Of a stretch of DNA of 64,000 nucleotides, positions 1-64,000 are shown piece by piece. Position 1 is the stretch's first letter, and the number at the start of each line of letters is the position of its first letter. Source of the DNA: Rathayibacter sp. VKM Ac-2857 (GTDB lineage: Bacteria > Actinomycetota > Actinomycetes > Actinomycetales > Microbacteriaceae). The position numbers and the translations under genes were made by a program. The notes beneath the pieces are model-generated. The model worked only from the letters and a program-made list of their open reading frames with translations. It ran no database searches and was not told where the DNA came from. The stretch covers positions 1-64,000 of the forward strand of contig NZ_JABMLE010000004.1 in assembly GCF_013205025.1 (NCBI RefSeq), written 5' to 3'.

Positions 1-24
1 AGGACACCGCCGGACACCAATTCA

Positions 25-54
25 CGATGGCCACCCAGAAATGGGTGGCCATCG
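25..54 (+). terminator. Intrinsic terminator of a gene left of the window
   Basis: Two perfect 13-base arms (25-37 and 42-54) enclose a GAAA tetraloop and are followed by the T-rich stretch CTGTTT. This is a textbook stem-loop terminator. It separates an upstream gene outside the window from the tlyA block. Confidence 0.8.
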
Positions 55-120
55 CTGTTTAACCAGAGGTTCCCCAGCCGGAACCGCCAGCCGCTCGACG
101 CGGCGCCGTGAGGAGTGACG

Positions 121-273
121 ATGTCCGAGGACCGCGCATCCGGAGGCGAGAGCGTCGATCTCGGCGATCGTCTCGACGACATCGAGCAGTCGCCCCTGGC
201 GACTCGCGCCGCCGCTTATGCGGAGGTGCAGGAGCAGCTCCGCGTCCGGCTCGAGGGCGGGGACGCGCGCTGA
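121..273 (+). CDS. Small acidic hypothetical protein upstream of tlyA (50 aa)
   Basis: An ATG at 121 preceded by GAGGAGTGACG opens a 50-codon frame whose TGA (271-273) overlaps the ATG of tlyA by one base. The product is acidic and helix-prone, rich in Asp, Glu, Ala and Arg, with no Cys, signal peptide or membrane segment. The Shine-Dalgarno sequence GAGGAG and the translational coupling to tlyA support it being a real gene. Short proteins of this size are often found just before tlyA in actinobacteria, but I cannot name a function. The coupling suggests it mainly sets tlyA expression or acts with it. Confidence 0.65.
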   Translation: MSEDRASGGESVDLGDRLDDIEQSPLATRAAAYAEVQEQLRVRLEGGDAR

Positions 274-1085
274 TGACCGAGGGCGAGGACCAGCGTCTCG
301 ACACCGCACTCGCGACGAGGGGCATCGCCCGCTCCCGAGTGCATGCGGCGCGCATGATCGCCGACGGCGTCGTCACCGTGGACGGGGCGCCGGCGCTCAA
401 GCCGTCGATCCGAGTGCGGCCCGAGCAGGAGGTCGCTGTCGCCTCCCTGGACCACTACGTCAGCCGGGCGGCCCACAAGCTGATCGCCGCGCTGGACGCC
501 TTCCCCTCCGTGCGAGTCGACGGCGCGGACGCCCTGGATGTCGGCGCCTCCACCGGCGGTTTCTCCCAGGTGCTGCTGGAACGCGGAGTCGCCTCGGTGA
601 TCGCACTCGACGTGGGGCACGGGCAGCTCGCTCCCCGGATCCGCTCCGACGACCGGGTCCGTGTCGTCGAGGGCTTCAACGCGCGGGAGATGACGGCGAC
701 GTCGCTCGCGGCCGCATCGGGAACGGGCGTCGTTCCGGATCTGGTCGTCGCCGACGTCTCCTTCATCTCCCTGTCGATGGTGCTGCCGGCCGTCGCCGCC
801 TCCGTCGCGCCGAGTGCCGACTTCGTCGTGCTGGTCAAGCCGCAGTTCGAGGTGGGGCGCCTCGGCATCAAGGAGGGGATCGTCCGCGATCCCGAGCTGC
901 GGCGCGAAGCGCTCTCGGACGTGCTCTGGTCCGCCTGGGACGCAGGGCTCGGAGTGGCCGGCCTGATCGCCTCGCCGCTGCCCGGTGGCGCTGGGAATCA
1001 GGAGTATCTGGTGCACCTCCACCGCGACCGCGGAACGATTCCGACAGAATGGAGGGACGCGGTCACCGCGCTCACCCTCGGGTGA
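273..1085 (+). CDS. tlyA: TlyA family rRNA (cytidine-2'-O)-methyltransferase
   Basis: The 270-residue protein has an N-terminal S4 RNA-binding domain (about residues 5-62) followed by an FtsJ-like SAM-dependent methyltransferase domain. The SAM motif LDVGASTGGFSQVLL lies near residue 90, and the second acidic motif VVADVSFISLS and the KPQFE motif follow. This is the usual TlyA length (260-275 aa). In mycobacteria TlyA 2'-O-methylates 16S and 23S rRNA, which makes ribosomes sensitive to capreomycin. The same activity here is inferred from family membership. The ATG overlaps the stop of the preceding small ORF. nadK follows after 47 bases, the usual actinobacterial order tlyA-nadK-recN. Confidence 0.93.
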   Translation: MTEGEDQRLDTALATRGIARSRVHAARMIADGVVTVDGAPALKPSIRVRPEQEVAVASLDHYVSRAAHKLIAALDAFPSVRVDGADALDVGASTGGFSQVLLERGVASVIALDVGHGQLAPRIRSDDRVRVVEGFNAREMTATSLAAASGTGVVPDLVVADVSFISLSMVLPAVAASVAPSADFVVLVKPQFEVGRLGIKEGIVRDPELRREALSDVLWSAWDAGLGVAGLIASPLPGGAGNQEYLVHLHRDRGTIPTEWRDAVTALTLG

Positions 1086-1132
1086 CGCGATCGTGTCCGC
1101 CGCCGTCGATCGACCCGAAGGACACCCACTCG

Positions 1133-2056
1133 ATGCAGTCCCCTCCTGGCGAGCGCAACATCCTCGTCATCGCCCACACCGGACGGGCGGACTCCCTCGA
1201 AGCGGCGATCCTCGTGGTCGGACGCCTTCGCGGGTCCGGTGCCCGGCCCGTGCTCTGTGCCGACGACAAGGGCGACATCGTCCGGAACGCTTCCGAGCTG
1301 AGTGATGTCGCAGTGCTCGGCGTCGACGTCCCGCTGCAGGAGATCGAGCTGGTCTTCGTCCTGGGCGGGGACGGCACCATCCTGCGCGCGGCCGAGATCG
1401 TCCGGACCGGGACGGCGCCGCTGCTCGGCGTGAACCTCGGCCATGTCGGCTTCCTCGCCGAGAGCGAGCGCGACGACCTCGACGACGCGGTCGCGCGCGC
1501 ACTGGACGGCGACTACGCGGTCGAGGAGCGGATGACGCTGCAGGTGCGCGTCAAGATCGACGACGCCGTCGTCTACGAGACCTGGGCGCTCAACGAGGCG
1601 ACCGTCGAGAAAGGCAGCCGCGAGCGGATGCTCGAGGTGATGGTCGGCGTCGACGGCCGCCCGCTCTCCAGCTTCGGCTGCGACGGGATCGTCGTCTCGA
1701 CTCCCACCGGCTCGACCGCCTACGCCTTCTCCGGCGGCGGTCCCGTCGTCTGGCCCACGCTCGAGGCGATGCTGCTCGTGCCGCTCAGTGCGCACGCCCT
1801 GTTCGCCCGCCCGCTCGTCGTAGGGCCGGACTCCAGCCTCGCGGTCGAGGTGAAGGAGCGGACCGACGGCGTCGGCGTGCTCTGGGCCGACGGCCGGCGC
1901 ACCTACGAGCTGCCGCCCGGCGCCCGGGTCGTCTTCCGGCGCTCTCCCGTGCCGGTGCGCTTCGCGCGCCTGCACGACGCCCCGTTCACCGATCGCCTCG
2001 TGCAGAAGTTCGGTCTCCCCATCCGCGGATGGCGGGGGTCGGCGGAGACGGAGTAG
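1133..2056 (+). CDS. nadK: NAD kinase (ATP/polyphosphate NAD kinase)
   Basis: A 307-residue cytosolic enzyme that phosphorylates NAD to NADP. The diagnostic GGDGT nucleotide-binding motif is at residues 78-82 (LGGDGTILRAAE). The second conserved block GCDGIVVSTPTGSTAYAFSGGGP is also intact. I start at ATG 1133 because it places the first beta strand (RNILVIAHTG) close to the N-terminus as in other NadK proteins. Upstream codons in this frame extend back into tlyA and do not look like NadK. It is followed after four bases by recN and is probably co-transcribed with it. Confidence 0.95.
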   Translation: MQSPPGERNILVIAHTGRADSLEAAILVVGRLRGSGARPVLCADDKGDIVRNASELSDVAVLGVDVPLQEIELVFVLGGDGTILRAAEIVRTGTAPLLGVNLGHVGFLAESERDDLDDAVARALDGDYAVEERMTLQVRVKIDDAVVYETWALNEATVEKGSRERMLEVMVGVDGRPLSSFGCDGIVVSTPTGSTAYAFSGGGPVVWPTLEAMLLVPLSAHALFARPLVVGPDSSLAVEVKERTDGVGVLWADGRRTYELPPGARVVFRRSPVPVRFARLHDAPFTDRLVQKFGLPIRGWRGSAETE

Positions 2057-2060
2057 CCGC

Positions 2061-3749
2061 ATGCTCGAAGAGCTGCAGATCCGCGACCTCGGTGTGATCG
2101 CCGAGGCGACCCTCCCGCTCGGACCGGGATTCACCGCCGTCACCGGCGAGACCGGTGCCGGAAAGACCATGGTCGTGACCGCCCTGGGCCTCGTGCTCGG
2201 CGCGCGCTCGGACGCGTCCGCCGTCCGCTCCGGCAGCAAGCAGGCCTGGGTGTCCGGCCGCTGGCTCGTGCCCGAGGAGGGCGCGGTCGCGGATCGCGTC
2301 CACGACGCGGGCGGTGACCTCGACGGACCCGAGCTGCTGCTCGCCCGCTCGGTCTCGGCCGAGGGGCGCGGGCGCGCCGTCGTCGGCGGGCGCAGCGCCC
2401 CCGTCAGCGTGCTCAGCGAGCTCGCCGACCAGCTCGTCGTGGTGCACGGGCAGTCGGATCAGATCCGGCTCCGCTCGGCGGCCGCTCAGCGCGACGCGCT
2501 CGACCGCTTCGGCGGGCCCGAGCTGGGGGAGGCCCTGCGCGACTACGCGAGTGCCTTCGAGCGCTGGCGGGCCAACCGCGAGGAGCTCGACGGGCTGACC
2601 ACGGCGCGGGAGGCCCGGGCGCGCGAAGCCGAGCGGCTCCGCAGCGCTCTCGCCGAGATCGAGGTGGTCGCCCCGCAGCGCGGCGAGGACGTCGAGCTGT
2701 CGACGCAGTCGGAGCGGCTCGGCAGCATCGAGCAGCTGCGCATCGCCGCGGGTGAGGCCCGGGAGGCCGTCTCCTCGGAGGAGCTCGACGGCCGCGACGC
2801 CCTCGGTCTGGTGGAGATCGCCCGGCGGGTGCTCGAGCGCGCCGCGGAGCACGATGCGGCGCTGGAGCCGCTGACGCAGACCCTCGGCGAGGCGTCGGTG
2901 CTGCTCGGCGACGTCGCGGCCGGCCTCTCCTCCTACCTCGCCGAGCTCGACCTCGACGGCGCGCACGATCTGGAGCTGATCGAGAACCGCCGCGCGGAGC
3001 TCTCCGCCCTGGCCCGCACCTACGGACCGACCCTCGACGACGTGCTCGACCTCGTCGACTCCTCCGGCCTGCGCCTGCTCGAGCTCGACGGTGACGACGA
3101 GCGGATCGCGGCCCTCGAGGCGGACACGGCCGCCGACGCCGATCTCGTCGAGCGGCTCGCCGACCGGCTGACCGTGCTGCGGACCGCCGCGGCTGCCGAG
3201 CTCGGCGCGCGGGTCAGCGAGGAGCTGACCGCGCTGGCGATGGCGGACGCGCGCCTGCACGTGCAGGTCGGTACGACGGGCGAGCCGACGGTGCACGGGC
3301 GCGACACGGTCGAGATGCTGCTCCAGCCGCACACCGGCGCCACTCCGCGTGCGCTGGCGAAGGGCGCCTCCGGGGGAGAGCTCTCGCGGGTGATGCTCGC
3401 GATCGAGGTGGTCGTGGCGGCGAACGATCCGGTGCCGACCTTCGTCTTCGACGAGGTCGATGCCGGCGTGGGCGGCGCGGCCGCGATCGAGATCGGGCGC
3501 CGGCTCGCCCGGCTCGCCGAGACGTCGCAGGTCATCGTCGTGACCCACCTGGCCCAGGTCGCGGCCTTCGCGACCAACCACCTCCGGGTCGAGAAGGGCT
3601 CGGACGGCTCGGTCACCTCGAGCGCGGTGACCCAGCTGGACGCCGAGGAGCGGGTGTCCGAGATGGCGCGCCTGCTCTCCGGCCTGACGGACTCCGAGAA
3701 CGCCCTGGCGCACGCGCGGGAGCTGCTCGAGTCGAGCCGCCGGCGCTGA
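2061..3749 (+). CDS. recN: DNA repair protein RecN (SMC-like ATPase)
   Basis: 562 residues, the usual RecN size. The Walker A motif GETGAGKT is at residues 29-36, a central coiled-coil region rich in Glu, Arg and Leu follows, and the C-terminal half carries the ABC-type signature [14 protein letters not shown] and the Walker B/D-loop motif [12 protein letters not shown]. The protein acts in recombinational double-strand break repair. ATG 2061 gives the canonical N-terminus [13 protein letters not shown]. Its order after nadK is conserved in actinobacteria. Confidence 0.95.
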
Positions 3750-3762
3750 CGTCGCGCGGTGC

Positions 3763-3799
3763 GCCGCCCCCCGACCGGTGCGAAATCGGCGGGGGCGGC
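3763..3799 (+). terminator. Possible recN terminator hairpin
   Basis: GCCGCCCCC (3763-3771) pairs with GGGGGCGGC (3791-3799), and three more pairs (CGA/TCG) extend the stem towards the loop across a two-base bulge. No T-run follows, so it may be a weak or factor-assisted terminator. It lies just before the pyrG promoter. Confidence 0.5.
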
Positions 3800-3820
3800 G
3801 CCCGGACCCCGTTCTGCTGT

Positions 3821-3834
3821 TACGGTGGAACCCC
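3821..3834 (+). promoter_or_regulatory. Predicted -10 element of a leaderless pyrG transcript
   Basis: TACGGT at 3821-3826 fits the actinobacterial TAnnnT -10 hexamer. It is eight bases upstream of tandem GTG codons at 3835 and 3838, so transcription would begin at or next to the start codon and the mRNA would have no Shine-Dalgarno. No clear -35 is visible. Confidence 0.5.
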
Positions 3835-5572
<1,738 letters not shown>

Positions 5573-5580
<8 letters not shown>

Positions 5581-6244
5581 CGCGACCGACTCCGTGCTCT
5601 CGGACGCGCCGGCCTCTGACGTCCTGCTCTCGGACGAGCCGGTCGAGCCCGAGATCCTCACCAGCGAGCGCGTCTTCGACGGCATGGTCTGGGGCGTCCG
5701 CGCCGAGACCTTCCGCTACGGCGACGGCGAGCTGCGCCGCGAGTTCCTCGACCACACGGGCGCCGTCGCGGTGCTCGCGCTGGACGACGAGGACCGCGTC
5801 GCGCTGATCAAGCAGTACCGCCACCCCGTGCGCACCCGCGAGTGGGAGATCCCGGCCGGCCTCCTCGACATCGAGGGGGAGGACGCCCTCGTCGCCGCGC
5901 AGCGCGAGCTGGGGGAGGAGACCGACCTGCGGGCCGGCCGCTGGGACCTGCTCTCCGAGTTCGCGACCTCGCCGGGCGGCAGCGACGAGGTGATCCGCAT
6001 CTACCTGGCGCGCGATCTCTCCGCCACCGACGCCGCCTTCGAGCGCGAGGCGGAGGAGGCCGACATGGAGCTGCGCTGGGTCGCGCTCGACGAGGCCGTC
6101 GACGCCGTGCTCGCGCGGCGGGTGCAGAACCCGTCGCTCTGCCTCGCGGTGCTCGCGGCGCACGCTTTCCGCGCGCGCGGCTGGGCCGGGCTCGGCGACG
6201 CCTCCTCGCCGTGGACGCGGCACCCGCGGGTCCGCCGGGGGTGA
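5573..6244 (+). CDS. Nudix hydrolase, probable ADP-ribose pyrophosphatase
   Basis: 223 residues with a complete Nudix box at residues 96-118 ([22 protein letters not shown], pattern G-x5-E-x7-REL-x-EE-x-T). The upstream strand [18 protein letters not shown] is typical of the ADP-ribose diphosphatase subgroup (NudF-like), which turns over free ADP-ribose. ATG 5573 overlaps the end of pyrG, and the stop overlaps the GTG of xerD, so the three genes are translationally coupled. The exact substrate is inferred from similarity to the subfamily. Confidence 0.88.
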
Positions 6245-7149
6245 CTCCGCCCGCGATCGCCGACGCCTTCCTCCGGCAGGCGAGCGTCGAGCGCGGGCTC
6301 TCGGCGCACACGATCGCCGCGTACCGGCGCGATCTGGGGATGTACCTCGGCTGGCTCGAGGAGCGCGGGGTCACGGATCTCGCGGTGCTGCGGCGCTCGG
6401 ACGTGGGGGACTTCGCGTCCTGGCTCGCGGCGCGGGCCGAGCGGCCGCTGGCGGCGAGCTCGCGGGCGCGGATCCTCTCGAGCGTGCGCGGGCTGCACCG
6501 CTTCGCGCTGGAGGAGGGGCACGTCGCCGACGACGTCGCCCACGACGTGCTGCCGCCCAAGCTGCCGATGACGCTGCCCAAGGCGATCACGGTCGAGCAG
6601 ATGGCCTCGCTGCTCGAGGCGGCCCGCGGCGAGGAGCTGTCGGAGCTGCGCGACCGGGCGCTGCTGGAGCTGCTCTACGCCACCGGGGCGCGCATCTCGG
6701 AGGCGGTGGACCTGAGCGTCGACGACGTCTTCGACTCGGAGGTGGTGCGGTTGACCGGCAAGGGCTCGAAGCAGCGGATGGTGCCGCTGGGGAGCTTCGC
6801 GCGCGAGGCGGTGCAGGACTACCTGGTGCGGGCGCGGCCCGAGCTGTCGCGACGCGGGCGGGCGACGCCGGCGCTGTTCCTCGGGGTGCGCGGGAGCCGG
6901 CTGTCGCGGCAGAGCGCGTGGCTGGTGATCCGCGCGGTCGCGGAGAAGGCGGGGCTGGATCGGGAGATCTCGCCGCACACGTTCCGGCACTCCTTCGCGA
7001 CGCACCTGCTCGCCGGCGGGGCGGACGTGCGGGTAGTGCAGGAGCTGCTGGGGCACGCCTCGGTGGCGACGACGCAGATCTATACGCTGGTGACGGCGGA
7101 CACGCTCCGCGACGTGTACACGACGGCGCACCCGCGGGCGCGGCGCTGA
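6241..7149 (+). CDS. xerD: Tyrosine recombinase XerD
   Basis: 302-residue site-specific recombinase that resolves chromosome dimers at dif together with XerC. An N-terminal SAM-like core-binding domain (about 1-95) precedes the catalytic domain with the full set of catalytic residues: Arg151 (GARISE), Lys174 (GKGSKQR), His246-x-x-Arg249 (SPHTFRH), His272 (LGHAS) and the nucleophile Tyr281 (QIYTLV). GTG 6241 overlaps the Nudix stop. An in-frame GTG at 6211 would add ten residues and is less likely. Its place beside parA and scpAB is the normal actinobacterial arrangement, so it is the housekeeping recombinase and not a mobile-element integrase. Confidence 0.93.
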   Translation: MTPPAIADAFLRQASVERGLSAHTIAAYRRDLGMYLGWLEERGVTDLAVLRRSDVGDFASWLAARAERPLAASSRARILSSVRGLHRFALEEGHVADDVAHDVLPPKLPMTLPKAITVEQMASLLEAARGEELSELRDRALLELLYATGARISEAVDLSVDDVFDSEVVRLTGKGSKQRMVPLGSFAREAVQDYLVRARPELSRRGRATPALFLGVRGSRLSRQSAWLVIRAVAEKAGLDREISPHTFRHSFATHLLAGGADVRVVQELLGHASVATTQIYTLVTADTLRDVYTTAHPRARR

Positions 7150-7153
7150 GGGG

Positions 7154-7431
7154 GGTCTCGATACGCCGCTTCGCGGCTACTCGACCAGCATGGAGGGGCT
7201 GCTGCGCCGCTACTCGACCAGCAGGGGCGCTTCATGCTGATCGAGTAGCCCGCGGAGCGGGCGTATCGAGATCCGCCAGCGTCAGAAGTGGAGTCGGCAG
7301 ACCCGCCCTGTTGAGGACGGCGGGTCTCGATACGCCCCTGCGGGGCTACTCGACCAGCATGGAGGGGGCCGCTGCACGGTCGGCGTGCTCGGGTCTCGAT
7401 ACGCCGCTGCGCGGTTGCTCGACCAGCATGG
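7154..7431. repeat. Cluster A of palindromic intergenic repeats (REP-like)
   Basis: Five copies, one partial, of a roughly 40-bp imperfect palindrome fill the xerD-parA gap: 7154-7192 direct, 7206-7224 partial direct, 7232-7273 inverted, 7321-7361 direct and 7390-7431 direct. Each contains GGTCTCGATACGCC, a variable GC hairpin tip, and GCTACTCGACCAGCATG. The TCGA halves and the GC tip can pair with each other. The gap has no gene. A TACACT hexamer at 7465-7470 could be a -10 for parA. Confidence 0.9.
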
Positions 7432-7522
7432 GCGGGGCGCCGCGGGGAGGGGCACGGCCGCCGGTACACTCGACGGAGGCCGCGCGGGAGCGCACGCCGA
7501 CACGGGAAGCGAGGCGACGCAG

Positions 7523-8410
7523 GTGACACGCAAGACGGACGACAAGGCCGAGCTCACCGGTCTCGAAGCCCCGACGCTCGGCCCGACCGGCCGGCCCCTG
7601 CGCGACTTCCCGCTCCCGGTGGAGCTGACCGGGCACGGGCCCGCGCGCATCATCTCGCTCTGCAACCAGAAGGGCGGCGTCGGCAAGACGACGACGACCA
7701 TCAACCTGGGCGCGACGCTCGCCGAGTACGGCCGCCGCGTGCTGGCCATCGACTTCGACCCGCAGGGCGCGCTGTCCGCGGGTCTCGGTGTCGCCACCTA
7801 CGACGCGATCACGATCTACGACCTGCTGCTCGGCACCGTCAAGGACCCGAGCGAGGCCATCCGCCCGACCCGCGTCCCCGGCCTCGACATCATCCCCGCG
7901 AACATCGACCTGTCGGCCGCGGAGGTGCACCTCGTCAACGAGGTCGCCCGCGAGACGATCCTGGCCCGCGTGCTGCGCAAGGTCAGCGCCGACTACGACG
8001 TGATCCTGATCGACTGCCAGCCGTCGCTGGGCCTGCTCACCGTGAACGCGCTCACCGCGAGTCACGGCGTGCTCATCCCGCTCGAGTGCGAGTTCTTCGC
8101 CCTGCGCGGCGTCGCGCTGCTGATCGAGACGATCGACAAGGTCCGCGACCGGCTCAACCCGGTGATCGAGCTCGACGGCATCCTGCCCACCATGTACGAC
8201 TCGCGCACGCTGCACTCGCGCGAGGTGCTCGACCGGGTGGTCGACGCCTTCGGCGACAGCGTGCTCGAGACGGTGATCGGACGCACGGTGAAGTTCCCCG
8301 ACGCGAGCGTGTCGGGGGTGCCGATCACCACGTTCGCGCCGGAGCACAACGCGGCGAAGGCGTATCGCAAGCTCGCCAGGGAGCTGATCTCGCGTGGCGC
8401 GGTCGCCTGA
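7523..8410 (+). CDS. parA: ParA-family ATPase associated with scpAB
   Basis: 295 residues. The deviant Walker A motif KGGVGKTT starts at Lys50, followed by Walker A' (IDFDPQGALSAGLG) and Walker B (DVILIDCQPSLGLLTVNAL). The family moves chromosomes, plasmids or protein clusters on the nucleoid by ATP-driven dimerisation. GTG 7523 is chosen because the frame upstream runs into repeat DNA. The stop overlaps scpA by 17 bases, which argues that this is the chromosomal Soj/ParA-like protein working with the ScpAB-SMC complex and not a plasmid partition gene. No parB is present in the window. Confidence 0.88.
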   Translation: MTRKTDDKAELTGLEAPTLGPTGRPLRDFPLPVELTGHGPARIISLCNQKGGVGKTTTTINLGATLAEYGRRVLAIDFDPQGALSAGLGVATYDAITIYDLLLGTVKDPSEAIRPTRVPGLDIIPANIDLSAAEVHLVNEVARETILARVLRKVSADYDVILIDCQPSLGLLTVNALTASHGVLIPLECEFFALRGVALLIETIDKVRDRLNPVIELDGILPTMYDSRTLHSREVLDRVVDAFGDSVLETVIGRTVKFPDASVSGVPITTFAPEHNAAKAYRKLARELISRGAVA

Positions 8411-9233
8411 GGCGCTCCTGCTCGACCAGGAGGCAGACACCGCCCCCGTCTCCCGCGGCTTCACCGTTGCGCTGTCGAACTTCGAGGGCCCCTTCGACCT
8501 CCTGCTGAGCCTGATCGCGAAGCAGCAGGTCGACATCACCGAGATCGCGCTGAGCGCGGTGACGGACGAGTTCCTCTCCTACCTGCACGGCATCGACACG
8601 GCGGAGGGGCTCGACCGAGCCTCGGAGTTCCTGGTCGTCGCGGCGACCCTGCTCGACCTCAAGATCGCCGGGCTCCTGCCGCAGGGCGAGCTGGTCGACG
8701 CGGAGGACGCGGCGATGCTCGAGGCGCGCGACCTGCTCTTCGCCCGGCTCCTGCAGTACCGCGCCTTCAAGCAGGTGTCGGCGTGGTTCGCCGAGCGGAT
8801 CGACGCCGAGACCGGCCGGCACGTGCGCCAGGTGCCGCTCGAGGAGGAGTTCCGCGCGAAGAAGCCGGAGCTGGTCTGGACGCTCTCGCCCGAGGACTTC
8901 GCGGCGCTGGCCGCCTTCGCGCTCGCCCCGCGCGAGATCCCGACGGTCGGGCTCGACCACCTGCACGCGCCGCTCATCAGCATCCGCGAGCAGGCCGCGT
9001 ACATCGTGGCCGTGCTGCGCGAGCGGACCACGGCGACCTTCCGCGAGCTCGTCGCCGATGCGGACGAGAAGGGCGTGGTCGTGGCGCGCTTCATCGCCGT
9101 GCTCGAGCTCTACCGGCACGCGGCGATCGCGTTCGAGCAGCCGGAGCCGCTCGGCGAGTTGACCCTGCAGTGGGTGGCGGAGAACTGGTCCGACGCGAGC
9201 CTCGCGCACCTGGGGGCCGACTATGACCAGTGA
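8394..9233 (+). CDS. scpA: Segregation and condensation protein A
   Basis: 279-residue kleisin that bridges the SMC dimer. The N-terminal block FEGPFDLLLSLIAKQQVDITEIAL is the ScpA hallmark, and the C-terminal winged-helix part (ATFRELVADADEKGVVVARFIAVLEL) binds the SMC head. GTG 8394 overlaps parA. scpB follows with an 11-base overlap, the standard scpA-scpB arrangement. Confidence 0.95.
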   Translation: MARSPEALLLDQEADTAPVSRGFTVALSNFEGPFDLLLSLIAKQQVDITEIALSAVTDEFLSYLHGIDTAEGLDRASEFLVVAATLLDLKIAGLLPQGELVDAEDAAMLEARDLLFARLLQYRAFKQVSAWFAERIDAETGRHVRQVPLEEEFRAKKPELVWTLSPEDFAALAAFALAPREIPTVGLDHLHAPLISIREQAAYIVAVLRERTTATFRELVADADEKGVVVARFIAVLELYRHAAIAFEQPEPLGELTLQWVAENWSDASLAHLGADYDQ

Positions 9234-9831
9234 GCCCACGAGCACCAGCTCCATGACCGTCGCCGGTCCCGGCACCGTCGCGTTCGAGATCGACCGCGCC
9301 GTCGAGGCGATCCTGATGGTCGCGGACGAGCCGCAGTCGCTCGCCGCGCTCGCCACGGCGCTCTCCCGGCCGATCCCGGTCGTCCGGCAGTCGGTCGAGC
9401 GGCTCGCCGCGGACTTCGACGGCGCGGACGGCGGTATCCGCCGCGGCTTCGAGCTGCGCGAGGTCGGCGGCGGCTGGCGGGTCTACGTCCGCCGCGAGTA
9501 CGACTCCGTCGTCTCCGACTTCGTGCTGACCCAGAATCCGACGAAGCTGTCGCAGGCCGCCCTCGAGACGCTCGCGGTCATCGCCTACAAGCAGCCGATC
9601 TCGCGCGGTCAGGTCGCACAGATCCGCGCGGTCAACGTCGACTCCGTCGCGCGCACCCTCCTCGGCCGCGGCCTGATCGCGGAGGTCGGCAGCGACCCCG
9701 AGACCGGCGCGGTCCTCTACGGCACCACCGAGCAGCTGCTCGTCCATCTCGGCCTCGCCTCGCTCGACGAGCTGCCGAAGATCTCCCCCCTATTGAGCGA
9801 CGGACGGAACGGATTCGATGAGCGCGCCTGA
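9223..9831 (+). CDS. scpB: Segregation and condensation protein B
   Basis: 202 residues with two winged-helix domains. The conserved block LSQAALETLAVIAYKQPISRGQVAQIRAVNVD is characteristic of ScpB, which dimerises and binds ScpA in the SMC condensin complex. ATG 9223 overlaps the end of scpA, and the stop overlaps the next gene by 14 bases, so scpA, scpB and the pseudouridine synthase form one translationally coupled operon. Confidence 0.95.
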   Translation: MTSEPTSTSSMTVAGPGTVAFEIDRAVEAILMVADEPQSLAALATALSRPIPVVRQSVERLAADFDGADGGIRRGFELREVGGGWRVYVRREYDSVVSDFVLTQNPTKLSQAALETLAVIAYKQPISRGQVAQIRAVNVDSVARTLLGRGLIAEVGSDPETGAVLYGTTEQLLVHLGLASLDELPKISPLLSDGRNGFDERA

Positions 9832-11245
9832 ATTGCCCGAGGGCGAACGACTGCAGAAGGTCCTCGCGGCCGCGGGAGTCGCCTCCCGCCGTGTCGTCGA
9901 GGAGATGATCGTCGCGCGGCGGATCCGCGTGAACGGCGAGGTCGCGAGCGAGCTCGGCCGCCGCATCGACCCGGAGAACGACCGGATCGAGGTCGACGGC
10001 GTCGCCGTGCAGCTGGACACCTCGCGCCGCTACGTGATGCTGAACAAGCCGGTCGGCGTGGTCAGCTCGCTGTCGGACGAGAACGGCCGGCCCGACCTGC
10101 GGACCTACACCCAGAACTTCGAGGAGCGGCTGTTCAACGTCGGCCGCCTCGACTCCGAGACCTCGGGGCTCCTGGTGCTGACCAACGACGGCGAGTTGGC
10201 GCACGTGCTCGCGCACCCGTCGTTCGGCGTGACGAAGACCTACATCGCGAAGGTGCACGGGCAGGTGCTGCCGCAGACGATCGCGGCGCTGACCGCCGGC
10301 GTCGAGCTGGAGGACGGCACGGTCGCGGCCGACAAGGCGCGGCTGCTCGGCCGGCCGGAGGGGCGCTCGAACGCGTCGCTCGTCGAGATCACGCTGCACT
10401 CCGGGCGCAACCGCGTCGTCCGGCGGATGATGGCCGCCGTCGGGCACCCCGTGCTCGAGCTGGTGCGCCGGCAGTTCGGCCCGCTGCACCTGGGCTCGCT
10501 GCGCTCGGGCGACCTGCGCGACCTGACCCGCGACGAGCTCGGCGCGCTGCTGACGATCTCGCGCCAGGGCGGCGAGGCGCCGGTGGAGAAGCCGGAGCCG
10601 ACGCGCCAGGCGAGTGCGGGCGCGCGGCGGCCGCGGCCGCAGACCGCGGACGACCGGGGGACCGAGGGGCGCGGGGAGCGGCGGACCGAGGAGCGCTCGG
10701 TGCGGCGCTCGGAGGAGCGGCCCGTACGGCGGACCGAGGAGCGGCCTGAGCGTCGGTCGGACGACCGTCCGGTGCGTCGGTCGGAGGAACGGCCTGAGCG
10801 TCGCTCCGACGACCGGCCCGTCCGTCGATCGGACGACCGGCCCGTCAGGCGATCCGAGGACCGGCCCGTCAGGCGATCCGAGGACCGGCCCGAGCATCGG
10901 TCGGAGGACCGGCCCGTGCGCCGGTCGGACGACCGGCCTGAGCGCCGTTCGGACGATCGTCCGGTGCGTCGTTACGAGGAGCGCCCCGAGCGCCGTTCGG
11001 ACGATCGCCCGGTGCGCCGCTCCGAGGAGCGGTCTGAGCGCCGCACCGACGACCGCGGTGACCGTCGCTCCGACGAGCGTCGCCGCGACGAGCGGCCGCG
11101 CGAGCGTCCCTCCGATGCGCTGCGTTCCGACGACCGCGCGACACCGCTGCAGGACCGGCGACGTCCCTCCGCGAACGGCGCCGAGCGGCCCGACTCCGGT
11201 GTGCGCCGCAGCGGTCAGGACAAGCGGCGTCGGCCTGATCGGTAG
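9818..11245 (+). CDS. Pseudouridine synthase (RluB/RsuA family) with a long charged repeat tail
   Basis: The first 255 residues are a complete RsuA/RluB/RluE/RluF-type enzyme: an S4 domain (about 9-60, [16 protein letters not shown]), the catalytic Asp112 in [11 protein letters not shown], and the conserved motif [19 protein letters not shown]. It isomerises a specific uridine in rRNA. The rest of the 475 residues is a disordered tail. Residues about 287-422 are 17 copies of an eight-residue unit alternating Arg pairs with Asp or Glu pairs (VRRSEERP / ERRSDDRP). Such Arg/Asp tails may bind RNA or ribosomes or promote phase separation; that is inference. The tail has the same strong GC and no frameshift. 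Confidence 0.9.
10676..11083 (+). repeat. In-frame 24-bp tandem repeat encoding the charged tail
   Basis: Seventeen consecutive 24-bp units, each coding eight residues of the pattern [V/E]RRS[E/D][E/D]RP, lie inside the pseudouridine synthase gene. Units differ mainly by synonymous changes and E/D exchanges, which suggests expansion followed by selection to keep the alternating charge pattern. Repeat number is likely to vary between strains. Confidence 0.9.
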
Positions 11246-11254
11246 GCTGTCGGG
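11243..11254 (+). promoter_or_regulatory. Predicted -10 for a leaderless tyrA transcript
   Basis: TAGGCT at 11243-11248 overlaps the stop codon of the preceding gene, and the GTG of tyrA begins seven bases further on. This spacing places the transcription start at the GTG. No Shine-Dalgarno precedes that GTG, in keeping with leaderless translation. Confidence 0.55.
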
Positions 11255-12361
11255 GTGAACGAGCTCCTGCACCCCGCCCCGCCCGCGATGCGGACGACGG
11301 GGACGGTGCGGGTGGTCGGCTCGGGTCTGCTCGGCGCGTCGATCGGCCTGGGCCTCGCCTCTCGCGGAGTCGACGTCGTCCTGGACGACGCGTCTCCGGC
11401 CAGCCTCTCGCTCGCCATCGACTACGGGGCCGGCCGCGCAGCCTCCGCCGACGACCGGCCCGTGCTGATCGTGGTCTGCGTGCCGCCGGACGTCGTCGCC
11501 GGCGTCGTCGAGCGCGAGCTGGCCGCGTTCCCCGAGGCGGTCGTCACCGACGTGGCCAGTGTGAAGATGCAGCCGCTGCGCGAGCTGCGCGCCCGGGGCC
11601 TCGATCTCAGCCGCTACATCGGCTCGCACCCGATGGCCGGTCGCGAGCGCGGCGGCCCGGTCGCGGCCCGCGGCGACCTCTTCGTCGGGCGCCCCTGGGT
11701 GATCTGCCGCGACGGCGAGACGCCGCCCGAGGCGCTCGCCCGGGTCGAGGCGCTCGCGCTCGACCTCGGCGGCTCGATCATCGAGATGGGCCCGGAGGAG
11801 CACGACCGCTCGGTCGGCCTCGTCTCGCACGCGCCGCAGGTGATCTCGTCCCTGCTCGGGCAGCGGCTCGTCGACGCGCCGAACGACGCCCTGCGGCTCG
11901 CGGGCCAGGGCGTGCGCGACGTCTCGCGGCTCGCCGCCTCCGCTCCGGAGCTGTGGGTGCAGATCCTCGGCGCGAACCGCGAGCACGTGGTCGCCGTGCT
12001 CGACGCCTTCCGCGACGACGTCGCCGCGGTCGCCGACGCTCTGCGCGACCTCGACGCCCCGGGTGCCCGCCGCCTGCTCGCCGAGCACCTCGCCGCGGGC
12101 AACGCCGGCGTCGCCCGGCTGCCCGGCAAGCACGGCCAGGACCAGCGCTTCTCCACCCTGATCGTCCTCGTCGACGACACCCCGGGCACTCTCGCCCGGC
12201 TGTTCGTCGAGATCGGCGAGGCCGGGGTCAACCTGGAGGACGTGCGCCTCGAGCATGCGGAGGGGCGCCGCGTGGGCCTCGCCGAGATCTCGGTGGTGCC
12301 GGAGGCCGTCGGCCCGCTGACCGAGGAACTGACCGCACGCGGCTGGAGGATCGCCGGATGA
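11255..12361 (+). CDS. tyrA: Prephenate dehydrogenase with C-terminal ACT domain
   Basis: 368 residues. An N-terminal Rossmann motif [15 protein letters not shown] binds the nicotinamide cofactor. The catalytic region includes [13 protein letters not shown], with the conserved His, and the C-terminal about 75 residues ([36 protein letters not shown]) form an ACT domain, the usual site of tyrosine feedback control. The enzyme oxidatively decarboxylates prephenate to 4-hydroxyphenylpyruvate in tyrosine synthesis. Its ATG-overlapping stop couples it to cmk. Confidence 0.93.
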
Positions 12362-13197
12362 GCACGGAGCAGAACAGGCAGGAGGGCGGCCTGAACCGGA
12401 TGACGCCCGCCCGCCGCGCCCAGCAGAGCATCCCGGAGGACGGGGGAGCGGCGCCCGAGCGCGCGAGCGGCTCGCACACCGACGACGTGCCCGACTTCGG
12501 CGACGCCGTCGTCGTCGCGATCGACGGACCGGCCGGCAGCGGCAAGTCGAGCGTCTCGCGCGAGGCGGCCCGCCGACTCGACTTCGAGTTCCTCGACACC
12601 GGCGCCGCGTATCGCGCGCTGGCCTGGCACGGCCTCGACACCGGGCTCGACTTCGCCGACGAGAACGCGATCGTCGACGCGCTCGACGGCTTCGACTACT
12701 CCATCGGCACCGACCCCGAGTCGTACTCGGTCTGGGTCGGCCGGACCGAGGTGACCGCGGCGATCCGCGAGCCCCGCGTGACCGGTCAGGTCTCGGCCGT
12801 GGCGAAGGTCCCGGAGGTGCGCCGGCGGATCACGCTGCTGTTCCGCCGCATCATCGGCGAGACCCGGAAGGCCGGGATCATCGTCGAGGGGCGCGACATC
12901 ACGACGGTCGTGGCGCCCACCGCCGGGGTGCGGATCCTCCTGACGGCGAGCGAAGAGGCTAGGATGGCGAGGCGTTCGCGCGAAGTCACCACGCAATCCG
13001 CTGAAGCGACGGGTCAGGCACTGCGGTCCAGGGACCGCGCCGACTCCCAGGTGGTGGACTTCATGAACGCCGCAGACGGAGTCACTCTTCTCGACTCCAC
13101 TCACCTCGACTTCGAGCAGACCGTCGATGCGGTCATCGCCGAGGTCCGAACTTCGAGAGCAAGGGCCGATCATGGCACAGGACACGCACGTCGGTGA
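12358..13197 (+). CDS. cmk: Cytidylate kinase
   Basis: 279 residues. After a variable 45-residue N-terminal extension the P-loop GPAGSGKS lies at residues 57-64, followed by the CMP-binding motif [10 protein letters not shown] and the lid-region motif [23 protein letters not shown]. It phosphorylates CMP and dCMP with ATP. ATG 12358 overlaps tyrA, and an in-frame ATG at codon 15 is a possible alternative. The 3' end overlaps the start of der by 26 bases, an unusually long coupled overlap typical of actinobacterial cmk-der pairs. Confidence 0.94.
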
Positions 13198-14692
13198 CGA
13201 CGAGCTGAACTTCGGAGACGACGACCTCGTCGAGCGCCTCGGCGACCTCGACGAGCAGCTCGCCTCCTCGCGCGCCCAGGCGCTGCGCAGCGGACTCGAG
13301 GACTACGACCTCGACGAGGAGGACCGCGACCTCCTCGAGTACGCCAGCGAGGACCCCGACGAGGTGCGCTACCTCCCGGCGCTGCCGGTCGTGGCGATCG
13401 TCGGCCGCCCCAACGTCGGCAAGTCGGCGCTGGTCAACCGCATCCTCGGCCGCCGCGAGGCCGTCGTCGAGGACACTCCCGGCGTCACCCGCGACCGCGT
13501 CTCGTACAAGGCCGAGTGGATCGACCGCCAGTTCACGATCGTGGACACCGGCGGCTGGGAGCCCGACGCCCGCGGCATCGACGCCTCCGTCGCGATGCAG
13601 GCCGAGATCGCGATCGACCTCGCCGACGCCGTCATCTTCGTCGTCGACGCGAACGTCGGCGCGACCGCGACCGACGAGCACGTCGTGAAGCTGCTCCGCA
13701 AGACCAAGAAGCCCGTCTTCCTCGCGGCCAACAAGGTCGACGACGTGCGCCAGGAGCCGAACGCCGCCTCGCTGTGGTCGCTCGGCCTCGGCGAGCCGTA
13801 CCCGGTCTCGGCCGTGCACGGCCGCGGCGTCGCCGACCTGCTCGACACGGTTCTGGAGAAGCTGCCGCTCGAGTCGCTCGTCGCCAAGCGCGAGGTCGGC
13901 GGCCCGCGCCGCGTCGCGATCCTCGGCCGCCCGAACGTCGGCAAGTCCAGCCTGCTGAACAAGGCCGCGGGGGAGGAGCGGGTCGTCGTCAACGAGCTGG
14001 CCGGCACCACCCGCGACCCGGTCGACGAGCAGGTCGAGATCGCCGGCAAGATCTGGCGCTTCGTCGACACCGCCGGCATCCGCCGGCGCGTGCACCTGCA
14101 GCAGGGCGCCGACTTCTACGCGTCGCTGCGCACCTCGACCGCGCTCGAGAAGGCGGAGGTCGCGGTCGTCGTGATCGACGTCTCCGAGCCGATCTCGGAG
14201 CAGGACGTCCGCATCATCGACCTGGTGCTCGAGTCGGGCCGCGCGCTCGTGCTCGCTTTCAACAAGTGGGACCTCCTCGACGACGAGCGCCGCCGCTACC
14301 TCGAGCGCGAGATCGAGAAGGACCTCGCCCACGTGGCGTGGGCGCCGCGCGTGAACATCTCGGCCAAGACCGGTCGTCACCTCGAGAAGCTCGTGCCCGC
14401 GCTCGAGCTCGCCCTCGAGTCCTGGGACACCCGCATCCCGACCGGCAAGTTCAACGCGTTCCTCGCTGAGCTCACCGCGGCGCACCCGCACCCCCTGCGC
14501 GGCGGCAAGCAGCCGCGCGTGCTGTTCGGCACGCAGGCGTCCTCGCGCCCGCCGACATTCGTGCTGTTCACCACCGGCTTCCTCGACCCGGGCTACCGCC
14601 GCTACATCGCGCGCCGCCTGCGTGAGATCTACGGCTTCCAGGGCTCGCCGGTGAACGTCAACATGCGCGTGCGGGAGAAGCGCGCGCGCTGA
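13172..14692 (+). CDS. der: Ribosome-associated GTPase Der (EngA)
   Basis: 506 residues with two tandem G domains, each with GRPNVGKS (starting at residues 78 and 252), DTGGWEP / DTAGIRRR switch II motifs, and NKVD / NKWD specificity motifs, then a C-terminal KH-like domain ([37 protein letters not shown]). Der assists 50S subunit assembly. The acidic 75-residue N-terminal extension is usual in actinobacteria. ATG 13172 lies inside the 3' end of cmk. A strong terminator follows, so der ends the block. Confidence 0.96.
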
Positions 14693-14712
14693 CGCCTTCT
14701 GCTGCGCGCGGC

Positions 14713-14978
14713 TTCGGCTCGTCGTTCTGCGTCCGGCTCGCGGGAATCCTCGGATCCCGCGAGCCGGACGTGTTTCTGCGTGCCGGAGGTGTGGGCGGGG
14801 GTCGGGGGTTCGGCTCGTGATTCGGACTCAGGCTCGCGGGATGCGCCGGATTCGGCGAGCCGGACGTGTTTCGACGTGCCGGAGGTGCGGCCGGGCGAGC
14901 TTCGGCGCGGGATTCGCGTTCGGGCTCGCGGGATGCGCCGGATCCGGTGTGCCGGACGGGTTTCTGCGTGCCGGAGGT
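14713..14978. repeat. Three copies of a 78-bp intergenic repeat
   Basis: Units at 14713-14790, 14809-14886 and 14901-14978 are each 78 bp long, begin TTCGGC, contain GGCTCGCGGG near the middle, and end TGCGTGCCGGAGGT or a close variant. They are divergent but clearly alignable. A fourth copy of the same length lies at 56388-56465. The units are separated by 18 and 14 bases. No coding function is apparent. This family is distinct from the 40-bp REP-like element. Confidence 0.75.
14731..14769 (+). terminator. Terminator of the der operon
   Basis: A perfect 15-bp stem (GTCCGGCTCGCGGGA at 14731-14745 and its complement at 14755-14769) with a nine-base loop is followed by GTGTTTCTG. It is 40 bases after the der stop. 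It sits inside the first 78-bp repeat unit, so that repeat copy appears to have been recruited as, or derived from, a terminator. Confidence 0.75.
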
Positions 14979-15005
14979 CCGCCGCCGGGGCTGCTGACGG
15001 TGGGT

Positions 15006-15275
15006 GGGTCTCGATACGCCCCTCCGGGGCTACTCGACCAGCAAAGGGGGGCCCACAGGCGGGGTCTGCGGAGGGTGGGTGGGTCTCGATACGCCCCTCC
15101 GGGGCTACTCGACCAGCAAGAGGGGGCCGGCAGGCGGGGCCTGCGGAGGGTGGGTGGTCTCGATACGCCCCTGCGGGGCTACTCGACCAGCATGGGAGCC
15201 GGCGGCTGCCGGGTGTGCGGATGGTGGGGCGCACCATGCTGATCGAGTAGCCCGCGCAGCGGGCGTATCGAGATC
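15006..15275. repeat. Cluster B of palindromic intergenic repeats
   Basis: Three direct copies (15006-15044, 15081-15119, 15156-15193) and one inverted copy (15235-15275) of the GGTCTCGATACGCCC...GGGCTACTCGACCAGCA element. The first two direct copies and their flanks (GGGTGGGTCTCG, AGGCGGGGTCTGCGGAG) are nearly identical, with a 75-bp period, which indicates recent tandem duplication. No gene lies between the der terminator and 15370. Confidence 0.9.
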
Positions 15276-15370
15276 CACCGGTGTCAGAGCGTCCGGCGAT
15301 CGATCGGTCACGGACGGTCGTGCTCCGCGCGTCGACCCGACCACTCGTGACGGATGGAGACCGGTGGGCG

Positions 15371-15964
15371 TCAGTCCTGGGTCGCGAACGGCCACCAGGA
15401 CGGCAGCAGGCGGCGGTACGCCGTGAGGTACGTCTCCGGCGTGCGCGGGGCGGGGAGTCGCAGCCACGCCTCCATCAGCCCGGTCGAGCCGGCGGCAAGG
15501 AACGAGGCGGTGCCGTCTGCGAGGAACGTGCCGATGCCGTCGCCGTCGGGCAGCTGCAGCGTCCCGGTCTCGAGGGTGGCGAGCACGGCGGCGCGGAAGT
15601 GCAGCGCGAGCATCGCGCGGACGCCGGAGTCGCCGCCCGGAGCGTCGAAAGCACGCAGGTAGAGGTCGCGACGGTCCTCGAGGTGACCCAGGATCCGCGC
15701 GGTGCCCTGGCGGATGGTCGCGTCGGTCGCCGCTCCGGTGCGGAGGGTGTCGAGGTACTCGTCGCGGATCGCGTCGAGCTCGTCGGCGAGAGCCGCGCAG
15801 AGCAGCTCGGCGGCCGAGGCGGCGTGCGCGTAGAAAGTGGAGCGGTTGACGCCGGCGCGGTCGGTGATCTCGGAGACCGTGAGGCTGGAGACGTCCCTGG
15901 CAGTCGCCAGATCGATGATGGCTCGGTGCAGGGCCACCTGCGATCGCTTCTGCCGCGCGTCCAC
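15371..15964 (-). CDS. TetR/AcrR-family transcriptional regulator
   Basis: 197 residues. The N-terminal helix-turn-helix (LTVSEITDRAGVNRSTFYAHAASAAELLCAAL) is typical of TetR repressors, and the C-terminal ligand domain is unassigned. GTG 15964 is chosen over the upstream frame because a strong AGGAGG lies eight bases before it. The gene stands alone between repeat cluster B and tRNA-Pro, with no obvious divergent target, so the regulated gene may be elsewhere or it may act on itself. Confidence 0.85.
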   Translation of the reverse strand: MDARQKRSQVALHRAIIDLATARDVSSLTVSEITDRAGVNRSTFYAHAASAAELLCAALADELDAIRDEYLDTLRTGAATDATIRQGTARILGHLEDRRDLYLRAFDAPGGDSGVRAMLALHFRAAVLATLETGTLQLPDGDGIGTFLADGTASFLAAGSTGLMEAWLRLPAPRTPETYLTAYRRLLPSWWPFATQD

Positions 15965-16050
15965 TGCTGCTGCCTCCTGTAGGGCGCATGCACCGGCCCG
16001 CCCGGCGCGCACCGCCCCCGCGATTCTACGTGCGTGCGGCGACGCCCGTT

Positions 16051-16080
16051 TTCACTCTCGGCCCCGTGATCCGCTAAGGT
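16051..16080 (+). promoter_or_regulatory. Predicted promoter of tRNA-Pro
   Basis: TTCACT (16051-16056) and TAAGGT (16075-16080) are separated by 18 bases and fit actinobacterial -35/-10 elements. The start site would fall about 28 bases before the mature tRNA 5' end. Confidence 0.45.
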
Positions 16081-16114
16081 AGTCGAGTTGCCCGGGCCTC
16101 GGTCCGGACTGCCA

Positions 16115-16188
<74 letters not shown>

Positions 16189-16192
16189 CAGA

Positions 16193-16238
16193 AAGCCCTG
16201 ATGGGATGTCCGATCGCGGACAGCACTCGTCAGGGCTT
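16193..16238 (+). terminator. Terminator after tRNA-Pro
   Basis: AAGCCCTGA (16193-16201) and TCAGGGCTT (16230-16238) form a nine-bp stem with an inner GTCCG/CGGAC stem, followed by CGTCGTTTCTGG. It lies five bases after the tRNA. Confidence 0.7.
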
Positions 16239-16277
16239 CGTCGTTTCTGGCGCCGCCGTGCGCGCGTGCCGAGCCGC

Positions 16278-16904
16278 TCAGCGCAGCAGCTCCGCGACCT
16301 CTGCGAAGGCCGCCTCGCGCCGCGCCACCCGCGCCGCCCGCTCGACCGGGTCCTTCGTGAAGAGGGCCTGCGGCGAGGGGTGGAACGTGCGCACAACGGC
16401 CAGACCGCGCTCGCGCTCGATGCCGGGGTGCAGGCGGAGCAGGCGGCGCCAGCCGTGGTCGGCATCGGCCCCCTGCAGCAGGACGACCTGGATGCTCGGC
16501 GCGAGGTCGAGCAGGTGCAGCACCGTCGGGATCCCCGCATCGAGCTGCTCGGCGGTCGGCGCCCTGTTGATGTACCAGGGGTAGGCGTTCCAGGGCAGGA
16601 GGTCGAAGGGCGACAGCCCGACGTCGGTGAGGAGTCGCGACATCAGCTCGGCCGAGCCGTCGTCGTTCTCGGTGCAGAGGAAGCCGCTGCCGGCGCCGTC
16701 CCGAGTGCCGGGGCCGGGATCGCGCAGGATGCTGAGCACCCGCGCCTCGGTGCCGCCGTGCAGGGGCGCGACGTCGGGCAGCCAGCCGCGGTCGTACGGG
16801 TTCCGCAGCTCGTCGATCCAGCGGTTGATCGGCGCGACGTGGGGTGCGTAGCGCTGCTCCCACTGCCGTCGGCGGAAGTCGAGGTCGGCCATGGAGCGGG
16901 GCAT
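16278..16904 (-). CDS. Uracil-DNA glycosylase superfamily protein
   Basis: 208 residues. Motif 1-like VLSILRDPGPGTRDGAGSGF (around residues 57-75), WNAYPW at 105-110 and a C-terminal HPSPQA at 175-180 match the layout of UDG-fold proteins. In active family members these loops form the uracil pocket and the DNA-intercalation loop. The typical catalytic motif GxDPY of family 1 is not present, so the glycosylase activity is uncertain. Predicted -10 TAGGGT (complement 16911-16916) lies six bases before ATG 16904 and overlaps the upstream permease stop, so the gene probably has its own leaderless promoter. An internal ATG at 16892 is an alternative start. Confidence 0.75.
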   Translation of the reverse strand: MPRSMADLDFRRRQWEQRYAPHVAPINRWIDELRNPYDRGWLPDVAPLHGGTEARVLSILRDPGPGTRDGAGSGFLCTENDDGSAELMSRLLTDVGLSPFDLLPWNAYPWYINRAPTAEQLDAGIPTVLHLLDLAPSIQVVLLQGADADHGWRRLLRLHPGIERERGLAVVRTFHPSPQALFTKDPVERAARVARREAAFAEVAELLR

Positions 16905-16913
16905 GACTGCACC

Positions 16914-18470
16914 CTAGACCTCGGGTGCACGCGACGATCGGGCCGGCCTGGCGGACTCGAGGACGGCCCAGGCGAGACCGGAGGAGAGCAGGCAGGAGAT
17001 CAGCACGGCGCCGGAGAGGGCCACCAGGACACGGAGCGCATCGTTCCCCTGGCTATGGAGCGCAAGGCTGGAGGCGGCGCCGGCCACCGGCAGCATGGTG
17101 AGCGCGACCGCCGCGACCACCCGGCCGAGAAGCAGATCCGAGAAGGCGCGTGATCCGACTCCGGCGAGCGCAGCGCTCGTGCAGAGGAGTGCGAGAGGAA
17201 GGACTGCGAGCAGACCCCAGCCGATCCCGCGCAAGTACACCGAGGCCCAGAGAACGACGGCGGGCAGCGACACGGCCAGCGAGATGAGGGCGTGAAGGCC
17301 GACACCGGCGAATCCAGCTCGGGCGATCGAGACGTCCGCGAGCGGAAGGTGCTGGTGGTCGAGGTCCTGCGCGGTCGCCTGAGACGGACCCGGCAGCGCG
17401 AGAATCAGCACGAGGAGAAGTCCGCCCAACGGCATCGGCACGCTGTCCCGCACCAGGCTGGAGAGCACCGCCACGGCGAGGAGGGCGAGCGCAGTGCGGG
17501 GCTCCTGCCAGCGCCGTCGCCGGGTCTGCGCCAGGTGACTCGCTAGGACCGCGCCGACCGCGGAGTCGGGCCATCGCGTCCATGAGGGACGGCCGACGGC
17601 GTAGCCCCGGCCGGAAAGAGCTCGGCTCGACTCGCCGGAGAGGACCCGGGTGAGCTGATTCGCGAGGATGCTCTCCTCGACCGCGGGTTCGACGAAGATG
17701 CCGGCTCGCCGGACGAGCAGGCCGACGGCGATGCTCGACAGCAGGAGAACGCCGACGGTGGCGAAGGCGTGCGCGAGCCCGCTCGCCTCTGGCGCGAGGA
17801 TCACCTCGAAGAGGAGCCCGGCGGCACTCATTGAGGCCGACCCGATGGAGTCCTCGCCCACGAGCAGCGACTGCACCCAGAGGACGATCCAGACCGCGCC
17901 TGCGGCGAGGACGCAGGTCAGCCCGATCCGGCGCCGGTCCGGCCGGGCGATCCTTCCGAGGAGATGGCTGGTCAGGGACGTCGCCCGGACCAGGAGGAGG
18001 ACGGCCGTCATCGCGCACCCCGAGAGCACGCCCCACGCGACCGGCTCTCCACGGAGAAGCAGCGCCGTCGCCGACGCCGCGGAGGTACTGACGAACGCGA
18101 TCGCCGCGGTCCCGACCGCATGCACCACCACGACGATGCGCGGACCACTCGGGCTCTGCAGCACCCAGGAGACGTCCGCGGGCTGCAACCGCAGCGGCGA
18201 ACCCCGCTGCGCTGTCAGTGACACCAGGATCAGAGCGAGACCGAGGACGAATCCCGCGATCCGCGTCGAGGGCGCCTCCGTCGGAGACCCGCCGGCTCCA
18301 CCCTGAACCAGGAGCCAGACGCCGCTCGACGCAGCGATCACGAGGACGACGATCGCGAGGGGATTCGTCACGAGGGCCGTGGTGCTGCGGAGACGGATGC
18401 GCAGGTAGGCCCGGGAGAGAGCCAGCGCTCCTGCAAGGGGAAGACGCCGCGTTCGTTCAGTCGTCGTCAT
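16914..18470 (-). CDS. Polytopic membrane protein, ABC transporter permease
   Basis: 518 residues with roughly twelve hydrophobic segments spread over the whole length (for example LAIVVLVIAASSGVWLLV near residue 40 and LTMLPVAGAASSLAL near the C-terminus). No recognisable catalytic motif. The ATG at 18470 overlaps the 3' end of the ABC ATPase gene, which identifies it as the membrane partner. It resembles ABC-2-like exporters rather than FtsX/MacB permeases. Substrate unknown. Confidence 0.75.
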   Translation of the reverse strand: MTTTERTRRLPLAGALALSRAYLRIRLRSTTALVTNPLAIVVLVIAASSGVWLLVQGGAGGSPTEAPSTRIAGFVLGLALILVSLTAQRGSPLRLQPADVSWVLQSPSGPRIVVVVHAVGTAAIAFVSTSAASATALLLRGEPVAWGVLSGCAMTAVLLLVRATSLTSHLLGRIARPDRRRIGLTCVLAAGAVWIVLWVQSLLVGEDSIGSASMSAAGLLFEVILAPEASGLAHAFATVGVLLLSSIAVGLLVRRAGIFVEPAVEESILANQLTRVLSGESSRALSGRGYAVGRPSWTRWPDSAVGAVLASHLAQTRRRRWQEPRTALALLAVAVLSSLVRDSVPMPLGGLLLVLILALPGPSQATAQDLDHQHLPLADVSIARAGFAGVGLHALISLAVSLPAVVLWASVYLRGIGWGLLAVLPLALLCTSAALAGVGSRAFSDLLLGRVVAAVALTMLPVAGAASSLALHSQGNDALRVLVALSGAVLISCLLSSGLAWAVLESARPARSSRAPEV

Positions 18471-19203
18471 CGCGAAGAGCCCCCACGACACGGAGATAGA
18501 CGTCCTCCAGAGGCGGCTGCCCCTCGAGATCGTCGCGCCCGAGACGCGCGATGTGCGCGATCCTCCCGGCGTGCAGGATCACCGCTCGATCGGCGATGCG
18601 CTCCAGCTCGGTCAGCCCGTGCATGGAGAGCAGCACGCTGCAGCCTTCCTCGGCCAGCCTCCGCACCTCGTTCCGGAGCTCGCGCACAGAGACGGCATCG
18701 AGGCCGTTGAACGGCTCGTCCAGCAGAAGGAGCCCGGCGCCCTTCAGCAGCGCAAGGACGAGAGCGAGCTTGCGGCGCATCCCCTGCGAGAGCTGATGGG
18801 GGAGGAGGTCCTGCTTGTCGCTCAGCCCGTAGCGCTCCAGGAGCGACGGTCCGAGCGACTCGTTCCGGGATGAGCCGCTCAGCCGCTCGATCAGCCGGAC
18901 GTGCTCCACGACGCTCAGACCCGGGTACAGGTCCGGTTCCTCCGGCATGAGGCTGAGGGCTCGTCGAGCCTCCGTCGTGCCGATCGCGTGACCGAGGACG
19001 AGCGCACTGCCGCGCGAGGGCTCGTAGAGTCCGGCGAGGGTGCGCATCAGTGTCGTTTTCCCGGCGCCGTTGGGCCCGACCAGTCCGACCACCTCGCCGG
19101 CGTCGATCGTGAAGGAGACGTCGCGGAGCACGTCCACCGCGCCCATCGTCTTGCCGAGGCTTCGGACGTCGAGGAGCCGGCGAGGAGCGTCGTTGTCAAG
19201 CAT
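18457..19203 (-). CDS. ABC transporter ATP-binding protein
   Basis: 248 residues with Walker A GPNGAGKT (43-50), signature LSQGM, Walker B LLLLDEPFNGLD and H-loop MHGL. The form LSQGMRRK and the MPEEPDLYPGLSVVEH block are typical of the ABC-2 exporter (CcmA/DrrA-like) group. It is the middle gene of a three-gene operon: its start overlaps the upstream small gene by eight bases and its end overlaps the permease. Probable exporter; substrate not deducible. Confidence 0.85.
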   Translation of the reverse strand: MLDNDAPRRLLDVRSLGKTMGAVDVLRDVSFTIDAGEVVGLVGPNGAGKTTLMRTLAGLYEPSRGSALVLGHAIGTTEARRALSLMPEEPDLYPGLSVVEHVRLIERLSGSSRNESLGPSLLERYGLSDKQDLLPHQLSQGMRRKLALVLALLKGAGLLLLDEPFNGLDAVSVRELRNEVRRLAEEGCSVLLSMHGLTELERIADRAVILHAGRIAHIARLGRDDLEGQPPLEDVYLRVVGALRDDDD

Positions 19204-19597
19204 CGGTGGTCAGCCAGCGGGAGAGATCGCCGCCGGCTCGCTCGATCGCCTCCCGCAACGGATCGAGGCCGCCCTCGTTCAGGAGCGCTGCGAGCATCGT
19301 CCGGATATCGGGAGAGCCGCCCGCGGCGGCCCTCTCGACTGCCCGACGGACTGCGGGGTCGTACTGCACCGGACGTCGGTGACGAAGGAGCCGTCGAAGG
19401 ACGGGTCGTGCGTCGGTGCTCGCATCCCAGCCGCGCTCGTCGCCGAATGCCTGGATCATGCGGGCGGTGCTGTCACCCGGCGCGAGGCATGCGGCGTAGG
19501 CGAATGCGACGTGCAGCGCCGACACGGGCTCACTCCGCTGATAGGCCACCTGTCCGGCGATGGTCATCACCCTGCGGAAATCTGCTGCGCGTTTCAC
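19196..19597 (-). CDS. Small Clp-N-like domain protein heading an ABC operon
   Basis: 133 residues. GTG 19597 is chosen because GAGGAGG lies six bases upstream; a longer reading from ATG 19618 would hide that site. The protein resembles the double-helical Clp N-terminal repeat of ClpA/ClpB/ClpC: a first block around VAYQRSEPVSALHVAFAYA and a second YDPAVRRAVERAA ... MLAALLNEGG. No AAA+ ATPase module follows, so it is a stand-alone domain. In ClpC this domain binds adaptors and substrates; here, coupled to an ABC transporter, it might regulate the transporter or act as an adaptor. The domain call is by eye and moderate. Confidence 0.6.
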   Translation of the reverse strand: MKRAADFRRVMTIAGQVAYQRSEPVSALHVAFAYAACLAPGDSTARMIQAFGDERGWDASTDARPVLRRLLRHRRPVQYDPAVRRAVERAAAGGSPDIRTMLAALLNEGGLDPLREAIERAGGDLSRWLTTDA

Positions 19598-19714
19598 GCT
19601 CCACCTCCTCGACGTCATCGAGGAGCGTAGGTTCGTGCCCACTACAAGACAAGAGGAATTCTCGAAGTGGCGCGTTGCACATGATCTGACCGATTGCCGG
19701 CCTCGCGCCATGGT

Positions 19715-21172
19715 CTACTTCGCGAGTTGTCCGAGCTTCGCGTGGGAGCGGGAGTAGGCGAAGTAGATCGCGAAGCCGATGGCCAGCCAGATCAGGAAGC
19801 GCAGCCAGGTCTCGATGGAGAGGTTGAGCATCAGGTAGGTGCAGATCAGGGCGGAGAGGCCGGGGAGCCAGGGGTTGAGCGGGACGCGGAAGCCGCGCTT
19901 GAGCTCGGGGCGCTTGCGGCGGAGGACGATGACGCCGACGGAGACCAGGACGAAGGCGGAGAGGGTGCCGATGTTCACCATCTCCTCGAGGACGCCGATC
20001 GGGGTCAGGCCGGCCAGCAGGGCGACGATGACCGTGACGACGACGGAGGTGACCCACGGGGTGCGCAGGCGGGGGTGCACCTTCGCGAGGCGCTGGGGGA
20101 GCAGGCCGTCGCGCGACATCGCGAAGATGATGCGGGTCGCTCCGATGAGCAGGGTCAGCACGACGGTGGTGAGGCCGGCGACGGCGCCGGCCGAGATGAC
20201 CGTGGCCATCCAGGTCTGGCCGTGGTACGCGAAGGCGTTGGCGAGGGCGGCGGAGGGGTCGAGCTCGCGGTAGGGGACCATGCCGGTGACGACGAGGGCG
20301 ACAGCGCAGTAGAGCACGGTGCAGATGATCAGCGAGGCGATGATGCCGATGGGCATGTCGCGCTGCGGGTTGCGGGTCTCCTCGGCGGTGGTCGCGACGA
20401 CGTCGAAGCCGATGTAGGCGAAGAACACCAGCGAGGCGCCGGCGATGATGCCGCCGACTCCGAAGGTCGCCGGCTCGATGCCGGAGAGGAACTGCAGCAG
20501 CGGCTGGGCGAGGCCGGACGCGGCCTGGGACGCCTCCGCGGGCGGGATGAACGGCGAGTAGTTGCTCGCGTTGATGAACTGCAGCCCGGCGATGATGACG
20601 AACAGCACGATGAAGAGCTTCACGGCGACCAGCACCAGGTTGACGCGCAGCGACTCCTTGATGCCGAAGGTCATCAGGGCGCCGAGCACGAGCACCAGCA
20701 GGATCGCGGGGACGTCGACCACGCCGCCGTACGAGATCGCCTCCGGCAGGACGATGCCGAGCTGACCGAGGAAGGAGCCCAGATAGGCGCTCCAGCCCTG
20801 GGCGACCACACTCGCGCCGAGGAACAGCTCGAGGATGAGGTCCCAGCCGATGATCCAGGCGAAGAGCTCGCCGAGCGAGGCGTAGGAGAACGTGTAGGCG
20901 GAGCCGGAGACCGGCACCGTGGAGGCGAACTCGGCGTAGCACATGGCCGCGAGGGCGCAGGCGAAGGCGGCGACGACGAAGCTCAGCACGATGGCGGGGC
21001 CGGCGATGTCGTGCGCGGCGCGCCCGGTGAGTGTGAAGATGCCGGCGCCGATCACGACTCCGACGCCGAAGACGGTGAGGTCGAGGGCGCTCAGCGACTT
21101 CTTGAGGCGGGTCTCGGGCTCGTCGGTGTCCGCGATGGACTGCTCGACGGACTTGGTGCGGAGGAGGCTCAC
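19715..21172 (-). CDS. APC-family amino acid permease
   Basis: 485 residues with about twelve membrane helices. The N-terminal LTVFGVGVVIGAGIFTLTGRAAHDIAGPA contains the GAGIF motif of the amino acid/polyamine/organocation superfamily, and GASLVFFAYIGFDVVATTAEETRNPQRDMP is the conserved loop of the cationic amino acid transporter (CAT, YfnA-like) branch. It likely imports amino acids by proton symport. The start is GTG 21172. It is a single gene with about 120 bases to the ABC operon and 150 bases to the next gene upstream. Confidence 0.9.
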   Translation of the reverse strand: MSLLRTKSVEQSIADTDEPETRLKKSLSALDLTVFGVGVVIGAGIFTLTGRAAHDIAGPAIVLSFVVAAFACALAAMCYAEFASTVPVSGSAYTFSYASLGELFAWIIGWDLILELFLGASVVAQGWSAYLGSFLGQLGIVLPEAISYGGVVDVPAILLVLVLGALMTFGIKESLRVNLVLVAVKLFIVLFVIIAGLQFINASNYSPFIPPAEASQAASGLAQPLLQFLSGIEPATFGVGGIIAGASLVFFAYIGFDVVATTAEETRNPQRDMPIGIIASLIICTVLYCAVALVVTGMVPYRELDPSAALANAFAYHGQTWMATVISAGAVAGLTTVVLTLLIGATRIIFAMSRDGLLPQRLAKVHPRLRTPWVTSVVVTVIVALLAGLTPIGVLEEMVNIGTLSAFVLVSVGVIVLRRKRPELKRGFRVPLNPWLPGLSALICTYLMLNLSIETWLRFLIWLAIGFAIYFAYSRSHAKLGQLAK

Positions 21173-21322
21173 GGTGGTTCTCTCTGGTGAGGTGACGCGG
21201 TGTGCGGCGGGTCGCGATGCGACGGCACTCCGGGAGACTAGCGGCGCGGCGGGCCCGCGCGGCAGCCCTCGCGCCGATGGGGGGAGGCGGGGCCTTCGTG
21301 CGCTCCTGCGGCGGGGCCGGCG

Positions 21323-21931
21323 TCAGTCCGTCGTGAGCTCGTCCTTCTCCCGAGTGCTGATCGTTCCCGGGGCGGGCGTCCCGGGACGGGCGGGGCCGCC
21401 GGTGACCATCACCTCGACGTGGGCGCGCTGCGGGGGGTCGGAGTAGACGAAGGGGTAGGGCTCTCCGCTCACGAGCGCTGCGACCTTCGCGACACCGCCG
21501 ATGCTGTACGGGATCGAACCCGCGTAGGAGCCCGCGGGGATGAGGATGTAGCCGCCGCGACGACTGACGCGGACGACCTGGCGCGACGCGATGATGACGT
21601 CCTGATCCGTCCTGAAGTCCACCCGGCCGTCCTGGCGCAGCACGATCGGCGTTCCGCTGACCCCGTCTCCGTTCACGAACACCGAGATCTCGAAGCGCCG
21701 GCGGGGACCGAGGTCGGTGGCCACGAGTCCGGCGTCGATGACGCGCACCCCCAGGAAGGTCTCGGGGAGGACGGGAGAGGGGGCGATGGATGCCGCGGCA
21801 CCGGGCGCCGCCGCGCAGGCGGCGATCACGGGCGTCGACCAGGCGGCGGCGAGAGTGGATCGCCGAGCGACTCCCGGCGTCTGAGTGGAGTCGGGATCGT
21901 GCTGATCTCCGGCGTGCTCCTCGAACGGCAT
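21323..21931 (-). CDS. Exported protein with a Tat-type N-terminal signal, function unknown
   Basis: 202 residues. The N-terminal stretch has Arg23-Arg24 in VARRSTLAAAWSTPVIAACA, followed by an Ala-rich hydrophobic segment ending GAAAS, the pattern seen in many Microbacteriaceae secreted proteins. The mature part is predicted all-beta (alternating FEISVFVNG, GGYILIPAG) with no Cys or catalytic motif. ATG 21931 follows GAGAGG. It lies between the iron operon and the APC permease and shares no overlap with either. Function not recognised. Confidence 0.65.
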   Translation of the reverse strand: MPFEEHAGDQHDPDSTQTPGVARRSTLAAAWSTPVIAACAAAPGAAASIAPSPVLPETFLGVRVIDAGLVATDLGPRRRFEISVFVNGDGVSGTPIVLRQDGRVDFRTDQDVIIASRQVVRVSRRGGYILIPAGSYAGSIPYSIGGVAKVAALVSGEPYPFVYSDPPQRAHVEVMVTGGPARPGTPAPGTISTREKDELTTD

Positions 21932-22111
21932 TCTGCGACCTCTCGTCGGTGAGTGATGGTTCCAGAGCCGTCCTGCGGGGGAGTCGGAGGATCGGCGCGG
22001 GATCGCTGAGAGTGTCCGATAGCACCCCGCGGCGCAGCGAAGAAGTGACGGTCGACGGGTGCTCTGGCGCTCGGTGAAAGCACATGCGGGTTCGCGGAGC
22101 GCTGGCGCCCC

Positions 22112-23815
22112 TCAGTCGCGCGCGGATCCGCTCCACGCCGCCCACAGGCGCGCGTACGGCCCATCGGCGGCGAGCAGCTCGGCGTGCGTGCCCTGCTCGG
22201 CGATGCGGCCGGTGTCCAGCACGACGACGTGGTCGGCGGACGCGGCCTGGCTGAGGCGGTGCGCGACGACCAGGGCGGTGCGGCCGCGAAGGACCTCGGC
22301 TGCGGCGCGCTCGAGGCGGCCGGCGTCGGTCGAGCCGGCCTCGGCGGTGGCCTCGTCGAGGATCACGCCGGCCGGATCGGTGAGCAGCACCCGGGCGAGG
22401 GCGAGCTGCTGCGCCTCGGCGGGAGTGAGAGCGGCGCCGGAGGATCCCAGCGGGGCGTCGAGGCCGAGCCGTTCCAGCATCCGCTCGGCGCCGACGCGAC
22501 GGAGGGCGTCGGCGAGGGCGGGGTCGGAGGAATCGGGGGCGGCGAGGGTCAGGTTGTCGCGGAGGGTCGCGTCGAAGACGTGCACCTCCTGGGTCACGAG
22601 CACGGTCGCGCGCGGCCGGGCGACGGTGCCGATGTCGGGGACGATCAGACCGGCGGCGAGGGCCGCGAGGGTGCTCTTGCCGGCCCCGGAGGCGCCGACG
22701 ACGGCGACGGTCGTGCCGGCCGGCACCTGCAGCGAGACGTCGACGAGGACGGGGTGGCCGGGGACGTGCGTGTGGTGGATCGAGATGAGCCGGAGGTCGT
22801 CGGAGGACGCGGCCGGCCGCTCGGTCGGCGTCGTCACCGTGATCACTCCGACGATCCGGCCGAGGGAGGCGAGGGCCGACTGGAGCTCGTCGACGACGAA
22901 CAGCAGCTGGTTGATCGGGCCGAACAGGCGGAGGAAGAGCAGCATCGCGGCGGTCGTGCCGCCGAGGGTGCCGGATCCGCTCGCGACCAGGAGGAAGCCG
23001 ACGACGAGCAGGGCGCTCATGCCGAGGAGCTCGGCGAGGTTGAGCCGGGCGAAGAAGCCGTTCTGGATCGCGCGGGCCCGCATCGTCACCCGCACCACCG
23101 ACCAGGACGCCGCGGCGATCCGCGCCAGGTGCTGCCGGCCGAGGCCGTAGGCGCGCACGGTCTCGAGGCCGCGCAGGGAGTCGAGGAGGCGCTGGGCGCG
23201 GTCGGACATCGCGGAGCGCTCGGCGGCGTAGACGTCGGGCGCGGTCCGGAGATACCAGCGGACGGCGAGCACGTGCACGGGGACGACGACGAGCATCGCC
23301 GCGGCGTAGCGGAGGTCGATCACGGCCATTCCGGCGACGGTGACGAGGATGGTGGTGAGCGCTCCGGTGACGGCGGGGACGACGCTCGGGATCGCGTCCG
23401 ACACCTCGGCGACGTCGTCACCGGCGCGGGCGATCAGGTCGCCGGTGCCGGCGCGCTCGACGCGAGCAGGGGGGAGGCGGAAGGCTGCATCGACCATCCG
23501 CTCGCGCAGCTCGGCGAGCATCCGCTCGAACAGCCGCGAGGCGGCGACGACGCCGACGGCGGTGAGCACGGCACCGGCGGCGACCGCGGCGGCCACCACC
23601 AGGCCGAGCAGCCACACGGTGGCGGAGTCGCGCTCGGCGGCGGTGACCGCGTCGACGACGGCGCCCAGGGCGAGGGGCGGGACGATGCCGGCGGCGGCCG
23701 CGGCGACGAGCACGACGACCAGCGGCGGGAGCAGGAGGCGGCCGCGGCCGAGGGCGCTCCACGAGGCGCGGAGGACGACTCGCCCGGAGGCGATCGGGAG
23801 GCGATCGGCGGTCAC
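22112..23815 (-). CDS. ABC exporter-fold half-transporter B (intact Walker motifs, degenerate signature)
   Basis: 567 residues: six-helix type IV (exporter) membrane domain (about 1-310) fused to a nucleotide-binding domain. Walker A VGASGAGKST (about 366-375), Q-loop VTQEVHVF, Walker B VILDEAT with the catalytic Glu, and the H-loop VAHRLS are intact. The signature motif LSGGQ is replaced by LTPAEAQQ. GTG 23815 overlaps the stop of half-transporter A. Together the two would form a heterodimer with one consensus ATP site. Placement at the end of an iron-siderophore uptake operon recalls IrtAB-type siderophore importers with an exporter fold, but the substrate is inferred. Confidence 0.88.
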   Translation of the reverse strand: MTADRLPIASGRVVLRASWSALGRGRLLLPPLVVVLVAAAAAGIVPPLALGAVVDAVTAAERDSATVWLLGLVVAAAVAAGAVLTAVGVVAASRLFERMLAELRERMVDAAFRLPPARVERAGTGDLIARAGDDVAEVSDAIPSVVPAVTGALTTILVTVAGMAVIDLRYAAAMLVVVPVHVLAVRWYLRTAPDVYAAERSAMSDRAQRLLDSLRGLETVRAYGLGRQHLARIAAASWSVVRVTMRARAIQNGFFARLNLAELLGMSALLVVGFLLVASGSGTLGGTTAAMLLFLRLFGPINQLLFVVDELQSALASLGRIVGVITVTTPTERPAASSDDLRLISIHHTHVPGHPVLVDVSLQVPAGTTVAVVGASGAGKSTLAALAAGLIVPDIGTVARPRATVLVTQEVHVFDATLRDNLTLAAPDSSDPALADALRRVGAERMLERLGLDAPLGSSGAALTPAEAQQLALARVLLTDPAGVILDEATAEAGSTDAGRLERAAAEVLRGRTALVVAHRLSQAASADHVVVLDTGRIAEQGTHAELLAADGPYARLWAAWSGSARD

Positions 23816-25443
23816 CGCACGGCCTCGGACTTCCGGTCGGCTCCGTCGTCGGCGTGGACCTCGACGACGCGATCCGCGACGGCGAGGAAGGCGGGGGAGC
23901 GCGAGAGGACGACGGTGCGGCGCTCGCCGCGGACGGCGCGCAGCCGGGAGGCGATCGCCGCCTCCGTCACGGCGTCGACCGCGGTGGTCGGATCGTGCAG
24001 CACGAGCAGCGGCGCGTCCTGGGCGAGTGCGCGGGCGAGCGCGACGCGCTGGCGCTGACCGCCGGACAGCGCGGAGCCGCCCTCGCCGACGTCGCCGTCC
24101 AGCCCGCCGGCGAGGACGCCGGCCAGCTCGGTGCAGCCGGACGCCGCCAGGGCGCGGTCGGCGCTCGCCGCGTCCACACCGGGGAGCTGCACGTTCTCGC
24201 GCACGCTGCCTGAGAACAGCCGCGCCGCGTGCGGGGCGACGAGGGCCCCCGGATGCGCCGAGCGCAGGCCGGCCAGCACCGTGTCCGCCGTGTCGCCGTC
24301 GACGGCGACGACGACGAGCTCTCCGTCGCGCAGGTCGTCGAGGTGCAGGGCACGTTCGGGCGGATCGGCGCCGTCGCTCTCGCGCAGCAGGGCGAGCAGG
24401 CGGGCGGCCGACGCGGTCGCGGTCGCCCACCACGAGCCCGCCTCGCGCGCCGCGTTCTGCAGCGGGTCGATCAGGAACTGCGCGAGACCGACCACGGTGA
24501 TGAAGCCGCCGACGCCGAGCTCGCCGGCCACGGCGAGGAGGGCGGCGCCGACGGCGACGGCGGTGAGGAGGAGACCGGTTGCCAGGTCCATCACCCCGCC
24601 GAGGACGCCCTCCGCCCGCCGCGCGCGGACGGTGCTGCGCAGGGCGAGGCGGCTGGCGCTGCAGTAGCGGCGCGACGCCTCCTGCTCGGCGCCGATGCCG
24701 CGGAGGACGCGGTAACCGGCCAGCAGATCGGCGGCACGCCCTGCGGCGTCGGCGGCCGCCCCCTGCTCGTCCTCGCTGCGGCGGCGCAGTCCGCGGCCGG
24801 CGAGCTCCGCGGCCCCGAGCAGCAGCGGGGCCCCGAGCAGCACGGCCAGACCCAGTGGCCAGGAGATCCCGAGCAGCACCGCTCCGCCGAAGAGCACCGC
24901 GGCGAGCTGCCCGACGGGATGGACGCCGATCTCGACCGCGGCCGAGAGGCGGTTGACGTCGGACGTGGCGAGCGAGAGCGCGACGCCCGGCTGATCGGAG
25001 GCGCGGCCGCCCCGCGCGGGCCGCAAAAGCAGATGCTCGGCGACGAGGCCGCGCAGGCGGTGCTGGACGACCAGCATCCCCAGCTCGGCGAACCGCGAGC
25101 CGAAGCGCCAGGAGAAGGAGAGCAGGGCGAAGTCGGCCGCCAGCAGCGCGAGGTGGAGCAGCAGCTGCAGCGGATCGCCCGTCGCGACGGCCCGGTCGAT
25201 CGCCAGCCCGATCAGCACCGGGACCAGCGCCTCGCCGATCTGATGGCTGATCACGAGGACCAGTGCCGGCACGGAGTAGCGGCGGGCGCCGCTGAGGACG
25301 CGGAGGGTCAGGCGGGCGGGCGTGGTGGCGTCGTCGAGGCGGATCGGCCGGGCGTCGATCGGCTCGGCCGGTGCCTGGAGCAGCGGGCCGCGCGGGTTCC
25401 TCGTCCGCGGTCTCCCGGGGCGCTCCGGCCGGCGCCTCGTCAT
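23812..25443 (-). CDS. ABC exporter-fold half-transporter A (no Walker A, intact LSGGQ)
   Basis: 543 residues. The membrane domain has about six helices, from ARRYSVPALVLVISHQIGEALVPVLIGLAID to VGGFITVVGLAQFL. The nucleotide-binding domain (from about 350) is shortened: the Walker A loop is missing (VVAVDGDTADTVLAGL), the Walker B region reads LLVLHDPTTAVD with His for Asp and Asp for Glu, and the H-loop His is absent (VLSRSPAF). LSGGQRQR is perfect. The protein therefore cannot form its own ATP site but can complete the site of partner B. Its ATG (25441-25443) overlaps the FecE-like stop, which ties it to the siderophore operon. Confidence 0.88.
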   Translation of the reverse strand: MTRRRPERPGRPRTRNPRGPLLQAPAEPIDARPIRLDDATTPARLTLRVLSGARRYSVPALVLVISHQIGEALVPVLIGLAIDRAVATGDPLQLLLHLALLAADFALLSFSWRFGSRFAELGMLVVQHRLRGLVAEHLLLRPARGGRASDQPGVALSLATSDVNRLSAAVEIGVHPVGQLAAVLFGGAVLLGISWPLGLAVLLGAPLLLGAAELAGRGLRRRSEDEQGAAADAAGRAADLLAGYRVLRGIGAEQEASRRYCSASRLALRSTVRARRAEGVLGGVMDLATGLLLTAVAVGAALLAVAGELGVGGFITVVGLAQFLIDPLQNAAREAGSWWATATASAARLLALLRESDGADPPERALHLDDLRDGELVVVAVDGDTADTVLAGLRSAHPGALVAPHAARLFSGSVRENVQLPGVDAASADRALAASGCTELAGVLAGGLDGDVGEGGSALSGGQRQRVALARALAQDAPLLVLHDPTTAVDAVTEAAIASRLRAVRGERRTVVLSRSPAFLAVADRVVEVHADDGADRKSEAVR

Positions 25444-26240
25444 CGGCGCTGCCCGGCGCGCTCGCGGCCGACCGGTGCGACGAGTGGAGCACCGGTGACC
25501 GGATCGGGGATCACGACGCAGCGCAGGCCGAAGACGTGCTCGACCAGGTCCGCGGTGACGATCTCGCGCGGAGCACCCTGGGCGACGACGGCGCCGTCCT
25601 TCATCGCGACGAGGTGGCTGGCGTAGCGCGCCGCCTGATTGAGGTCGTGCAGCACTGCGACGAGGGTCCGCCCCTGCTCGTGCAGGTCGGTGAACAGCTC
25701 CATCAGCTCGATCTGGTGTGCGATGTCGAGGAAGGTCGTCGGCTCGTCGAGCAGCAGCAGCGGGGTCTGCTGGGCGAGCGCCATCGCGACCCAGACCCGC
25801 TGACGCTGTCCGCCCGAGAGCTCGTCGACGAGGCGGTCGGCCAGCGCGGTGACGCCGGTCGCGGTCATCGCCGCGGTCACGGCCTCCTCGTCGGCGGGGG
25901 ACCACTGCCGGAGGAACCCCTGGTGCGGGTAGCGGCCGCGGGCCACGAGGTCGGCGACGGTGATGCCGTCGGGAGCGAGCGAGGTCTGCGGCAGCAGCCC
26001 GAGCACGCGCGCCACCTCCCGGGGCTTCGCGGCGGCGATCGCGCGGCCGTCGAGCAGGACCTGCCCGGCGCTCGGGGGAAGCAGACGGGAGAGGGCGCGC
26101 AGGAGGGTCGACTTGCCGCAGGCGTTAGGACCGACGATCACGGTGAAGGAGCCGTCGGGGATCTCGAGCGAGAGAGCGCGCGAGATCTCGCGGCGGTCGT
26201 AGCCGAGGGTCAGGTCGACGGCGGCGAGGCGGGCGGTCAT
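25440..26240 (-). CDS. Iron-siderophore ABC transporter ATP-binding protein (FecE/FhuC-like)
   Basis: 266 residues with Walker A GPNACGKST (37-45), signature LSGGQRQRVW, Walker B LLLLDEPTTFLDIAHQ and H-loop LHDLNQAARYASHL. The sequence TTFLDIAHQIE is a fingerprint of the FepC/FhuC/BtuD iron-chelate subgroup. It powers the two FecCD permeases encoded just upstream. The ATG at 26240 overlaps the permease stop (ATGA), and its stop overlaps the exporter A start. Confidence 0.93.
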   Translation of the reverse strand: MTARLAAVDLTLGYDRREISRALSLEIPDGSFTVIVGPNACGKSTLLRALSRLLPPSAGQVLLDGRAIAAAKPREVARVLGLLPQTSLAPDGITVADLVARGRYPHQGFLRQWSPADEEAVTAAMTATGVTALADRLVDELSGGQRQRVWVAMALAQQTPLLLLDEPTTFLDIAHQIELMELFTDLHEQGRTLVAVLHDLNQAARYASHLVAMKDGAVVAQGAPREIVTADLVEHVFGLRCVVIPDPVTGAPLVAPVGRERAGQRR

Positions 26241-27265
26241 GAGCGTCTCCGTGCTTCGTGGATCAGGAGGCCGACGAGGTAGAGGCCGCCGACGACGACG
26301 GTCACGACGCCGACGGGGAGCGAGCCGGGCAGGACGTGCTGGGCGGCCGTGTCGGCGCCGAGCAGCACCAGGGCGCCGACGAGCGCGGAGGGGATCAGCG
26401 CGATCCCGGCGGTGCGGGCGAGACGGCGGGCGATCTGCGGGGCGGCGAGGGCCACGAAGGCGATCGGGCCGCAGGCGGCGGTCACCGCGGCGGTCAGGGC
26501 GACCGCGCCGATCACGAGCAGGACGCGGGTGCGCTCCGCGGGGGTGCCGAGCGCGCGGGCGGCGTCGTCGCCGAGCTCGAGCTGCCGCATCGGGCGGCCG
26601 AGGAGGCCGAGACCGGCGAGCGCCACCGTGATCACGACCGCAGCGGGCAGCAGCTGGTCCCAGCCGACCGGGTTGAGCGAGCCGGCCCCCCAGACGGAGG
26701 CGACCATCGCGATCTCCAGCTTCGCCCGCAGGACGAGGTAGGTGCTGAGCGCCTCGAGCATCGCCGAGACGCCGATGCCGACGACGATCAGCCGGAAGCC
26801 CTGGACGCCGCGGCGGTGGGCGAGCAGATAGACGGCTGTCGCGGCGAGGAGGCCGCCGGCGACGGAGCCGGCCGCGACGGGGAGCGAGCCCGCGCCGGCG
26901 CCGAGCACGATGATCGCGAGGAGGCCGCCGGAGTAGGAGCCGGCGGTGAGGCCGATGATGTCGGGGCTGGCGAGCGGGTTGCGGGTGAGCGACTGGAAGA
27001 CGGCGCCCGAGACGCCGAGTGCCGCGCCGAAGAGGACCGCGCCGAGTACGCGCGGGAGCCGCCACTCGACGACGACGGTGCGGGCGATGCCGGAGCGCTG
27101 CCCGAGCAGGGCCGCGACGACGTCGGGGGCTGAGAGCGGCAGCTCGCCGAGCCCGAGCGCGACGACGGCCAGCGCGAGGACCGCGGCGGCGAGCGCTGCC
27201 CCGACGAGGAGGGTGCGCCGGCGGACGCGCAGCGAGAGCGGGCCGCCGCGGAGGACGAGGGTCAC
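26237..27265 (-). CDS. FecCD-family iron-siderophore permease (second subunit)
   Basis: 342 residues, about nine to ten membrane helices. The FecCD hallmarks RLPRVLGAVLFGAALGVSGAVFQSLTRNPLASPDIIGLTAG and GPIAFVALAAPQIARRL are present. It pairs with the next permease to form the membrane channel for ferric siderophores. The start GTG 27265 overlaps the stop of the first permease gene (GTGA). Confidence 0.93.
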   Translation of the reverse strand: MTLVLRGGPLSLRVRRRTLLVGAALAAAVLALAVVALGLGELPLSAPDVVAALLGQRSGIARTVVVEWRLPRVLGAVLFGAALGVSGAVFQSLTRNPLASPDIIGLTAGSYSGGLLAIIVLGAGAGSLPVAAGSVAGGLLAATAVYLLAHRRGVQGFRLIVVGIGVSAMLEALSTYLVLRAKLEIAMVASVWGAGSLNPVGWDQLLPAAVVITVALAGLGLLGRPMRQLELGDDAARALGTPAERTRVLLVIGAVALTAAVTAACGPIAFVALAAPQIARRLARTAGIALIPSALVGALVLLGADTAAQHVLPGSLPVGVVTVVVGGLYLVGLLIHEARRRS

Positions 27266-28293
27266 AGCGTGCTCGCCTTCGAGCGCCGCACCAGGTGGAT
27301 GAGCACCGGGGCGCCGACGAACGCGGTCACCACTCCGACCGGGACCTCGCCCGGCCAGAGTGCGACCCGGCCGAGCACGTCGGCGAGGAGCAGGAGGGTC
27401 GGTGCGAGCAGGACGGAGAGCGCGAGGATCCAGCGCTGGTCGGGGCCGGCGATCCAGCGGGCGATGTGCGGCACCGCGAGCCCGACGAACCCGACCGGCC
27501 CGACGATCGCCGTCGCCGACCCGGCGAGCAGCGTGATCGCGAGGACCGAGAGCAGCCGGGTCCGGCCGAGCCGCGTGCCGAGGGAGGCGGCGAGGTCGTC
27601 GCCGAGGCCGAGCGCGGTGAGCGACCGGGCGGCGGCGAGGGCGATCACGACTCCCACGAGGACGAAGGGGGTGGCGGGGAGCACGACGTCGAGGCCGCGC
27701 TCGACGAACGACCCGGCGTTCCAGCCGCGCAGGGCGGTGAAGGTGACCGGGTCGAGCAGCATCATCGCGGTGGTGACCCCGCTCAGCACGGCGGCGACGG
27801 CGACGCCGGCGAGGGTGAGGCGCACCGGGTCCGGGCCGCCGCGGCCGACCGAGCCGATCAGGGCGACCACGGCCGTGACGACGAGCGCGCCGAGGAACGC
27901 GAACGGCAGGTACTGCGCGGGCGAGCTCGCGCCGAGGGCGACTCCGACCGCGACGAACAGCGCTGCCCCGGCGTCGACGCCGAGGATGCCGGGGTCGCCC
28001 AGCGGATTGCGGGTGAGCGCCTGGATCACGGCGCCCGACACTCCGAGCGCGACGCCGACGACGAGGCCGGCGAGCGTCCGGGGGAGGCGGAGATCGACGA
28101 CGACCTGGTCGGCGATCGAGCCGTCGTAGGCGGTCAGCGCGTGCCAGAGCTCGGCCGGACCGAGGTGGTTCGAGCCGACGAGGACGCTCAGCAGCACGGC
28201 CACGAGGAGGGCGGCGAGCGCGGCCGCGAGACCGAGGCGGCGGTTCCGGCGGACGGTCGGCACCGCCGCCTCGGTCTCGAGGAGTGTCGTCAT
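27262..28293 (-). CDS. FecCD-family iron-siderophore permease (first subunit)
   Basis: 343 residues with the same architecture and motifs as its partner (LRLPRTLAGLVVGVALGVSGAVIQALTRNPLGDPGILGVDAGAA, GPVGFVGLAVPHIAR). ATG 28293 lies seven bases after the binding-protein stop. The two permeases are about as divergent as FecC and FecD of other systems, so they are an obligate heterodimer and not a recent duplication. Confidence 0.93.
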   Translation of the reverse strand: MTTLLETEAAVPTVRRNRRLGLAAALAALLVAVLLSVLVGSNHLGPAELWHALTAYDGSIADQVVVDLRLPRTLAGLVVGVALGVSGAVIQALTRNPLGDPGILGVDAGAALFVAVGVALGASSPAQYLPFAFLGALVVTAVVALIGSVGRGGPDPVRLTLAGVAVAAVLSGVTTAMMLLDPVTFTALRGWNAGSFVERGLDVVLPATPFVLVGVVIALAAARSLTALGLGDDLAASLGTRLGRTRLLSVLAITLLAGSATAIVGPVGFVGLAVPHIARWIAGPDQRWILALSVLLAPTLLLLADVLGRVALWPGEVPVGVVTAFVGAPVLIHLVRRSKASTL

Positions 28294-28300
28294 GGAGTCG

Positions 28301-29347
28301 TCAGCCCTCGATGCTCTGCGGGGCCTCGCCGGCGACGGCGTCGACGAGTCGCGGAAGGAGCTTCTCGAGGACGAACTTCTGGCTGAGCGGGGTGAGGAAG
28401 TAGATCGCGCCCGAGAGCTCGGGGTCGGTGAAGACGGCGTGACCGCCGGTGACCGCGGAGAGGCTCGACGTGGTGCCGAAGTCGAGGACCTCCTGCACGC
28501 CGTCGGCCGACTCGGTCGCGAAGACGATCACGTCGGCGTCGATGAGGCCCATGTTCTCCGGCGAGATCAGTGCCTGCTGGTCGGCGCCGGGAGCGTACTG
28601 CTCCAGCCCGGGCGTGATGGTGAAGCCGAGGTCGGTGAGGAAATCGGTGTTGAGGCCGTCGGGGTAGACGTACATGCTGCCGTCGTAGGGCACGCCCTGC
28701 GAGAAGGTGGCGGTGAGCCCGGCGAACTCGGGGTGCGCGGCGGCGGCCTCGGCGTAGGCGTCCTCGACCCCGGTGATCAGCGCCTCGCCCTCGGCGGAGC
28801 GGCCGACGGCGCGGGCGACCTGGCGGGTCTGGTCCTGCCAGCTGGAGAAGTAGAGACCGGAGCCCTCGACGCTCGTGACGGTCGGGGCGATCCCGGCGAG
28901 CCTGTCGTAGATCTCCTCCGTCATCCCCGCGTTGGTGCCGACGATCAGGTCGGGCTCGAGGGCGGCGATCCGCTCGTACTCGGGGCCGTCGGTCTGGTCG
29001 AGCACGGTCGGCTCCGCGTCGCCGAGTAGGTCGGTCGCCCAGGGCCAGACGGCGAACGGCTGCTCGCCGTACCACTCGGTGGTGGCGATCGGAGTGACGC
29101 CGAGCTCGAGCAGGATGTCCTGCTCGGTCAGACCCACCACGACGACGCGCTGCGGCTCGGCCTCGATGACGGTCTCGCCGTACTGGTGCTCGACGGTGAC
29201 CGGGAAGGAGTCGGACGGCTCGGTCGTGTAGTCCGGGTTCTCGGCGCTCGCCGCGGCGGTGCTGCTGCAGCCGGACAGCGCGGCGACGCTCAGGGCGAGT
29301 GCCGCGGAGGCGGCGAGGAGGCGGGCGGGCAGGGCGCGAGGGGTCAT
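28301..29347 (-). CDS. Iron-siderophore substrate-binding lipoprotein
   Basis: 348 residues. A short basic N-terminus and hydrophobic segment end in lipobox ALSGC with the lipidated Cys27. The rest is a class III periplasmic-binding fold of the FepB/FhuD group (RVVVVGLTEQDILLELGVTPIATTEWYG, ALEPDLIVGTNAGMTEEIYDRLAGIAPTV). It captures ferric siderophore outside the membrane for the FecCD permease. It is the first gene of the six-gene operon, and a DtxR-type box lies 37 bases upstream of its start. Confidence 0.93.
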   Translation of the reverse strand: MTPRALPARLLAASAALALSVAALSGCSSTAAASAENPDYTTEPSDSFPVTVEHQYGETVIEAEPQRVVVVGLTEQDILLELGVTPIATTEWYGEQPFAVWPWATDLLGDAEPTVLDQTDGPEYERIAALEPDLIVGTNAGMTEEIYDRLAGIAPTVTSVEGSGLYFSSWQDQTRQVARAVGRSAEGEALITGVEDAYAEAAAAHPEFAGLTATFSQGVPYDGSMYVYPDGLNTDFLTDLGFTITPGLEQYAPGADQQALISPENMGLIDADVIVFATESADGVQEVLDFGTTSSLSAVTGGHAVFTDPELSGAIYFLTPLSQKFVLEKLLPRLVDAVAGEAPQSIEG

Positions 29348-29383
29348 GGCTCTTCCGGGATCGTGGGGCAGGGGAGGCGGACG

Positions 29384-29402
29384 TCAGGTTAGCCTTGCCT
29401 TA
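29384..29402. promoter_or_regulatory. DtxR/IdeR-type iron box
   Basis: Read on the minus strand, TAAGGCAAGGCTAACCTGA matches 16 of 19 positions of the DtxR/IdeR consensus TWAGGTTAGSCTAACCTWA. It lies between the siderophore operon (minus) and the AraC gene (plus), so Fe-loaded DtxR/IdeR would be expected to repress the uptake operon, and perhaps the regulator as well. The consensus is from established work on Corynebacterium and Mycobacterium. Confidence 0.75.
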
Positions 29403-29455
29403 CTCGGTCCGCCATCGCCTCGAGCGGACGCCGATCAAGGAGGGGGGACACCGTC

Positions 29456-30262
29456 GTGTCCGTCAGCGAACATCTCCGACCCGGTGGCGCGGCTCCTCTC
29501 GATGCGGATCCCTTCGAGTGGACATCCGCCGCTCTCTCGGCCTCGCGATCCCGGGTCGTCCGCGGCACCGGCTTCGACGCGCACGTGCACCAGGAGGACC
29601 AGCTCGCCTGGATGGCATCGGGGTCGATGGAGCTCGGCGTGCTCGGCGATCACTGGCACCTGCGGCGCGAGCACATGGCGTGGATCCCGGCCGGCGTGCC
29701 GCACGAGATGGCGTTCGTCGAGCCGGGCGAGCTGATCAGCGTCTACGTGGCTCCGGCGCTGCGACCGCGCGGCGACCGGTGGGGCGGCGCGCGGACCCTG
29801 CGGCTCGAGGACCTCGCCGGGTCGCTGGTGCTGCACCTGGCGGACTCCGCCCCGTCGGCGCTGCGTCGTCGGCGCTGCTGGCTGCTGCTCGGGGAGTTGC
29901 TCGACGAGGCGCCCGATGATGCTGCGGCGGTGGCGCTCCCACGCGATCCGCGAGCCCGCGCGGTGGCGACGGCTCTGCTCGAGGACCCGGCCGATCCGCG
30001 AGAGCTCGCCGAGTGGGCGGCACAGCTCGGGGTGAGCACCAAGACCATCGCGCGCGCCTTCGCCGCCGAGACGGGCAGCACCTTCCGCGAGTGGCGCGTA
30101 CGGGCGCGCCTGCACACGGCGATCGGGATGCTCATGCGGGGGGACGCCGTGCAGACGGTCGCGCCCGCGGTCGGGTACGACTCGGTGAGCAGCTTCATCG
30201 TGGCCTTCCGTGCTCGGCTGGGATCGACGCCCGCGGTCTACGCCGCTCGGGCGCGGGGGTAA
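29456..30262 (+). CDS. AraC-family transcriptional regulator divergent from the siderophore operon
   Basis: 268 residues. A cupin-like N-terminal domain ([43 protein letters not shown]) is followed by a C-terminal double HTH (residues about 170-265, [37 protein letters not shown] ... [25 protein letters not shown]). GTG 29456 follows the strong site AAGGAGGGG. Regulators of this type next to siderophore genes often sense the iron-siderophore and activate uptake; the assignment here is by context. The gene shares the intergenic region with the iron box. Confidence 0.87.
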
Positions 30263-30320
30263 CCGGCGGGGTCTGCGAGTTCTTCGGGGTGCGCCCTCGC
30301 GGCGCTCGGGGGTGCGGGGC

Positions 30321-30326
30321 TAGCCT
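30321..30326 (+). promoter_or_regulatory. Predicted -10 for leaderless DUF2200 gene
   Basis: TAGCCT lies seven bases before ATG 30334 with no Shine-Dalgarno between, matching the leaderless pattern seen repeatedly in this window. Confidence 0.5.
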
Positions 30327-30333
30327 TCGACGC

Positions 30334-30675
30334 ATGCACCGGATCTTCACGACGAGCGTCGCCTCCGTGTACCCGCACTACGTGGCGAAGGCCGAGCGGA
30401 AGGGGCGGACGAGGGCGGAGGTCGACGAGGTGATCGCCTGGCTGACCGGCTTCTCGGACGACGAGCTGCGCCGCCACCTCGACGCCGGGACGACCTTCGA
30501 GGACTTCTTCGCGGCGGCGCCGATGAACCCGAGCGCGGAGCTGATCACGGGCGTGGTCTGCGGCGTGCGGGTGGAGAGCGTCGAGGATCCGCTGATGCAG
30601 AGGATCCGCTGGCTGGACAAGCTGGTCGACGAGCTGGCGAAGGGCAAGGCGATGACGAAGGTGCTGCGCGGCTGA
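30334..30675 (+). CDS. DUF2200 domain protein
   Basis: 113 residues. The order [89 protein letters not shown] is characteristic of the DUF2200 family, small cytosolic proteins found across bacteria with no established function. The length is normal for the family. It is a single-gene unit that converges on the DUF4349 gene. Confidence 0.85.
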
Positions 30676-30701
30676 GGCCGACCCCATCGCTCGCTGCACG
30701 A

Positions 30702-31958
30702 TCACTCTTCGACGGTCGTGCTCCTGCCGGTGCCCTCGCTCCCGACGGTGCGTGAGCTCTCGCCGCTGCTCCTGTCGGCGCCTTCCGTCCTGCCGGAGTC
30801 CGGACGACCCGGTGTAGGTGTGCCGGCGGGCGGTCCGCGGCGACGGCGGACGGCCACCACGATGAGGGCGATCACGGCGACGACGACGAGCCAGGGGAGG
30901 AGGAAGCCGATGCCGACCAGGGCACCGTTCGTGGCGGCGACCAGTCCGTTCCAGCCCGCGAGCAGGCCGTCCAGGAAGCCGGTGGGCTGGGCGGTGACGG
31001 GGGACGACTCCGGGAGGACCGTCACCGTGAGGGTCGCCAGCGACACCTGGCCCTCGAGGGCGGCGAGCTGCTGCTCGGAGGACTCGAGCGACGCCTGGCG
31101 CTCGGCGAGGGCGGATTCCGCCGCGAGGAGGTCGGCGAGGCTGCCGGCCTGGGCGATCAGCTCGGTCAGCCGGTCGACGGAGGCCTGCGCGGCGTCGACC
31201 TGCGCGCGGAGGTCGATCGCCTGGGTGGTGACGTCGCGCCGGTCGATCGACGATCCGGTCACCGAGCCGAGGGCGGCCAGCGAGTCGCGCGCTTCGGCGA
31301 GCCGGTCGGCGGGGATGCGGATCGAGACGGTTCCCGCGCCCTCGGGGAGGGGCGCCGGGAGGTACGGGTCGATCGCCGGATCGACGCCGACCGCCGACCC
31401 GGAGCTGCTGGAGCCGGTGCTGGAGCTCTCGACGTAGCCGCCGAGCTCGGTGGCGGTCGCGCTGAGCGCGGCGATCGCGTCGGCGACGGAGTCGGCCTCG
31501 AGTGTCGCGCTCGCCGTGGACACGACCTCCCGTCCGGTCCCCTCCGCGGACCGGTCGCCGGGTGCCGCGGCGGCGCCCTCCGCAGAGCCGTCGGCGAACT
31601 GCGGCGCGGATTCCCCACCCGACTGCCCGAAGTCGGCACCTCCCTCCTCGCTCGAGGCCCCTGCCGCGCTCGAGGCGGACCCCACTCCGGCGCCGCCTCC
31701 GACCAGCGGGCCGATGACGACGGCCAGCACGAGCAGACCCGCGGCGACGCTCCCGATCGTGACGACGCGTCGGCGACGGGCTCCCCGCTCGCGGCGCGCG
31801 GTGCCGATGGCGCGGAAGACGCGCGTCTCGAGTGCCGAGACGCGGTCGTCGTCGAGGGCCTCGAGCTCGGGCGCCGGACGATCGGGGCCCTGAAGATCGG
31901 AGCTTTGAGGATCGGGGACCTGGAACTCGCGGCCCCGCACATCGGTGGATTCGGTCAT
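30702..31958 (-). CDS. DUF4349 membrane protein co-transcribed with an ECF sigma factor
   Basis: 418 residues. A charged cytoplasmic N-terminus (about 1-65) is followed by a membrane helix (VVTIGSVAAGLLVLAVVIGPLV), a Ser/Gly/Glu-rich linker, the DUF4349 extracellular domain (STASATLEADSVADAIAAL to LATLTVTVLPE) with a coiled-coil stretch (about 240-300), a second helix near residue 355 and a basic, Ser-rich tail. Its start overlaps the sigma gene stop (ATGA). By position and topology it may serve as the membrane anti-sigma partner, although no zinc-finger anti-sigma motif (HxxxCxxC) is present in the N-terminus. Confidence 0.8.
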   Translation of the reverse strand: MTESTDVRGREFQVPDPQSSDLQGPDRPAPELEALDDDRVSALETRVFRAIGTARRERGARRRRVVTIGSVAAGLLVLAVVIGPLVGGGAGVGSASSAAGASSEEGGADFGQSGGESAPQFADGSAEGAAAAPGDRSAEGTGREVVSTASATLEADSVADAIAALSATATELGGYVESSSTGSSSSGSAVGVDPAIDPYLPAPLPEGAGTVSIRIPADRLAEARDSLAALGSVTGSSIDRRDVTTQAIDLRAQVDAAQASVDRLTELIAQAGSLADLLAAESALAERQASLESSEQQLAALEGQVSLATLTVTVLPESSPVTAQPTGFLDGLLAGWNGLVAATNGALVGIGFLLPWLVVVAVIALIVVAVRRRRGPPAGTPTPGRPDSGRTEGADRSSGESSRTVGSEGTGRSTTVEE

Positions 31959-32578
31959 GACGTCTCGGCTCCTCGGAAGTCGTCGACCACCAGGCGGAGG
32001 CGCCGACGGACGCGGGACAGGCGGTTGCGGACGGTGGCGTGCGAGACGCCCAGGGTGAGCGCGGCCTCCTCGTACCCGCGGCCCTCGGTGGCGCAGAGGC
32101 GGAAGATCGCGCGATCGAGCTCAGCGAGCCCGGCCGTCTCGCGGAGGACCGCCTCGGCGAGCGCGGCGGTGACGATCTGCTGCTCGAGGTCGTGCGGCGA
32201 GGGCGTCTCGTCGTCGGCCTCGACGGTCCGCTCCCGGTCGCGGCGGCGGGAGCGCAGGCGGTTCGCCGCCTGGAAGCGGCAGATCGTCGCGAGCCACGGG
32301 AGCAGGGAGTCGCTCACCAGCTCGAGCCCGCCGAGCCGGCTCCAGGCGAGGACGAAGGTCTCCTGCGTGACGTCCTCCGCATCGCGGCTGTCGCGGAGGA
32401 TCCCGTGGGCGAGCCAGTAGACCGGGCGGACGTAGGCGCGGTAGAGGGTGCGGAAGGCGAGCTCGCTGCCCGCGGCCGCACGGCGTACGAGCGCCGCATC
32501 GGTCTCCTCCGCCGGCGACCCCGCCCCGGAAGGTGCCGTTGTTCCGCCGTAGGGCGCGCTCTCCTGCGAGGGCGTCAT
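31955..32578 (-). CDS. ECF-type RNA polymerase sigma factor
   Basis: 207 residues. Region 2 (ELAFRTLYRAYVRPVYWLAHGILRDSRDAEDVTQETFVLAWSRL) and region 4 (LAELDRAIFRLCATEGRGYEEAALTLGVSHATVRNRLSRVRRRLR) are complete. ATG 32578 is chosen because AGGAGG lies seven bases upstream. It is translationally coupled to the DUF4349 protein, which suggests that this pair responds to an envelope signal. Confidence 0.9.
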   Translation of the reverse strand: MTPSQESAPYGGTTAPSGAGSPAEETDAALVRRAAAGSELAFRTLYRAYVRPVYWLAHGILRDSRDAEDVTQETFVLAWSRLGGLELVSDSLLPWLATICRFQAANRLRSRRRDRERTVEADDETPSPHDLEQQIVTAALAEAVLRETAGLAELDRAIFRLCATEGRGYEEAALTLGVSHATVRNRLSRVRRRLRLVVDDFRGAETS

Positions 32579-32669
32579 CCGCGGACCTCCTCTCCCTCTC
32601 ACTCTGACAGTGTCGGGCGGGCACGGATCGTCTCAGAATCCGACCGGGCCGCAGTGGAGAGCACCGCCC

Positions 32670-33047
32670 TCAGGACAGATCGGGGATCACGATCTGCTGC
32701 AGCGCCCAGGTGTTGCCGTCGGGGTCGGCGAAGTACACGAACTCGCCCCAGGGCTGCGAGTCGACCTCGGACACCTCCGCACCCCGGGCGAGCAGCTCCT
32801 CGCGGGCCTTCGCCGCGTCCGCGACGACCATCTGCAGGCCCTTCTGCGAGCCGGGCGCCATCTCGGTGATGCCGATGCCGAGGACGATGGAGCAGGCCGA
32901 CCCCGGAGGCGTCAGCTGCACGAACCGCAGGCCCTCGTGCACCGTGTGGTCGTGGTCGGCGACGAAGCCGATCCGCTCGACGTAGAACTGCTTCGCGCGA
33001 TCGACGTCGGTCACCGGAACGGCGACGAGCTCGAGCTTCATGTCCAT
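32670..33047 (-). CDS. VOC-family (glyoxalase-like) protein
   Basis: 125 residues made of the two beta-alpha-beta-beta-beta modules of the vicinal oxygen chelate fold: VAVPVTDVDRAKQFYVERIGFV at the start and EVSEVDSQPWGEFVYFADPDGNTWALQQ at the end, with a C-terminal Glu-type metal ligand region. Function could be glyoxalase, dioxygenase or resistance protein; not resolvable here. ATG 33047 is preceded by AAGGAG. It is divergent from the WYL regulator and shares a candidate operator with it. Confidence 0.85.
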   Translation of the reverse strand: MDMKLELVAVPVTDVDRAKQFYVERIGFVADHDHTVHEGLRFVQLTPPGSACSIVLGIGITEMAPGSQKGLQMVVADAAKAREELLARGAEVSEVDSQPWGEFVYFADPDGNTWALQQIVIPDLS

Positions 33048-33111
33048 GGTGTCTCTCCTTCTTCGGGTCTTAGGGGCGCCCGATCGGGCTCTCGGGGACG
33101 ACGCTAGAGCG

Positions 33112-33138
33112 GAATCAGGTCGGTTCCCGTCCTGATTC
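33112..33138. promoter_or_regulatory. Candidate operator between VOC gene and WYL regulator
   Basis: Perfect inverted arms GAATCAGG (33112-33119) and CCTGATTC (33131-33138) with an 11-base spacer lie in the 108-base divergent region, 17 bases before the WYL start. The most likely binder is the WYL regulator, acting on both genes. Confidence 0.5.
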
Positions 33139-33155
33139 GGGAGCAGGATGGCGTC

Positions 33156-34112
33156 ATGGCCGCGACCACCTCCCGCGCACTCGCCCTGCTCGACCTGCTG
33201 CAGACCCACCGGCAGTGGTCGGGGCCGGTCCTCGCCGCGCGGCTGGGCGTGACGGAGCGGACGCTGCGCCGCGACGTCGAGCGGCTGGGCGAGCTGGGCT
33301 ACACGGTGGCGGCGGTCCGCGGCGCCCTCGGCGGCTACCGACTCGAGGCGGGCAGCCGTGTCCCGCCGCTGCTCCTCAGCGACGACGAGGCCGTGGCCGT
33401 CGCGGTCGGGCTCCGGCTCGCGGCGGACGAAGGGCTCGCCGACGGCGAGCACACGACGCTCAGCGCCCTGGCGAAGTTCGAGCAGGTGCTGCCCGGGGCT
33501 CTGCGCGAGCGGGTCAACGCGGTCGGTGGCGTGCTCCGCTCCGCGAGGCCGCGCAGCGCGTCGATCCCGCCGGAGATCCTCGGGCGGATCGCGCTGGCCT
33601 GCCGCGACCACGAGCGGCTCCGCTTCCACTACGTCGCCGCGGACGGAGCGGAGAGCGACCGCGTCGTCGAACCGCACGCGGTCGTGTCGACGCACCGCAC
33701 CTGGGTGCTGGTCGGCTGGGACCGGCAGCGCGAGGCCTGGCGCACGTTCCGGCTCGACCGGGTGAGCCGGCTCCTCGAGACGCGGGTGCACTTCGAGCCC
33801 CGGCGGCTCCCCGGGGACGACGCCGCTGCCTTCGTGGCGTCGACCGGGCGGACGACGCGGTTCGAGCTGATGGTCGATCTGGCGCTGCCGCTCGAGGAGG
33901 TGGTGCGGGTCTTCGGGCGGTGGTCGGCCGGAGCGGTGGCGCTCGACAGTCGGTGGACGCGGTGGCCGGTGGAGGCGGAGACGGTCGCCGGTCTGCTCTC
34001 GGCGCTGGTGTGGATCCCGGAGAGTGTGGAGCACCGGATGGAAGGGGATCCGGGCACGCTCGCGGCGGTGCGCGCGGCTCTCGAGCGGATGCACGCCGCG
34101 GCCTCGCGCTGA
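33156..34112 (+). CDS. WYL-domain transcriptional regulator
   Basis: 318 residues. N-terminal DeoR-like winged helix (LDLLQTHRQWSGPVLAARLGVTERTLRRDVERLGELGY, 12-50) is followed by the WYL domain (LRFHYVAADGAESDRVVEPHAVVSTHRTWVLVGWDRQREAWRTFRLDRVSRL) and the C-terminal WCX extension. Such proteins bind small ligands or nucleic acid and act as local repressors or activators. Divergent placement with the VOC gene and the inverted repeat between them make that gene the likely target. Confidence 0.9.
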   Translation: MAATTSRALALLDLLQTHRQWSGPVLAARLGVTERTLRRDVERLGELGYTVAAVRGALGGYRLEAGSRVPPLLLSDDEAVAVAVGLRLAADEGLADGEHTTLSALAKFEQVLPGALRERVNAVGGVLRSARPRSASIPPEILGRIALACRDHERLRFHYVAADGAESDRVVEPHAVVSTHRTWVLVGWDRQREAWRTFRLDRVSRLLETRVHFEPRRLPGDDAAAFVASTGRTTRFELMVDLALPLEEVVRVFGRWSAGAVALDSRWTRWPVEAETVAGLLSALVWIPESVEHRMEGDPGTLAAVRAALERMHAAASR

Positions 34113-34207
34113 CTCGGTCCCCTCCACAGCGGAGGAGATGCCGCGGCTCTCCACGGATCCGTCGCCCCGCTGCCACGGCCGGCTCGGCGGGGACGACAGT
34201 GACCGTC

Positions 34208-35395
34208 ATGACTCGCACCGATCGCCTCGCCACCGCCCGCCACAGCCCCTCCCGGGAGCCGGAGCTCCTCTGCGTGAACGGCCTTCCCGACCTCCTCGCC
34301 GCCGTCCCCTCGATGATCGGCCTCCATCCGGAGGAGGCCCTCGTCGTCGTCCCGTTCCTCGGGAACCGGAGCGGCGGCGGCTTCCGCTTCCCGATCCCCG
34401 AGCGACTGCGCCGGGCCGAGATCGACCAGCTGGCGGGAAGGTGCGTGCGCTTCACGGCGTCGATCCCACGGGCCACCGCGGTGCTCGCCATCGTCTACAC
34501 GCGGCAGAGCTACGAGAGTGCGCGCGGGATCCCGCTGCTCGACCTCGGTCGCGCCGTCCTCCGGAGGCTGGAGCGGACCGACCTCGGGATCGTCGACGTG
34601 GCCTGCGTCGCCGCCGACGGGTGGGGACGGTACACCTCGACCGAGGAGACGCGTGAACCGCGGCCGCTCGCCGAGATCGAGGGGAGCGAGGCCGGTGTCC
34701 TCGCTCGCGCGGCGGCTCCCGAGCCCCTGGACGTGTCGGCGCTCGCCGCGCTGCCGACGGTCTCGGCCGGCGATCGCGCGACCGTCGCCGCGATCCTGCG
34801 CCATCCCGCGTCTGGGGCGCGCGACGTGATCGGGCTGGTCGAGCGCTGGCTGCACGGTCCTCCCGCACCCCGCCAGGAGGCGACGCTCATCCGGGTGCTG
34901 CAGTCCCCGCCGCTCCGCGATCGGACGACCCTGCAGATCGCCCTCGGCAGTGAGGCGGCGTTCGAGGAGCGGCGGCGTCAGAAGCGGCTCGACGAGGAGC
35001 AGGCGCGCACCGGCCGGCCGATCGACGAGATCGTCGAGAGCGATGTCGACGCGGGGCTCGAGGACGCGCACGACCTGGTCTCCGCGTCGCTGATGATGGG
35101 GACGGGCCCCGGACCGGACCCCGAGCGGACCGAGCGCGCGGCAGCTCGGCTCGCCCGGGCGGCCGCGCTCGCACCTCTCGAGGCGCGCCCTCCGGTGCTG
35201 ACCGTCCTCGCCTGGTGCTGGTGGGCACTCGGCGTCTCCTCGGTCGCCGCCCGCCACCTCGAGGAGGCGCTCCGGATCGATCCGCACTACTCGATGGCGA
35301 AGCTCTACTGGTCGGTGTTCGAGATCCGCGCCGTTCCCGACTGGGTGATCGAGGCGGCCGCCCGGTCGCTGGATCGCGCGGCGGCTCGCCCGTGA
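34208..35395 (+). CDS. DUF4192 family protein
   Basis: 395 residues. The N-terminal half has the DUF4192 pattern (PDLLAAVPSMIGLHPEEALVVVPFLG; later VACVAADGWGRYTSTEE), and the C-terminal part (LEARPPVLTVLAWCWWALGVSSVAARHLEEALRIDPHYSMAKL) looks like a TPR-type helical pair. DUF4192 proteins occur across actinobacteria and have no established function. No signal or membrane segment. An in-frame GTG at 34199 is an alternative start. Confidence 0.85.
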   Translation: MTRTDRLATARHSPSREPELLCVNGLPDLLAAVPSMIGLHPEEALVVVPFLGNRSGGGFRFPIPERLRRAEIDQLAGRCVRFTASIPRATAVLAIVYTRQSYESARGIPLLDLGRAVLRRLERTDLGIVDVACVAADGWGRYTSTEETREPRPLAEIEGSEAGVLARAAAPEPLDVSALAALPTVSAGDRATVAAILRHPASGARDVIGLVERWLHGPPAPRQEATLIRVLQSPPLRDRTTLQIALGSEAAFEERRRQKRLDEEQARTGRPIDEIVESDVDAGLEDAHDLVSASLMMGTGPGPDPERTERAAARLARAAALAPLEARPPVLTVLAWCWWALGVSSVAARHLEEALRIDPHYSMAKLYWSVFEIRAVPDWVIEAAARSLDRAAARP

Positions 35396-35462
35396 GCTCG
35401 GTGGTCGGCGCACGGGGTCGGTCGGTCGGGACGGGGGTCTTCCGCCCGGCTCGTCAGAGGGC

Positions 35463-35482
35463 TAACGTGCAACCAAATGGTT
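35463..35482 (+). promoter_or_regulatory. Leaderless promoter and candidate ArsR operator
   Basis: TAACGT (35463-35468) is a -10 hexamer eight bases before ATG 35477. The inverted repeat AACCA-AA-TGGTT (35471-35482) straddles the predicted start site and the start codon, an ideal place for autorepression by the ArsR protein encoded here. Confidence 0.55.
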
Positions 35483-35851
35483 TCAGATATGAGACACGAG
35501 ATCGAGGTCGACCGGCTGTTCCAGGCGCTGGCGGACAGGACGCGGCGCGACATCGTCAGTCGGGTGCTCGAAGCGGAGCAGTCGGTGACGGCGCTGGCGG
35601 CGCGCTACGAGATGTCGTTCGCCGCGGTGCAGAAGCACGTCGCGGTCCTGGAGCGGGCGGAGCTCGTCCGCAAGCGCCGCAGCGGGAGGGAGCAGCTCGT
35701 GAGCGGCGAGGTCGCCTCGCTCAGGAGGGCGGCGCGACTGCTCGAGGCCTACGAGCTGCTCTGGCGCGATCGCGCCGACCGCATCGCCGACGTCCTCGCC
35801 GAGGACGACGTTCGACCACCGGAGGAACGAAGAAAGGGACGTGCAGGATGA
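35477..35851 (+). CDS. ArsR-family transcriptional regulator
   Basis: 124 residues with a winged helix-turn-helix (LFQALADRTRRDIVSRVLEAEQSVTALAARYEMSFAAVQKHVAVLERAELVRKRRSGREQLV). No metal-binding Cys pair (CVC) is present, so it belongs to the non-metal ArsR group commonly paired with SRPBCC proteins. The start is ATG 35477, with ATG 35489 also possible. The stop overlaps the SRPBCC start. Confidence 0.9.
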   Translation: MVSDMRHEIEVDRLFQALADRTRRDIVSRVLEAEQSVTALAARYEMSFAAVQKHVAVLERAELVRKRRSGREQLVSGEVASLRRAARLLEAYELLWRDRADRIADVLAEDDVRPPEERRKGRAG

Positions 35852-36333
35852 CCGTCGTGGAGTCCGTCAAGGACATCGAGAACCTGACCATGACCATCAC
35901 CGCCGAGTTCGAGGCGCCCGTCGAGCGGGTGTGGCGGATCTGGGCGGATCCGCGGCAACTCGAGCGCTGGTGGGGCCCGCCGACCTGGCCGGCGACCTTC
36001 GAGACGCACGAGGCGGTCGAGGGCTCGCGAAGCCGGTACTTCATGACGGGGCCGGACGGGGAGAAGGCCCGCGGCTACTGGGTGGTGACGAAGGTCGAGG
36101 AGCCGACGCGGTTCGAGTTCGACGACGGCTTCGCCGACGAGGAGGGGCGCCCGGACGACTCGATGGGGGTCACTCACGCGGTCGTCACCCTCGCCGAGGC
36201 GGACGGACGCACCACGATGACCGTCCGCTCCTCGTTCGAGACCCTCGAGCAGCTCGAGCAGATGGTGCGGATGGGCATGGAGGAGGGGATGAACCAGGCG
36301 ATGGGTCAGATCGACGCGCTGCTGGCGGAGTGA
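35848..36333 (+). CDS. SRPBCC (AHSA1-like) domain protein
   Basis: 161 residues with the START/Bet v1-like fold typical of Activator-of-Hsp90-homology 1 proteins: ITAEFEAPVERVWRIWADPRQLERWWGPPTWPATFETHE and the C-terminal helix LEQLEQMVRMGMEEGMNQAMGQIDALLAE. These small lipid or ligand-binding proteins are frequently in an operon with an ArsR regulator, as here (ATGA overlap). The ligand is unknown. Confidence 0.9.
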   Translation: MTVVESVKDIENLTMTITAEFEAPVERVWRIWADPRQLERWWGPPTWPATFETHEAVEGSRSRYFMTGPDGEKARGYWVVTKVEEPTRFEFDDGFADEEGRPDDSMGVTHAVVTLAEADGRTTMTVRSSFETLEQLEQMVRMGMEEGMNQAMGQIDALLAE

Positions 36334-36384
36334 GCAGAGCCGAGGGCGCACAGCGGTGGGCGCGCCGACCGGCGACCGGCCGTC

Positions 36385-37302
36385 TCAGATCTGCGGCGCC
36401 GAGTCGGTGAGATCGGCGGCGTACGCGGCGACGGATCGGCGATAGCGCGGCAACGTCGGGGCGAGCGCCTCGAGGGCGGTGCGCAGCGCCTCATCGGTGC
36501 GACCGGCGCTGTGCAGGGCGAGCGCGAGGAAGACCTCGCGCGCCGCTCCGATCGACGGATGCGGCTCGGTCGAGGCGAGGAGAGCGATCGCCTCGTCGGT
36601 CCGGCCGAGGTTCCGGAGCGTCGAGGCGTACTGGATGCTCAGCCGGGCGAGGCGCTCGCCGTCGAGGCCGGCGGCGACGGCGCGCTCGTACTCCTCGGCC
36701 GCCTCCGCCTCGTGCCCCGCGCTGTCGAGGGCTCCGCCGAGCTCGAAGTGCGCGACGCCGTCGGTGCCGGGGTAGCGCGCGGCGAGGACGCGCATCCGCT
36801 CGACGACCCCGTCCGGATCGTCGAGGCCGTCGAGCCGGTCGACGGCGCGCTGCCAGAGGACGAGGTCGTCGACCGTTTCGTCGTCGGGCGCGGATCCGAG
36901 CTCCTCGAACAGGGTGAGCTGGAGGCCGTCGGGCGAGCGCAGGCGGGAGTTGAGCGAGCGCCACGGCGTCTCGCGGGGGGAGGCGACGAGCTCGGCGCCC
37001 GCGGCGGCGAGGGCTGAGGTGACGGCGGAGGCGTCATCGACCTCGAAGGCGACGCGGAGGGGATCGCTCGGGTCGCCCTCCGCCTCGATGCCGTCGATCA
37101 TCCGGACCTGCGCAGCGTTCGCCAGCTCGAGCGTGGCGCCGCCCGCGTCGAGGATCGCGACGCGGGCGTCGCCCCCGCCCTCGAAGGCCGCGCGCTCGGA
37201 CAGCCCGAGGGTGTCTCGGTAGAAGCGGAGCGCCGCATCGATGTCGTCGACCTGGACGACGAGGCGGAGCTGACGGACGGTGGGAGGAGTGGCGGCGGTC
37301 AC
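36385..37302 (-). CDS. VOC domain fused to a TPR-type domain
   Basis: 305 residues. Residues 1-128 form a VOC/glyoxalase-type module (LRLVVQVDDIDAALRFYRDTLGLSERAAFEGGGDARVAILDAGGATLELAN). Residues about 145-300 are helical repeats with a TPR-like pattern (GVAHFELGGALDSAGHEAEAAEEYERAVAAGLDGERLARLSIQYASTLRNLGRTDEAIALL). The second half matches the short tetratricopeptide proteins that often stand alone in actinobacteria, so this looks like a gene fusion. GTG 37302 is the only convincing start. Function unknown; the fusion suggests a scaffolded small-molecule binding protein. Confidence 0.82.
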   Translation of the reverse strand: MTAATPPTVRQLRLVVQVDDIDAALRFYRDTLGLSERAAFEGGGDARVAILDAGGATLELANAAQVRMIDGIEAEGDPSDPLRVAFEVDDASAVTSALAAAGAELVASPRETPWRSLNSRLRSPDGLQLTLFEELGSAPDDETVDDLVLWQRAVDRLDGLDDPDGVVERMRVLAARYPGTDGVAHFELGGALDSAGHEAEAAEEYERAVAAGLDGERLARLSIQYASTLRNLGRTDEAIALLASTEPHPSIGAAREVFLALALHSAGRTDEALRTALEALAPTLPRYRRSVAAYAADLTDSAPQI

Positions 37303-37316
37303 GTGCCGACGCTACC

Positions 37317-37546
37317 GGGTCTCGATAGGCAGTCCCGCGGACGGCTGCTCGAGCAGCAGGGGGTCCCCGTCCGCTCCTTGCGGATCGGGTGCGGCTCCCC
37401 GCGGCACGTCGGCCCCCCACATGCTGGTCGAGTAGCCTCGCAGGGGCGTATCGAGACCCGGCTCCGCCAAAGGGCGGGTCTGCAGACCCTCCTTCGGACG
37501 ACGGCGGATCTCGTTACGCCCGCTTCGCGGTCTACTCGATCAGCAC
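37317..37546. repeat. Cluster C of palindromic intergenic repeats
   Basis: A strongly diverged direct copy (37317-37360), an inverted copy (37420-37459) and a direct copy with GTTACG for GATACG (37506-37546) fill the gap between the VOC-TPR gene and doxX. No gene is seen in this 285-base gap. Confidence 0.85.
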
Positions 37547-37586
37547 GGCTGCGCTCATGCGGAAGCGTCGATCAGCAGGGGTGCGC

Positions 37587-38138
37587 TCATGCGGTGGCGG
37601 TCTCGTCCGACGCGGCGGGGGTCTCGCTGCCGGTGTCCTCGACCTCGGTGGGTGCAGCGCGGCGTCCGGCCTCGATCACGGCGGTGGAGGCGGCGGCGCC
37701 GGCGACCAGGGCGAAGAGCGCCCAGCCGGCTCCCCACTTCCGCTTCCCGACGAGGCCGTCGAAGGAGAGAGCGCCCGGTCCGTCCGCGACGATCGCGGTC
37801 GCGGCGGCCGCGAGCAGCCCGTTGTACTCCCAGCCGCCGCCGCTGTTCCAGAGCCCGTTCGACCAGTGCACCTTGCGCACGGCGGTCACCATGGTCGCGA
37901 TGAGCCCGGCCGCCGCGATCGGCGTGGCGAGGCCCAGGGCGAGCGCGGCGCCGCCGGCGGTCTCGGTGACCGCGGCCGCGACCGCGTTGCGGCGCGCGGG
38001 GTGCAGCTCGAGGCTCGTCATCATCTGCTCGGTGCCGTCGAGACCCGGCCCGTCGAACGAGCCGCGGAGCTTCTGCAGTCCGTGTCCGACGAACAGACCG
38101 CCGACGGCGAGACGGAGAATGAGCGAGCCGACCTTCAT
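37587..38138 (-). CDS. DoxX-family membrane protein
   Basis: 183 residues with four hydrophobic segments and the DoxX signature LILRLAVGGLFVGHGLQKLRGSFDGPGLDGTEQMM near the start, followed by HPARRNAVAAAVTETAGGAALALGLATPIAAAGLIATMVTAV. DoxX proteins are small four-helix membrane proteins linked to redox and oxidative-stress functions. ATG 38138 follows GGAGG. The C-terminal 30 residues are a charged, disordered tail. The 171 bases upstream are non-coding and contain the divergent SDR promoter. Confidence 0.88.
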   Translation of the reverse strand: MKVGSLILRLAVGGLFVGHGLQKLRGSFDGPGLDGTEQMMTSLELHPARRNAVAAAVTETAGGAALALGLATPIAAAGLIATMVTAVRKVHWSNGLWNSGGGWEYNGLLAAAATAIVADGPGALSFDGLVGKRKWGAGWALFALVAGAAASTAVIEAGRRAAPTEVEDTGSETPAASDETATA

Positions 38139-38254
38139 GGGGACCTCCGGGAGGGATGGGGTGGTGCGGGACGTGTAGAGCGAGCGTCGCGGCTCGACCG
38201 GGCCGGGTCAAGGGGTCGCGCGAGTGTCGAGGATCGAGCAGGAGTGACCTAGGC

Positions 38255-38279
38255 GGTCAACCGGTTCGCCTCATATGAT
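38255..38279 (+). promoter_or_regulatory. GntR-type operator and -10 of the SDR-apnL operon
   Basis: GGTCAACCGGTT (38255-38266) contains the same 11-mer GTCAACCGGTT found, inverted, at 47377-47387 and, with one change, at 47420-47430 beside the GntR gene. TATGAT at 38274-38279 is a good -10. The site overlaps the -35 region, so a repressor bound here would block transcription. AAGGAG precedes the ATG at 38310. Confidence 0.65.
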
Positions 38280-38309
38280 CGGAGCAGATCGACTCGAAGG
38301 AGAGCACGC

Positions 38310-39062
38310 ATGACCGGACGCCTCACTGGCAAGACCGCCCTCGTCACCGGAGCCGGCTCCGGCATCGGCCGAGCCGTGGCCGAGCGCTTCGCGCGGGAGG
38401 GCGCCCGGGTCGCCTTCACCGACCGCGACCTCGCCGCCGCGGAGGACGCAGCGGCCGCCTTCCCGGACGCCGTGGCCGTGCAGCTCGACATCTCGGACGA
38501 GAGCAGCGTGGAGCAGGCCTTCGCCCGTCTGGCCGCCGACGGCTTCGCGGTCGACGTGGTCGTCGCGAACGCGGGGGTGCAGCTGTTCGGGCAGGACGCC
38601 AAGATCGCCGACCTCGACCTCGACGTCTGGCGCCGCACGATCGACATCAACCTCACCGGCACGTTCCTCACCGTCAAGCACGCGGTGCGGGCGCTTCTCG
38701 GCCGCGGCGGCTCGATCGTCCTCACCGGTAGCCCGACCGGGCTGAACGGCGAGGGCCAGGACTTCACCGCCTACAGCAGCTCGAAGGCCGGCATGCACGG
38801 CCTCGCCCGGACCGTCGCCGCCGCGTACGCGGGGGAGGGGATCCGCGTCAACACGGTCGTCCCCGGCTACACCGAGACTCCGCTCGTCACCGCGATCTCC
38901 GGCGACGCCGAGGCCCGTGCGGCGATCACCTCGCGCATCCCGCTCGGCCGGCCTGGCTCCGCCGCGGACGTCGAGGGCATCATGGTCTACCTCGCCAGCG
39001 ACGAGTCGAGCTACGCCACCGGCGCGCTCTTCCGCGTCGACGGCGGCATGACCACCCTCTGA
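38310..39062 (+). CDS. SDR-family dehydrogenase, candidate D-apiose dehydrogenase
   Basis: 250 residues. Classical SDR motifs: TGAGSGIG at 13-20, NAG at 87-89, catalytic Ser141, Tyr155 and Lys159 (YSSSK), and a C-terminal DGGM. The Asp at the end of the second beta strand (FTDRD) suggests NAD rather than NADP. It is the first gene of a two-gene operon with the apionate lactonase, two bases apart, and shares an operator with the apionate operon at 47.5 kb. The logical role is oxidation of D-apiose to D-apionolactone. Known D-apiose dehydrogenases are of the Gfo/Idh/MocA family, so this would be a different enzyme family doing the same step. That role is inference. Confidence 0.88.
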   Translation: MTGRLTGKTALVTGAGSGIGRAVAERFAREGARVAFTDRDLAAAEDAAAAFPDAVAVQLDISDESSVEQAFARLAADGFAVDVVVANAGVQLFGQDAKIADLDLDVWRRTIDINLTGTFLTVKHAVRALLGRGGSIVLTGSPTGLNGEGQDFTAYSSSKAGMHGLARTVAAAYAGEGIRVNTVVPGYTETPLVTAISGDAEARAAITSRIPLGRPGSAADVEGIMVYLASDESSYATGALFRVDGGMTTL

Positions 39063-39064
39063 TC

Positions 39065-40858
39065 GTGCCCGCGATCGAGATCCGGCCGGCCGCGCCGACG
39101 GTCCCGCTCGGGCTCCTCCAGGCGGCGGAGCGCGACGAGCGGACGGTGCGCTGCGGCCCGTGGTCGCTGCGGTACTCCGACGGGCGGCTGGACGACGTCC
39201 GCTTCGGCGCGGCGCGGATCCTCCGCGGGGTCCGCGTCGTCGTCCGGGACGAGGACTGGGGCACCTTCGCGACCGTCCGCGCGGCACTGGAGGTCGAGGA
39301 CGACGTCCTGGTCGTCGAGGGCGAGAGTGCCCAGGGCGAGGCGCGCGTCGGATGGACCCTGAGGGTCGTCTTCTCCGACGACTCGCTCTCGGTCGCGCTC
39401 GAGGCGCGTGCGAGCACGGCGTTCCTCCGCAACCGCCTGGGGCTGATCGTGCTGCACGGCATGGAGAGCGCCGGAGCGGCCCTCGAGGTGCGCCACCCGG
39501 ACGGCGGCTCCGAGCGCACCGCCTTCCCCGGCCGGATCGCGCCGCACCAGCCCGCGCAGGACCTCGCCGGACTCGCCTGGACCGCCGATGGCGTCCCGGT
39601 CGAGCTGACCCTGGCGGGCGACGTGTTCGAGACGGAGGACCAGCGCAACTGGACCGACGCATCGTTCAAGACCTATTCGACGCCGCTGAGCCTGCCGTTC
39701 CCGGTCGCGGTCGCCGCGGGCGAGGTCGTCCGGCAGAGCCTGCGGATCGACTGCGCCGGCGCGCCGCCGACGAATGACGACGCGGCGACCGCGTCCGTCT
39801 GCATCCTCCGCACGGGGAGTATCGGGCACCCGCTGCCCGAGATCCGCACCTCCGCCGCGAGCGCGCCGACGGACCTCCGGCCCGGCGTCCGGCCGACGAT
39901 CGATCTGCTGGTCGAGTGCGACGTGCGCTGGACCGGCTGGCGCCGAGCCCTCCGCCGCGCGATCGAGGACGCGGGCGAGCGGCCCGTCGACCTGCGGATC
40001 GTCGCGTCCACTCCCGACGACGTCCGCGCGGTCCTCGACGAGCTGGGCGACGCGCGGCTCTCCCGCCTCGGCGTCTTCGCCGCCAAGGGGCACCGCAGCA
40101 CACCCGAGCTGTTCGAGGAGGCGCGATGCGTCGCGGCCGAACGCGGCATCGAGGTGATCGGCGGCGTCCGCTCGCACTTCACCGAGCTCAACCGCGGTGC
40201 CGACGCGCTCGCGCACGTCGACGGGCCACTCGCCTTCAGCATCACTCCCTTCATGCACGACCGGTCGGGGCACCAGCTCGTCGAGTCCCTCGCCGTGCAG
40301 CGCACGGTGGTCCGGGACGCAGCGGCGATCGCGGACGGCCGACCGCTGCACATCGGGCCGATCACCCTCGGGGCGCGGATGAACGCGGTGTCGACGTCGC
40401 CGTTCGACCCCGGCGCCGCCGACATCGACCGGTCCGGCTACGGCCCGGAGGCCGTGCCGGGCGCGACCGACGAGCGCCAGCAGGCGCCCGAGCTGGCGGC
40501 CTGGGTCGTCGGCAGTCTCGCCGCCCTCGCGGTCCCGGCCGTCGCCTCGCTCGCCTACTTCGAGCAGTGGGGCCCGCGCGGGATCGCCGCGGCGACGGGC
40601 GTCTCTCCCGCGGGCGTCGTGCTCCAGTGGGCGGCGGACCTCGTCGGCTCGCCGCGACTCGAGGTGGACGCGCCGGGGCTGGTCGTGCTCGGAGCGGCCG
40701 CACCGGGCGGCCGCGTGCTGCTGCTCGGCAATCCGGGCGGCACCGCGGTGACGGTCGATCCGGCCGGGATCGAGCGCTGGGAGGCGCACGGGGGAGCCGA
40801 GAGCGAGTTGTTCGTGCTCGAGCCCGGTGCAGCTGCGCGGGTGCTGCTGACGGCGTAG
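39065..40858 (+). CDS. apnL: D-apionate lactonase (ApnL-like)
   Basis: 597 residues. The N-terminal beta domain carries the family landmarks FLRNRLGLIVLHG, FPGRIAPHQP and EDQRNWTDASFKTYSTPL; a central TIM-barrel-like domain and a small C-terminal beta domain (VTVDPAGIERWEAHGG) follow. These motifs are those I recall for ApnL, the lactonase that opens D-apionolactone to D-apionate, a family formerly listed as hypothetical. No signal peptide, so the enzyme is cytoplasmic. Start GTG 39065 follows the SDR stop by two bases. The genes for the next steps (apnO, oiaC) are 12 kb away under the same putative regulator. Confidence 0.82.
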   Translation: MPAIEIRPAAPTVPLGLLQAAERDERTVRCGPWSLRYSDGRLDDVRFGAARILRGVRVVVRDEDWGTFATVRAALEVEDDVLVVEGESAQGEARVGWTLRVVFSDDSLSVALEARASTAFLRNRLGLIVLHGMESAGAALEVRHPDGGSERTAFPGRIAPHQPAQDLAGLAWTADGVPVELTLAGDVFETEDQRNWTDASFKTYSTPLSLPFPVAVAAGEVVRQSLRIDCAGAPPTNDDAATASVCILRTGSIGHPLPEIRTSAASAPTDLRPGVRPTIDLLVECDVRWTGWRRALRRAIEDAGERPVDLRIVASTPDDVRAVLDELGDARLSRLGVFAAKGHRSTPELFEEARCVAAERGIEVIGGVRSHFTELNRGADALAHVDGPLAFSITPFMHDRSGHQLVESLAVQRTVVRDAAAIADGRPLHIGPITLGARMNAVSTSPFDPGAADIDRSGYGPEAVPGATDERQQAPELAAWVVGSLAALAVPAVASLAYFEQWGPRGIAAATGVSPAGVVLQWAADLVGSPRLEVDAPGLVVLGAAAPGGRVLLLGNPGGTAVTVDPAGIERWEAHGGAESELFVLEPGAAARVLLTA

Positions 40859-41049
40859 CGGCACCGCGAGACCGAGGTTCCGTGCCGGTGGCGGCGCCCG
40901 GCGCGACGTCTTGCAGCCCTCGACCGACGTGCGACGACAGAGGACCGTGCCGCCCACACGGTGGTGAGGATCCGTCGGTAGCGTCGTCGGCGGCGCGCGA
41001 GCGCGGGACCCCCGCCCGCGCCGCGCGCCCCTGATCGAGAGGGTCCTCC
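40859..41049 (+). promoter_or_regulatory. Non-coding gap with promoter of the efflux operon
   Basis: This 191-base gap has no gene. TAGCGT at 40979-40984 is a likely -10, which gives a 5' UTR of about 60 bases. A GC-rich imperfect inverted repeat (GCGCGCGAGCGCGGG / CCCGCCCGCGCCGCGCGC) lies at about 40994-41029 in that UTR. Confidence 0.4.
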
Positions 41050-42072
41050 GTGAAGCAACGACGCGTGAAGCAGCGCCGCCCGAAGCAACGACGCCGCGCC
41101 CATCTGAGCGCAGCACTGTCTGCTCTGGCACTGTCCGGACTGCTGGCGCTCTCCGGCTGCTCCGCCCCGGCGGACGAGACGAAGACCGACGAGACGACCT
41201 CGCCGCTGACGGAGTACCTCGGCTCGCTCTACGGCGGCGACCTCTCGCCGGAGGAGCAGGAGGAGAAGTACAAGGAGCAGGACCGAGCGCGCGAGGAGCT
41301 CGTCGCGAAGTGCATGCAGGAGGCGGGCTTCGAGTACACCCCGAGCGTGCAGTCGGCGTCGTTCTCCTCCGACGACGACGCCTACAAGCCGGACGACCGC
41401 GGGTGGGTCGCGCAGTACGGCTACGGTGTCGTCGATTCGCCCGGACGCTACGACTCGGCCGACGCGGAGGACGAGTACGTCGACGCCAACGCCGACTACT
41501 ACGACAGCCTCTCGGAGTCCGAGCAGGCGGCCTGGTCCGAGGCGCTGCACGGCCCGCCGGAGCCGGAGGACGTCGCCGCCTCGGACGACGGGTCCTACGA
41601 GTTCGACTGGACGACGGCGGGCTGCTACGGCGCCGCCTCGCACGAGCTGGAGGAGGACGACCCGACCTCCGGGAAGGAGCACGAGCCGGTGCTCGACGCG
41701 CTGACCGACTTCTACACGGAGCTGCCGTCGGTCCCCGAGCTGGCGGATCTCGATGCGGCCTGGTCCTCCTGCCTGAGCGACGCGGGCTATCCGGGCTTCG
41801 CGACCCAGTTCGACGCCGTGCACTCGATCGACGACAAGATGTCGGCGGTCTACGCGGCGGCCGGCGACCAGCCCGTCGACCCGACGGACCCGAAGCTCGT
41901 CGCCGTGAAGGACGAGGAGATCGAGCTCGCGCTCGCCGACCTCGACTGCCGGGAGAAGACCGACTACGCGGCGGTGCACAAGAAGGTCCAGGACGCGCTG
42001 GAGCAGCAGTTCATCGACGACCACCGGGCCGAGCTGGACGCGCTGAAGGCCGCGGCCGAGCAGGGCGAGTAG
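41050..42072 (+). CDS. Acidic lipoprotein heading a MacAB-like efflux operon
   Basis: 340 residues. A very basic N-terminus (KQRR repeated three times), hydrophobic segment and lipobox LSGC (Cys37) mark a lipoprotein. The mature part is unusually acidic, rich in Tyr, Asp and Glu, with four further Cys that could form disulfides (KCMQEAG, AGCYGA, SSCLSDAGY, LDCREK). No known domain was recognised. The next gene starts directly after its stop, followed by an adaptor, ATPase and permease, so it is likely an extracytoplasmic component of that transporter. The alternative GTG 41065 would remove five residues. Confidence 0.82.
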   Translation: MKQRRVKQRRPKQRRRAHLSAALSALALSGLLALSGCSAPADETKTDETTSPLTEYLGSLYGGDLSPEEQEEKYKEQDRAREELVAKCMQEAGFEYTPSVQSASFSSDDDAYKPDDRGWVAQYGYGVVDSPGRYDSADAEDEYVDANADYYDSLSESEQAAWSEALHGPPEPEDVAASDDGSYEFDWTTAGCYGAASHELEEDDPTSGKEHEPVLDALTDFYTELPSVPELADLDAAWSSCLSDAGYPGFATQFDAVHSIDDKMSAVYAAAGDQPVDPTDPKLVAVKDEEIELALADLDCREKTDYAAVHKKVQDALEQQFIDDHRAELDALKAAAEQGE

Positions 42073-43740
42073 ATGCGCGTCCCCCGTCGCCCGGGCTCGG
42101 GCGATCCGTCCGATCCGTCGTCGATCGATCCGTCGTCGACCGCTCCGACGCCGACCGATCCGCTCGACCTCCTCGCGGTCGCCGAGCCCACGGACGGTGA
42201 CGACAACGACGGCACCGACAGCGGCGACACCGATACGCACCCTCGCCGGGGCCGCTTCGCCGCCCTGGCCGCGGTCGTCTCGCGCAACCGCGTCCTCTGG
42301 ATCGTGGCCGCCGCCGCGCTGCTGAGCCTCGTCGCGGGCCTGCTCGTCGGAAGATTCGTGGTGTCGCCCGCGGAGGCCGCCGCGAATGCGGAACCCTCCG
42401 CCCCCGGCCTGATCACCGCGCCCGTCGAGTTCGGCGCGCTGAGCAACGACGTCACCCTCCGCGGCGAGGTGCGCTACGCGGACGCGGTCGAGGTGACCGT
42501 CGACACGACGTCGATCCAGGGCGCGGCGGTCGTGACCGGTCAGGTCCCCGCGGCCGGCGCAGAGCTCTCGCCGCTGTCGATCGCCCTGGAGATCGCGGGC
42601 CGCCCCGTCATCGTCCTCCCCGGCGAGCTCCCGGCCTACCGGACCCTGCGCTTCGGGGTGTCCGGGCCGGACGTCGTTCAGTTCAAGACCGCGCTGCGCG
42701 GCCTCGGGATCGACGCCGGCGACCCCGCCGACGACGTCTTCGACGAGACGGCCGCGAACGCGGTCACCGAGCTCTACGCCCAGGCCGGCTACGCGCCGCC
42801 CGCGACGCAGGAGGACGGCGAGGACGTCGTCCGTGCCGCCCAGGAGGCGCTGCGGTCGGCCGAGCAGGGATTCGTCGCCGCGCAGAAGGACCTCGACGAC
42901 GCCCTGGCGGGCTCCTCGCCGGTCGAGGTCCGCGAGGCCGACATCGCGGTCGCCGGCGCACGCCGCGAGCTGGAGGCCGCCCGCTCGGCCGAGCCGCCGG
43001 ACGGACTCCGCATCGCGGACCTCGACGACGCGCTCGGCCTGGCCGAGCTCAAGCGGTCCCAGCTGGGCGCGAGCACCGACACCGGTGCGCAGCGCGGCGC
43101 CGTCGAGTCCGCGCAGTCCCAGGTGGCGCAGGCGCAGGAGGACCTCACCCGGGCTCGTCAGTCGGTCCTGCCGGCCCTCCCCGCCGGCGAGGTCCTCTTC
43201 CTGACCTCGCTCCCGCGGCGGGTCGACGCGGTCACCGCCAAGCGCGGTAGCGTCCTGTCCGGCGCGGCGATGACCGTCTCGGGCGCACAGCTCGAGCTCT
43301 CCGGGTCCGCCGCCGAGGCCGATGCGCGCCTGCTCTCGGTCGGTCAGAAGGCGACGTTCGAGCTGCCGGATCGCGCCTCGCACGGCGCCGTCGTCTCGGG
43401 AGTGGACCCCGCGAAGGACGGCAAGGGCCGCTGGACGGTGACGCTGACCCCCGACCCGCTCTCGCCGGAGCAGATCGAGCAGTTGCGCGACACCAACGTC
43501 AAGGTCTCGGTCGCCGTCGGAGCGACGGAGGGCGCCGTGCTCTCGGTCCCGGTCGCCGCGCTGTCCGCGGGCTCCGGCGGCGAGAGCCGGGTCGAGGTCG
43601 TCGAGGGTGACCCGCGCGATCCCGGCGCCGCCAGCCGACTCGTCGTCGTCAGCACCGGTCTCGCCGCGAAGGGGGCGGTCGAGGTCACGGCCGTGGACGG
43701 GGCGCTCGACGAGGGCGACCTGGTCGTGGTCGGCCGGTGA
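42073..43740 (+). CDS. Efflux adaptor with peptidoglycan-binding domain
   Basis: 555 residues. A cytoplasmic Pro/Ser/Asp-rich N-terminus (1-70) precedes one membrane helix (LWIVAAAALLSLVAGLLVGRFVV). The outside part contains a PG_binding_1-like domain (about 195-240, FGVSGPDVVQFKTALRGLGIDAG), a long coiled-coil hairpin (about 255-370) and barrel-sandwich and beta-barrel regions typical of HlyD/MacA adaptors. In a monoderm it would link the MacB permease to the cell wall instead of an outer membrane. ATG 42073 directly follows the lipoprotein stop, and the TGA overlaps the ATPase GTG. Confidence 0.85.
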   Translation: MRVPRRPGSGDPSDPSSIDPSSTAPTPTDPLDLLAVAEPTDGDDNDGTDSGDTDTHPRRGRFAALAAVVSRNRVLWIVAAAALLSLVAGLLVGRFVVSPAEAAANAEPSAPGLITAPVEFGALSNDVTLRGEVRYADAVEVTVDTTSIQGAAVVTGQVPAAGAELSPLSIALEIAGRPVIVLPGELPAYRTLRFGVSGPDVVQFKTALRGLGIDAGDPADDVFDETAANAVTELYAQAGYAPPATQEDGEDVVRAAQEALRSAEQGFVAAQKDLDDALAGSSPVEVREADIAVAGARRELEAARSAEPPDGLRIADLDDALGLAELKRSQLGASTDTGAQRGAVESAQSQVAQAQEDLTRARQSVLPALPAGEVLFLTSLPRRVDAVTAKRGSVLSGAAMTVSGAQLELSGSAAEADARLLSVGQKATFELPDRASHGAVVSGVDPAKDGKGRWTVTLTPDPLSPEQIEQLRDTNVKVSVAVGATEGAVLSVPVAALSAGSGGESRVEVVEGDPRDPGAASRLVVVSTGLAAKGAVEVTAVDGALDEGDLVVVGR

Positions 43741-44417
43741 CCGCTCCGCTGGTCGAGCTGCGGGACGTCACGCGCTCCTTCCCCGGTCCGCCCGAGGTAC
43801 AGGCGCTGAAGGGCGTGAGCCTCCGCATCGAGGAGGGCGACTACGTCTCGATCGTCGGCCCCAGCGGCTCCGGCAAGTCGACGATGCTGAACATCCTCGG
43901 CCTGCTCGACCGGCCGAGCGTCGGCGAGTACCGCCTCGACGGCGCCCTCACCGGAGCGCTCGACGAGGACACCCGGGCGGCCGTCCGCGCGCAGCGCATC
44001 GGCTTCGTCTTCCAGTCCTTCCACCTGCTGCCGCGGCGCACCGTGCTCGAGAACGTGATGCTGCCGATGCTCTACAGCGGGACCCCGCGGGCCGCCCGCG
44101 AGGCGCGCGCCCGCGACGCCCTGCTCCGGGTCGGACTCGGGCACCGGCTCGGCTTCCTGCCGACGACGCTCTCCGGCGGCGAGCGTCAGCGGGTCGCCGT
44201 GGCGCGGGCGGTCGTCGCGCGTCCGAGTCTCCTCCTGGCCGACGAGCCCACCGGGAACCTGGACGGCTCGACCACCGAGGACGTCATGCGGCTCTTCGAG
44301 GACCTCACGGACACCGGGCTCACCCTCGTCGTGATCACGCACGATCTCGCCGTCGCGCGGCGGGCGCGCCGCTGCCTCCGCATCGCCGACGGACGGATGC
44401 AGGAGGTGACGGCGTGA
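43737..44417 (+). CDS. ABC transporter ATP-binding protein, MacB/LolD type
   Basis: 226 residues with Walker A GPSGSGKST, the LolD-family Q-loop FVFQSFHLLPRRTVLENV, signature LSGGERQRVAVARA, Walker B LLLADEPTGNLD and H-loop THD. It energises the separate MacB-type permease that follows. GTG 43737 overlaps the adaptor stop (GTGA), and its own stop overlaps the permease GTG. Confidence 0.92.
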   Translation: MTAPLVELRDVTRSFPGPPEVQALKGVSLRIEEGDYVSIVGPSGSGKSTMLNILGLLDRPSVGEYRLDGALTGALDEDTRAAVRAQRIGFVFQSFHLLPRRTVLENVMLPMLYSGTPRAAREARARDALLRVGLGHRLGFLPTTLSGGERQRVAVARAVVARPSLLLADEPTGNLDGSTTEDVMRLFEDLTDTGLTLVVITHDLAVARRARRCLRIADGRMQEVTA

Positions 44418-45724
44418 GCCCCGTGCTCGCGGCGCTCCGCCGCCGGTTCCGGCGCCGGCGACCGCGCTCGGCCGCCGCGTCCCCGCTGCTGCGGCCCGTC
44501 CGCCGCGCCGACCGCTTCACCGCCGCGGACCTCCTCGCCGAGGCCACCTCCGACATCGGCACCCGGCCCGCCCGGCTGGTGATGACCCTGCTCGGCACGG
44601 TGCTCGGCATCGGCGCCCTCGTCGCCACGATCGGCTTCGCGCAGACGACCGCCGGTCAGCTCGCCCGCCGGTTCGACGCCTTCGCCGCGACCCAGGTCGT
44701 CGTGCAGCCGGCCGAGGCGGAGAACTCCTCCGGCGACAGCGTCGCCACCGGGCGGCTGCCCTGGGACGCCGTCGACCGCGTCCGCCGCCTCGCCGGCGTC
44801 GAGCAGGCGGCCGTCGTGGGCGAGGTGTCCCTGCGCGAGGGGGCGAGCATCACCGCGGTCCCCGTCAACGACCCGTCCGCGCCCGCCGCCGCGCCGCCGC
44901 GGCTGTTCGCCGCCTCCGCCGATCTCCTCGACACGCTGGAGGGCGACGTGACCGCCGGGCGGATGTTCGACTCCGGACACGACGCCCGCGCCGACCGGGT
45001 GGTCGTGCTCGGCGCCCGTGCGGCGGAGCGGCTCGGGGTGGAGCGCGTCGACTCCCGGCCCTCGATCCTGATCGACGGCGTCGCCTACTCGGTCCTCGGG
45101 CTCTTCGCCGACGTCCAGGCGCGCGCCGAGCTGCTCGACGCGGTCGTCCTCCCCACGGGCACCGCGCGCGCCGACTTCGCGCTCGCGACGCCGGGCGACC
45201 TCCAGGCGCGCATCGACATCGGCGCCGGGCCGCAGGTCGCGGCGCAGGCACCGCTGACCCTGGCCCCCGACTCTCCCGACTCCGTCTCCGTCGCGGCACC
45301 CGGCGGCCGATCGGAGCTCGCGGGCGACGTCCGCGCCGACGTCGACCTGGTGTTCCTGATCCTCTCGGTGGTTGTGCTGCTCGCGGGCGGGGTCGGCATC
45401 GCCAACGTCACCACGCTGTCGGTGATGGAGCGCGTCGGCGAGATCGGCCTCCGCCGTGCGCTCGGCGCCACACGGCGCCGGATCGCCCAGCAGTTCATCG
45501 TCGAATCGGCCGTGATCGGCCTCCTCGGCGGTCTGGTCGGAGCGGCGACCGGCGTCCTCGCCGTGCTCTCGGTCTCACTCGCGCAGCAGTGGACCCCGGT
45601 GCTCGACCCCGGTGTGGCGTTCGGCGGGGCGCTCCTCGGCGCGCTGATCGGGCTGCTGGCGGGCAGCGTGCCGGCCCGACGCGCCTCCCGTATCGAGCCG
45701 ATCGCGGCCCTTCGCGGGACCTGA
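44414..45724 (+). CDS. MacB/FtsX-type ABC permease
   Basis: 436 residues with four membrane helices: one after the N-terminal basic region (LVMTLLGTVLGIGALVATIGFA), then a 240-residue extracellular MacB_PCD domain, then three at the C-terminus (LVFLILSVVVLLAGGVGIANV, SAVIGLLGGLVGAATGVLAV, FGGALLGALIGLLAGSVPARRASRIEPIAALR). This type carries out mechanotransmission rather than substrate passage through the membrane. It completes a lipoprotein-adaptor-ATPase-permease operon for efflux of a peptide, lipid or antibiotic; substrate unknown. Confidence 0.9.
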   Translation: MSPVLAALRRRFRRRRPRSAAASPLLRPVRRADRFTAADLLAEATSDIGTRPARLVMTLLGTVLGIGALVATIGFAQTTAGQLARRFDAFAATQVVVQPAEAENSSGDSVATGRLPWDAVDRVRRLAGVEQAAVVGEVSLREGASITAVPVNDPSAPAAAPPRLFAASADLLDTLEGDVTAGRMFDSGHDARADRVVVLGARAAERLGVERVDSRPSILIDGVAYSVLGLFADVQARAELLDAVVLPTGTARADFALATPGDLQARIDIGAGPQVAAQAPLTLAPDSPDSVSVAAPGGRSELAGDVRADVDLVFLILSVVVLLAGGVGIANVTTLSVMERVGEIGLRRALGATRRRIAQQFIVESAVIGLLGGLVGAATGVLAVLSVSLAQQWTPVLDPGVAFGGALLGALIGLLAGSVPARRASRIEPIAALRGT

Positions 45725-45779
45725 GCCCCGGCCCCGACGAACCGGGGCTGCGGTTCGGCCGAGCAGCGTGTGCGTCGGT

Positions 45780-46490
45780 TCAGCCGAGCAGCGTGTACGT
45801 GGACGCGTCCAGGTACACCGTGCTGTCGGTGCAGACCTCGATCGCGGCGGGCGCGCGGACGGCGGCATCGGCCGCGTCGATCACCTCGGCGACCAGGAAC
45901 GTCGACGTCGCGGTCGGGCAGCCGAAGGCGCCGGGGGAGTGCCAGGCGACCCGGACGTCCGCCTGCGCCGCCGGAGCGAGGGCGAGCAGGCCGGACGGGT
46001 TCGGGCCGTCGGCGGAGGCGACCGCGCCGAGGCGGCTGCCGTCGGCCCCGGCGGCGTAGACCCCGGGGATGCCGGCGAGGGTGCAGGCGCGGTCCGTCGT
46101 GTTCGTGAAGACCAGGTCGAAGGCGCTGCTGCCCGCGCCGGACGCGTCGGGATCGGGGCGGTACTCGAGCGAGAGGTCGCTCCCGACGCAGCGGACGGTC
46201 TCGGGCTCGGGCGCCGGCGCGGGCGGCTGGGACGCGGTCGGCGCCGGGGCGGGGGTCTCCGGGGCGGTCGTCGGCGCCGGCTCCGCGGACGGAGCGAGCG
46301 ACGCTGCGGCCGTCGCCGTCGCGGTGGGCGTGACGGAGGGGGTGGGCGTGATGGTGGCCGTCGCGCTCGGCCGCGGCAGCGGCGAGGTCGTGGAGGCGAT
46401 GCCGGCGCGCCCCGCGCAGCCGGTGACGAGGAGGCCGACCGCGGCGAGGGTCAGGGCCGCCGCGGCACCGCGGCGCAGGAGGTGGCTCAT
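45780..46490 (-). CDS. DUF4232 lipoprotein
   Basis: 236 residues. Signal peptide with lipobox LVTGC (Cys25), a 75-residue Pro/Ala/Thr/Ser-rich linker that would span the cell wall, then a C-terminal DUF4232 domain (LEYRPDPDASGAGSSAFDLVFTNTTDRACTLAGIPGVYAAG) with Cys pairs. DUF4232 proteins are secreted actinobacterial proteins of unknown function. It converges with the efflux operon (55-base gap). Confidence 0.85.
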   Translation of the reverse strand: MSHLLRRGAAAALTLAAVGLLVTGCAGRAGIASTTSPLPRPSATATITPTPSVTPTATATAAASLAPSAEPAPTTAPETPAPAPTASQPPAPAPEPETVRCVGSDLSLEYRPDPDASGAGSSAFDLVFTNTTDRACTLAGIPGVYAAGADGSRLGAVASADGPNPSGLLALAPAAQADVRVAWHSPGAFGCPTATSTFLVAEVIDAADAAVRAPAAIEVCTDSTVYLDASTYTLLG

Positions 46491-46516
46491 GGGCCGAGTC
46501 TGCCACCGCGGGGCGC

Positions 46517-46580
46517 GATCGGCAGCCCGGATCGACGGACCCGGATCGGCAGCCCCACATCGACGGACCCGGATCGATGG
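46517..46580. repeat. Short tandem repeat of about 27 bp
   Basis: Two units of GATCGGCAGCCC..ATCGACGGACCCG and the start of a third lie in the 98-base gap between the DUF4232 and GntR genes. It is downstream of the GntR stop and upstream of the lipoprotein, with no obvious function. Confidence 0.6.
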
Positions 46581-46588
46581 CCCGCGGA

Positions 46589-47323
46589 TCAGCTCCCGGT
46601 GTCCGCCAGCCGCCGCGACGCGGTGCTCATGTGCGCCTCCATCGCCCTCGCAGCGGCGGCGGGATCGCGCGCCTCGATCGCCTCGAGCACGGCACGGTGC
46701 TCGGTGAAGGCGTCGCGAGCCTGCTCCGGGCTGCTCAGCGCGCGCTCGACCCAGAGCCGCAGCAGGGAGCGGATGGTCTGCAGCAGATCGCGCAGCACGA
46801 CGTTCTCCGCACTGAGGGCGATCTGGAGGTGGAAGCGCACGTCGGCCTCGACGAAGGCCGCGATGTCGTCGAGGTGCGACTCCATCGCCTCGAGGTGCGC
46901 GTGCAGCCTGGCGAGTCCCTCGTCGTCGATCCGGAGCGCCGCCAGCATCGCCGCCTGCACCTCGAGCCCACTGCGCACCTCGATCAGCTCGGCGGTGCGG
47001 CCGGCCGAGAGCATCAGGCCCCAGCTCAGCGTCGTCGGCAGCAGCTCGGAGGTGCTGTCGCGGAGGTAGGTGCCGGAGCCGGGCCGCACCGTGACGATGC
47101 CGAGGATCTCCAGCGCCGCGAGCGCCTCCCGCACCGCCGAGCGGCCGACGCCGAGGCTCTCGGCGAGCTGGCGTTCCGGCGGGAGGCGGGAGCCGGGCAC
47201 GAGGTCGCCGCGGGTGAGCAGCGAGGTGAGCTGCTTGGCGACCTCGGCGACGGCGGTGCCGCGGGGGAGGACCTGCAGCTCCAGGCGCACGAGGGACGGG
47301 TCGTCTTCGGGGTACGCCGGCAT
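46589..47323 (-). CDS. GntR/FCD-family regulator of the apiose genes (predicted)
   Basis: 244 residues. The N-terminal GntR winged helix (LTRGDLVPGSRLPPERQLAESLGVGRSAVREALAALEILGIVTVRPGSGTYL) is followed by an all-helical FCD ligand domain with the metal/ligand-binding pattern FVEADVRFHLQIALSAEN and FTEHRAVLEAIEARDPAAAARAMEAHM. FCD regulators usually sense sugar acids or related carboxylates. It is divergent from the apionate operon and has operator-like sites between. A -10 TACGGT (complement 47330-47335) lies six bases before ATG 47323, so the mRNA is probably leaderless. A ligand such as apionate or erythrulose is inferred. Confidence 0.9.
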   Translation of the reverse strand: MPAYPEDDPSLVRLELQVLPRGTAVAEVAKQLTSLLTRGDLVPGSRLPPERQLAESLGVGRSAVREALAALEILGIVTVRPGSGTYLRDSTSELLPTTLSWGLMLSAGRTAELIEVRSGLEVQAAMLAALRIDDEGLARLHAHLEAMESHLDDIAAFVEADVRFHLQIALSAENVVLRDLLQTIRSLLRLWVERALSSPEQARDAFTEHRAVLEAIEARDPAAAARAMEAHMSTASRRLADTGS

Positions 47324-47375
47324 GCTCCGACCGTAGCAACCGCGCCGACGCCGCACCCGCAGCGACTCGACCGGA

Positions 47376-47437
47376 GAACCGGTTGACAACCGCGGCCCCG
47401 GCACGGCATCCTCTAATTGGTCAACCGGTCAGCCAAT
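47376..47437. promoter_or_regulatory. Tandem GntR-type operators of the apionate operon
   Basis: Site 1, AACCGGTTGAC (47377-47387), is the exact reverse complement of the 11-mer upstream of the SDR gene and runs into a perfect -35 TTGACA (47383-47388). Site 2 is a 22-base imperfect palindrome with arms ATTGG (47416-47420) and CCAAT (47433-47437) around TCAACCGGTCAG. Both fit the TGGTnnACC half-site style of FCD regulators. Confidence 0.65.
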
Positions 47438-47508
47438 TCCCCCGAAGGCGGCCCGAGCCCCACCCCGCACCACCCAACACAGTCGTTGACACGGATCAGG
47501 AGATCGAC

Positions 47509-48882
47509 GTGGACCTTCCCTCCCGCACAGGCGGAACCGCGACGGCGGACGCCGCCGTCGAGAAGAGCGCCATCAGGAAGGTGTCGATCCGGCTCGTGCC
47601 GTTCGTCGCCCTGATGTTCTTCATCAACTACCTCGACCGGACGGCCATCGGCTTCGCCGCGCCGAACGGCATGGAGGCCGACCTCGCCCTCTCGGCGGCC
47701 CAGTTCGGCTTCGCCTCGGGCGTCTTCTTCATCGGCTACATCCTGCTGGAGGTGCCGAGCAACCTCGCGCTGCACCGCTTCGGCGCCCGCCGCTGGCTCG
47801 CCCGCATCATGGTCAGCTGGGGCATCGTGGCGCTCCTCTTCACCTGGGTGCAGAACTTCGAGCAGCTCGTCGCCCTGCGCTTCCTGCTTGGTGTCGCCGA
47901 GGCCGGCTTCTTCCCCGGCGCGATCCTCTTCCTCAGCCTCTGGGTGCCGGCCAAGCACCGCTCGAAGATCCTCGCGCTCTTCTACCTGGCGCAGCCGCTC
48001 ACCACGGTGATCGGCGCCCCGCTCGCCGGCTTCCTGATCGAGCAGGACGGCATCCTCGGCCTCGAGGGCTGGCGCTTCATGTTCCTCGGCGTCTCGCTGC
48101 CCGCGATCGTCGTGGGCGTCATCGCCTGGTTCTACCTCAAGGACAAGCCCTCCGACGCGAAGTGGCTGACCCGCGAGGAGCAGGTCTGGCTGACCACCGC
48201 GCTGAAGCGCGAGGAGGACGTCAAGACCAAGGGCGTCACCACGCACCCCAAGATGTCCTCCGCCTTCAAGAGCGGCCGCGTCTGGATGCTGAGCTTCGTC
48301 TACTTCGGCTTCATCTACGGCCTCTACGCGCTCGCCTTCTTCCTGCCCACGATCATCGAGGGCTTCCAGGAGCAGTACGGCACCACCTTCGGCATCTTCG
48401 AGAAGGGCCTGATCACCGCGATCCCCTACGTGCCCGCGGCCATCGCCCTCTACCTCTGGTCGCGCGACGCCACCCGCCGCGGCGTGCGCACCTGGCACAT
48501 CGTGATCCCCGCGATCGTCGGTGGCCTGAGCATCCCGCTCGCGCTCTTCGCCGGCTCCCCGGCGGCCACGATCGCCGTGATCACCGTCACCGCGATGGCG
48601 ATCTTCTCGGCGCTGCCCAACTTCTGGACCTTCCCGACCCGGTTCCTCACCGGCGCGGCGGCGGCCGCGGGCATCGCGCTGATCAACACGATCGGCAACC
48701 TGGCCGGCTTCTCGGCCCCGTACATCACGGGCGCCCTGAAGGACGCGACCGGCGGCTACGAGGTCCCGATGGTCATCGTCGGCTTCTTCCTGCTGCTCTC
48801 CGCGGTGCTGATGTCCCTCCTCGCGCGCCGCTACAAGGACGCACCGCTCGACGCCCCGAGCGTCGACGTGATCGCGCACTGA
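47509..48882 (+). CDS. MFS transporter, anion:cation symporter (ACS) type, candidate apionate/apiose importer
   Basis: 457 residues and twelve membrane helices. The block FINYLDRTAIGFAAPNGMEADLALSAAQFGFASGVFFIGYILLEVPSNLALHRFGARRWLARIMVSWG is typical of the ACS family, whose members import glucarate, galactonate, tartrate and similar organic anions. GTG 47509 is selected because AGGAGA lies five bases upstream. First gene of the six-gene operon behind the GntR sites, so D-apionate, apionolactone or D-apiose is the likely substrate (inference). Confidence 0.88.
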   Translation: MDLPSRTGGTATADAAVEKSAIRKVSIRLVPFVALMFFINYLDRTAIGFAAPNGMEADLALSAAQFGFASGVFFIGYILLEVPSNLALHRFGARRWLARIMVSWGIVALLFTWVQNFEQLVALRFLLGVAEAGFFPGAILFLSLWVPAKHRSKILALFYLAQPLTTVIGAPLAGFLIEQDGILGLEGWRFMFLGVSLPAIVVGVIAWFYLKDKPSDAKWLTREEQVWLTTALKREEDVKTKGVTTHPKMSSAFKSGRVWMLSFVYFGFIYGLYALAFFLPTIIEGFQEQYGTTFGIFEKGLITAIPYVPAAIALYLWSRDATRRGVRTWHIVIPAIVGGLSIPLALFAGSPAATIAVITVTAMAIFSALPNFWTFPTRFLTGAAAAAGIALINTIGNLAGFSAPYITGALKDATGGYEVPMVIVGFFLLLSAVLMSLLARRYKDAPLDAPSVDVIAH

Positions 48883-48938
48883 GCACCCGCACGACCTGCT
48901 GACCGCCCGACGCCGCCCCTCCCCGAACAGGACTCCTG

Positions 48939-50699
48939 ATGACCCGGCTCTACAACGACCCGTCCGACTTCGCCGACGAGATGATCGACGGCTTCGTCGC
49001 CGCGAACCGCCGCTTCGTGCGGCGGGTGCAGGGCGGCGTGGTGCGCTCGACCGTGAGCGCGCCCGGCTCGGTCGCCCTCGTGGTGGGCGGCGGCTCCGGC
49101 CACTACCCGGCGTTCGGCGGACTCGTCGGGCAGGGGCTCGCGCACGGCGCGGCGATGGGGAACCTCTTCGCCTCGCCGTCCGCGCAGCAGGTGCACTCGG
49201 TCGCCGCGGCGGCCGAGCACGGCGGCGGCGTGCTGCTCAGCTACGGCAACTACGCGGGCGACGTGCTCAACTTCGACGCGGCCGAGCGGCGCCTCCGCGA
49301 CGAGGGGATCGACGTCCGCACCGTCACGGTGACGGACGACGTCTCGAGCGCGAGCGTCGCCGAGAAGCACAAGCGCCGAGGGATCGCGGGCGATCTGACG
49401 GTCTTCAAGGTCGCGGGCGCCGCGGCGGAGGAGGGCGCGTCGCTGGACGAGGTCGAGCGCATCGCCCGCCTCGCCAACGAGCGCACCCGCTCCTTCGGCG
49501 TGGCGTTCTCGGGCTGCTCGCTGCCCGGGGCGTTGGAGCCGCTGTTCACCGTGCCGGAGGGTCGGATGGCGGTCGGCATGGGCATCCACGGGGAGCCCGG
49601 CATCCGCGAGGACGACGTGCCCACGGCCGACGGTCTCGCCGAGCTGCTGGTCTCGTCCCTGCTCGCCGAGCTGCCCGACGGCGTCGACGCGGCCGAGGGC
49701 TCGCGCCTCGTCGTCGTGCTGAACGGGCTCGGCTCCGTGAAGTACGAGGAGCTGTTCGTCGTCTACGCCGGCGTCGAGCGGCGCCTGCGCGAGCGCGGCC
49801 TCGAGGTGCTCGAGCCCGAGGTCGGCGAGCTCGTCACGAGCTTCGACATGGCCGGCGTCTCACTCACCTTCTTCTGGGTCGACGACGAGCTGGAGCGGCT
49901 CTGGGCCGCGCCGGCCGAGGCTCCCGCGTACCGCAAGGGCTCGGTCCGCCCCGCCGAGCAGGCCGCTGTGACGGAGCAGGAGACGACCGCGGTCGTCATC
50001 GGCGAGGCGAGCGACGATTCCCGCGACGCCGCCCGCACCGTGCTCGCCGCTCTCGAGGCGACGCAGTCCACGATCGACGAGAACGCCGACGAGCTCGGCC
50101 GGATCGACGCGGTCGCCGGCGACGGCGATCACGGCATCGGCATGCAGCGCGGCGTGCACGCGGCGGTCGCCGCCGCCCGGGCCGCGCTCGAGGCCGGCGC
50201 CGGGGCGGGAACCGTGCTCGCCCATGCCGGCGATGCCTGGTCCGACCGGGCCGGCGGCACCTCCGGAGCGCTTTGGGGCGCCGCGCTCGCCGCGGTCGGC
50301 TCGGCGCTCGGCGACACCGCCGCGCCCACGGCCGCCGCGGTGGTCGAGGGGGTCGACGGCGCCCGCGCGGCGATCCTCCGCTTCGGCGCGACGCCGGGCG
50401 ACAAGACGATGGTCGACTCCCTCGTCCCCTTCGCCGACGTCCTCGGCGAGGCCGTCGCCGCGGGGGAGGAGCTGCCCGCGGCCTGGACCCGGGCCGCCGA
50501 GGCCTGCACGACCGCCGCCGCCGCGACCGCGCAGCTGCTGCCGAAGATGGGCCGCGCCCGGCCGCACGCCGAGAAGAGCCTCGGCACCCCCGACGCCGGG
50601 GCGCACTCGCTCGGGCTCATCGTCACCGCGATCGGCGCGGTGCTGCGGGCGGGCGCCTCCGTCTCCGCGACCCCCGGCTCTGTCGGCAGCGGCGCGTAG
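48939..50699 (+). CDS. lerK: L-erythrulose kinase (DhaK-DhaL fusion, LerK-like)
   Basis: 586 residues. A DhaK domain (1-330) with [12 protein letters not shown] and the substrate-binding His217 in GIHGEPG is fused to a DhaL domain (about 365-580) with the metal/ATP motif AGDGDHGIG (around 392-400). This one-piece ATP-dependent architecture matches dihydroxyacetone-type kinases and in particular the L-erythrulose 1-kinases known from mycobacteria. The two isomerases that follow are the exact partners needed to carry L-erythrulose 1-phosphate to erythrose 4-phosphate, which supports L-erythrulose over dihydroxyacetone as substrate. Confidence 0.85.
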
Positions 50700-50745
50700 C
50701 GTCGACCCCGTCCCCACGACCGCTTCCAGCAAGGAGAGAACACCC

Positions 50746-51246
50746 ATGAGCGCACCCCTCCGCCTCGTCGTCGGCTCCGACGACGCCGGTCTCGACTACA
50801 AGGAGATCGTCAAGGCCGACCTCGAGAAGGACTCCCGCGTCGCGTCCGTCGTCGACGTCGGCGTCGACGCCTCGTCGCACACGCCCTACCCGAGCGTCGC
50901 CATCGCCGCCGCCGAGATGGTCGCCCGCGGCGACGCCGACCGCGCGATCCTGATCTGCGGCACCGGGCTCGGCGTCGCGATCGCCGCCAACAAGGTGGCC
51001 GGCATCCGCGCCGTCACCGCGCACGACTCGTTCTCGGTCGAGCGCTCGATCCTCTCCAACGACGCGCAGGTGCTCTGCATGGGCCAGCGCGTCGTCGGCA
51101 TCGAGCTCGCGCGCCGCCTCGCGAAGGAGTGGCTCGGCTACGAGTTCGACAGCTCCTCCGCCTCCGCCGAGAAGGTGCGCGTGATCGAGGCCTACGAGGC
51201 CGGCAACCCGGTCGCGGACGACGCCGCCACGGTCGGCTCGTGCTGA
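50746..51246 (+). CDS. derI: RpiB-like D-erythrulose-4-phosphate isomerase (DerI-like)
   Basis: 166 residues of the RpiB/LacAB fold: [18 protein letters not shown] at the N-terminus, catalytic Cys in [32 protein letters not shown], and the phosphate-binding Arg/His region. In erythritol and tetrose pathways an RpiB homologue converts D-erythrulose 4-phosphate to D-erythrose 4-phosphate. AAGGAGAG precedes ATG 50746. Its stop overlaps the next gene by seven bases. Substrate assigned from operon context. Confidence 0.85.
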
Positions 51247-52052
51247 GCCGCGCCGCCGGGGACGCCCCGGCGTTCACCGTCGGCGTGAGCCTCAAGATGT
51301 ACTTCGGGCACGCGCGGACGCTCGAGTGGATGCAGCGCATCGCCGAGATCGCGCGGACGCACGAGGCGACCGCCTCGGGAGCCGTCGAGCTGTTCGTGGT
51401 GCCGACCTTCCCCGCGCTGGTGCCGGTCGGCGCCCTCGCGGCGGAAACCGGAGTCGCGCTCGGCGCGCAGGACCTGTTCTGGGAGGACGCGGGAGCGTTC
51501 ACCGGCGAGGTCAGCGGTGCGGAGCTGCGCGAGGTCGGCTGTCGGCTGGTCGAGATCGGCCACGCCGAGCGGCGCGCGCTCTTCGGTGACGACGACGAGC
51601 GCGTGCGCGCGAAGGTCGCGGCGGCGTTCCGCAACGACCTCGTCCCGCTGCTCTGCGTCGGCGAGACCGAGCGCGGCTCCGTCGAGGACGCCGTCGAGCT
51701 CGTGCTCGCGCAGATCGGCTCCGCCCTCGCGGACGCGGACGAGGCCGGCGCCGTCGGCCCGATCCTCGCCGCCTACGAGCCGGTCTGGGCGATCGGCGCC
51801 CCCGAGCCCGCCGAGCCGGCCTTCATCGCCGGCGTCGTCACCGCGCTCGAGGCGGCGCTCGCGCAGCTCCCCGGCCGCGCCGGCAGCCGCGTCATCTACG
51901 GCGGCAGCGCCGGACCCGGGCTCCTGACCGCGCTCGAGGGCCGCGTGCCCGGGCTGTTCCTCGGCCGCTTCGCGCACGACCCCGAGGCGGTCGGCGCGAT
52001 CTTCGACGAGGCGCTCGCTCTCGTGCGCGCCGACTTGGAGGCCCGATCGTGA
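51240..52052 (+). CDS. lerI: TIM-like L-erythrulose-1-phosphate isomerase (LerI-like)
   Basis: 270 residues of triosephosphate-isomerase fold. The catalytic residues are present: Lys19 (SLKMYF), His in VEIGHAERR and Glu in AYEPVWAIG, together with the phosphate loop YGGSAGPGL. The first strand reads VGVSLKMYF instead of the housekeeping GNWKMN, as expected for the erythrulose-phosphate branch (LerI/EryH). It would convert L-erythrulose 1-phosphate to D-erythrulose 4-phosphate. GTG 51240 overlaps derI, and the stop overlaps oiaC. Confidence 0.85.
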
Positions 52053-52870
52053 GCCGCATCGGGCTGAGCAGCTACGCCTTCTTCTGGCGCTCCTCCGATC
52101 GCGTCCCCGAGCCGCTCGGCGTCGAGGCCATGGTCCGCGAGACCGCCGCGCTCGGCGTCGACCTGCTGCAGCTCTGCGACGTGCCGGCGCTCGAGGAGTA
52201 CTCGGACGAGCAGCTCGCGTCGCTGCGCGCGGTCGCGAACGCCGAGGGGGTCGGGCTCGAGCTCGGCACCCGCGGCACCGATCCCGCGCACCTGCGCCGC
52301 TGGCTCCGCCTGGCCCGCGCGCTCGACGTCGTGCTGCTGCGCAGCATGTGGACGTCGGGGGAGGACCGGCCGGACCGCGCCGAGACGCTGCGGCGCCTGC
52401 GCGAGATCGCGCCCGAGCTGGAGGAGGCCGGCGTCACGCTGGCCCTGGAGACCTACGAGCAGGTGAGCACGGCCGACCTCGTCGACGTGATCGCGACGCT
52501 CGATCACCCGCGGATCCGGATCTGCCTCGACCCGGCGAACACCGTCGCGAACCTCGAGCTGCCGGAGGACGTCACCGCCCGCTGCGCCCCGTACGTCGCC
52601 AACTGGCACGTGAAGGACTTCGACTTCAGCCGCAATCCCGGCTGGGTCGGCTTCGTCTACACCGGCACGGCGCTCGGCGACGGCCGCCTCGACTACGACG
52701 CCATGCTCGCGCTGCTGCAGCCGGCGGAGCGCGGCATCACCCAGATCATCGAGTTCTGGCTCCCCTGGCAGGACACCGTCCCCGCCGCGGAGCAGGCGCT
52801 CGTCACCACCCGGCTCGAAGCCGAGTGGACCCGCACCACCCTCGACCAGCTCAGGAGAAGGAACTCATGA
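52049..52870 (+). CDS. oiaC: 3-oxo-isoapionate decarboxylase (OiaC-like TIM barrel)
   Basis: 273 residues of the xylose-isomerase-like TIM barrel family. Metal-binding acids and histidine occur in the expected order: LALETYEQVS, ICLDPANTVANLE, NWHVKDFDFSRNPGWVGFVYTGTALGDGRLDY and IEFWLPWQD. OiaC decarboxylates 3-oxo-isoapionate to L-erythrulose. Assignment rests on fold, the adjacent apnO-like gene that makes the substrate and the L-erythrulose kinase upstream that uses the product. GTG 52049 overlaps lerI, and its TGA overlaps the apnO ATG. Confidence 0.8.
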   Translation: MSRIGLSSYAFFWRSSDRVPEPLGVEAMVRETAALGVDLLQLCDVPALEEYSDEQLASLRAVANAEGVGLELGTRGTDPAHLRRWLRLARALDVVLLRSMWTSGEDRPDRAETLRRLREIAPELEEAGVTLALETYEQVSTADLVDVIATLDHPRIRICLDPANTVANLELPEDVTARCAPYVANWHVKDFDFSRNPGWVGFVYTGTALGDGRLDYDAMLALLQPAERGITQIIEFWLPWQDTVPAAEQALVTTRLEAEWTRTTLDQLRRRNS

Positions 52871-53757
52871 CCGACACCACCGCCACCACCGCCCCGGGCA
52901 CCGCCGCCTCCGCCCTCACCGTCGCCGTCATCGGCGCCGGCGGCAAGATGGGCATGCGGGTCTCGAACAACCTGCAGAAGTCCGAGTACAACGCCCTCTA
53001 CAGCGAGGCCTCGCCCGCCGGCCAGGAGCGCACCCGCGAGGCGGGCCGCGAGATCACCGCGACGCCCGACGCCGTGAAGGACGCCGACGTCGTCATCCTC
53101 GCCGTGCCGGACGTCGTGCTCGGCGCGGTCTCGGAGGACGTGATCCCGCAGATGAAGAGCGGCGCGATCATCCTCACCCTCGACCCGGCCGCCGCCTACG
53201 CGGGGCTGCTCGCGAAGCGCGAGGACATCCACTACGCCGTGGCGCACCCGTGCCACCCGTCGGTGTTCCTCGAGCGCACCACCCCGGAGGAGTGGGCCGA
53301 CACGTTCGGCGGCATCGCCGCGCCGCAGGAGGTCGTCGCCGCCCTCGAGGACGCCGACGACGACGTGCGGGCGATCGCGGGGAAGGTCATCTCGACCATC
53401 TACGCGCCCGTCATCGCCGTGCACTGGGTGACCGTCAAGCAGCTCGCGGTGCTCGAGCCGACCCTGGTCGAGACCATCGCCTGCATGGTCGGCGAGTTCC
53501 TCAAGGAGGCGCTGGACGAGACCGTCAACGGCGTCGGCGTGCCCTACGAGGCGGCCCGCGCGATGCTCTACGGCCACACCTGGATCGCGCTGACCAACGG
53601 CCTGCGCGGCTCGAACCCCTTCTCGGAGGCGTGCCACATCGCCATGGGCTACGGCCGCGAGGCGCTGATCAAGGACGACTGGAAGAAGATCTTCGACGAC
53701 TCGGAGCTCGACTCCGTCATCGCCAAGATGCTGAAGATCGACGCCGTCAAGCGCTGA
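52867..53757 (+). CDS. apnO: D-apionate oxidoisomerase (ApnO-like)
   Basis: 296 residues. N-terminal Rossmann motif VAVIGAGGKMGMRVSNNL binds NAD(P), the DVVILAVPDVVLGAV and LDPAAAYAGLL strands and the THPCHPSVF-type motif (VAHPCHPSVF) follow, and a helical C-terminal domain (LVETIACMVGEFLKEALDE) completes the 6-phosphogluconate-dehydrogenase-like fold. These features agree with ApnO, which oxidises and rearranges D-apionate to 3-oxo-isoapionate. The gene ends the operon and begins with AAGGA five bases before the ATG. A large hairpin lies downstream. Confidence 0.83.
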   Translation: MTDTTATTAPGTAASALTVAVIGAGGKMGMRVSNNLQKSEYNALYSEASPAGQERTREAGREITATPDAVKDADVVILAVPDVVLGAVSEDVIPQMKSGAIILTLDPAAAYAGLLAKREDIHYAVAHPCHPSVFLERTTPEEWADTFGGIAAPQEVVAALEDADDDVRAIAGKVISTIYAPVIAVHWVTVKQLAVLEPTLVETIACMVGEFLKEALDETVNGVGVPYEAARAMLYGHTWIALTNGLRGSNPFSEACHIAMGYGREALIKDDWKKIFDDSELDSVIAKMLKIDAVKR

Positions 53758-53779
53758 GGCGCCGGGCGGGGGCACTGCC

Positions 53780-53948
53780 TGCTGATCGAGTAGCCCTCGC
53801 AGAGGGCTGCCGTCATGCTGATCGAGTAGCCCTCGCGAGGGGTGCCCTCATGCTGATCGAGTAGCCCTCGCAGAGGGCGTATCGAGATCCATCGTCGTCC
53901 GGTGGGCGGGTCTCGATACGCCGCTGTGCGGCTACTCGACCAGCATGG
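53780..53948. repeat. Cluster D of palindromic intergenic repeats
   Basis: Two truncated inverted copies (53780-53807 and 53814-53841), one full inverted copy (53849-53890) and one direct copy (53908-53948) lie between the converging apnO and MDR genes. The truncated copies share the tip CCCTCGCAGAGGG or CCCTCGCGAGGGG, so they arose by local duplication. Confidence 0.88.
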
Positions 53949-53955
53949 GCCGGGC

Positions 53956-54021
53956 GAGGCGTCCCCGTACGGTCGAGACAGCCCGCAGTAGCGGGACGTC
54001 TCGACGGTCCGGGGACGCCTC
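53956..54021. terminator. Bidirectional terminator-like palindrome between convergent genes
   Basis: A 66-base imperfect palindrome: outer arms GAGGCGTCCCCG (53956-53967) and CGGGGACGCCTC (54010-54021), middle arms GTCGAGAC/GTCTCGAC and inner arms CCCGC/GCGGG around AGTA. It lies between the 3' ends of apnO and the MDR gene, where it could stop transcription from both sides. There is no T-run. Confidence 0.6.
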
Positions 54022-54030
54022 GGCGTCGCA

Positions 54031-55041
54031 CTAGAGGCGGACGATCATCTTGCCGGTGTTGCCGCCGCTCATCATGGAGAGGAAGGCCTCGACCGCGTGG
54101 TCGATGCCGTCGACGACGGTCTCGTCGTAGGCGATGCTCCCCTCCTGGAACCAGCCGCCCATCAGGCGGTTGAACTCCGGGGCGTGGTCGAGGTACGCCG
54201 ACAGGGTGAAGCCGCGCAGGGTCAGCCCGCGGGTGATGATGTTGGCCATGTTGTCGGGCCCGGCCGGCTTCTCGGTGCTGTTGTAGCCGGCGATCGCGCC
54301 GCAGAGCGCCGCGCGTCCGCCGTCGTTGAAGGCGTCGAGCGCCGCCTCGAGGTGATCGCCGCCGACGTTGTCGAAGTAGACGTCGATGCCCTCGGGTGCC
54401 GCTGCGGCGAGCTGCTCGCGGACGGGGCCGGCGTGGTAGTCGAACGCGGCGTCGTAGCCGTACTTCTCCGTCAGCAGCGCGACCTTCTCGGCCGAGCCGG
54501 CGGAGCCGATGACGCGCTTCGCTCCGAGCAGGCGGGCGATCTGGCCGGCGGCCGAGCCGACGGCTCCCGCGGCGCCGGAGACGAAGACGGTGTCGCCCTC
54601 CTTCAGCCCCGCGATGGTGGTGAGGCCGACGAAGGCGGTGAGGCCGGTCATGCCGAGGACGCCGAGCCGCAGCGAGAGCGGGGCGCCGGGGATCTCGGGG
54701 ACGACGCGGAACGCCGAGCTCTGGGCCTGGACGATGTCGCGCCAGCCGAGCTGATGCAGCACGACGGCGCCGACCGGGAAGTCCGGGTCGCTCGACACGG
54801 TGACGCGGCCGATCGCGCCGCCGGTCATCGTCTCGCCGAGCGCGTAGGGCGGGGTGTAGCTCTTGACGTCGTTCATCCGCCCGCGCATGTAGGGGTCGAC
54901 GGAGAGGAAGGCGTTCTCGACGCGGATCTCGCCGGCGGCGGGCTCGTCGTACTCGACCTGCGCGGTCCGGAAGTCCTCGGCGACGGGCCAGCCGACGGGG
55001 CGGCGGACGAGCTGGATCTGGGTGCTGGTGACGGTGGTCAT
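54031..55041 (-). CDS. NADP-dependent MDR oxidoreductase (CurA/leukotriene B4 dehydrogenase type)
   Basis: 336 residues of the zinc-independent medium-chain dehydrogenase/reductase family. N-terminal VDPYMRGRMNDVKSYTPPYALGETMTGGAIGRV and the cofactor motif SGAAGAVGSAAGQIARLLGAKRVIGSAGSAEK followed by DVYFDNVGGDHLEAAL are typical of YncB/CurA-like alkenal or enone reductases. No zinc-ligand Cys cluster. It probably reduces alpha,beta-unsaturated ketones or aldehydes. Upstream lies a DUF1304 gene on the same strand, and these two plus the divergent TetR gene may form a unit. Confidence 0.9.
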   Translation of the reverse strand: MTTVTSTQIQLVRRPVGWPVAEDFRTAQVEYDEPAAGEIRVENAFLSVDPYMRGRMNDVKSYTPPYALGETMTGGAIGRVTVSSDPDFPVGAVVLHQLGWRDIVQAQSSAFRVVPEIPGAPLSLRLGVLGMTGLTAFVGLTTIAGLKEGDTVFVSGAAGAVGSAAGQIARLLGAKRVIGSAGSAEKVALLTEKYGYDAAFDYHAGPVREQLAAAAPEGIDVYFDNVGGDHLEAALDAFNDGGRAALCGAIAGYNSTEKPAGPDNMANIITRGLTLRGFTLSAYLDHAPEFNRLMGGWFQEGSIAYDETVVDGIDHAVEAFLSMMSGGNTGKMIVRL

Positions 55042-55072
55042 GGAGCCTCTCGAGGGGTCGTGGGGATGGAGA

Positions 55073-55462
55073 TCAGGAGGCCGCGAGGCCGATGCCGAGC
55101 ACGAGGACCGCGAGCAGTCCGGGCGCCATCTGAGTGAGGGCCGCGCGCCGCTTGCCGGGGGAGGAGAGCAGCAGCACGAGGGCTGCGGCCACCATCGATC
55201 CGGTGCCGGTGAAGACGAGTGCGGCGCCGACGGCGGTCGCTCCCGAGGCGAGCACGATCACGCCGACGATCGTGACGATCGCGAGGAACAGGTTGTAGAA
55301 GCCCTGGTTGAACGCGAGCTCCTTCGTCGATTCGGCCTCGCCGGCCGTGGTGCCGAAGGTGGAGCGGGCGCGCGGGGTCGTCCAGAGCAGCGACTCCAGC
55401 ACGAAGATGTAGACGTGCAGCAGCGCCGCGAGGACGGCGAGAACGAGTCCGATGACGATCAC
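55073..55462 (-). CDS. DUF1304 small membrane protein
   Basis: 129 residues with four membrane helices (VIVIGLVLAVLAALLHVYIFVLESLLW, NQGFYNLFLAIVTIVGVIVLA, and two more). The conserved ESLLW and ELAFNQGFYNLFLA motifs identify DUF1304. GTG 55462 is chosen because AGGAGG lies seven bases upstream. Such genes are often next to TetR regulators. Function unknown. Confidence 0.88.
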   Translation of the reverse strand: MIVIGLVLAVLAALLHVYIFVLESLLWTTPRARSTFGTTAGEAESTKELAFNQGFYNLFLAIVTIVGVIVLASGATAVGAALVFTGTGSMVAAALVLLLSSPGKRRAALTQMAPGLLAVLVLGIGLAAS

Positions 55463-55492
55463 GGCGAGGCCTCCTGATTGTGTATCGCTCGG

Positions 55493-55521
55493 TTCACTAC
55501 CGAACGGCCTCACTCTATACT
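55493..55521 (+). promoter_or_regulatory. Promoter of the TetR gene in the divergent region
   Basis: TTCACT (55493-55498) and TATACT (55516-55521) are spaced by 17 bases, the best sigma-A type promoter in the window. The flanking sequence carries repeated ACCGGTTC and CCGAACGG blocks up to 55553, which are candidate TetR operators for both divergent genes. Confidence 0.55.
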
Positions 55522-55578
55522 GGAACGACCGGTTCACAACAGACCACCGGTTCCGGGTCGTCAGCAGAGGGAGTCGCC

Positions 55579-56160
55579 GTGGGACGCACGCAGAGCTTCG
55601 ACACCGACCAGGTGGTCCGGTCGGCGCGCGCCGTCTTCTGGGACCGCGGCTTCGAGGAGGCGTCGCTGCCCGAGCTCGAGGCGGCGACCGGACTCGGCCG
55701 CTCCAGCCTGTACCACGCGTTCGGCAGCAAGCGCGGGCTCTTCGACGCGGCGGTGCAGAGCTACCTCGACGAGATCGTGCGGCCTCGGCTGGAGCCGCTC
55801 ACCCGGGTCGACGTGGAGCCGGCTGCCCTCGAGGACTACTTCTCGGGGTTGCGGGACGCGCTCGCCGATCCGCGGACCGTGTCGGCGCAGAGCGGGTGCC
55901 TCCTCCTCAACGCGGCGGGTGCGCCGATCGCGCGCGACGACGCGGTGCGCGAGGTGATCGCGGAGTACCGGGCGGAGCTGCAGCGGGCGATGCTCGCGGG
56001 GGCGGCGGCGCGGTGGCCGGGGGAGTCCGCCGAGTGGCGGGGGCGGCAGGCGGGGGTGCTGGTGTCGCTGCTGGTGACGGCGCTGGTGCTGGCGCGGGTC
56101 GATCCGGGGCAGTCTGTGGCGACGGCGGAAGCGGCGCTCGGGCTGGTGCGGGGGGACTGA
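55579..56160 (+). CDS. TetR-family transcriptional regulator
   Basis: 193 residues. HTH at about 10-50 (DQVVRSARAVFWDRGFEEASLPELEAATGLGRSSLYHAFGSKRGLF) is of the TetR type with C-terminal TetR_C-like domain containing GCLLLNAAGAPIARDD. The GTG start at 55579 has AGAGGGAG upstream; earlier ATG codons in frame lie upstream of, or inside, the predicted promoter. Divergent from DUF1304 and MDR genes, which it probably represses. Confidence 0.88.
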   Translation: MGRTQSFDTDQVVRSARAVFWDRGFEEASLPELEAATGLGRSSLYHAFGSKRGLFDAAVQSYLDEIVRPRLEPLTRVDVEPAALEDYFSGLRDALADPRTVSAQSGCLLLNAAGAPIARDDAVREVIAEYRAELQRAMLAGAAARWPGESAEWRGRQAGVLVSLLVTALVLARVDPGQSVATAEAALGLVRGD

Positions 56161-56223
56161 CGAGGCCGGGTGCTGACTGCTGGCGTGCTCGTCGCTTCGC
56201 GACATCGTTCTGGCGGTGCGAAC

Positions 56224-56322
56224 GGGGTGGACGCGGCGCCTCGTCGCGGCTCCTTCCCGCGCGCCTGCGGCGCGCCCGCCAGACCCGAGCCAGGAGCCGC
56301 GACGAGGCACCGCGACCACCCC
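56224..56322. repeat. Long inverted repeat (31-bp arms)
   Basis: Arms 56224-56254 and 56292-56322 pair over 31 bases with two mismatches around a 37-base GC-only loop that itself can fold (CGCGCC/GGCGCG). The inner 17 bp are perfect. It lies 64 bases after the TetR stop in a gene-free stretch (56161-56530). It may act as terminator for TetR or be a small mobile-element relic; no target-site duplication is obvious. Confidence 0.7.
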
Positions 56323-56387
56323 TCCGTTCGGAGGAGGTGGCGGCACGGCGGGCTCGGGGAGAGCGGATGTCAGGGCGCGGGCGGAAG

Positions 56388-56465
56388 TTCGGCTCGTGGG
56401 GCCGCGTTCGGCTCGCGGGGACGGGCCGATTCGACGTGCCGAGGGGTGTTCTGCGTGCCGGAGGT
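56388..56465. repeat. Fourth copy of the 78-bp intergenic repeat
   Basis: Starts TTCGGCTCGTGGG and ends CTGCGTGCCGGAGGT, exactly 78 bases like the three units at 14.7-15.0 kb. It lies 3' of argG in the same kind of position, just beyond a gene end. Confidence 0.7.
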
Positions 56466-56489
56466 GGGCACGGACCGTGGTACCGAGAA

Positions 56490-56517
56490 GGGCCGGCGGG
56501 GGAGTTCCCGCCGGCCC
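56490..56517 (-). terminator. argG terminator
   Basis: Perfect 11-bp stem GGGCCGGCGGG (56490-56500) and CCCGCCGGCCC (56507-56517) with a six-base loop lies 14 bases after the argG stop; in the argG direction it is followed by TTCTCGG. Confidence 0.7.
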
Positions 56518-56530
56518 TCGGGAGGGTGCG

Positions 56531-58379
<1,849 letters not shown>

Positions 58380-59270
58380 ATGCTCCGACAGTCCAGCCGC
58401 CGAGTACGCATGACATCCATCGGCATCGCCGCCATGACCTTCGCCACCGCACTGACGGTCGGTGCCGCCGTGCCGGCACGAGCCGACGTCGCGTACGGGA
58501 CGCTGCAGGGAACGGTGAGCGGCGCCGGAGCCGGTCCGGTCGCAGGCGCGAACGTGATCCCCATCAGCGAAGAGGGGTACCAGGTCGGGGACGGTGCAAC
58601 GAGCGACGCGCAGGGTGACTACTCCGTGCGCGTCGAGACCGGCACCTACCGGCTGGCGATCCAACCGCCGGCGGGGAGCGAGTGGGGCTCACAGATGTGG
58701 GACGGGGTCCTCACCACCGCGGAAGCGACCGAGGTCGACATCACTGCCGACTCCGTCGCCACGGCGGACGTGACTCTCACCCCCGGCTCGACCGTCTCCG
58801 GCCGGGTCACGTGCGACGGCGTCCCGACCGGGGGGATCACCGTCGGCGCGGTGAACCGCATCAACCTCTTGCTGGGGCGTTCAGCGGTGACGGAACCGGA
58901 CGGCACCTACGCGATCACCGGAGTCATCCCGGGGAACGTCGAGATCTCGTTCCAGCCCTTCCCCCTCGACTGCATCCCCGAGTTCTGGAAGGACGTCCCC
59001 CTCGGAGGAACTCCCACGCCTCTCCTCGTGACCGCGGGCCAGGACCGCACAGGCATCGACGGAGAGCTCTCGAGCACTGCAGCACCCCAGCCCGCCATCC
59101 CGGCGAAGGTCGCCGCGGTCCTCGAGCGCCTGGGCATCGACGCGACCGACCCGCGCATCGCCGCCGCCTGCACGACCACGACCGACTCCGCCCTGCAGCG
59201 CAGGATCGAGCGCCTCGGCGCGAACGTGTCGCTGTCCACCGTTCGCCAGGTGCGCGCTGCGCTCTGCTGA
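58380..59270 (+). CDS. Secreted protein with carboxypeptidase-regulatory/CNA-B-like beta domains
   Basis: 296 residues. Sec signal peptide with cleavage after AVPARA (about residue 35). Two beta-sandwich modules of the transthyretin-like/CarboxypepD_reg type follow: LQGTVSGAGAGPVAGANVIPISEEGYQVGDGATSDAQGDYSVRVETGTYRLAI and STVSGRVTCDGVPTGGITVGAVN ... VTEPDGTYAITGVIPGNVEISFQP. The last about 60 residues are helical with a terminal Cys. No LPXTG or transmembrane anchor. Probably a cell-surface or secreted adhesive or carbohydrate-binding module. The AGAGGGG site precedes ATG 58380. Confidence 0.8.
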   Translation: MLRQSSRRVRMTSIGIAAMTFATALTVGAAVPARADVAYGTLQGTVSGAGAGPVAGANVIPISEEGYQVGDGATSDAQGDYSVRVETGTYRLAIQPPAGSEWGSQMWDGVLTTAEATEVDITADSVATADVTLTPGSTVSGRVTCDGVPTGGITVGAVNRINLLLGRSAVTEPDGTYAITGVIPGNVEISFQPFPLDCIPEFWKDVPLGGTPTPLLVTAGQDRTGIDGELSSTAAPQPAIPAKVAAVLERLGIDATDPRIAAACTTTTDSALQRRIERLGANVSLSTVRQVRAALC

Positions 59271-59454
59271 CACTTCTCCTCGCTCCGAGCACGATCACAC
59301 AGTGCACGCGCAGCACCGCGATCGTCCGGCCACGAAGACCGGTAGCGTCCGCGACGCATCCGCTCGCGGGCCCGCGCGGAAACGCTCCGGTCGTCGCGTA
59401 GGAATCGGCTGAGCAGCGCGGACGCGCGGGGCGCGTCGAGCCCCGCCGTCCCCA

Positions 59455-59881
59455 GCAGGGAGGGTCTGCAGGCCCGTCCATCGGCGCTGGTGGATCTCGA
59501 TACGCCCGCGGCGCGGGCTACTCGATCAGCATGCAGGTCCCCGTGCGGGCCGGGGGTCTGCATGCTCGTCCGTCGGCGCTGGTGGATCTACTCGGAAGAG
59601 ACGCCCGCAGACATGCTGGTCGAGTAGCCACGCAGGGGCGTATCGAGACCCACCACCGCAGGAACGTCGGCCTCAGCAGGGCGGGTCTGCAGGCTCGCCC
59701 TTGGGCGCTGGTGGATCTACTCGGAAGAGACGCCGTAGACATGCTGGTCGAGTAGCCACGCAGGGGCGTATCGAGACCCACCACCGCAGGGACGTCGGCC
59801 TCGTCAGGGCGGGTCTGCAGGCTCGTCGTCGGGCGCTGGAGGATCTCGATGCGCCCGCTGTGCGGGCTACTCGATCAGCAG
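59455..59881. repeat. Cluster E: palindromic repeats within a 128-bp tandem duplication
   Basis: Direct copies at 59492-59532 and 59841-59881 and inverted copies at 59612-59650 and 59740-59778. The two inverted copies sit in near-identical 129- and 128-bp tandem units (beginning GGTCTGCA at 59555 and 59684, continuing at 59812). GGATCTACTCGGAAGAGACG in each unit is an eroded second palindrome. The last copy overlaps the 3' end of the next gene. Nothing else is seen between 59271 and 59866. Confidence 0.88.
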
Positions 59882-60526
59882 GGGCCGCGGGGCCCCGCCG
59901 CGCAGGCCGACCGCGGGCAGCAGCACGTTGTCGACCAGGGAGATCAGGTAGTCGCGGTCGACCGGCTCGCGCATCAGGAGCACGCGGTAGGAGACCATCG
60001 AGGGGGTCAGGACGGCGAGCATGTCGACGTCGACGTCGGCCGGGATCTCGCCGCGGTCGATGGCGCGGCGCAGGAGCGTCCGGTTGGCGCGGGCGCGCGG
60101 CTCGACGATCGCCTGGCGGACGGCGTCGGCGAGCTCCGGGGCCTTCGAGATCATCGCGACGACGCCGGACATGATCCGGAGCTTCCGCTCGGCGTCCTCG
60201 ATCGCGCGCGGGCGGATCAGGGCGACCAGGTCCCCGCGCAGGGTGCCGGTGTCGGGGAGCGCGTCCTGGTCGAGGTCCGCGCCCTTGAGGCAGGCGACGG
60301 CCTCGAGCACCAGCTCGGCCTTCGACTCCCAGCGGCGGTAGAGGGTGGCCTTGCCTGCCTTCGCGCGGGCGGCGACCATGTCGATCGTCATGCCGTCGTA
60401 GCCGGTCTCGGCGAGCACGTCGAGGGCGGCGGTGAGGATCTCGCCGTCGCGGTTCGGGTCGCGGCGGCGGCCGGGGCGCGCGGGAGCATCGCAGGCCGTG
60501 GCGGCGGGGGGAGTGGGCGGCGTCAT
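59867..60526 (-). CDS. TetR-family repressor of the DHA2 efflux gene
   Basis: 219 residues. HTH (ILTAALDVLAETGYDGMTIDMVAARAKAGKATLYRRWESKAELVLEAV, about 29-76) and a TetR_C_11-like ligand domain. Divergent from a DHA2 drug-efflux gene with an operator-like region between, so likely its repressor. The stop codon TAG and the last residues (LLIE) are supplied by the palindromic repeat element that overlaps the 3' end. TAGCAT on the minus strand (60581-60586) is a possible -10. Confidence 0.9.
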   Translation of the reverse strand: MTPPTPPAATACDAPARPGRRRDPNRDGEILTAALDVLAETGYDGMTIDMVAARAKAGKATLYRRWESKAELVLEAVACLKGADLDQDALPDTGTLRGDLVALIRPRAIEDAERKLRIMSGVVAMISKAPELADAVRQAIVEPRARANRTLLRRAIDRGEIPADVDVDMLAVLTPSMVSYRVLLMREPVDRDYLISLVDNVLLPAVGLRGGAPRPLLIE

Positions 60527-60601
60527 CGCGGCTTCTCCAATCGGTTCGGGAGGGCCGCGCGAACGGCCCGTGTGAACACCATGCTAATTGAAGAACTCCG
60601 C

Positions 60602-60630
60602 AGTTCCGAAACTAGCGAGTCTCGTATATG
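60602..60630. promoter_or_regulatory. Promoter and candidate TetR operator of the DHA2 efflux gene
   Basis: AGTTCCGAAACT (60602-60613) and the overlapping ACTAGCGAGT (60611-60620) form short inverted repeats just upstream of TATATG (60625-60630), a -10 ten bases before ATG 60640. The arrangement suits repression by the divergent TetR protein. Confidence 0.45.
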
Positions 60631-60639
60631 GTCTCCTCC

Positions 60640-62148
60640 ATGTCGCAGACCACATCACTGCCGGACTCCGCCGCCCCCGCGGTTCCGGCCCCGTCCTCCC
60701 GCCGCTGGTGGACGCTCGTCGCCGTCGGGCTCGCCCAGCTCATGGTCGTGCTCGACTCCACCGTCGTGAACATCGCGCTCCCCGCCGCCCAGGCCGACCT
60801 CGGCTTCTCGGACGGCGACCGCCAGTGGGTCGTCACCGCCTACTCGCTCGCCTTCGGCAGCCTCCTCCTCCTCGGAGGCCGCCTCTCCGACCTGATCGGC
60901 CGCAAGCGCACCTTCATCATCGGCCTGATCGGCTTCGCGATCGCCTCCGCCCTCGGTGGAGCCGCCCCGAACTTCGAGCTGCTCATCGCGGCCCGCGCCC
61001 TGCAGGGCGTCTTCGGCGCCCTCCTCGCGCCGACCGCCCTCGCCGTGCTCACCACCACCTTCACCGTCCCGAAGGAGCGGGCCCGCGCGTTCGGCGTCTT
61101 CGGCGCGATCGCCGGTGCCGGCGGCGCGGTTGGCCTCCTCCTCGGCGGCGTGCTGACCGAGAGCTTCGACTGGCGCTGGAACCTCTACATCAACGTCGTG
61201 ATCGCGGTCGTCGCGGTCATCGGCGCCATCGTCTTCGTGCCGACCATCGACCGGGTCGGCCCGCGCCCGAGGCTCGACGTCCCCGGGACGATCCTCGTCT
61301 CGGCCGCCCTCTTCGGTCTGGTCTTCGGCTTCGCCAACGCGGAGACCGACGGCTGGGACTCGCCGATGACCTGGGTGCCGCTCGCCGCGGCCGTCGTGCT
61401 CCTCGTCGGCTTCGTCCTCCGCCAGCGCAGCACCGAGCACCCGCTGCTGCCGCTGCAGATCGTGCTCGACCGCGACCGCGGCGCCGCGTACCTCTCGGTG
61501 CTGATCGCCGGCGCGGGGATGTTCGGGATCTTCCTCTTCGTCACCTACTACCTGCAGGTCTCGCTCGGCTACTCGCCCATCCAGACCGGGCTGTCGTTCC
61601 TGCCGATGATCGGGATGCTGGTGCTCGCCGCGCAGCTCTCGACCAACCTGCTCCTGCCGCGCTTCGGCCCGAAGATCATGGTGACCTTCGGCATGCTGCT
61701 CGGCGTGGTCGGCATGCTGCTGCTCACCCGCCTCGACCTCGACAGCGGCTACGCGGCCGACGTGCTGCCGGCGCTGATGGTGCTCGGCTTCGCGATGGGC
61801 TCGATCATGCCCGGCTCGATGCAGACCGCCACCCGCGGAGTCGACATGCGCTTCGCCGGCGTCGCCTCGGCGATGGTCAACACCAGCCAGCAGGTCGGCG
61901 GCTCGATCGGCACCGCGCTGCTGAACACGCTCGCGGCGACGGCGGTCACCGACTACCTCCTCAGCCACACCCCGACGACGGCGGCGACCGCGGCGGAGGC
62001 CGCGGTGCAGAGCTACGCGGTCGCCTACGGCTGGGGCGCGGGCTTCTTCGCCCTCGGCGCGGTGCTCTCGGTGCTGCTGTTCCGCCGCCGCTCGGCGGGC
62101 CTCGCGGTCTCGACCGGAGCCTCCGCGGAGCCGGTGCTCGCGCACTGA
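60640..62148 (+). CDS. MFS drug efflux transporter, DHA2 (14-TMS) family
   Basis: 502 residues with fourteen membrane helices. Motif LMVVLDSTVVNIALPAAQADLGFSDGDRQWVVTAYSLAFGSLLLLGGRLSDLIGRKR is characteristic of EmrB/QacA proton-drug antiporters, and the antiporter motif C region (GAIAGAGGAVGLLLGGVLTE) is present. I prefer ATG 60640 because a -10 (TATATG) ends at 60630 and ATG 60628 overlaps it. Regulated by the divergent TetR. Substrates cannot be told. Confidence 0.9.
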   Translation: MSQTTSLPDSAAPAVPAPSSRRWWTLVAVGLAQLMVVLDSTVVNIALPAAQADLGFSDGDRQWVVTAYSLAFGSLLLLGGRLSDLIGRKRTFIIGLIGFAIASALGGAAPNFELLIAARALQGVFGALLAPTALAVLTTTFTVPKERARAFGVFGAIAGAGGAVGLLLGGVLTESFDWRWNLYINVVIAVVAVIGAIVFVPTIDRVGPRPRLDVPGTILVSAALFGLVFGFANAETDGWDSPMTWVPLAAAVVLLVGFVLRQRSTEHPLLPLQIVLDRDRGAAYLSVLIAGAGMFGIFLFVTYYLQVSLGYSPIQTGLSFLPMIGMLVLAAQLSTNLLLPRFGPKIMVTFGMLLGVVGMLLLTRLDLDSGYAADVLPALMVLGFAMGSIMPGSMQTATRGVDMRFAGVASAMVNTSQQVGGSIGTALLNTLAATAVTDYLLSHTPTTAATAAEAAVQSYAVAYGWGAGFFALGAVLSVLLFRRRSAGLAVSTGASAEPVLAH

Positions 62149-62175
62149 CCTCACGACAGCATCGACCCGCGCGTC

Positions 62176-62211
62176 CGGCCGGGACTCCCGCATCAGCGGG
62201 GGCCCCGGCCG
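62176..62211 (+). terminator. Terminator after the DHA2 gene
   Basis: CGGCCGGG (62176-62183) pairs with CCCGGCCG (62204-62211), and an inner CCCGC/GCGGG stem caps an ATCA loop. GTTCGCCGTT follows. Confidence 0.6.
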
Positions 62212-62274
62212 TTCGCCGTTCCCCGGACGTGTCGGCGTGTTGCGCCGCGGGTCGCCCCGGGTCGGGTGGCTGCG

Positions 62275-62280
62275 TAGCGT
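62275..62280 (+). promoter_or_regulatory. Predicted -10 for the leaderless LysR gene
   Basis: TAGCGT lies six bases before ATG 62287, with only CGGGGG between, fitting the leaderless pattern. Confidence 0.5.
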
Positions 62281-62286
62281 CGGGGG

Positions 62287-63180
62287 ATGCCCGAGACCCT
62301 CGACATCGTCCACCTGCGCACGCTCGTGGCGATCGCCGACTGCGGGGGCTTCGGCCGGGCGGCGGTGGCGCTGCACATCAGCCAGCCGACCGTCTCGCAG
62401 CACGTCCGCACCCTCGAGCGGCGCCTCGAGCGCACCTTCATCGAGAAGGTCGGGCGCAGGGCCCGCTTCACGCCGGCCGGCGAGCGGCTCCTGGTGCAGG
62501 CCCGCCGGATTTTGGCGGTGCACGACGACGCGCTCGAGCTGCTCGACGCGGCGAGCGAGAACCCGCTCGCCCTCGGCCTGACCGAGCCGGCCGCGGAGCA
62601 GCTGCTGCCCCGCCTGCTCGAGACGCTGCACCGCGCCTTCGACGACCGCCCGCTCACCTTCACACTCGACCGCTCCACTCACCTGGCGGAGGCGGTGGCG
62701 CGGGGCGTCGTCGATCTCGCGGTCATCCTCGGCGTGGGCGGCGACCTGCCGGGCCGCCAGGTCGCGACGCTGCCGCTCGACTGGTACTCGGCACCCGGCT
62801 GGCAGCCGCCGGAGGGCGCGCCGATCCCGCTCGTCGCCTACTCCGAGCCGTGCGGGATGCGACAGCGCGCGCTGCAGCAGCTCGGCGCCTTCGGTCACGA
62901 GGTGCGGGTGGTCGCCGAGTCGGCGGGGTTGGAGGGCGTGATCGCGGCGGCCCGCGCCGGTGTCGGAGTCGCGGTGCTGCCGACCGCGCACCGCGGCACG
63001 GTCGCCGAGGGACTCGTCGAGCGGCACGACCTGCCGGCGCTCGGCTCGGTCAACCTGCGCCTGGTCTCGCGGCGCGGTCTGGCTCCGGACGTCGAGGACA
63101 CGGCGCTCACTGCGCTCGCGGAGGTCTTCGGCACGGTGCGGGCACGGCCGGTCGCGGTACCCGCGGGCGCGCGAGTGTGA
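62287..63180 (+). CDS. LysR-family transcriptional regulator
   Basis: 297 residues. Winged HTH at 7-66 (IVHLRTLVAIADCGGFGRAAVALHISQPTVSQHVRTLERRLERTFIEKVGRRARFTPAGERLL), then a periplasmic-binding-like effector domain. It is upstream of, and in the same direction as, an SsuD-like monooxygenase gene, and an inverted repeat (CCAACGAT/ATCGTTGG) stands before the latter. It could be a sulfur- or sulfonate-responsive regulator; that is inference from position. Confidence 0.9.
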   Translation: MPETLDIVHLRTLVAIADCGGFGRAAVALHISQPTVSQHVRTLERRLERTFIEKVGRRARFTPAGERLLVQARRILAVHDDALELLDAASENPLALGLTEPAAEQLLPRLLETLHRAFDDRPLTFTLDRSTHLAEAVARGVVDLAVILGVGGDLPGRQVATLPLDWYSAPGWQPPEGAPIPLVAYSEPCGMRQRALQQLGAFGHEVRVVAESAGLEGVIAAARAGVGVAVLPTAHRGTVAEGLVERHDLPALGSVNLRLVSRRGLAPDVEDTALTALAEVFGTVRARPVAVPAGARV

Positions 63181-63221
63181 CCTCCGTCGCCGGTCGCCGG
63201 CGCGGGTGTGACGAAGAGTTA

Positions 63222-63295
63222 CCAACGATCGGGATCGCCGATCGGAACGCATCCGGAATCATCGTTGGACGCCCGGAGCACCTCGCCCGTAGCGT
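63222..63295 (+). promoter_or_regulatory. Operator-like inverted repeat and promoter of the sulfonate gene leader
   Basis: CCAACGAT (63222-63229) and ATCGTTGG (63261-63268) are perfect inverted arms 31 bases apart. TTGGAC (63265-63270) and TAGCGT (63290-63295) are possible -35 and -10 elements, and the start site is expected at about ATG 63303. A regulator bound to the right arm would overlap the -35. Confidence 0.5.
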
Positions 63296-63302
63296 CGGAG
63301 CC

Positions 63303-63476
63303 ATGACGTTCCCGCCCGCCCTCACCGCCGCCGCGCCGCCCGGCGCGACCGGTGCAGCGAGCCGCGGGAGCATCGGCGTCCTCGGCTCCGCAGGTCGGAT
63401 GCCCGGCACTCGAATGTCCTCGGACGGGAACCCCTTCGCGCCGGTGCGCGGATGTTCCTGTCCGGTCTCCCGCTGA
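63303..63476 (+). CDS. Leaderless small ORF ending in Cys-Ser-Cys, possible leader peptide
   Basis: 57 codons from ATG 63303, seven bases after the TAGCGT -10, to TGA 63476. The last residues are RGCSCPVSR; both Cys use TGT, the rarer Cys codon in this GC-rich DNA. No domain. The first half is Ala/Pro-rich and low in complexity. The gene after it is an SsuD-like monooxygenase involved in sulfur supply. In mycobacteria, leaderless small ORFs with Cys-rich ends act as cysteine-responsive attenuators before sulfur genes, so this may be a related element. It is not proven to be translated. Confidence 0.45.
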   Translation: MTFPPALTAAAPPGATGAASRGSIGVLGSAGRMPGTRMSSDGNPFAPVRGCSCPVSR

Positions 63477-63660
63477 CGCCTCCGCGTCGCCCGACTCCTC
63501 CGCCCGACGACCGGCACCAGCCGCCCCCGTCCCGGCCTCTGCGCGCCGCCGCCCGCCTCCGCGGCCGCCGCGCGTCCCTCTCTCGGCGCCGTCCCGCGCT
63601 CCTCCGGCGTGCCCGCGCGCCTCCCCGGTGCGCCTCCGCACCCTCTCGAAAGGACCTCCC
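63477..63660 (+). promoter_or_regulatory. C-rich 5' leader before the SsuD-like gene, possible Rho attenuator
   Basis: About 180 bases with strong C over G bias (many CCG/CTC blocks; A is scarce) and little strong secondary structure, as expected of a Rho-utilisation region. The ribosome-binding site AAAGGA is at its 3' end, six bases before ATG 63661. No gene is seen. Confidence 0.4.
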
Positions 63661-64000
63661 ATGACCGTCGAGTTCATCTCCGCGATCAACGTCAACCACT
63701 CGAACGAGGTCAACGGCCTGGCCGACCCGGCCATCGACGTGGCCTACCTGCGCCGCTACTCCCGGATCCTCGAGGACGGCGGCTTCGACTACACGCTGGT
63801 GCCCTACGGCTCGGCCGGGCACGACCCGTTCACGATCGCCGCCGCGGTGACCCAGTACACCGAGCACCTGAAGCCGATCGTCGCGCTGCGGCCCAACACG
63901 GTCTACCCGACCGTCGCGGCGAAGGCGCTCGCCACCCTCGACCAGCTCTCGGGCGGCCGGGCCGTCGTGCACTTCATCGCCGGCGGGAACGACCACGAGC
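63661..64000 (+). CDS. SsuD-like FMN-dependent monooxygenase (5' part, runs off the window)
   Basis: The first 113 residues are present; the gene continues past 64000. The sequence FISAINVNHSNEVNG, LRRYSRILEDGGFDYTLVPYGSAGHDPFTIAAAVTQYTEHLKPIVALRPNTVYPTVAAKALATLDQLSGGRAVVHFIAGGND matches the luciferase-like monooxygenases of the alkanesulfonate (SsuD) group, which release sulfite from organosulfonates with FMNH2 and O2. AAAGGA precedes ATG 63661. Sulfur function is inferred; other LLM substrates are possible. Confidence 0.85.
   Translation, partial: MTVEFISAINVNHSNEVNGLADPAIDVAYLRRYSRILEDGGFDYTLVPYGSAGHDPFTIAAAVTQYTEHLKPIVALRPNTVYPTVAAKALATLDQLSGGRAVVHFIAGGNDHE

Follow-up and report, generated by a model that had tools for sequence, protein, structure and literature searches.

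We propose that a gene cluster in Rathayibacter sp. VKM Ac-2857 serves to break down D-apiose and D-apionate under GntR control, by a route that would lead to D-erythrose 4-phosphate (we put the probability of this reading, which is drawn from sequence, at roughly 0.7). The cluster lies at 38255..53757 of a 64,000-nt window, which is the whole stretch of contig NZ_JABMLE010000004.1 that we analyzed. It appears to be a variant of a known pathway: most of its steps resemble those in other bacteria, and the step that looks new is the first, which we assign to an SDR dehydrogenase. A preliminary description had already suggested a path from D-apiose to erythrose 4-phosphate, and the family matches and the conserved neighborhood favor that assignment.

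We take the oxidative D-apiose pathway, reportedly described by Carter et al. in 2018, to start with ApsD (a member of the Gfo/Idh/MocA family), ApnL, and ApnO and to continue with OiaC or with RuBisCO-like proteins. The joined route may already be drawn in that report or in a 2015 JACS paper on tetritols. The Rathayibacter cluster is similar in its lactonase-like, oxidoisomerase-like, and xylose-isomerase-type decarboxylase-like genes. But its first dehydrogenase is an SDR and not a Gfo/Idh/MocA protein, and, unlike the variant with a RuBisCO-like protein (RLP), the 64-kb window has no match to the Roseibium RLP. (A RuBisCO-like protein is found in 7 of the best 80 of 247 ApnL loci.) The cluster also differs in having a C4 branch within the same presumed regulon. 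This branch has the same kinase and two isomerase families as the mycobacterial LerK-LerI-DerI branch for L-erythrulose and tetritols, which was used in E. coli (PMC10733421). The mycobacterial branch is fed by a tetritol dehydrogenase, whereas we propose that the Rathayibacter branch is fed by decarboxylation of 3-oxo-isoapionate. In PMC11747546, a Rhodobacteraceae strain with a cluster for D-apiose dehydrogenase, apionolactonase, apionate oxidoisomerase, and 3-oxoisoapionate kinase and decarboxylase grew on D-apiose; the same paper places apiose in rhamnogalacturonan II, aquatic monocots, and many plant secondary metabolites. Among the titles listed for apionate, isoapionate, or apionolactonase, and for apiose together with Arthrobacter, none was on an actinobacterial D-apiose pathway.

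The eight pathway genes are all on the forward strand, in two operons, and the coordinates and profile matches confirmed every position that had been claimed for them; families and conserved residues are also as expected. (Some genomes enter the residue counts twice; sequences that had an internal stop or were no longer than 200 residues were excluded.) In the first operon, the SDR gene (38310..39062; PF13561, adh_short_C2, 5.8e-62), which we propose encodes D-apiose 1-dehydrogenase, is followed by the gene for an ApnL-like D-apionolactonase (39065..40858). The latter protein matches NF049900 (D-apionate lactonase) in two stretches (8.5e-57), and we call it ApnL-like because its 193 bits do not reach the equivalog cut-off of 750. 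Most proteobacterial homologues share about 30% identity with it. The location of its gene with ApnO and OiaC agrees with a role as a lactonase. In the structure model (pLDDT 93), it seems to combine a mutarotase-like N domain with a glycosidase-like barrel. This reading of the fold is based on a second structural comparison and a separate model of the N domain; when the whole model was compared, Foldseek ranked GH36 and GH97 glycosidases first, but with low TM-scores (0.20-0.26).

The second operon begins with an MFS transporter of the D-galactonate type (47509..48882; MFS_1), the proposed D-apionate importer, which resembles acid-sugar carriers (TIGR00893, 1.9e-82; 277 bits, below the cut-off of 395). 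Next is a LerK-like kinase of the DAK family (48939..50699; Dak1/Dak2), the proposed L-erythrulose 1-kinase. It scores above the cut-off for NF011049 (7.2e-222; 738 bits against 492), and its specificity for erythrulose is a prediction. A tree of 24 LerK-like kinases, from which we omitted fragmented matches and those shorter than 500 residues (L025, L031, and L092, for example), has an unsettled backbone and neither supports nor refutes the pathway kinases as a single group. The DerI-like isomerase of the RpiB family (50746..51246; LacAB_rpiB) reaches the cut-off for TIGR02133, which describes actinobacterial RpiB (196.8 bits against 168.2), and does not reach the equivalog cut-off for NF051858, which describes DerI (139 bits against 240). 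Two more copies of this gene (78% and 69%) are found in the genome, as is a separate relative at 30%. Profile searches with the pathway proteins, as had been suggested earlier, back the LerK-like assignment and leave the ApnL-like and DerI-like proteins below their equivalog cut-offs. (The name of NF051858 ends in "Rhiz," and this test for DerI may be too narrow.)

The LerI-like isomerase (51240..52052; PF00121, 2.9e-50) belongs to the TIM family and is distinct from the housekeeping TIM: a separate TIM gene, at C4:309809, is 36% identical. Its second best match in the PDB is an L-erythrulose-1-phosphate isomerase (11ef, 8.6e-37), and K19, H108, and E180 are conserved in 22 sequences. The proposed 3-oxo-isoapionate decarboxylase, OiaC-like (52049..52870), matches PF01261 (AP_endonuc_2, 2.2e-21; 77.1 bits, cut-off 31.1), which is consistent with the xylose-isomerase-type barrel that we take to be the fold of OiaC. 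E134, D161, H187, and E235 are invariant in 42 sequences. From what we know of these families, the conserved residues in the OiaC-like, LerI-like, and SDR proteins are presumably catalytic or metal positions. The start codon (ATG) of the ApnO-like D-apionate oxidoisomerase (52867..53757) overlaps the stop codon of the OiaC-like gene. This protein matches PF16896 (PGDH_C, 1.4e-57; 194.5 bits, cut-off 25), and we assume that ApnO carries an NAD-binding domain and a PGDH_C domain. There are 28 invariant positions in 50 sequences, and relatives in the PDB include 5t57 (1.8e-65) and 3c24 (1.1e-52). Searching the NCBIfam profiles with the window's proteins gave no match to an OiaC or ApnO model. The ApnO-like protein does have the domain, and the OiaC-like protein the fold and residues, expected for the oxidative D-apiose/D-apionate pathway, and we predict the corresponding activities.

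From these assignments we infer the substrates, products, cofactor, MFS cargo, motif binding by the regulator, and inducer of the following scheme. The SDR would oxidize D-apiose to D-apionolactone with NAD+ as the acceptor, and the ApnL-like protein would open the lactone ring to give D-apionate, which the MFS might also take up directly. The ApnO-like protein would oxidize and isomerize D-apionate to 3-oxo-isoapionate, which the OiaC-like protein would decarboxylate to L-erythrulose. The LerK-like kinase would phosphorylate L-erythrulose, and the LerI-like and DerI-like isomerases would convert the product to D-erythrose 4-phosphate. The GntR regulator would act on GGTCAACCGGTT-type palindromes upstream of both operons and would presumably be released by a pathway intermediate.

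We regard the SDR as a probable D-apiose dehydrogenase of the Actinomycetota, non-orthologous to ApsD and standing in its place. In the SDR, N114, S141, Y155, and K159 are conserved in 33 sequences, and D38 is present in at least 95%. In a survey of 248 genomes, we found ApnL in 24, ApnO in 30, and the SDR in 19, and all 19 genomes with the SDR also have ApnL and ApnO. (If genomes were independent, the overlap between SDR and ApnO would arise by chance with a probability of about 4e-21, but the genomes are related, so this is overstated.) In 16 of the 19 genomes, no more than 5 kb separates the SDR from ApnL; it is 9 kb away in G236 and far away in G045 and G061, where ApnL adjoins ApnO. Five of the 24 genomes with ApnL lack the SDR. 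(There were three such surveys, with an upper limit on the first-look candidates scored per genome of 10, 9, and 5, respectively; we take them to cover the same genomes since the listed handles agree. Distances between genes were measured by hand. ApnL is in two pieces in G106 and G202 and is partial in G134.)

We also compared the best 80 of 247 ApnL-bearing stretches, some of which are short or at contig ends, and which include three pairs from the same organism (L017/L020, L021/L022, and L027/L033). The SDR is in 25 of these 80 loci, a Gfo/Idh-type dehydrogenase is in 21, and none has both; the other 34 have neither type nearby, some being short. These counts omit weak matches to the SDR in L061 (35%) and L076 (27%) and to the Gfo/Idh type in L038 (26-27%). 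Neither the window nor any of these 25 loci with the SDR has a match, at E up to 1e-12, to the Gfo/Idh gene from Roseibium. (A 28% relative is on another contig of the Rathayibacter genome, L100.) The SDR offers a new candidate dehydrogenase, open to testing, for a step that an unrelated family otherwise fills.

Between the operons, on the reverse strand, is the gene for a GntR/FCD (FadR-type) regulator (46589..47323; PF00392, 1.9e-19; PF07729, 2.3e-28), the proposed repressor of both. Orthologues that are 52-65% identical are found in Arthrobacter, Planosporangium, Nocardioidaceae, Nakamurella, and Actinoallomurus. The presumed operator GGTCAACCGGTT (38255..38266, forward strand) is about 45 bp upstream of the SDR start. 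A palindromic operator-like site, TTGGTCAACCGGTCAGCCAA (47417..47436), lies upstream of the MFS operon, and a second operator-like copy, GTCAACCGGT (47378..47387, reverse strand), faces the regulator gene. Exact GGTCAACCGGT occurs at just two sites in the 4.6-Mb genome (38255 and 47419), one upstream of each operon. Two copies are not above what base composition would predict, and a reversed control pattern was also found once, so the evidence for the operator lies in its position and conservation. The site at 47417..47436 is the sole place in the genome within three mismatches of TTGGTCAACCGGTTGACCAA. GTCAACCGGT is upstream of the SDR in all eight congeners that have the cluster, and among the best 80 of 247 ApnL loci, the operator is in 25 of 29 with an orthologue of the regulator or the SDR versus 1 of 51 without. 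The common site lends support to the earlier suggestion of a single regulon: presumably the regulator controls both operons, and we predict both binding and joint induction. A promoter scan found no sigma-70-like promoter, and a terminator scan found 3 sites versus 1.3 (sd 1.3) in shuffles.

In four Arthrobacter loci (L016, L022, L028, and L031), the same motif precedes an ABC sugar importer and a glycosidase of the PF13204 family ("Apiosidase-like"); ApnL and the SDR come next. On balance, we favor the view that Actinomycetota have their own SDR D-apiose dehydrogenase, unrelated to the Gfo/Idh protein ApsD, and that its GntR regulon, with the palindrome ATTGGTCAACCGGTTGAC, extends in Arthrobacter to importers and to glycosidases that split apiosides. 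In the lactonase paired with it, a mutarotase-like domain would be joined with a barrel of the GH-A type; for this predicted architecture, sequence search detects no relative in the PDB. The clear palindrome means that likely apiose users should be findable among actinobacteria. In the Rathayibacter genome itself, the operator is linked to neither an apiosidase nor a sugar importer. There is one PF13204 gene, 62% identical to that of Arthrobacter, but it is on another contig and lacks the operator. Its operon comes with a divergent regulator of the LacI family, an importer and a Gfo/Idh gene are neighbors, and we dropped it as a member of the unit.

The gene set is in 9 of 15 Rathayibacter genomes. 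ApnL, ApnO, OiaC, LerK, LerI, and DerI are all together in 11 of the best 80 of 247 ApnL loci, and of these 11, all have the MFS and 8 have the SDR. Because the same genes co-occur in other genera, their grouping is well beyond chance. The joining of the apionate and L-erythrulose routes is not peculiar to this organism: it is complete in Rathayibacter and Arthrobacter and partial in Nocardioidaceae and on Erwiniaceae plasmids. Plasmid stretches (24.8 kb) from Erwinia sp. E602 and Pantoea sp. At-9b have MFS-LerK-LerI-OiaC-ApnO in the same order as Rathayibacter (51-70% identical). But they have a "sugar-binding transcriptional regulator" (the record's label) in place of GntR, and their rpiB, 45-46% identical to the DerI-like gene, is divergent. 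The predicted module from apionate to erythrose 4-phosphate is a portable unit common to Actinomycetota and Erwiniaceae plasmids.

These plasmid stretches lack ApnL and the SDR, which fits another explanation: the core, from MFS to ApnO, would scavenge D-apionate, and the SDR and lactonase would be a broader aldose-oxidizing add-on that feeds it, with the SDR not dedicated to D-apiose. The similarity of the MFS to acid-sugar carriers and the 11 of 30 ApnO-bearing genomes without the SDR in the survey of the order are also consistent with this. However, the Pantoea stretch may make its aldonate in another way, because an SMP-30/gluconolactonase-family gene and aldehyde dehydrogenases are nearby. 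The confinement of the SDR to genomes with ApnL and ApnO, its mutual exclusion with the Gfo/Idh type among those 80 loci, and the place of the SDR-ApnL pair after a PF13204 glycosidase and sugar importer behind the same motif in four Arthrobacter loci also argue against scavenging, which we consider unlikely.

Alternatively, the unit could be for tetritols or L-erythrulose; the SDR would then be a DthD-like tetritol dehydrogenase. The GolD/DthD family model does match the SDR (158 bits, cut-off 286), and other LerK/DerI pairs in the genome have tetritol-like surroundings. But the SDR keeps close to ApnL in most genomes, and in L011, L015, L032, and L034 it is with ApnL, ApnO, and OiaC where LerK was not found (L015 reaches the contig end just past ApnO). 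Also, we know of no place for ApnL, ApnO, or OiaC in tetritol breakdown. A tetritol dehydrogenase is therefore the less likely role for the SDR, and a tetritol unit is improbable. Slightly more improbable still is another branched aldonate, such as hamamelonate, as the true substrate. To our knowledge, no member of this clade has been characterized, and the low identity of the ApnL-like protein to most proteobacterial homologues leaves some room for this. But decarboxylation of a six-carbon acid would give a pentulose, which would not suit a DAK kinase and TIM-like and RpiB-like isomerases for a C4 ketose, and hamamelose is broken down, in the published route (a title cited in PMC10176493), with a RuBisCO-like protein, for which the window had no match. 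D-apiose and D-apionate are our preferred substrates.

Two features of the cluster that had seemed unusual turn out to be ordinary or incidental. The MFS is the usual carrier of the module, being in all 11 full loci (among the best 80 of 247) and in 8 of 9 Rathayibacter clusters (it is absent in G010), and this conservation rules it out as an odd choice. The split into two operons is due to a variable efflux-type operon, outside the pathway, that is present in 4 of the 9 Rathayibacter clusters, which rules out a special design. This four-gene operon (41065..45724, forward strand) comprises a lipoprotein (41065-42072) and an adaptor-like protein (42073-43740), neither with a Pfam family found and the latter labeled by eye; an ABC ATPase (43737-44417; ABC_tran, 1.2e-30); and an FtsX/MacB permease (44414-45724; FtsX, 1.9e-19; MacB_PCD, 3.1e-14). 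Of 14 congeners, 3 have the adaptor gene (E up to 1e-30), always within the cluster and nowhere outside it. The neighboring gene for a DUF4232 protein (45780..46490, reverse strand; PF14016, 2.1e-17) is also in 4 of 5 congeners whose cluster is without the efflux-type operon.

The gene cluster in the window likely encodes the proposed pathway from D-apiose, via D-apionate and L-erythrulose, to erythrose 4-phosphate. What the preliminary description observed is confirmed, but the route itself is a variant of a known one and is common to many relatives. What is new is the short-chain dehydrogenase (SDR), a putative regulon defined by its operator, and the predicted architecture of the lactonase.

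All eight of the claimed genes are present: the SDR (38310-39062), an ApnL-like lactonase (39065-40858), an MFS protein (47509-48882), and LerK-like (48939-50699), DerI-like (50746-51246), LerI-like (51240-52052), OiaC-like (52049-52870), and ApnO-like (52867-53757) proteins. Profile searches matched SDR, D-galactonate-type MFS, DAK kinase, RpiB-like, TIM-like, and xylose-isomerase-like barrel families and a PGDH_C protein. The ApnL-like protein scored 193 bits against NF049900 (below the cut-off of 750), and a Pfam scan of it found no family. In three of the proteins, the expected catalytic or metal positions hold invariant or nearly invariant residues across homologs: E134, D161, H187, and E235 in the OiaC-like protein (n=42), K19, H108, and E180 in the LerI-like protein (n=22), and N114, S141, Y155, and K159 in the SDR (n=33; D38 is conserved in 95% or more), where some genomes are represented twice in these sets. 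From family knowledge, we take these to be catalytic or metal sites, and D38 to mark a preference for NAD+.

The lactonase is predicted to have a galactose-mutarotase-like domain joined to a glycosidase-type barrel and, at the C terminus, a sandwich; a sequence search of the PDB found no relative of it. Among the matches listed, its closest named relatives are from Rathayibacter sp. VKM Ac-2856, VKM Ac-2754, and Leaf185, which marks the genome as being of Rathayibacter type.

In Roseibium aggregatum, an ApnL homolog adjoins a Gfo/Idh/MocA dehydrogenase, an ApnO homolog, and a RuBisCO-like protein. Among the best 80 of 247 ApnL loci, 21 have a Gfo/Idh dehydrogenase (at least 30% identity to the R. 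aggregatum protein), 25 have the SDR (at least 55% identity), none have both, and 34 have neither. All 25 of the SDR loci are from Actinomycetota, according to the sequence records. Across 248 genomes of the order, we found the SDR in 19 (E ≤ 1e-80 and at least 69% identity), ApnO in 30, and ApnL in 24. All 19 genomes with the SDR also have ApnL and ApnO, and the SDR is absent from 11 genomes with ApnO and 5 with ApnL. The chance probability for the SDR/ApnO overlap is too strong because the genomes are related, but its direction is still clear. Of the 19 genomes with the SDR, 16 have it no more than 5 kb from ApnL and 9 no more than 5 kb from ApnO. In this genome and six others (G060, G106, G132, G134, G176, and G202), the SDR-ApnL pair is over 5 kb from ApnO or on a separate contig. 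There are counter-cases: ApnL adjoins ApnO in G045 and G061, with the SDR located far away, and in G236 the SDR and ApnL are 9 kb apart. On balance, the SDR keeps company with the lactonase, as would be expected of an aldose dehydrogenase.

ApnL, ApnO, OiaC, LerK, LerI, and DerI occur together in 11 of the best 80 of 247 ApnL loci (2 from Rathayibacter and 9 from Arthrobacter); all 11 include the MFS gene and 8 include the SDR. Of 15 genomes in the genus, 9 carry a close ortholog of OiaC (at least 86% identical), and all 9 have the SDR, ApnL, the GntR regulator, LerK, DerI, LerI, OiaC, and ApnO together (8/9 with the MFS gene). Two stretches of Erwiniaceae plasmids contain MFS-LerK-LerI-OiaC-ApnO, in the same order as in the window and with rpiB divergent, and ApnL and the SDR are both absent within the 24.8 kb fetched. 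This suggests that the D-apionate genes are a portable module to which the apiose-oxidizing pair was joined.

The two operons had been described as co-regulated, and a motif that lies ahead of both and is kept in congeners points the same way. GTCAACCGGT has exact copies at 38256 and 47420 and, on the minus strand, at 47378; with up to one mismatch, the window has 9 matches, versus a mean of 2.69 after shuffling. Of the 8 congeners with the cluster, seven have three exact copies in corresponding positions. The other, G010, which is without the MFS gene, has two, upstream of the SDR and of LerK. GGTCAACCGGT occurs twice in the genome (4.6 Mb), once upstream of each operon; its reversed control is found once, elsewhere, so the placing of the copies is in excess but their number alone is not. 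Arthrobacter, Planosporangium, and Actinoallomurus often have a wider form of the site, ATTGGTCAACCGGTTGAC. The 11-mer motif is present in 25 of 29 loci with an ortholog of the regulator (46589-47323, minus strand; at least 50% identical) or of the SDR (at least 55%), versus 1 of 51 loci with neither. The exception is an Arthrobacter ApnL locus (L013), with the motif shortly upstream of ApnL. Of the four ortholog-bearing loci that lack the motif (L012, L027, L033, and L034), the last three have one-mismatch sites upstream of OiaC.

The split between the two operons had seemed unusual. An efflux-type operon (41065-45724) and a DUF4232 gene separate the halves of the cluster in the window. The efflux-type operon is in the clusters of this genome and of G007, G009, and G011 (4 of the 15 genomes in the genus), and is absent from the clusters of G004, G006, G008, G010, and G013. 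Its second gene is found in 3 of 14 congeners (E up to 1e-30), always within the cluster. Thus, the split reflects a cargo operon that was gained or lost and is not a feature of the pathway. The first two genes of this operon have no Pfam family.

Carter et al. 2018 is reportedly the founding paper of the D-apiose pathway. Curtobacterium, like Rathayibacter, belongs to the Microbacteriaceae. A Rhodobacteraceae strain that grows on D-apiose has a cluster of D-apiose dehydrogenase, apionolactonase, apionate oxidoisomerase, 3-oxoisoapionate kinase, and decarboxylase (2025; PMC11747546); RuBisCO-like variants are cited in a 2018 review (PMC6302742); LerI and DerI are functional together with LerK and EltD in E. 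coli (PMC10733421); and L-erythrulose served to isolate a Curtobacterium, in a paper that calls tetrose kinases and carriers not reported (PMC12780249).

The window's own genome has two further LerK/DerI pairs (63% with 78-81% identity, and 54-56% with 69%), a more distant DhaK/DhaL-like pair (40% and 35%), and a separate TIM (36%) and RpiB relative (30%), so the copies in the window need not be housekeeping genes. The extra LerK/DerI pairs lie on contigs C2 and C3 (L098 and L099). One is near a galactonate-type MFS gene; the other adjoins a zinc-type dehydrogenase, with a ribose- or xylose-type ABC importer close by, a likeness to tetritol operons.

In four Arthrobacter loci (L016, L022, L028, and L031), the motif lies ahead of genes for an ABC importer (a solute-binding protein and two permeases), which are followed by a PF13204 ("Apiosidase-like") glycosidase, ApnL, and the SDR (labels are from Pfam scans of L028 and of the L031 permeases and otherwise from position and similarity). 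Judging by this arrangement, the GntR regulon likely extends to apiosides in these loci. The glycosidase, whose gene comes immediately before ApnL and the SDR, has PF13204, DUF5060, and DUF5605 domains. Its action on apiosides is putative, because its single solved relative by sequence (E ≤ 0.001) is 4n0r, a "putative glycoside hydrolase". In three other Arthrobacter loci (L018, L023, and L039; labels from Pfam scans of L018), a family-5 solute-binding protein, ABC genes, and a GH1 glycosidase lie downstream of ApnL and the SDR, with a one-mismatch motif ahead of them in L018. In Actinoallomurus iriomotensis (L061), a perfect palindrome of the motif precedes a gene set that possibly encodes another branched-acid route: aldo/keto reductase, ApnL relative, 2-hydroxyacid dehydrogenase, HpcH-type aldolase, and SBD_N/NBD_C-type kinase. 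Finally, an operon elsewhere in the window's own genome (L100, C1:1576000-1592000) encodes a PF13204 glycosidase, an importer, a Gfo/Idh dehydrogenase, and a 246-aa protein; a LacI-family regulator is divergent from it, and a AACCGGTT-type palindrome, distinct from the GntR site, lies in between.
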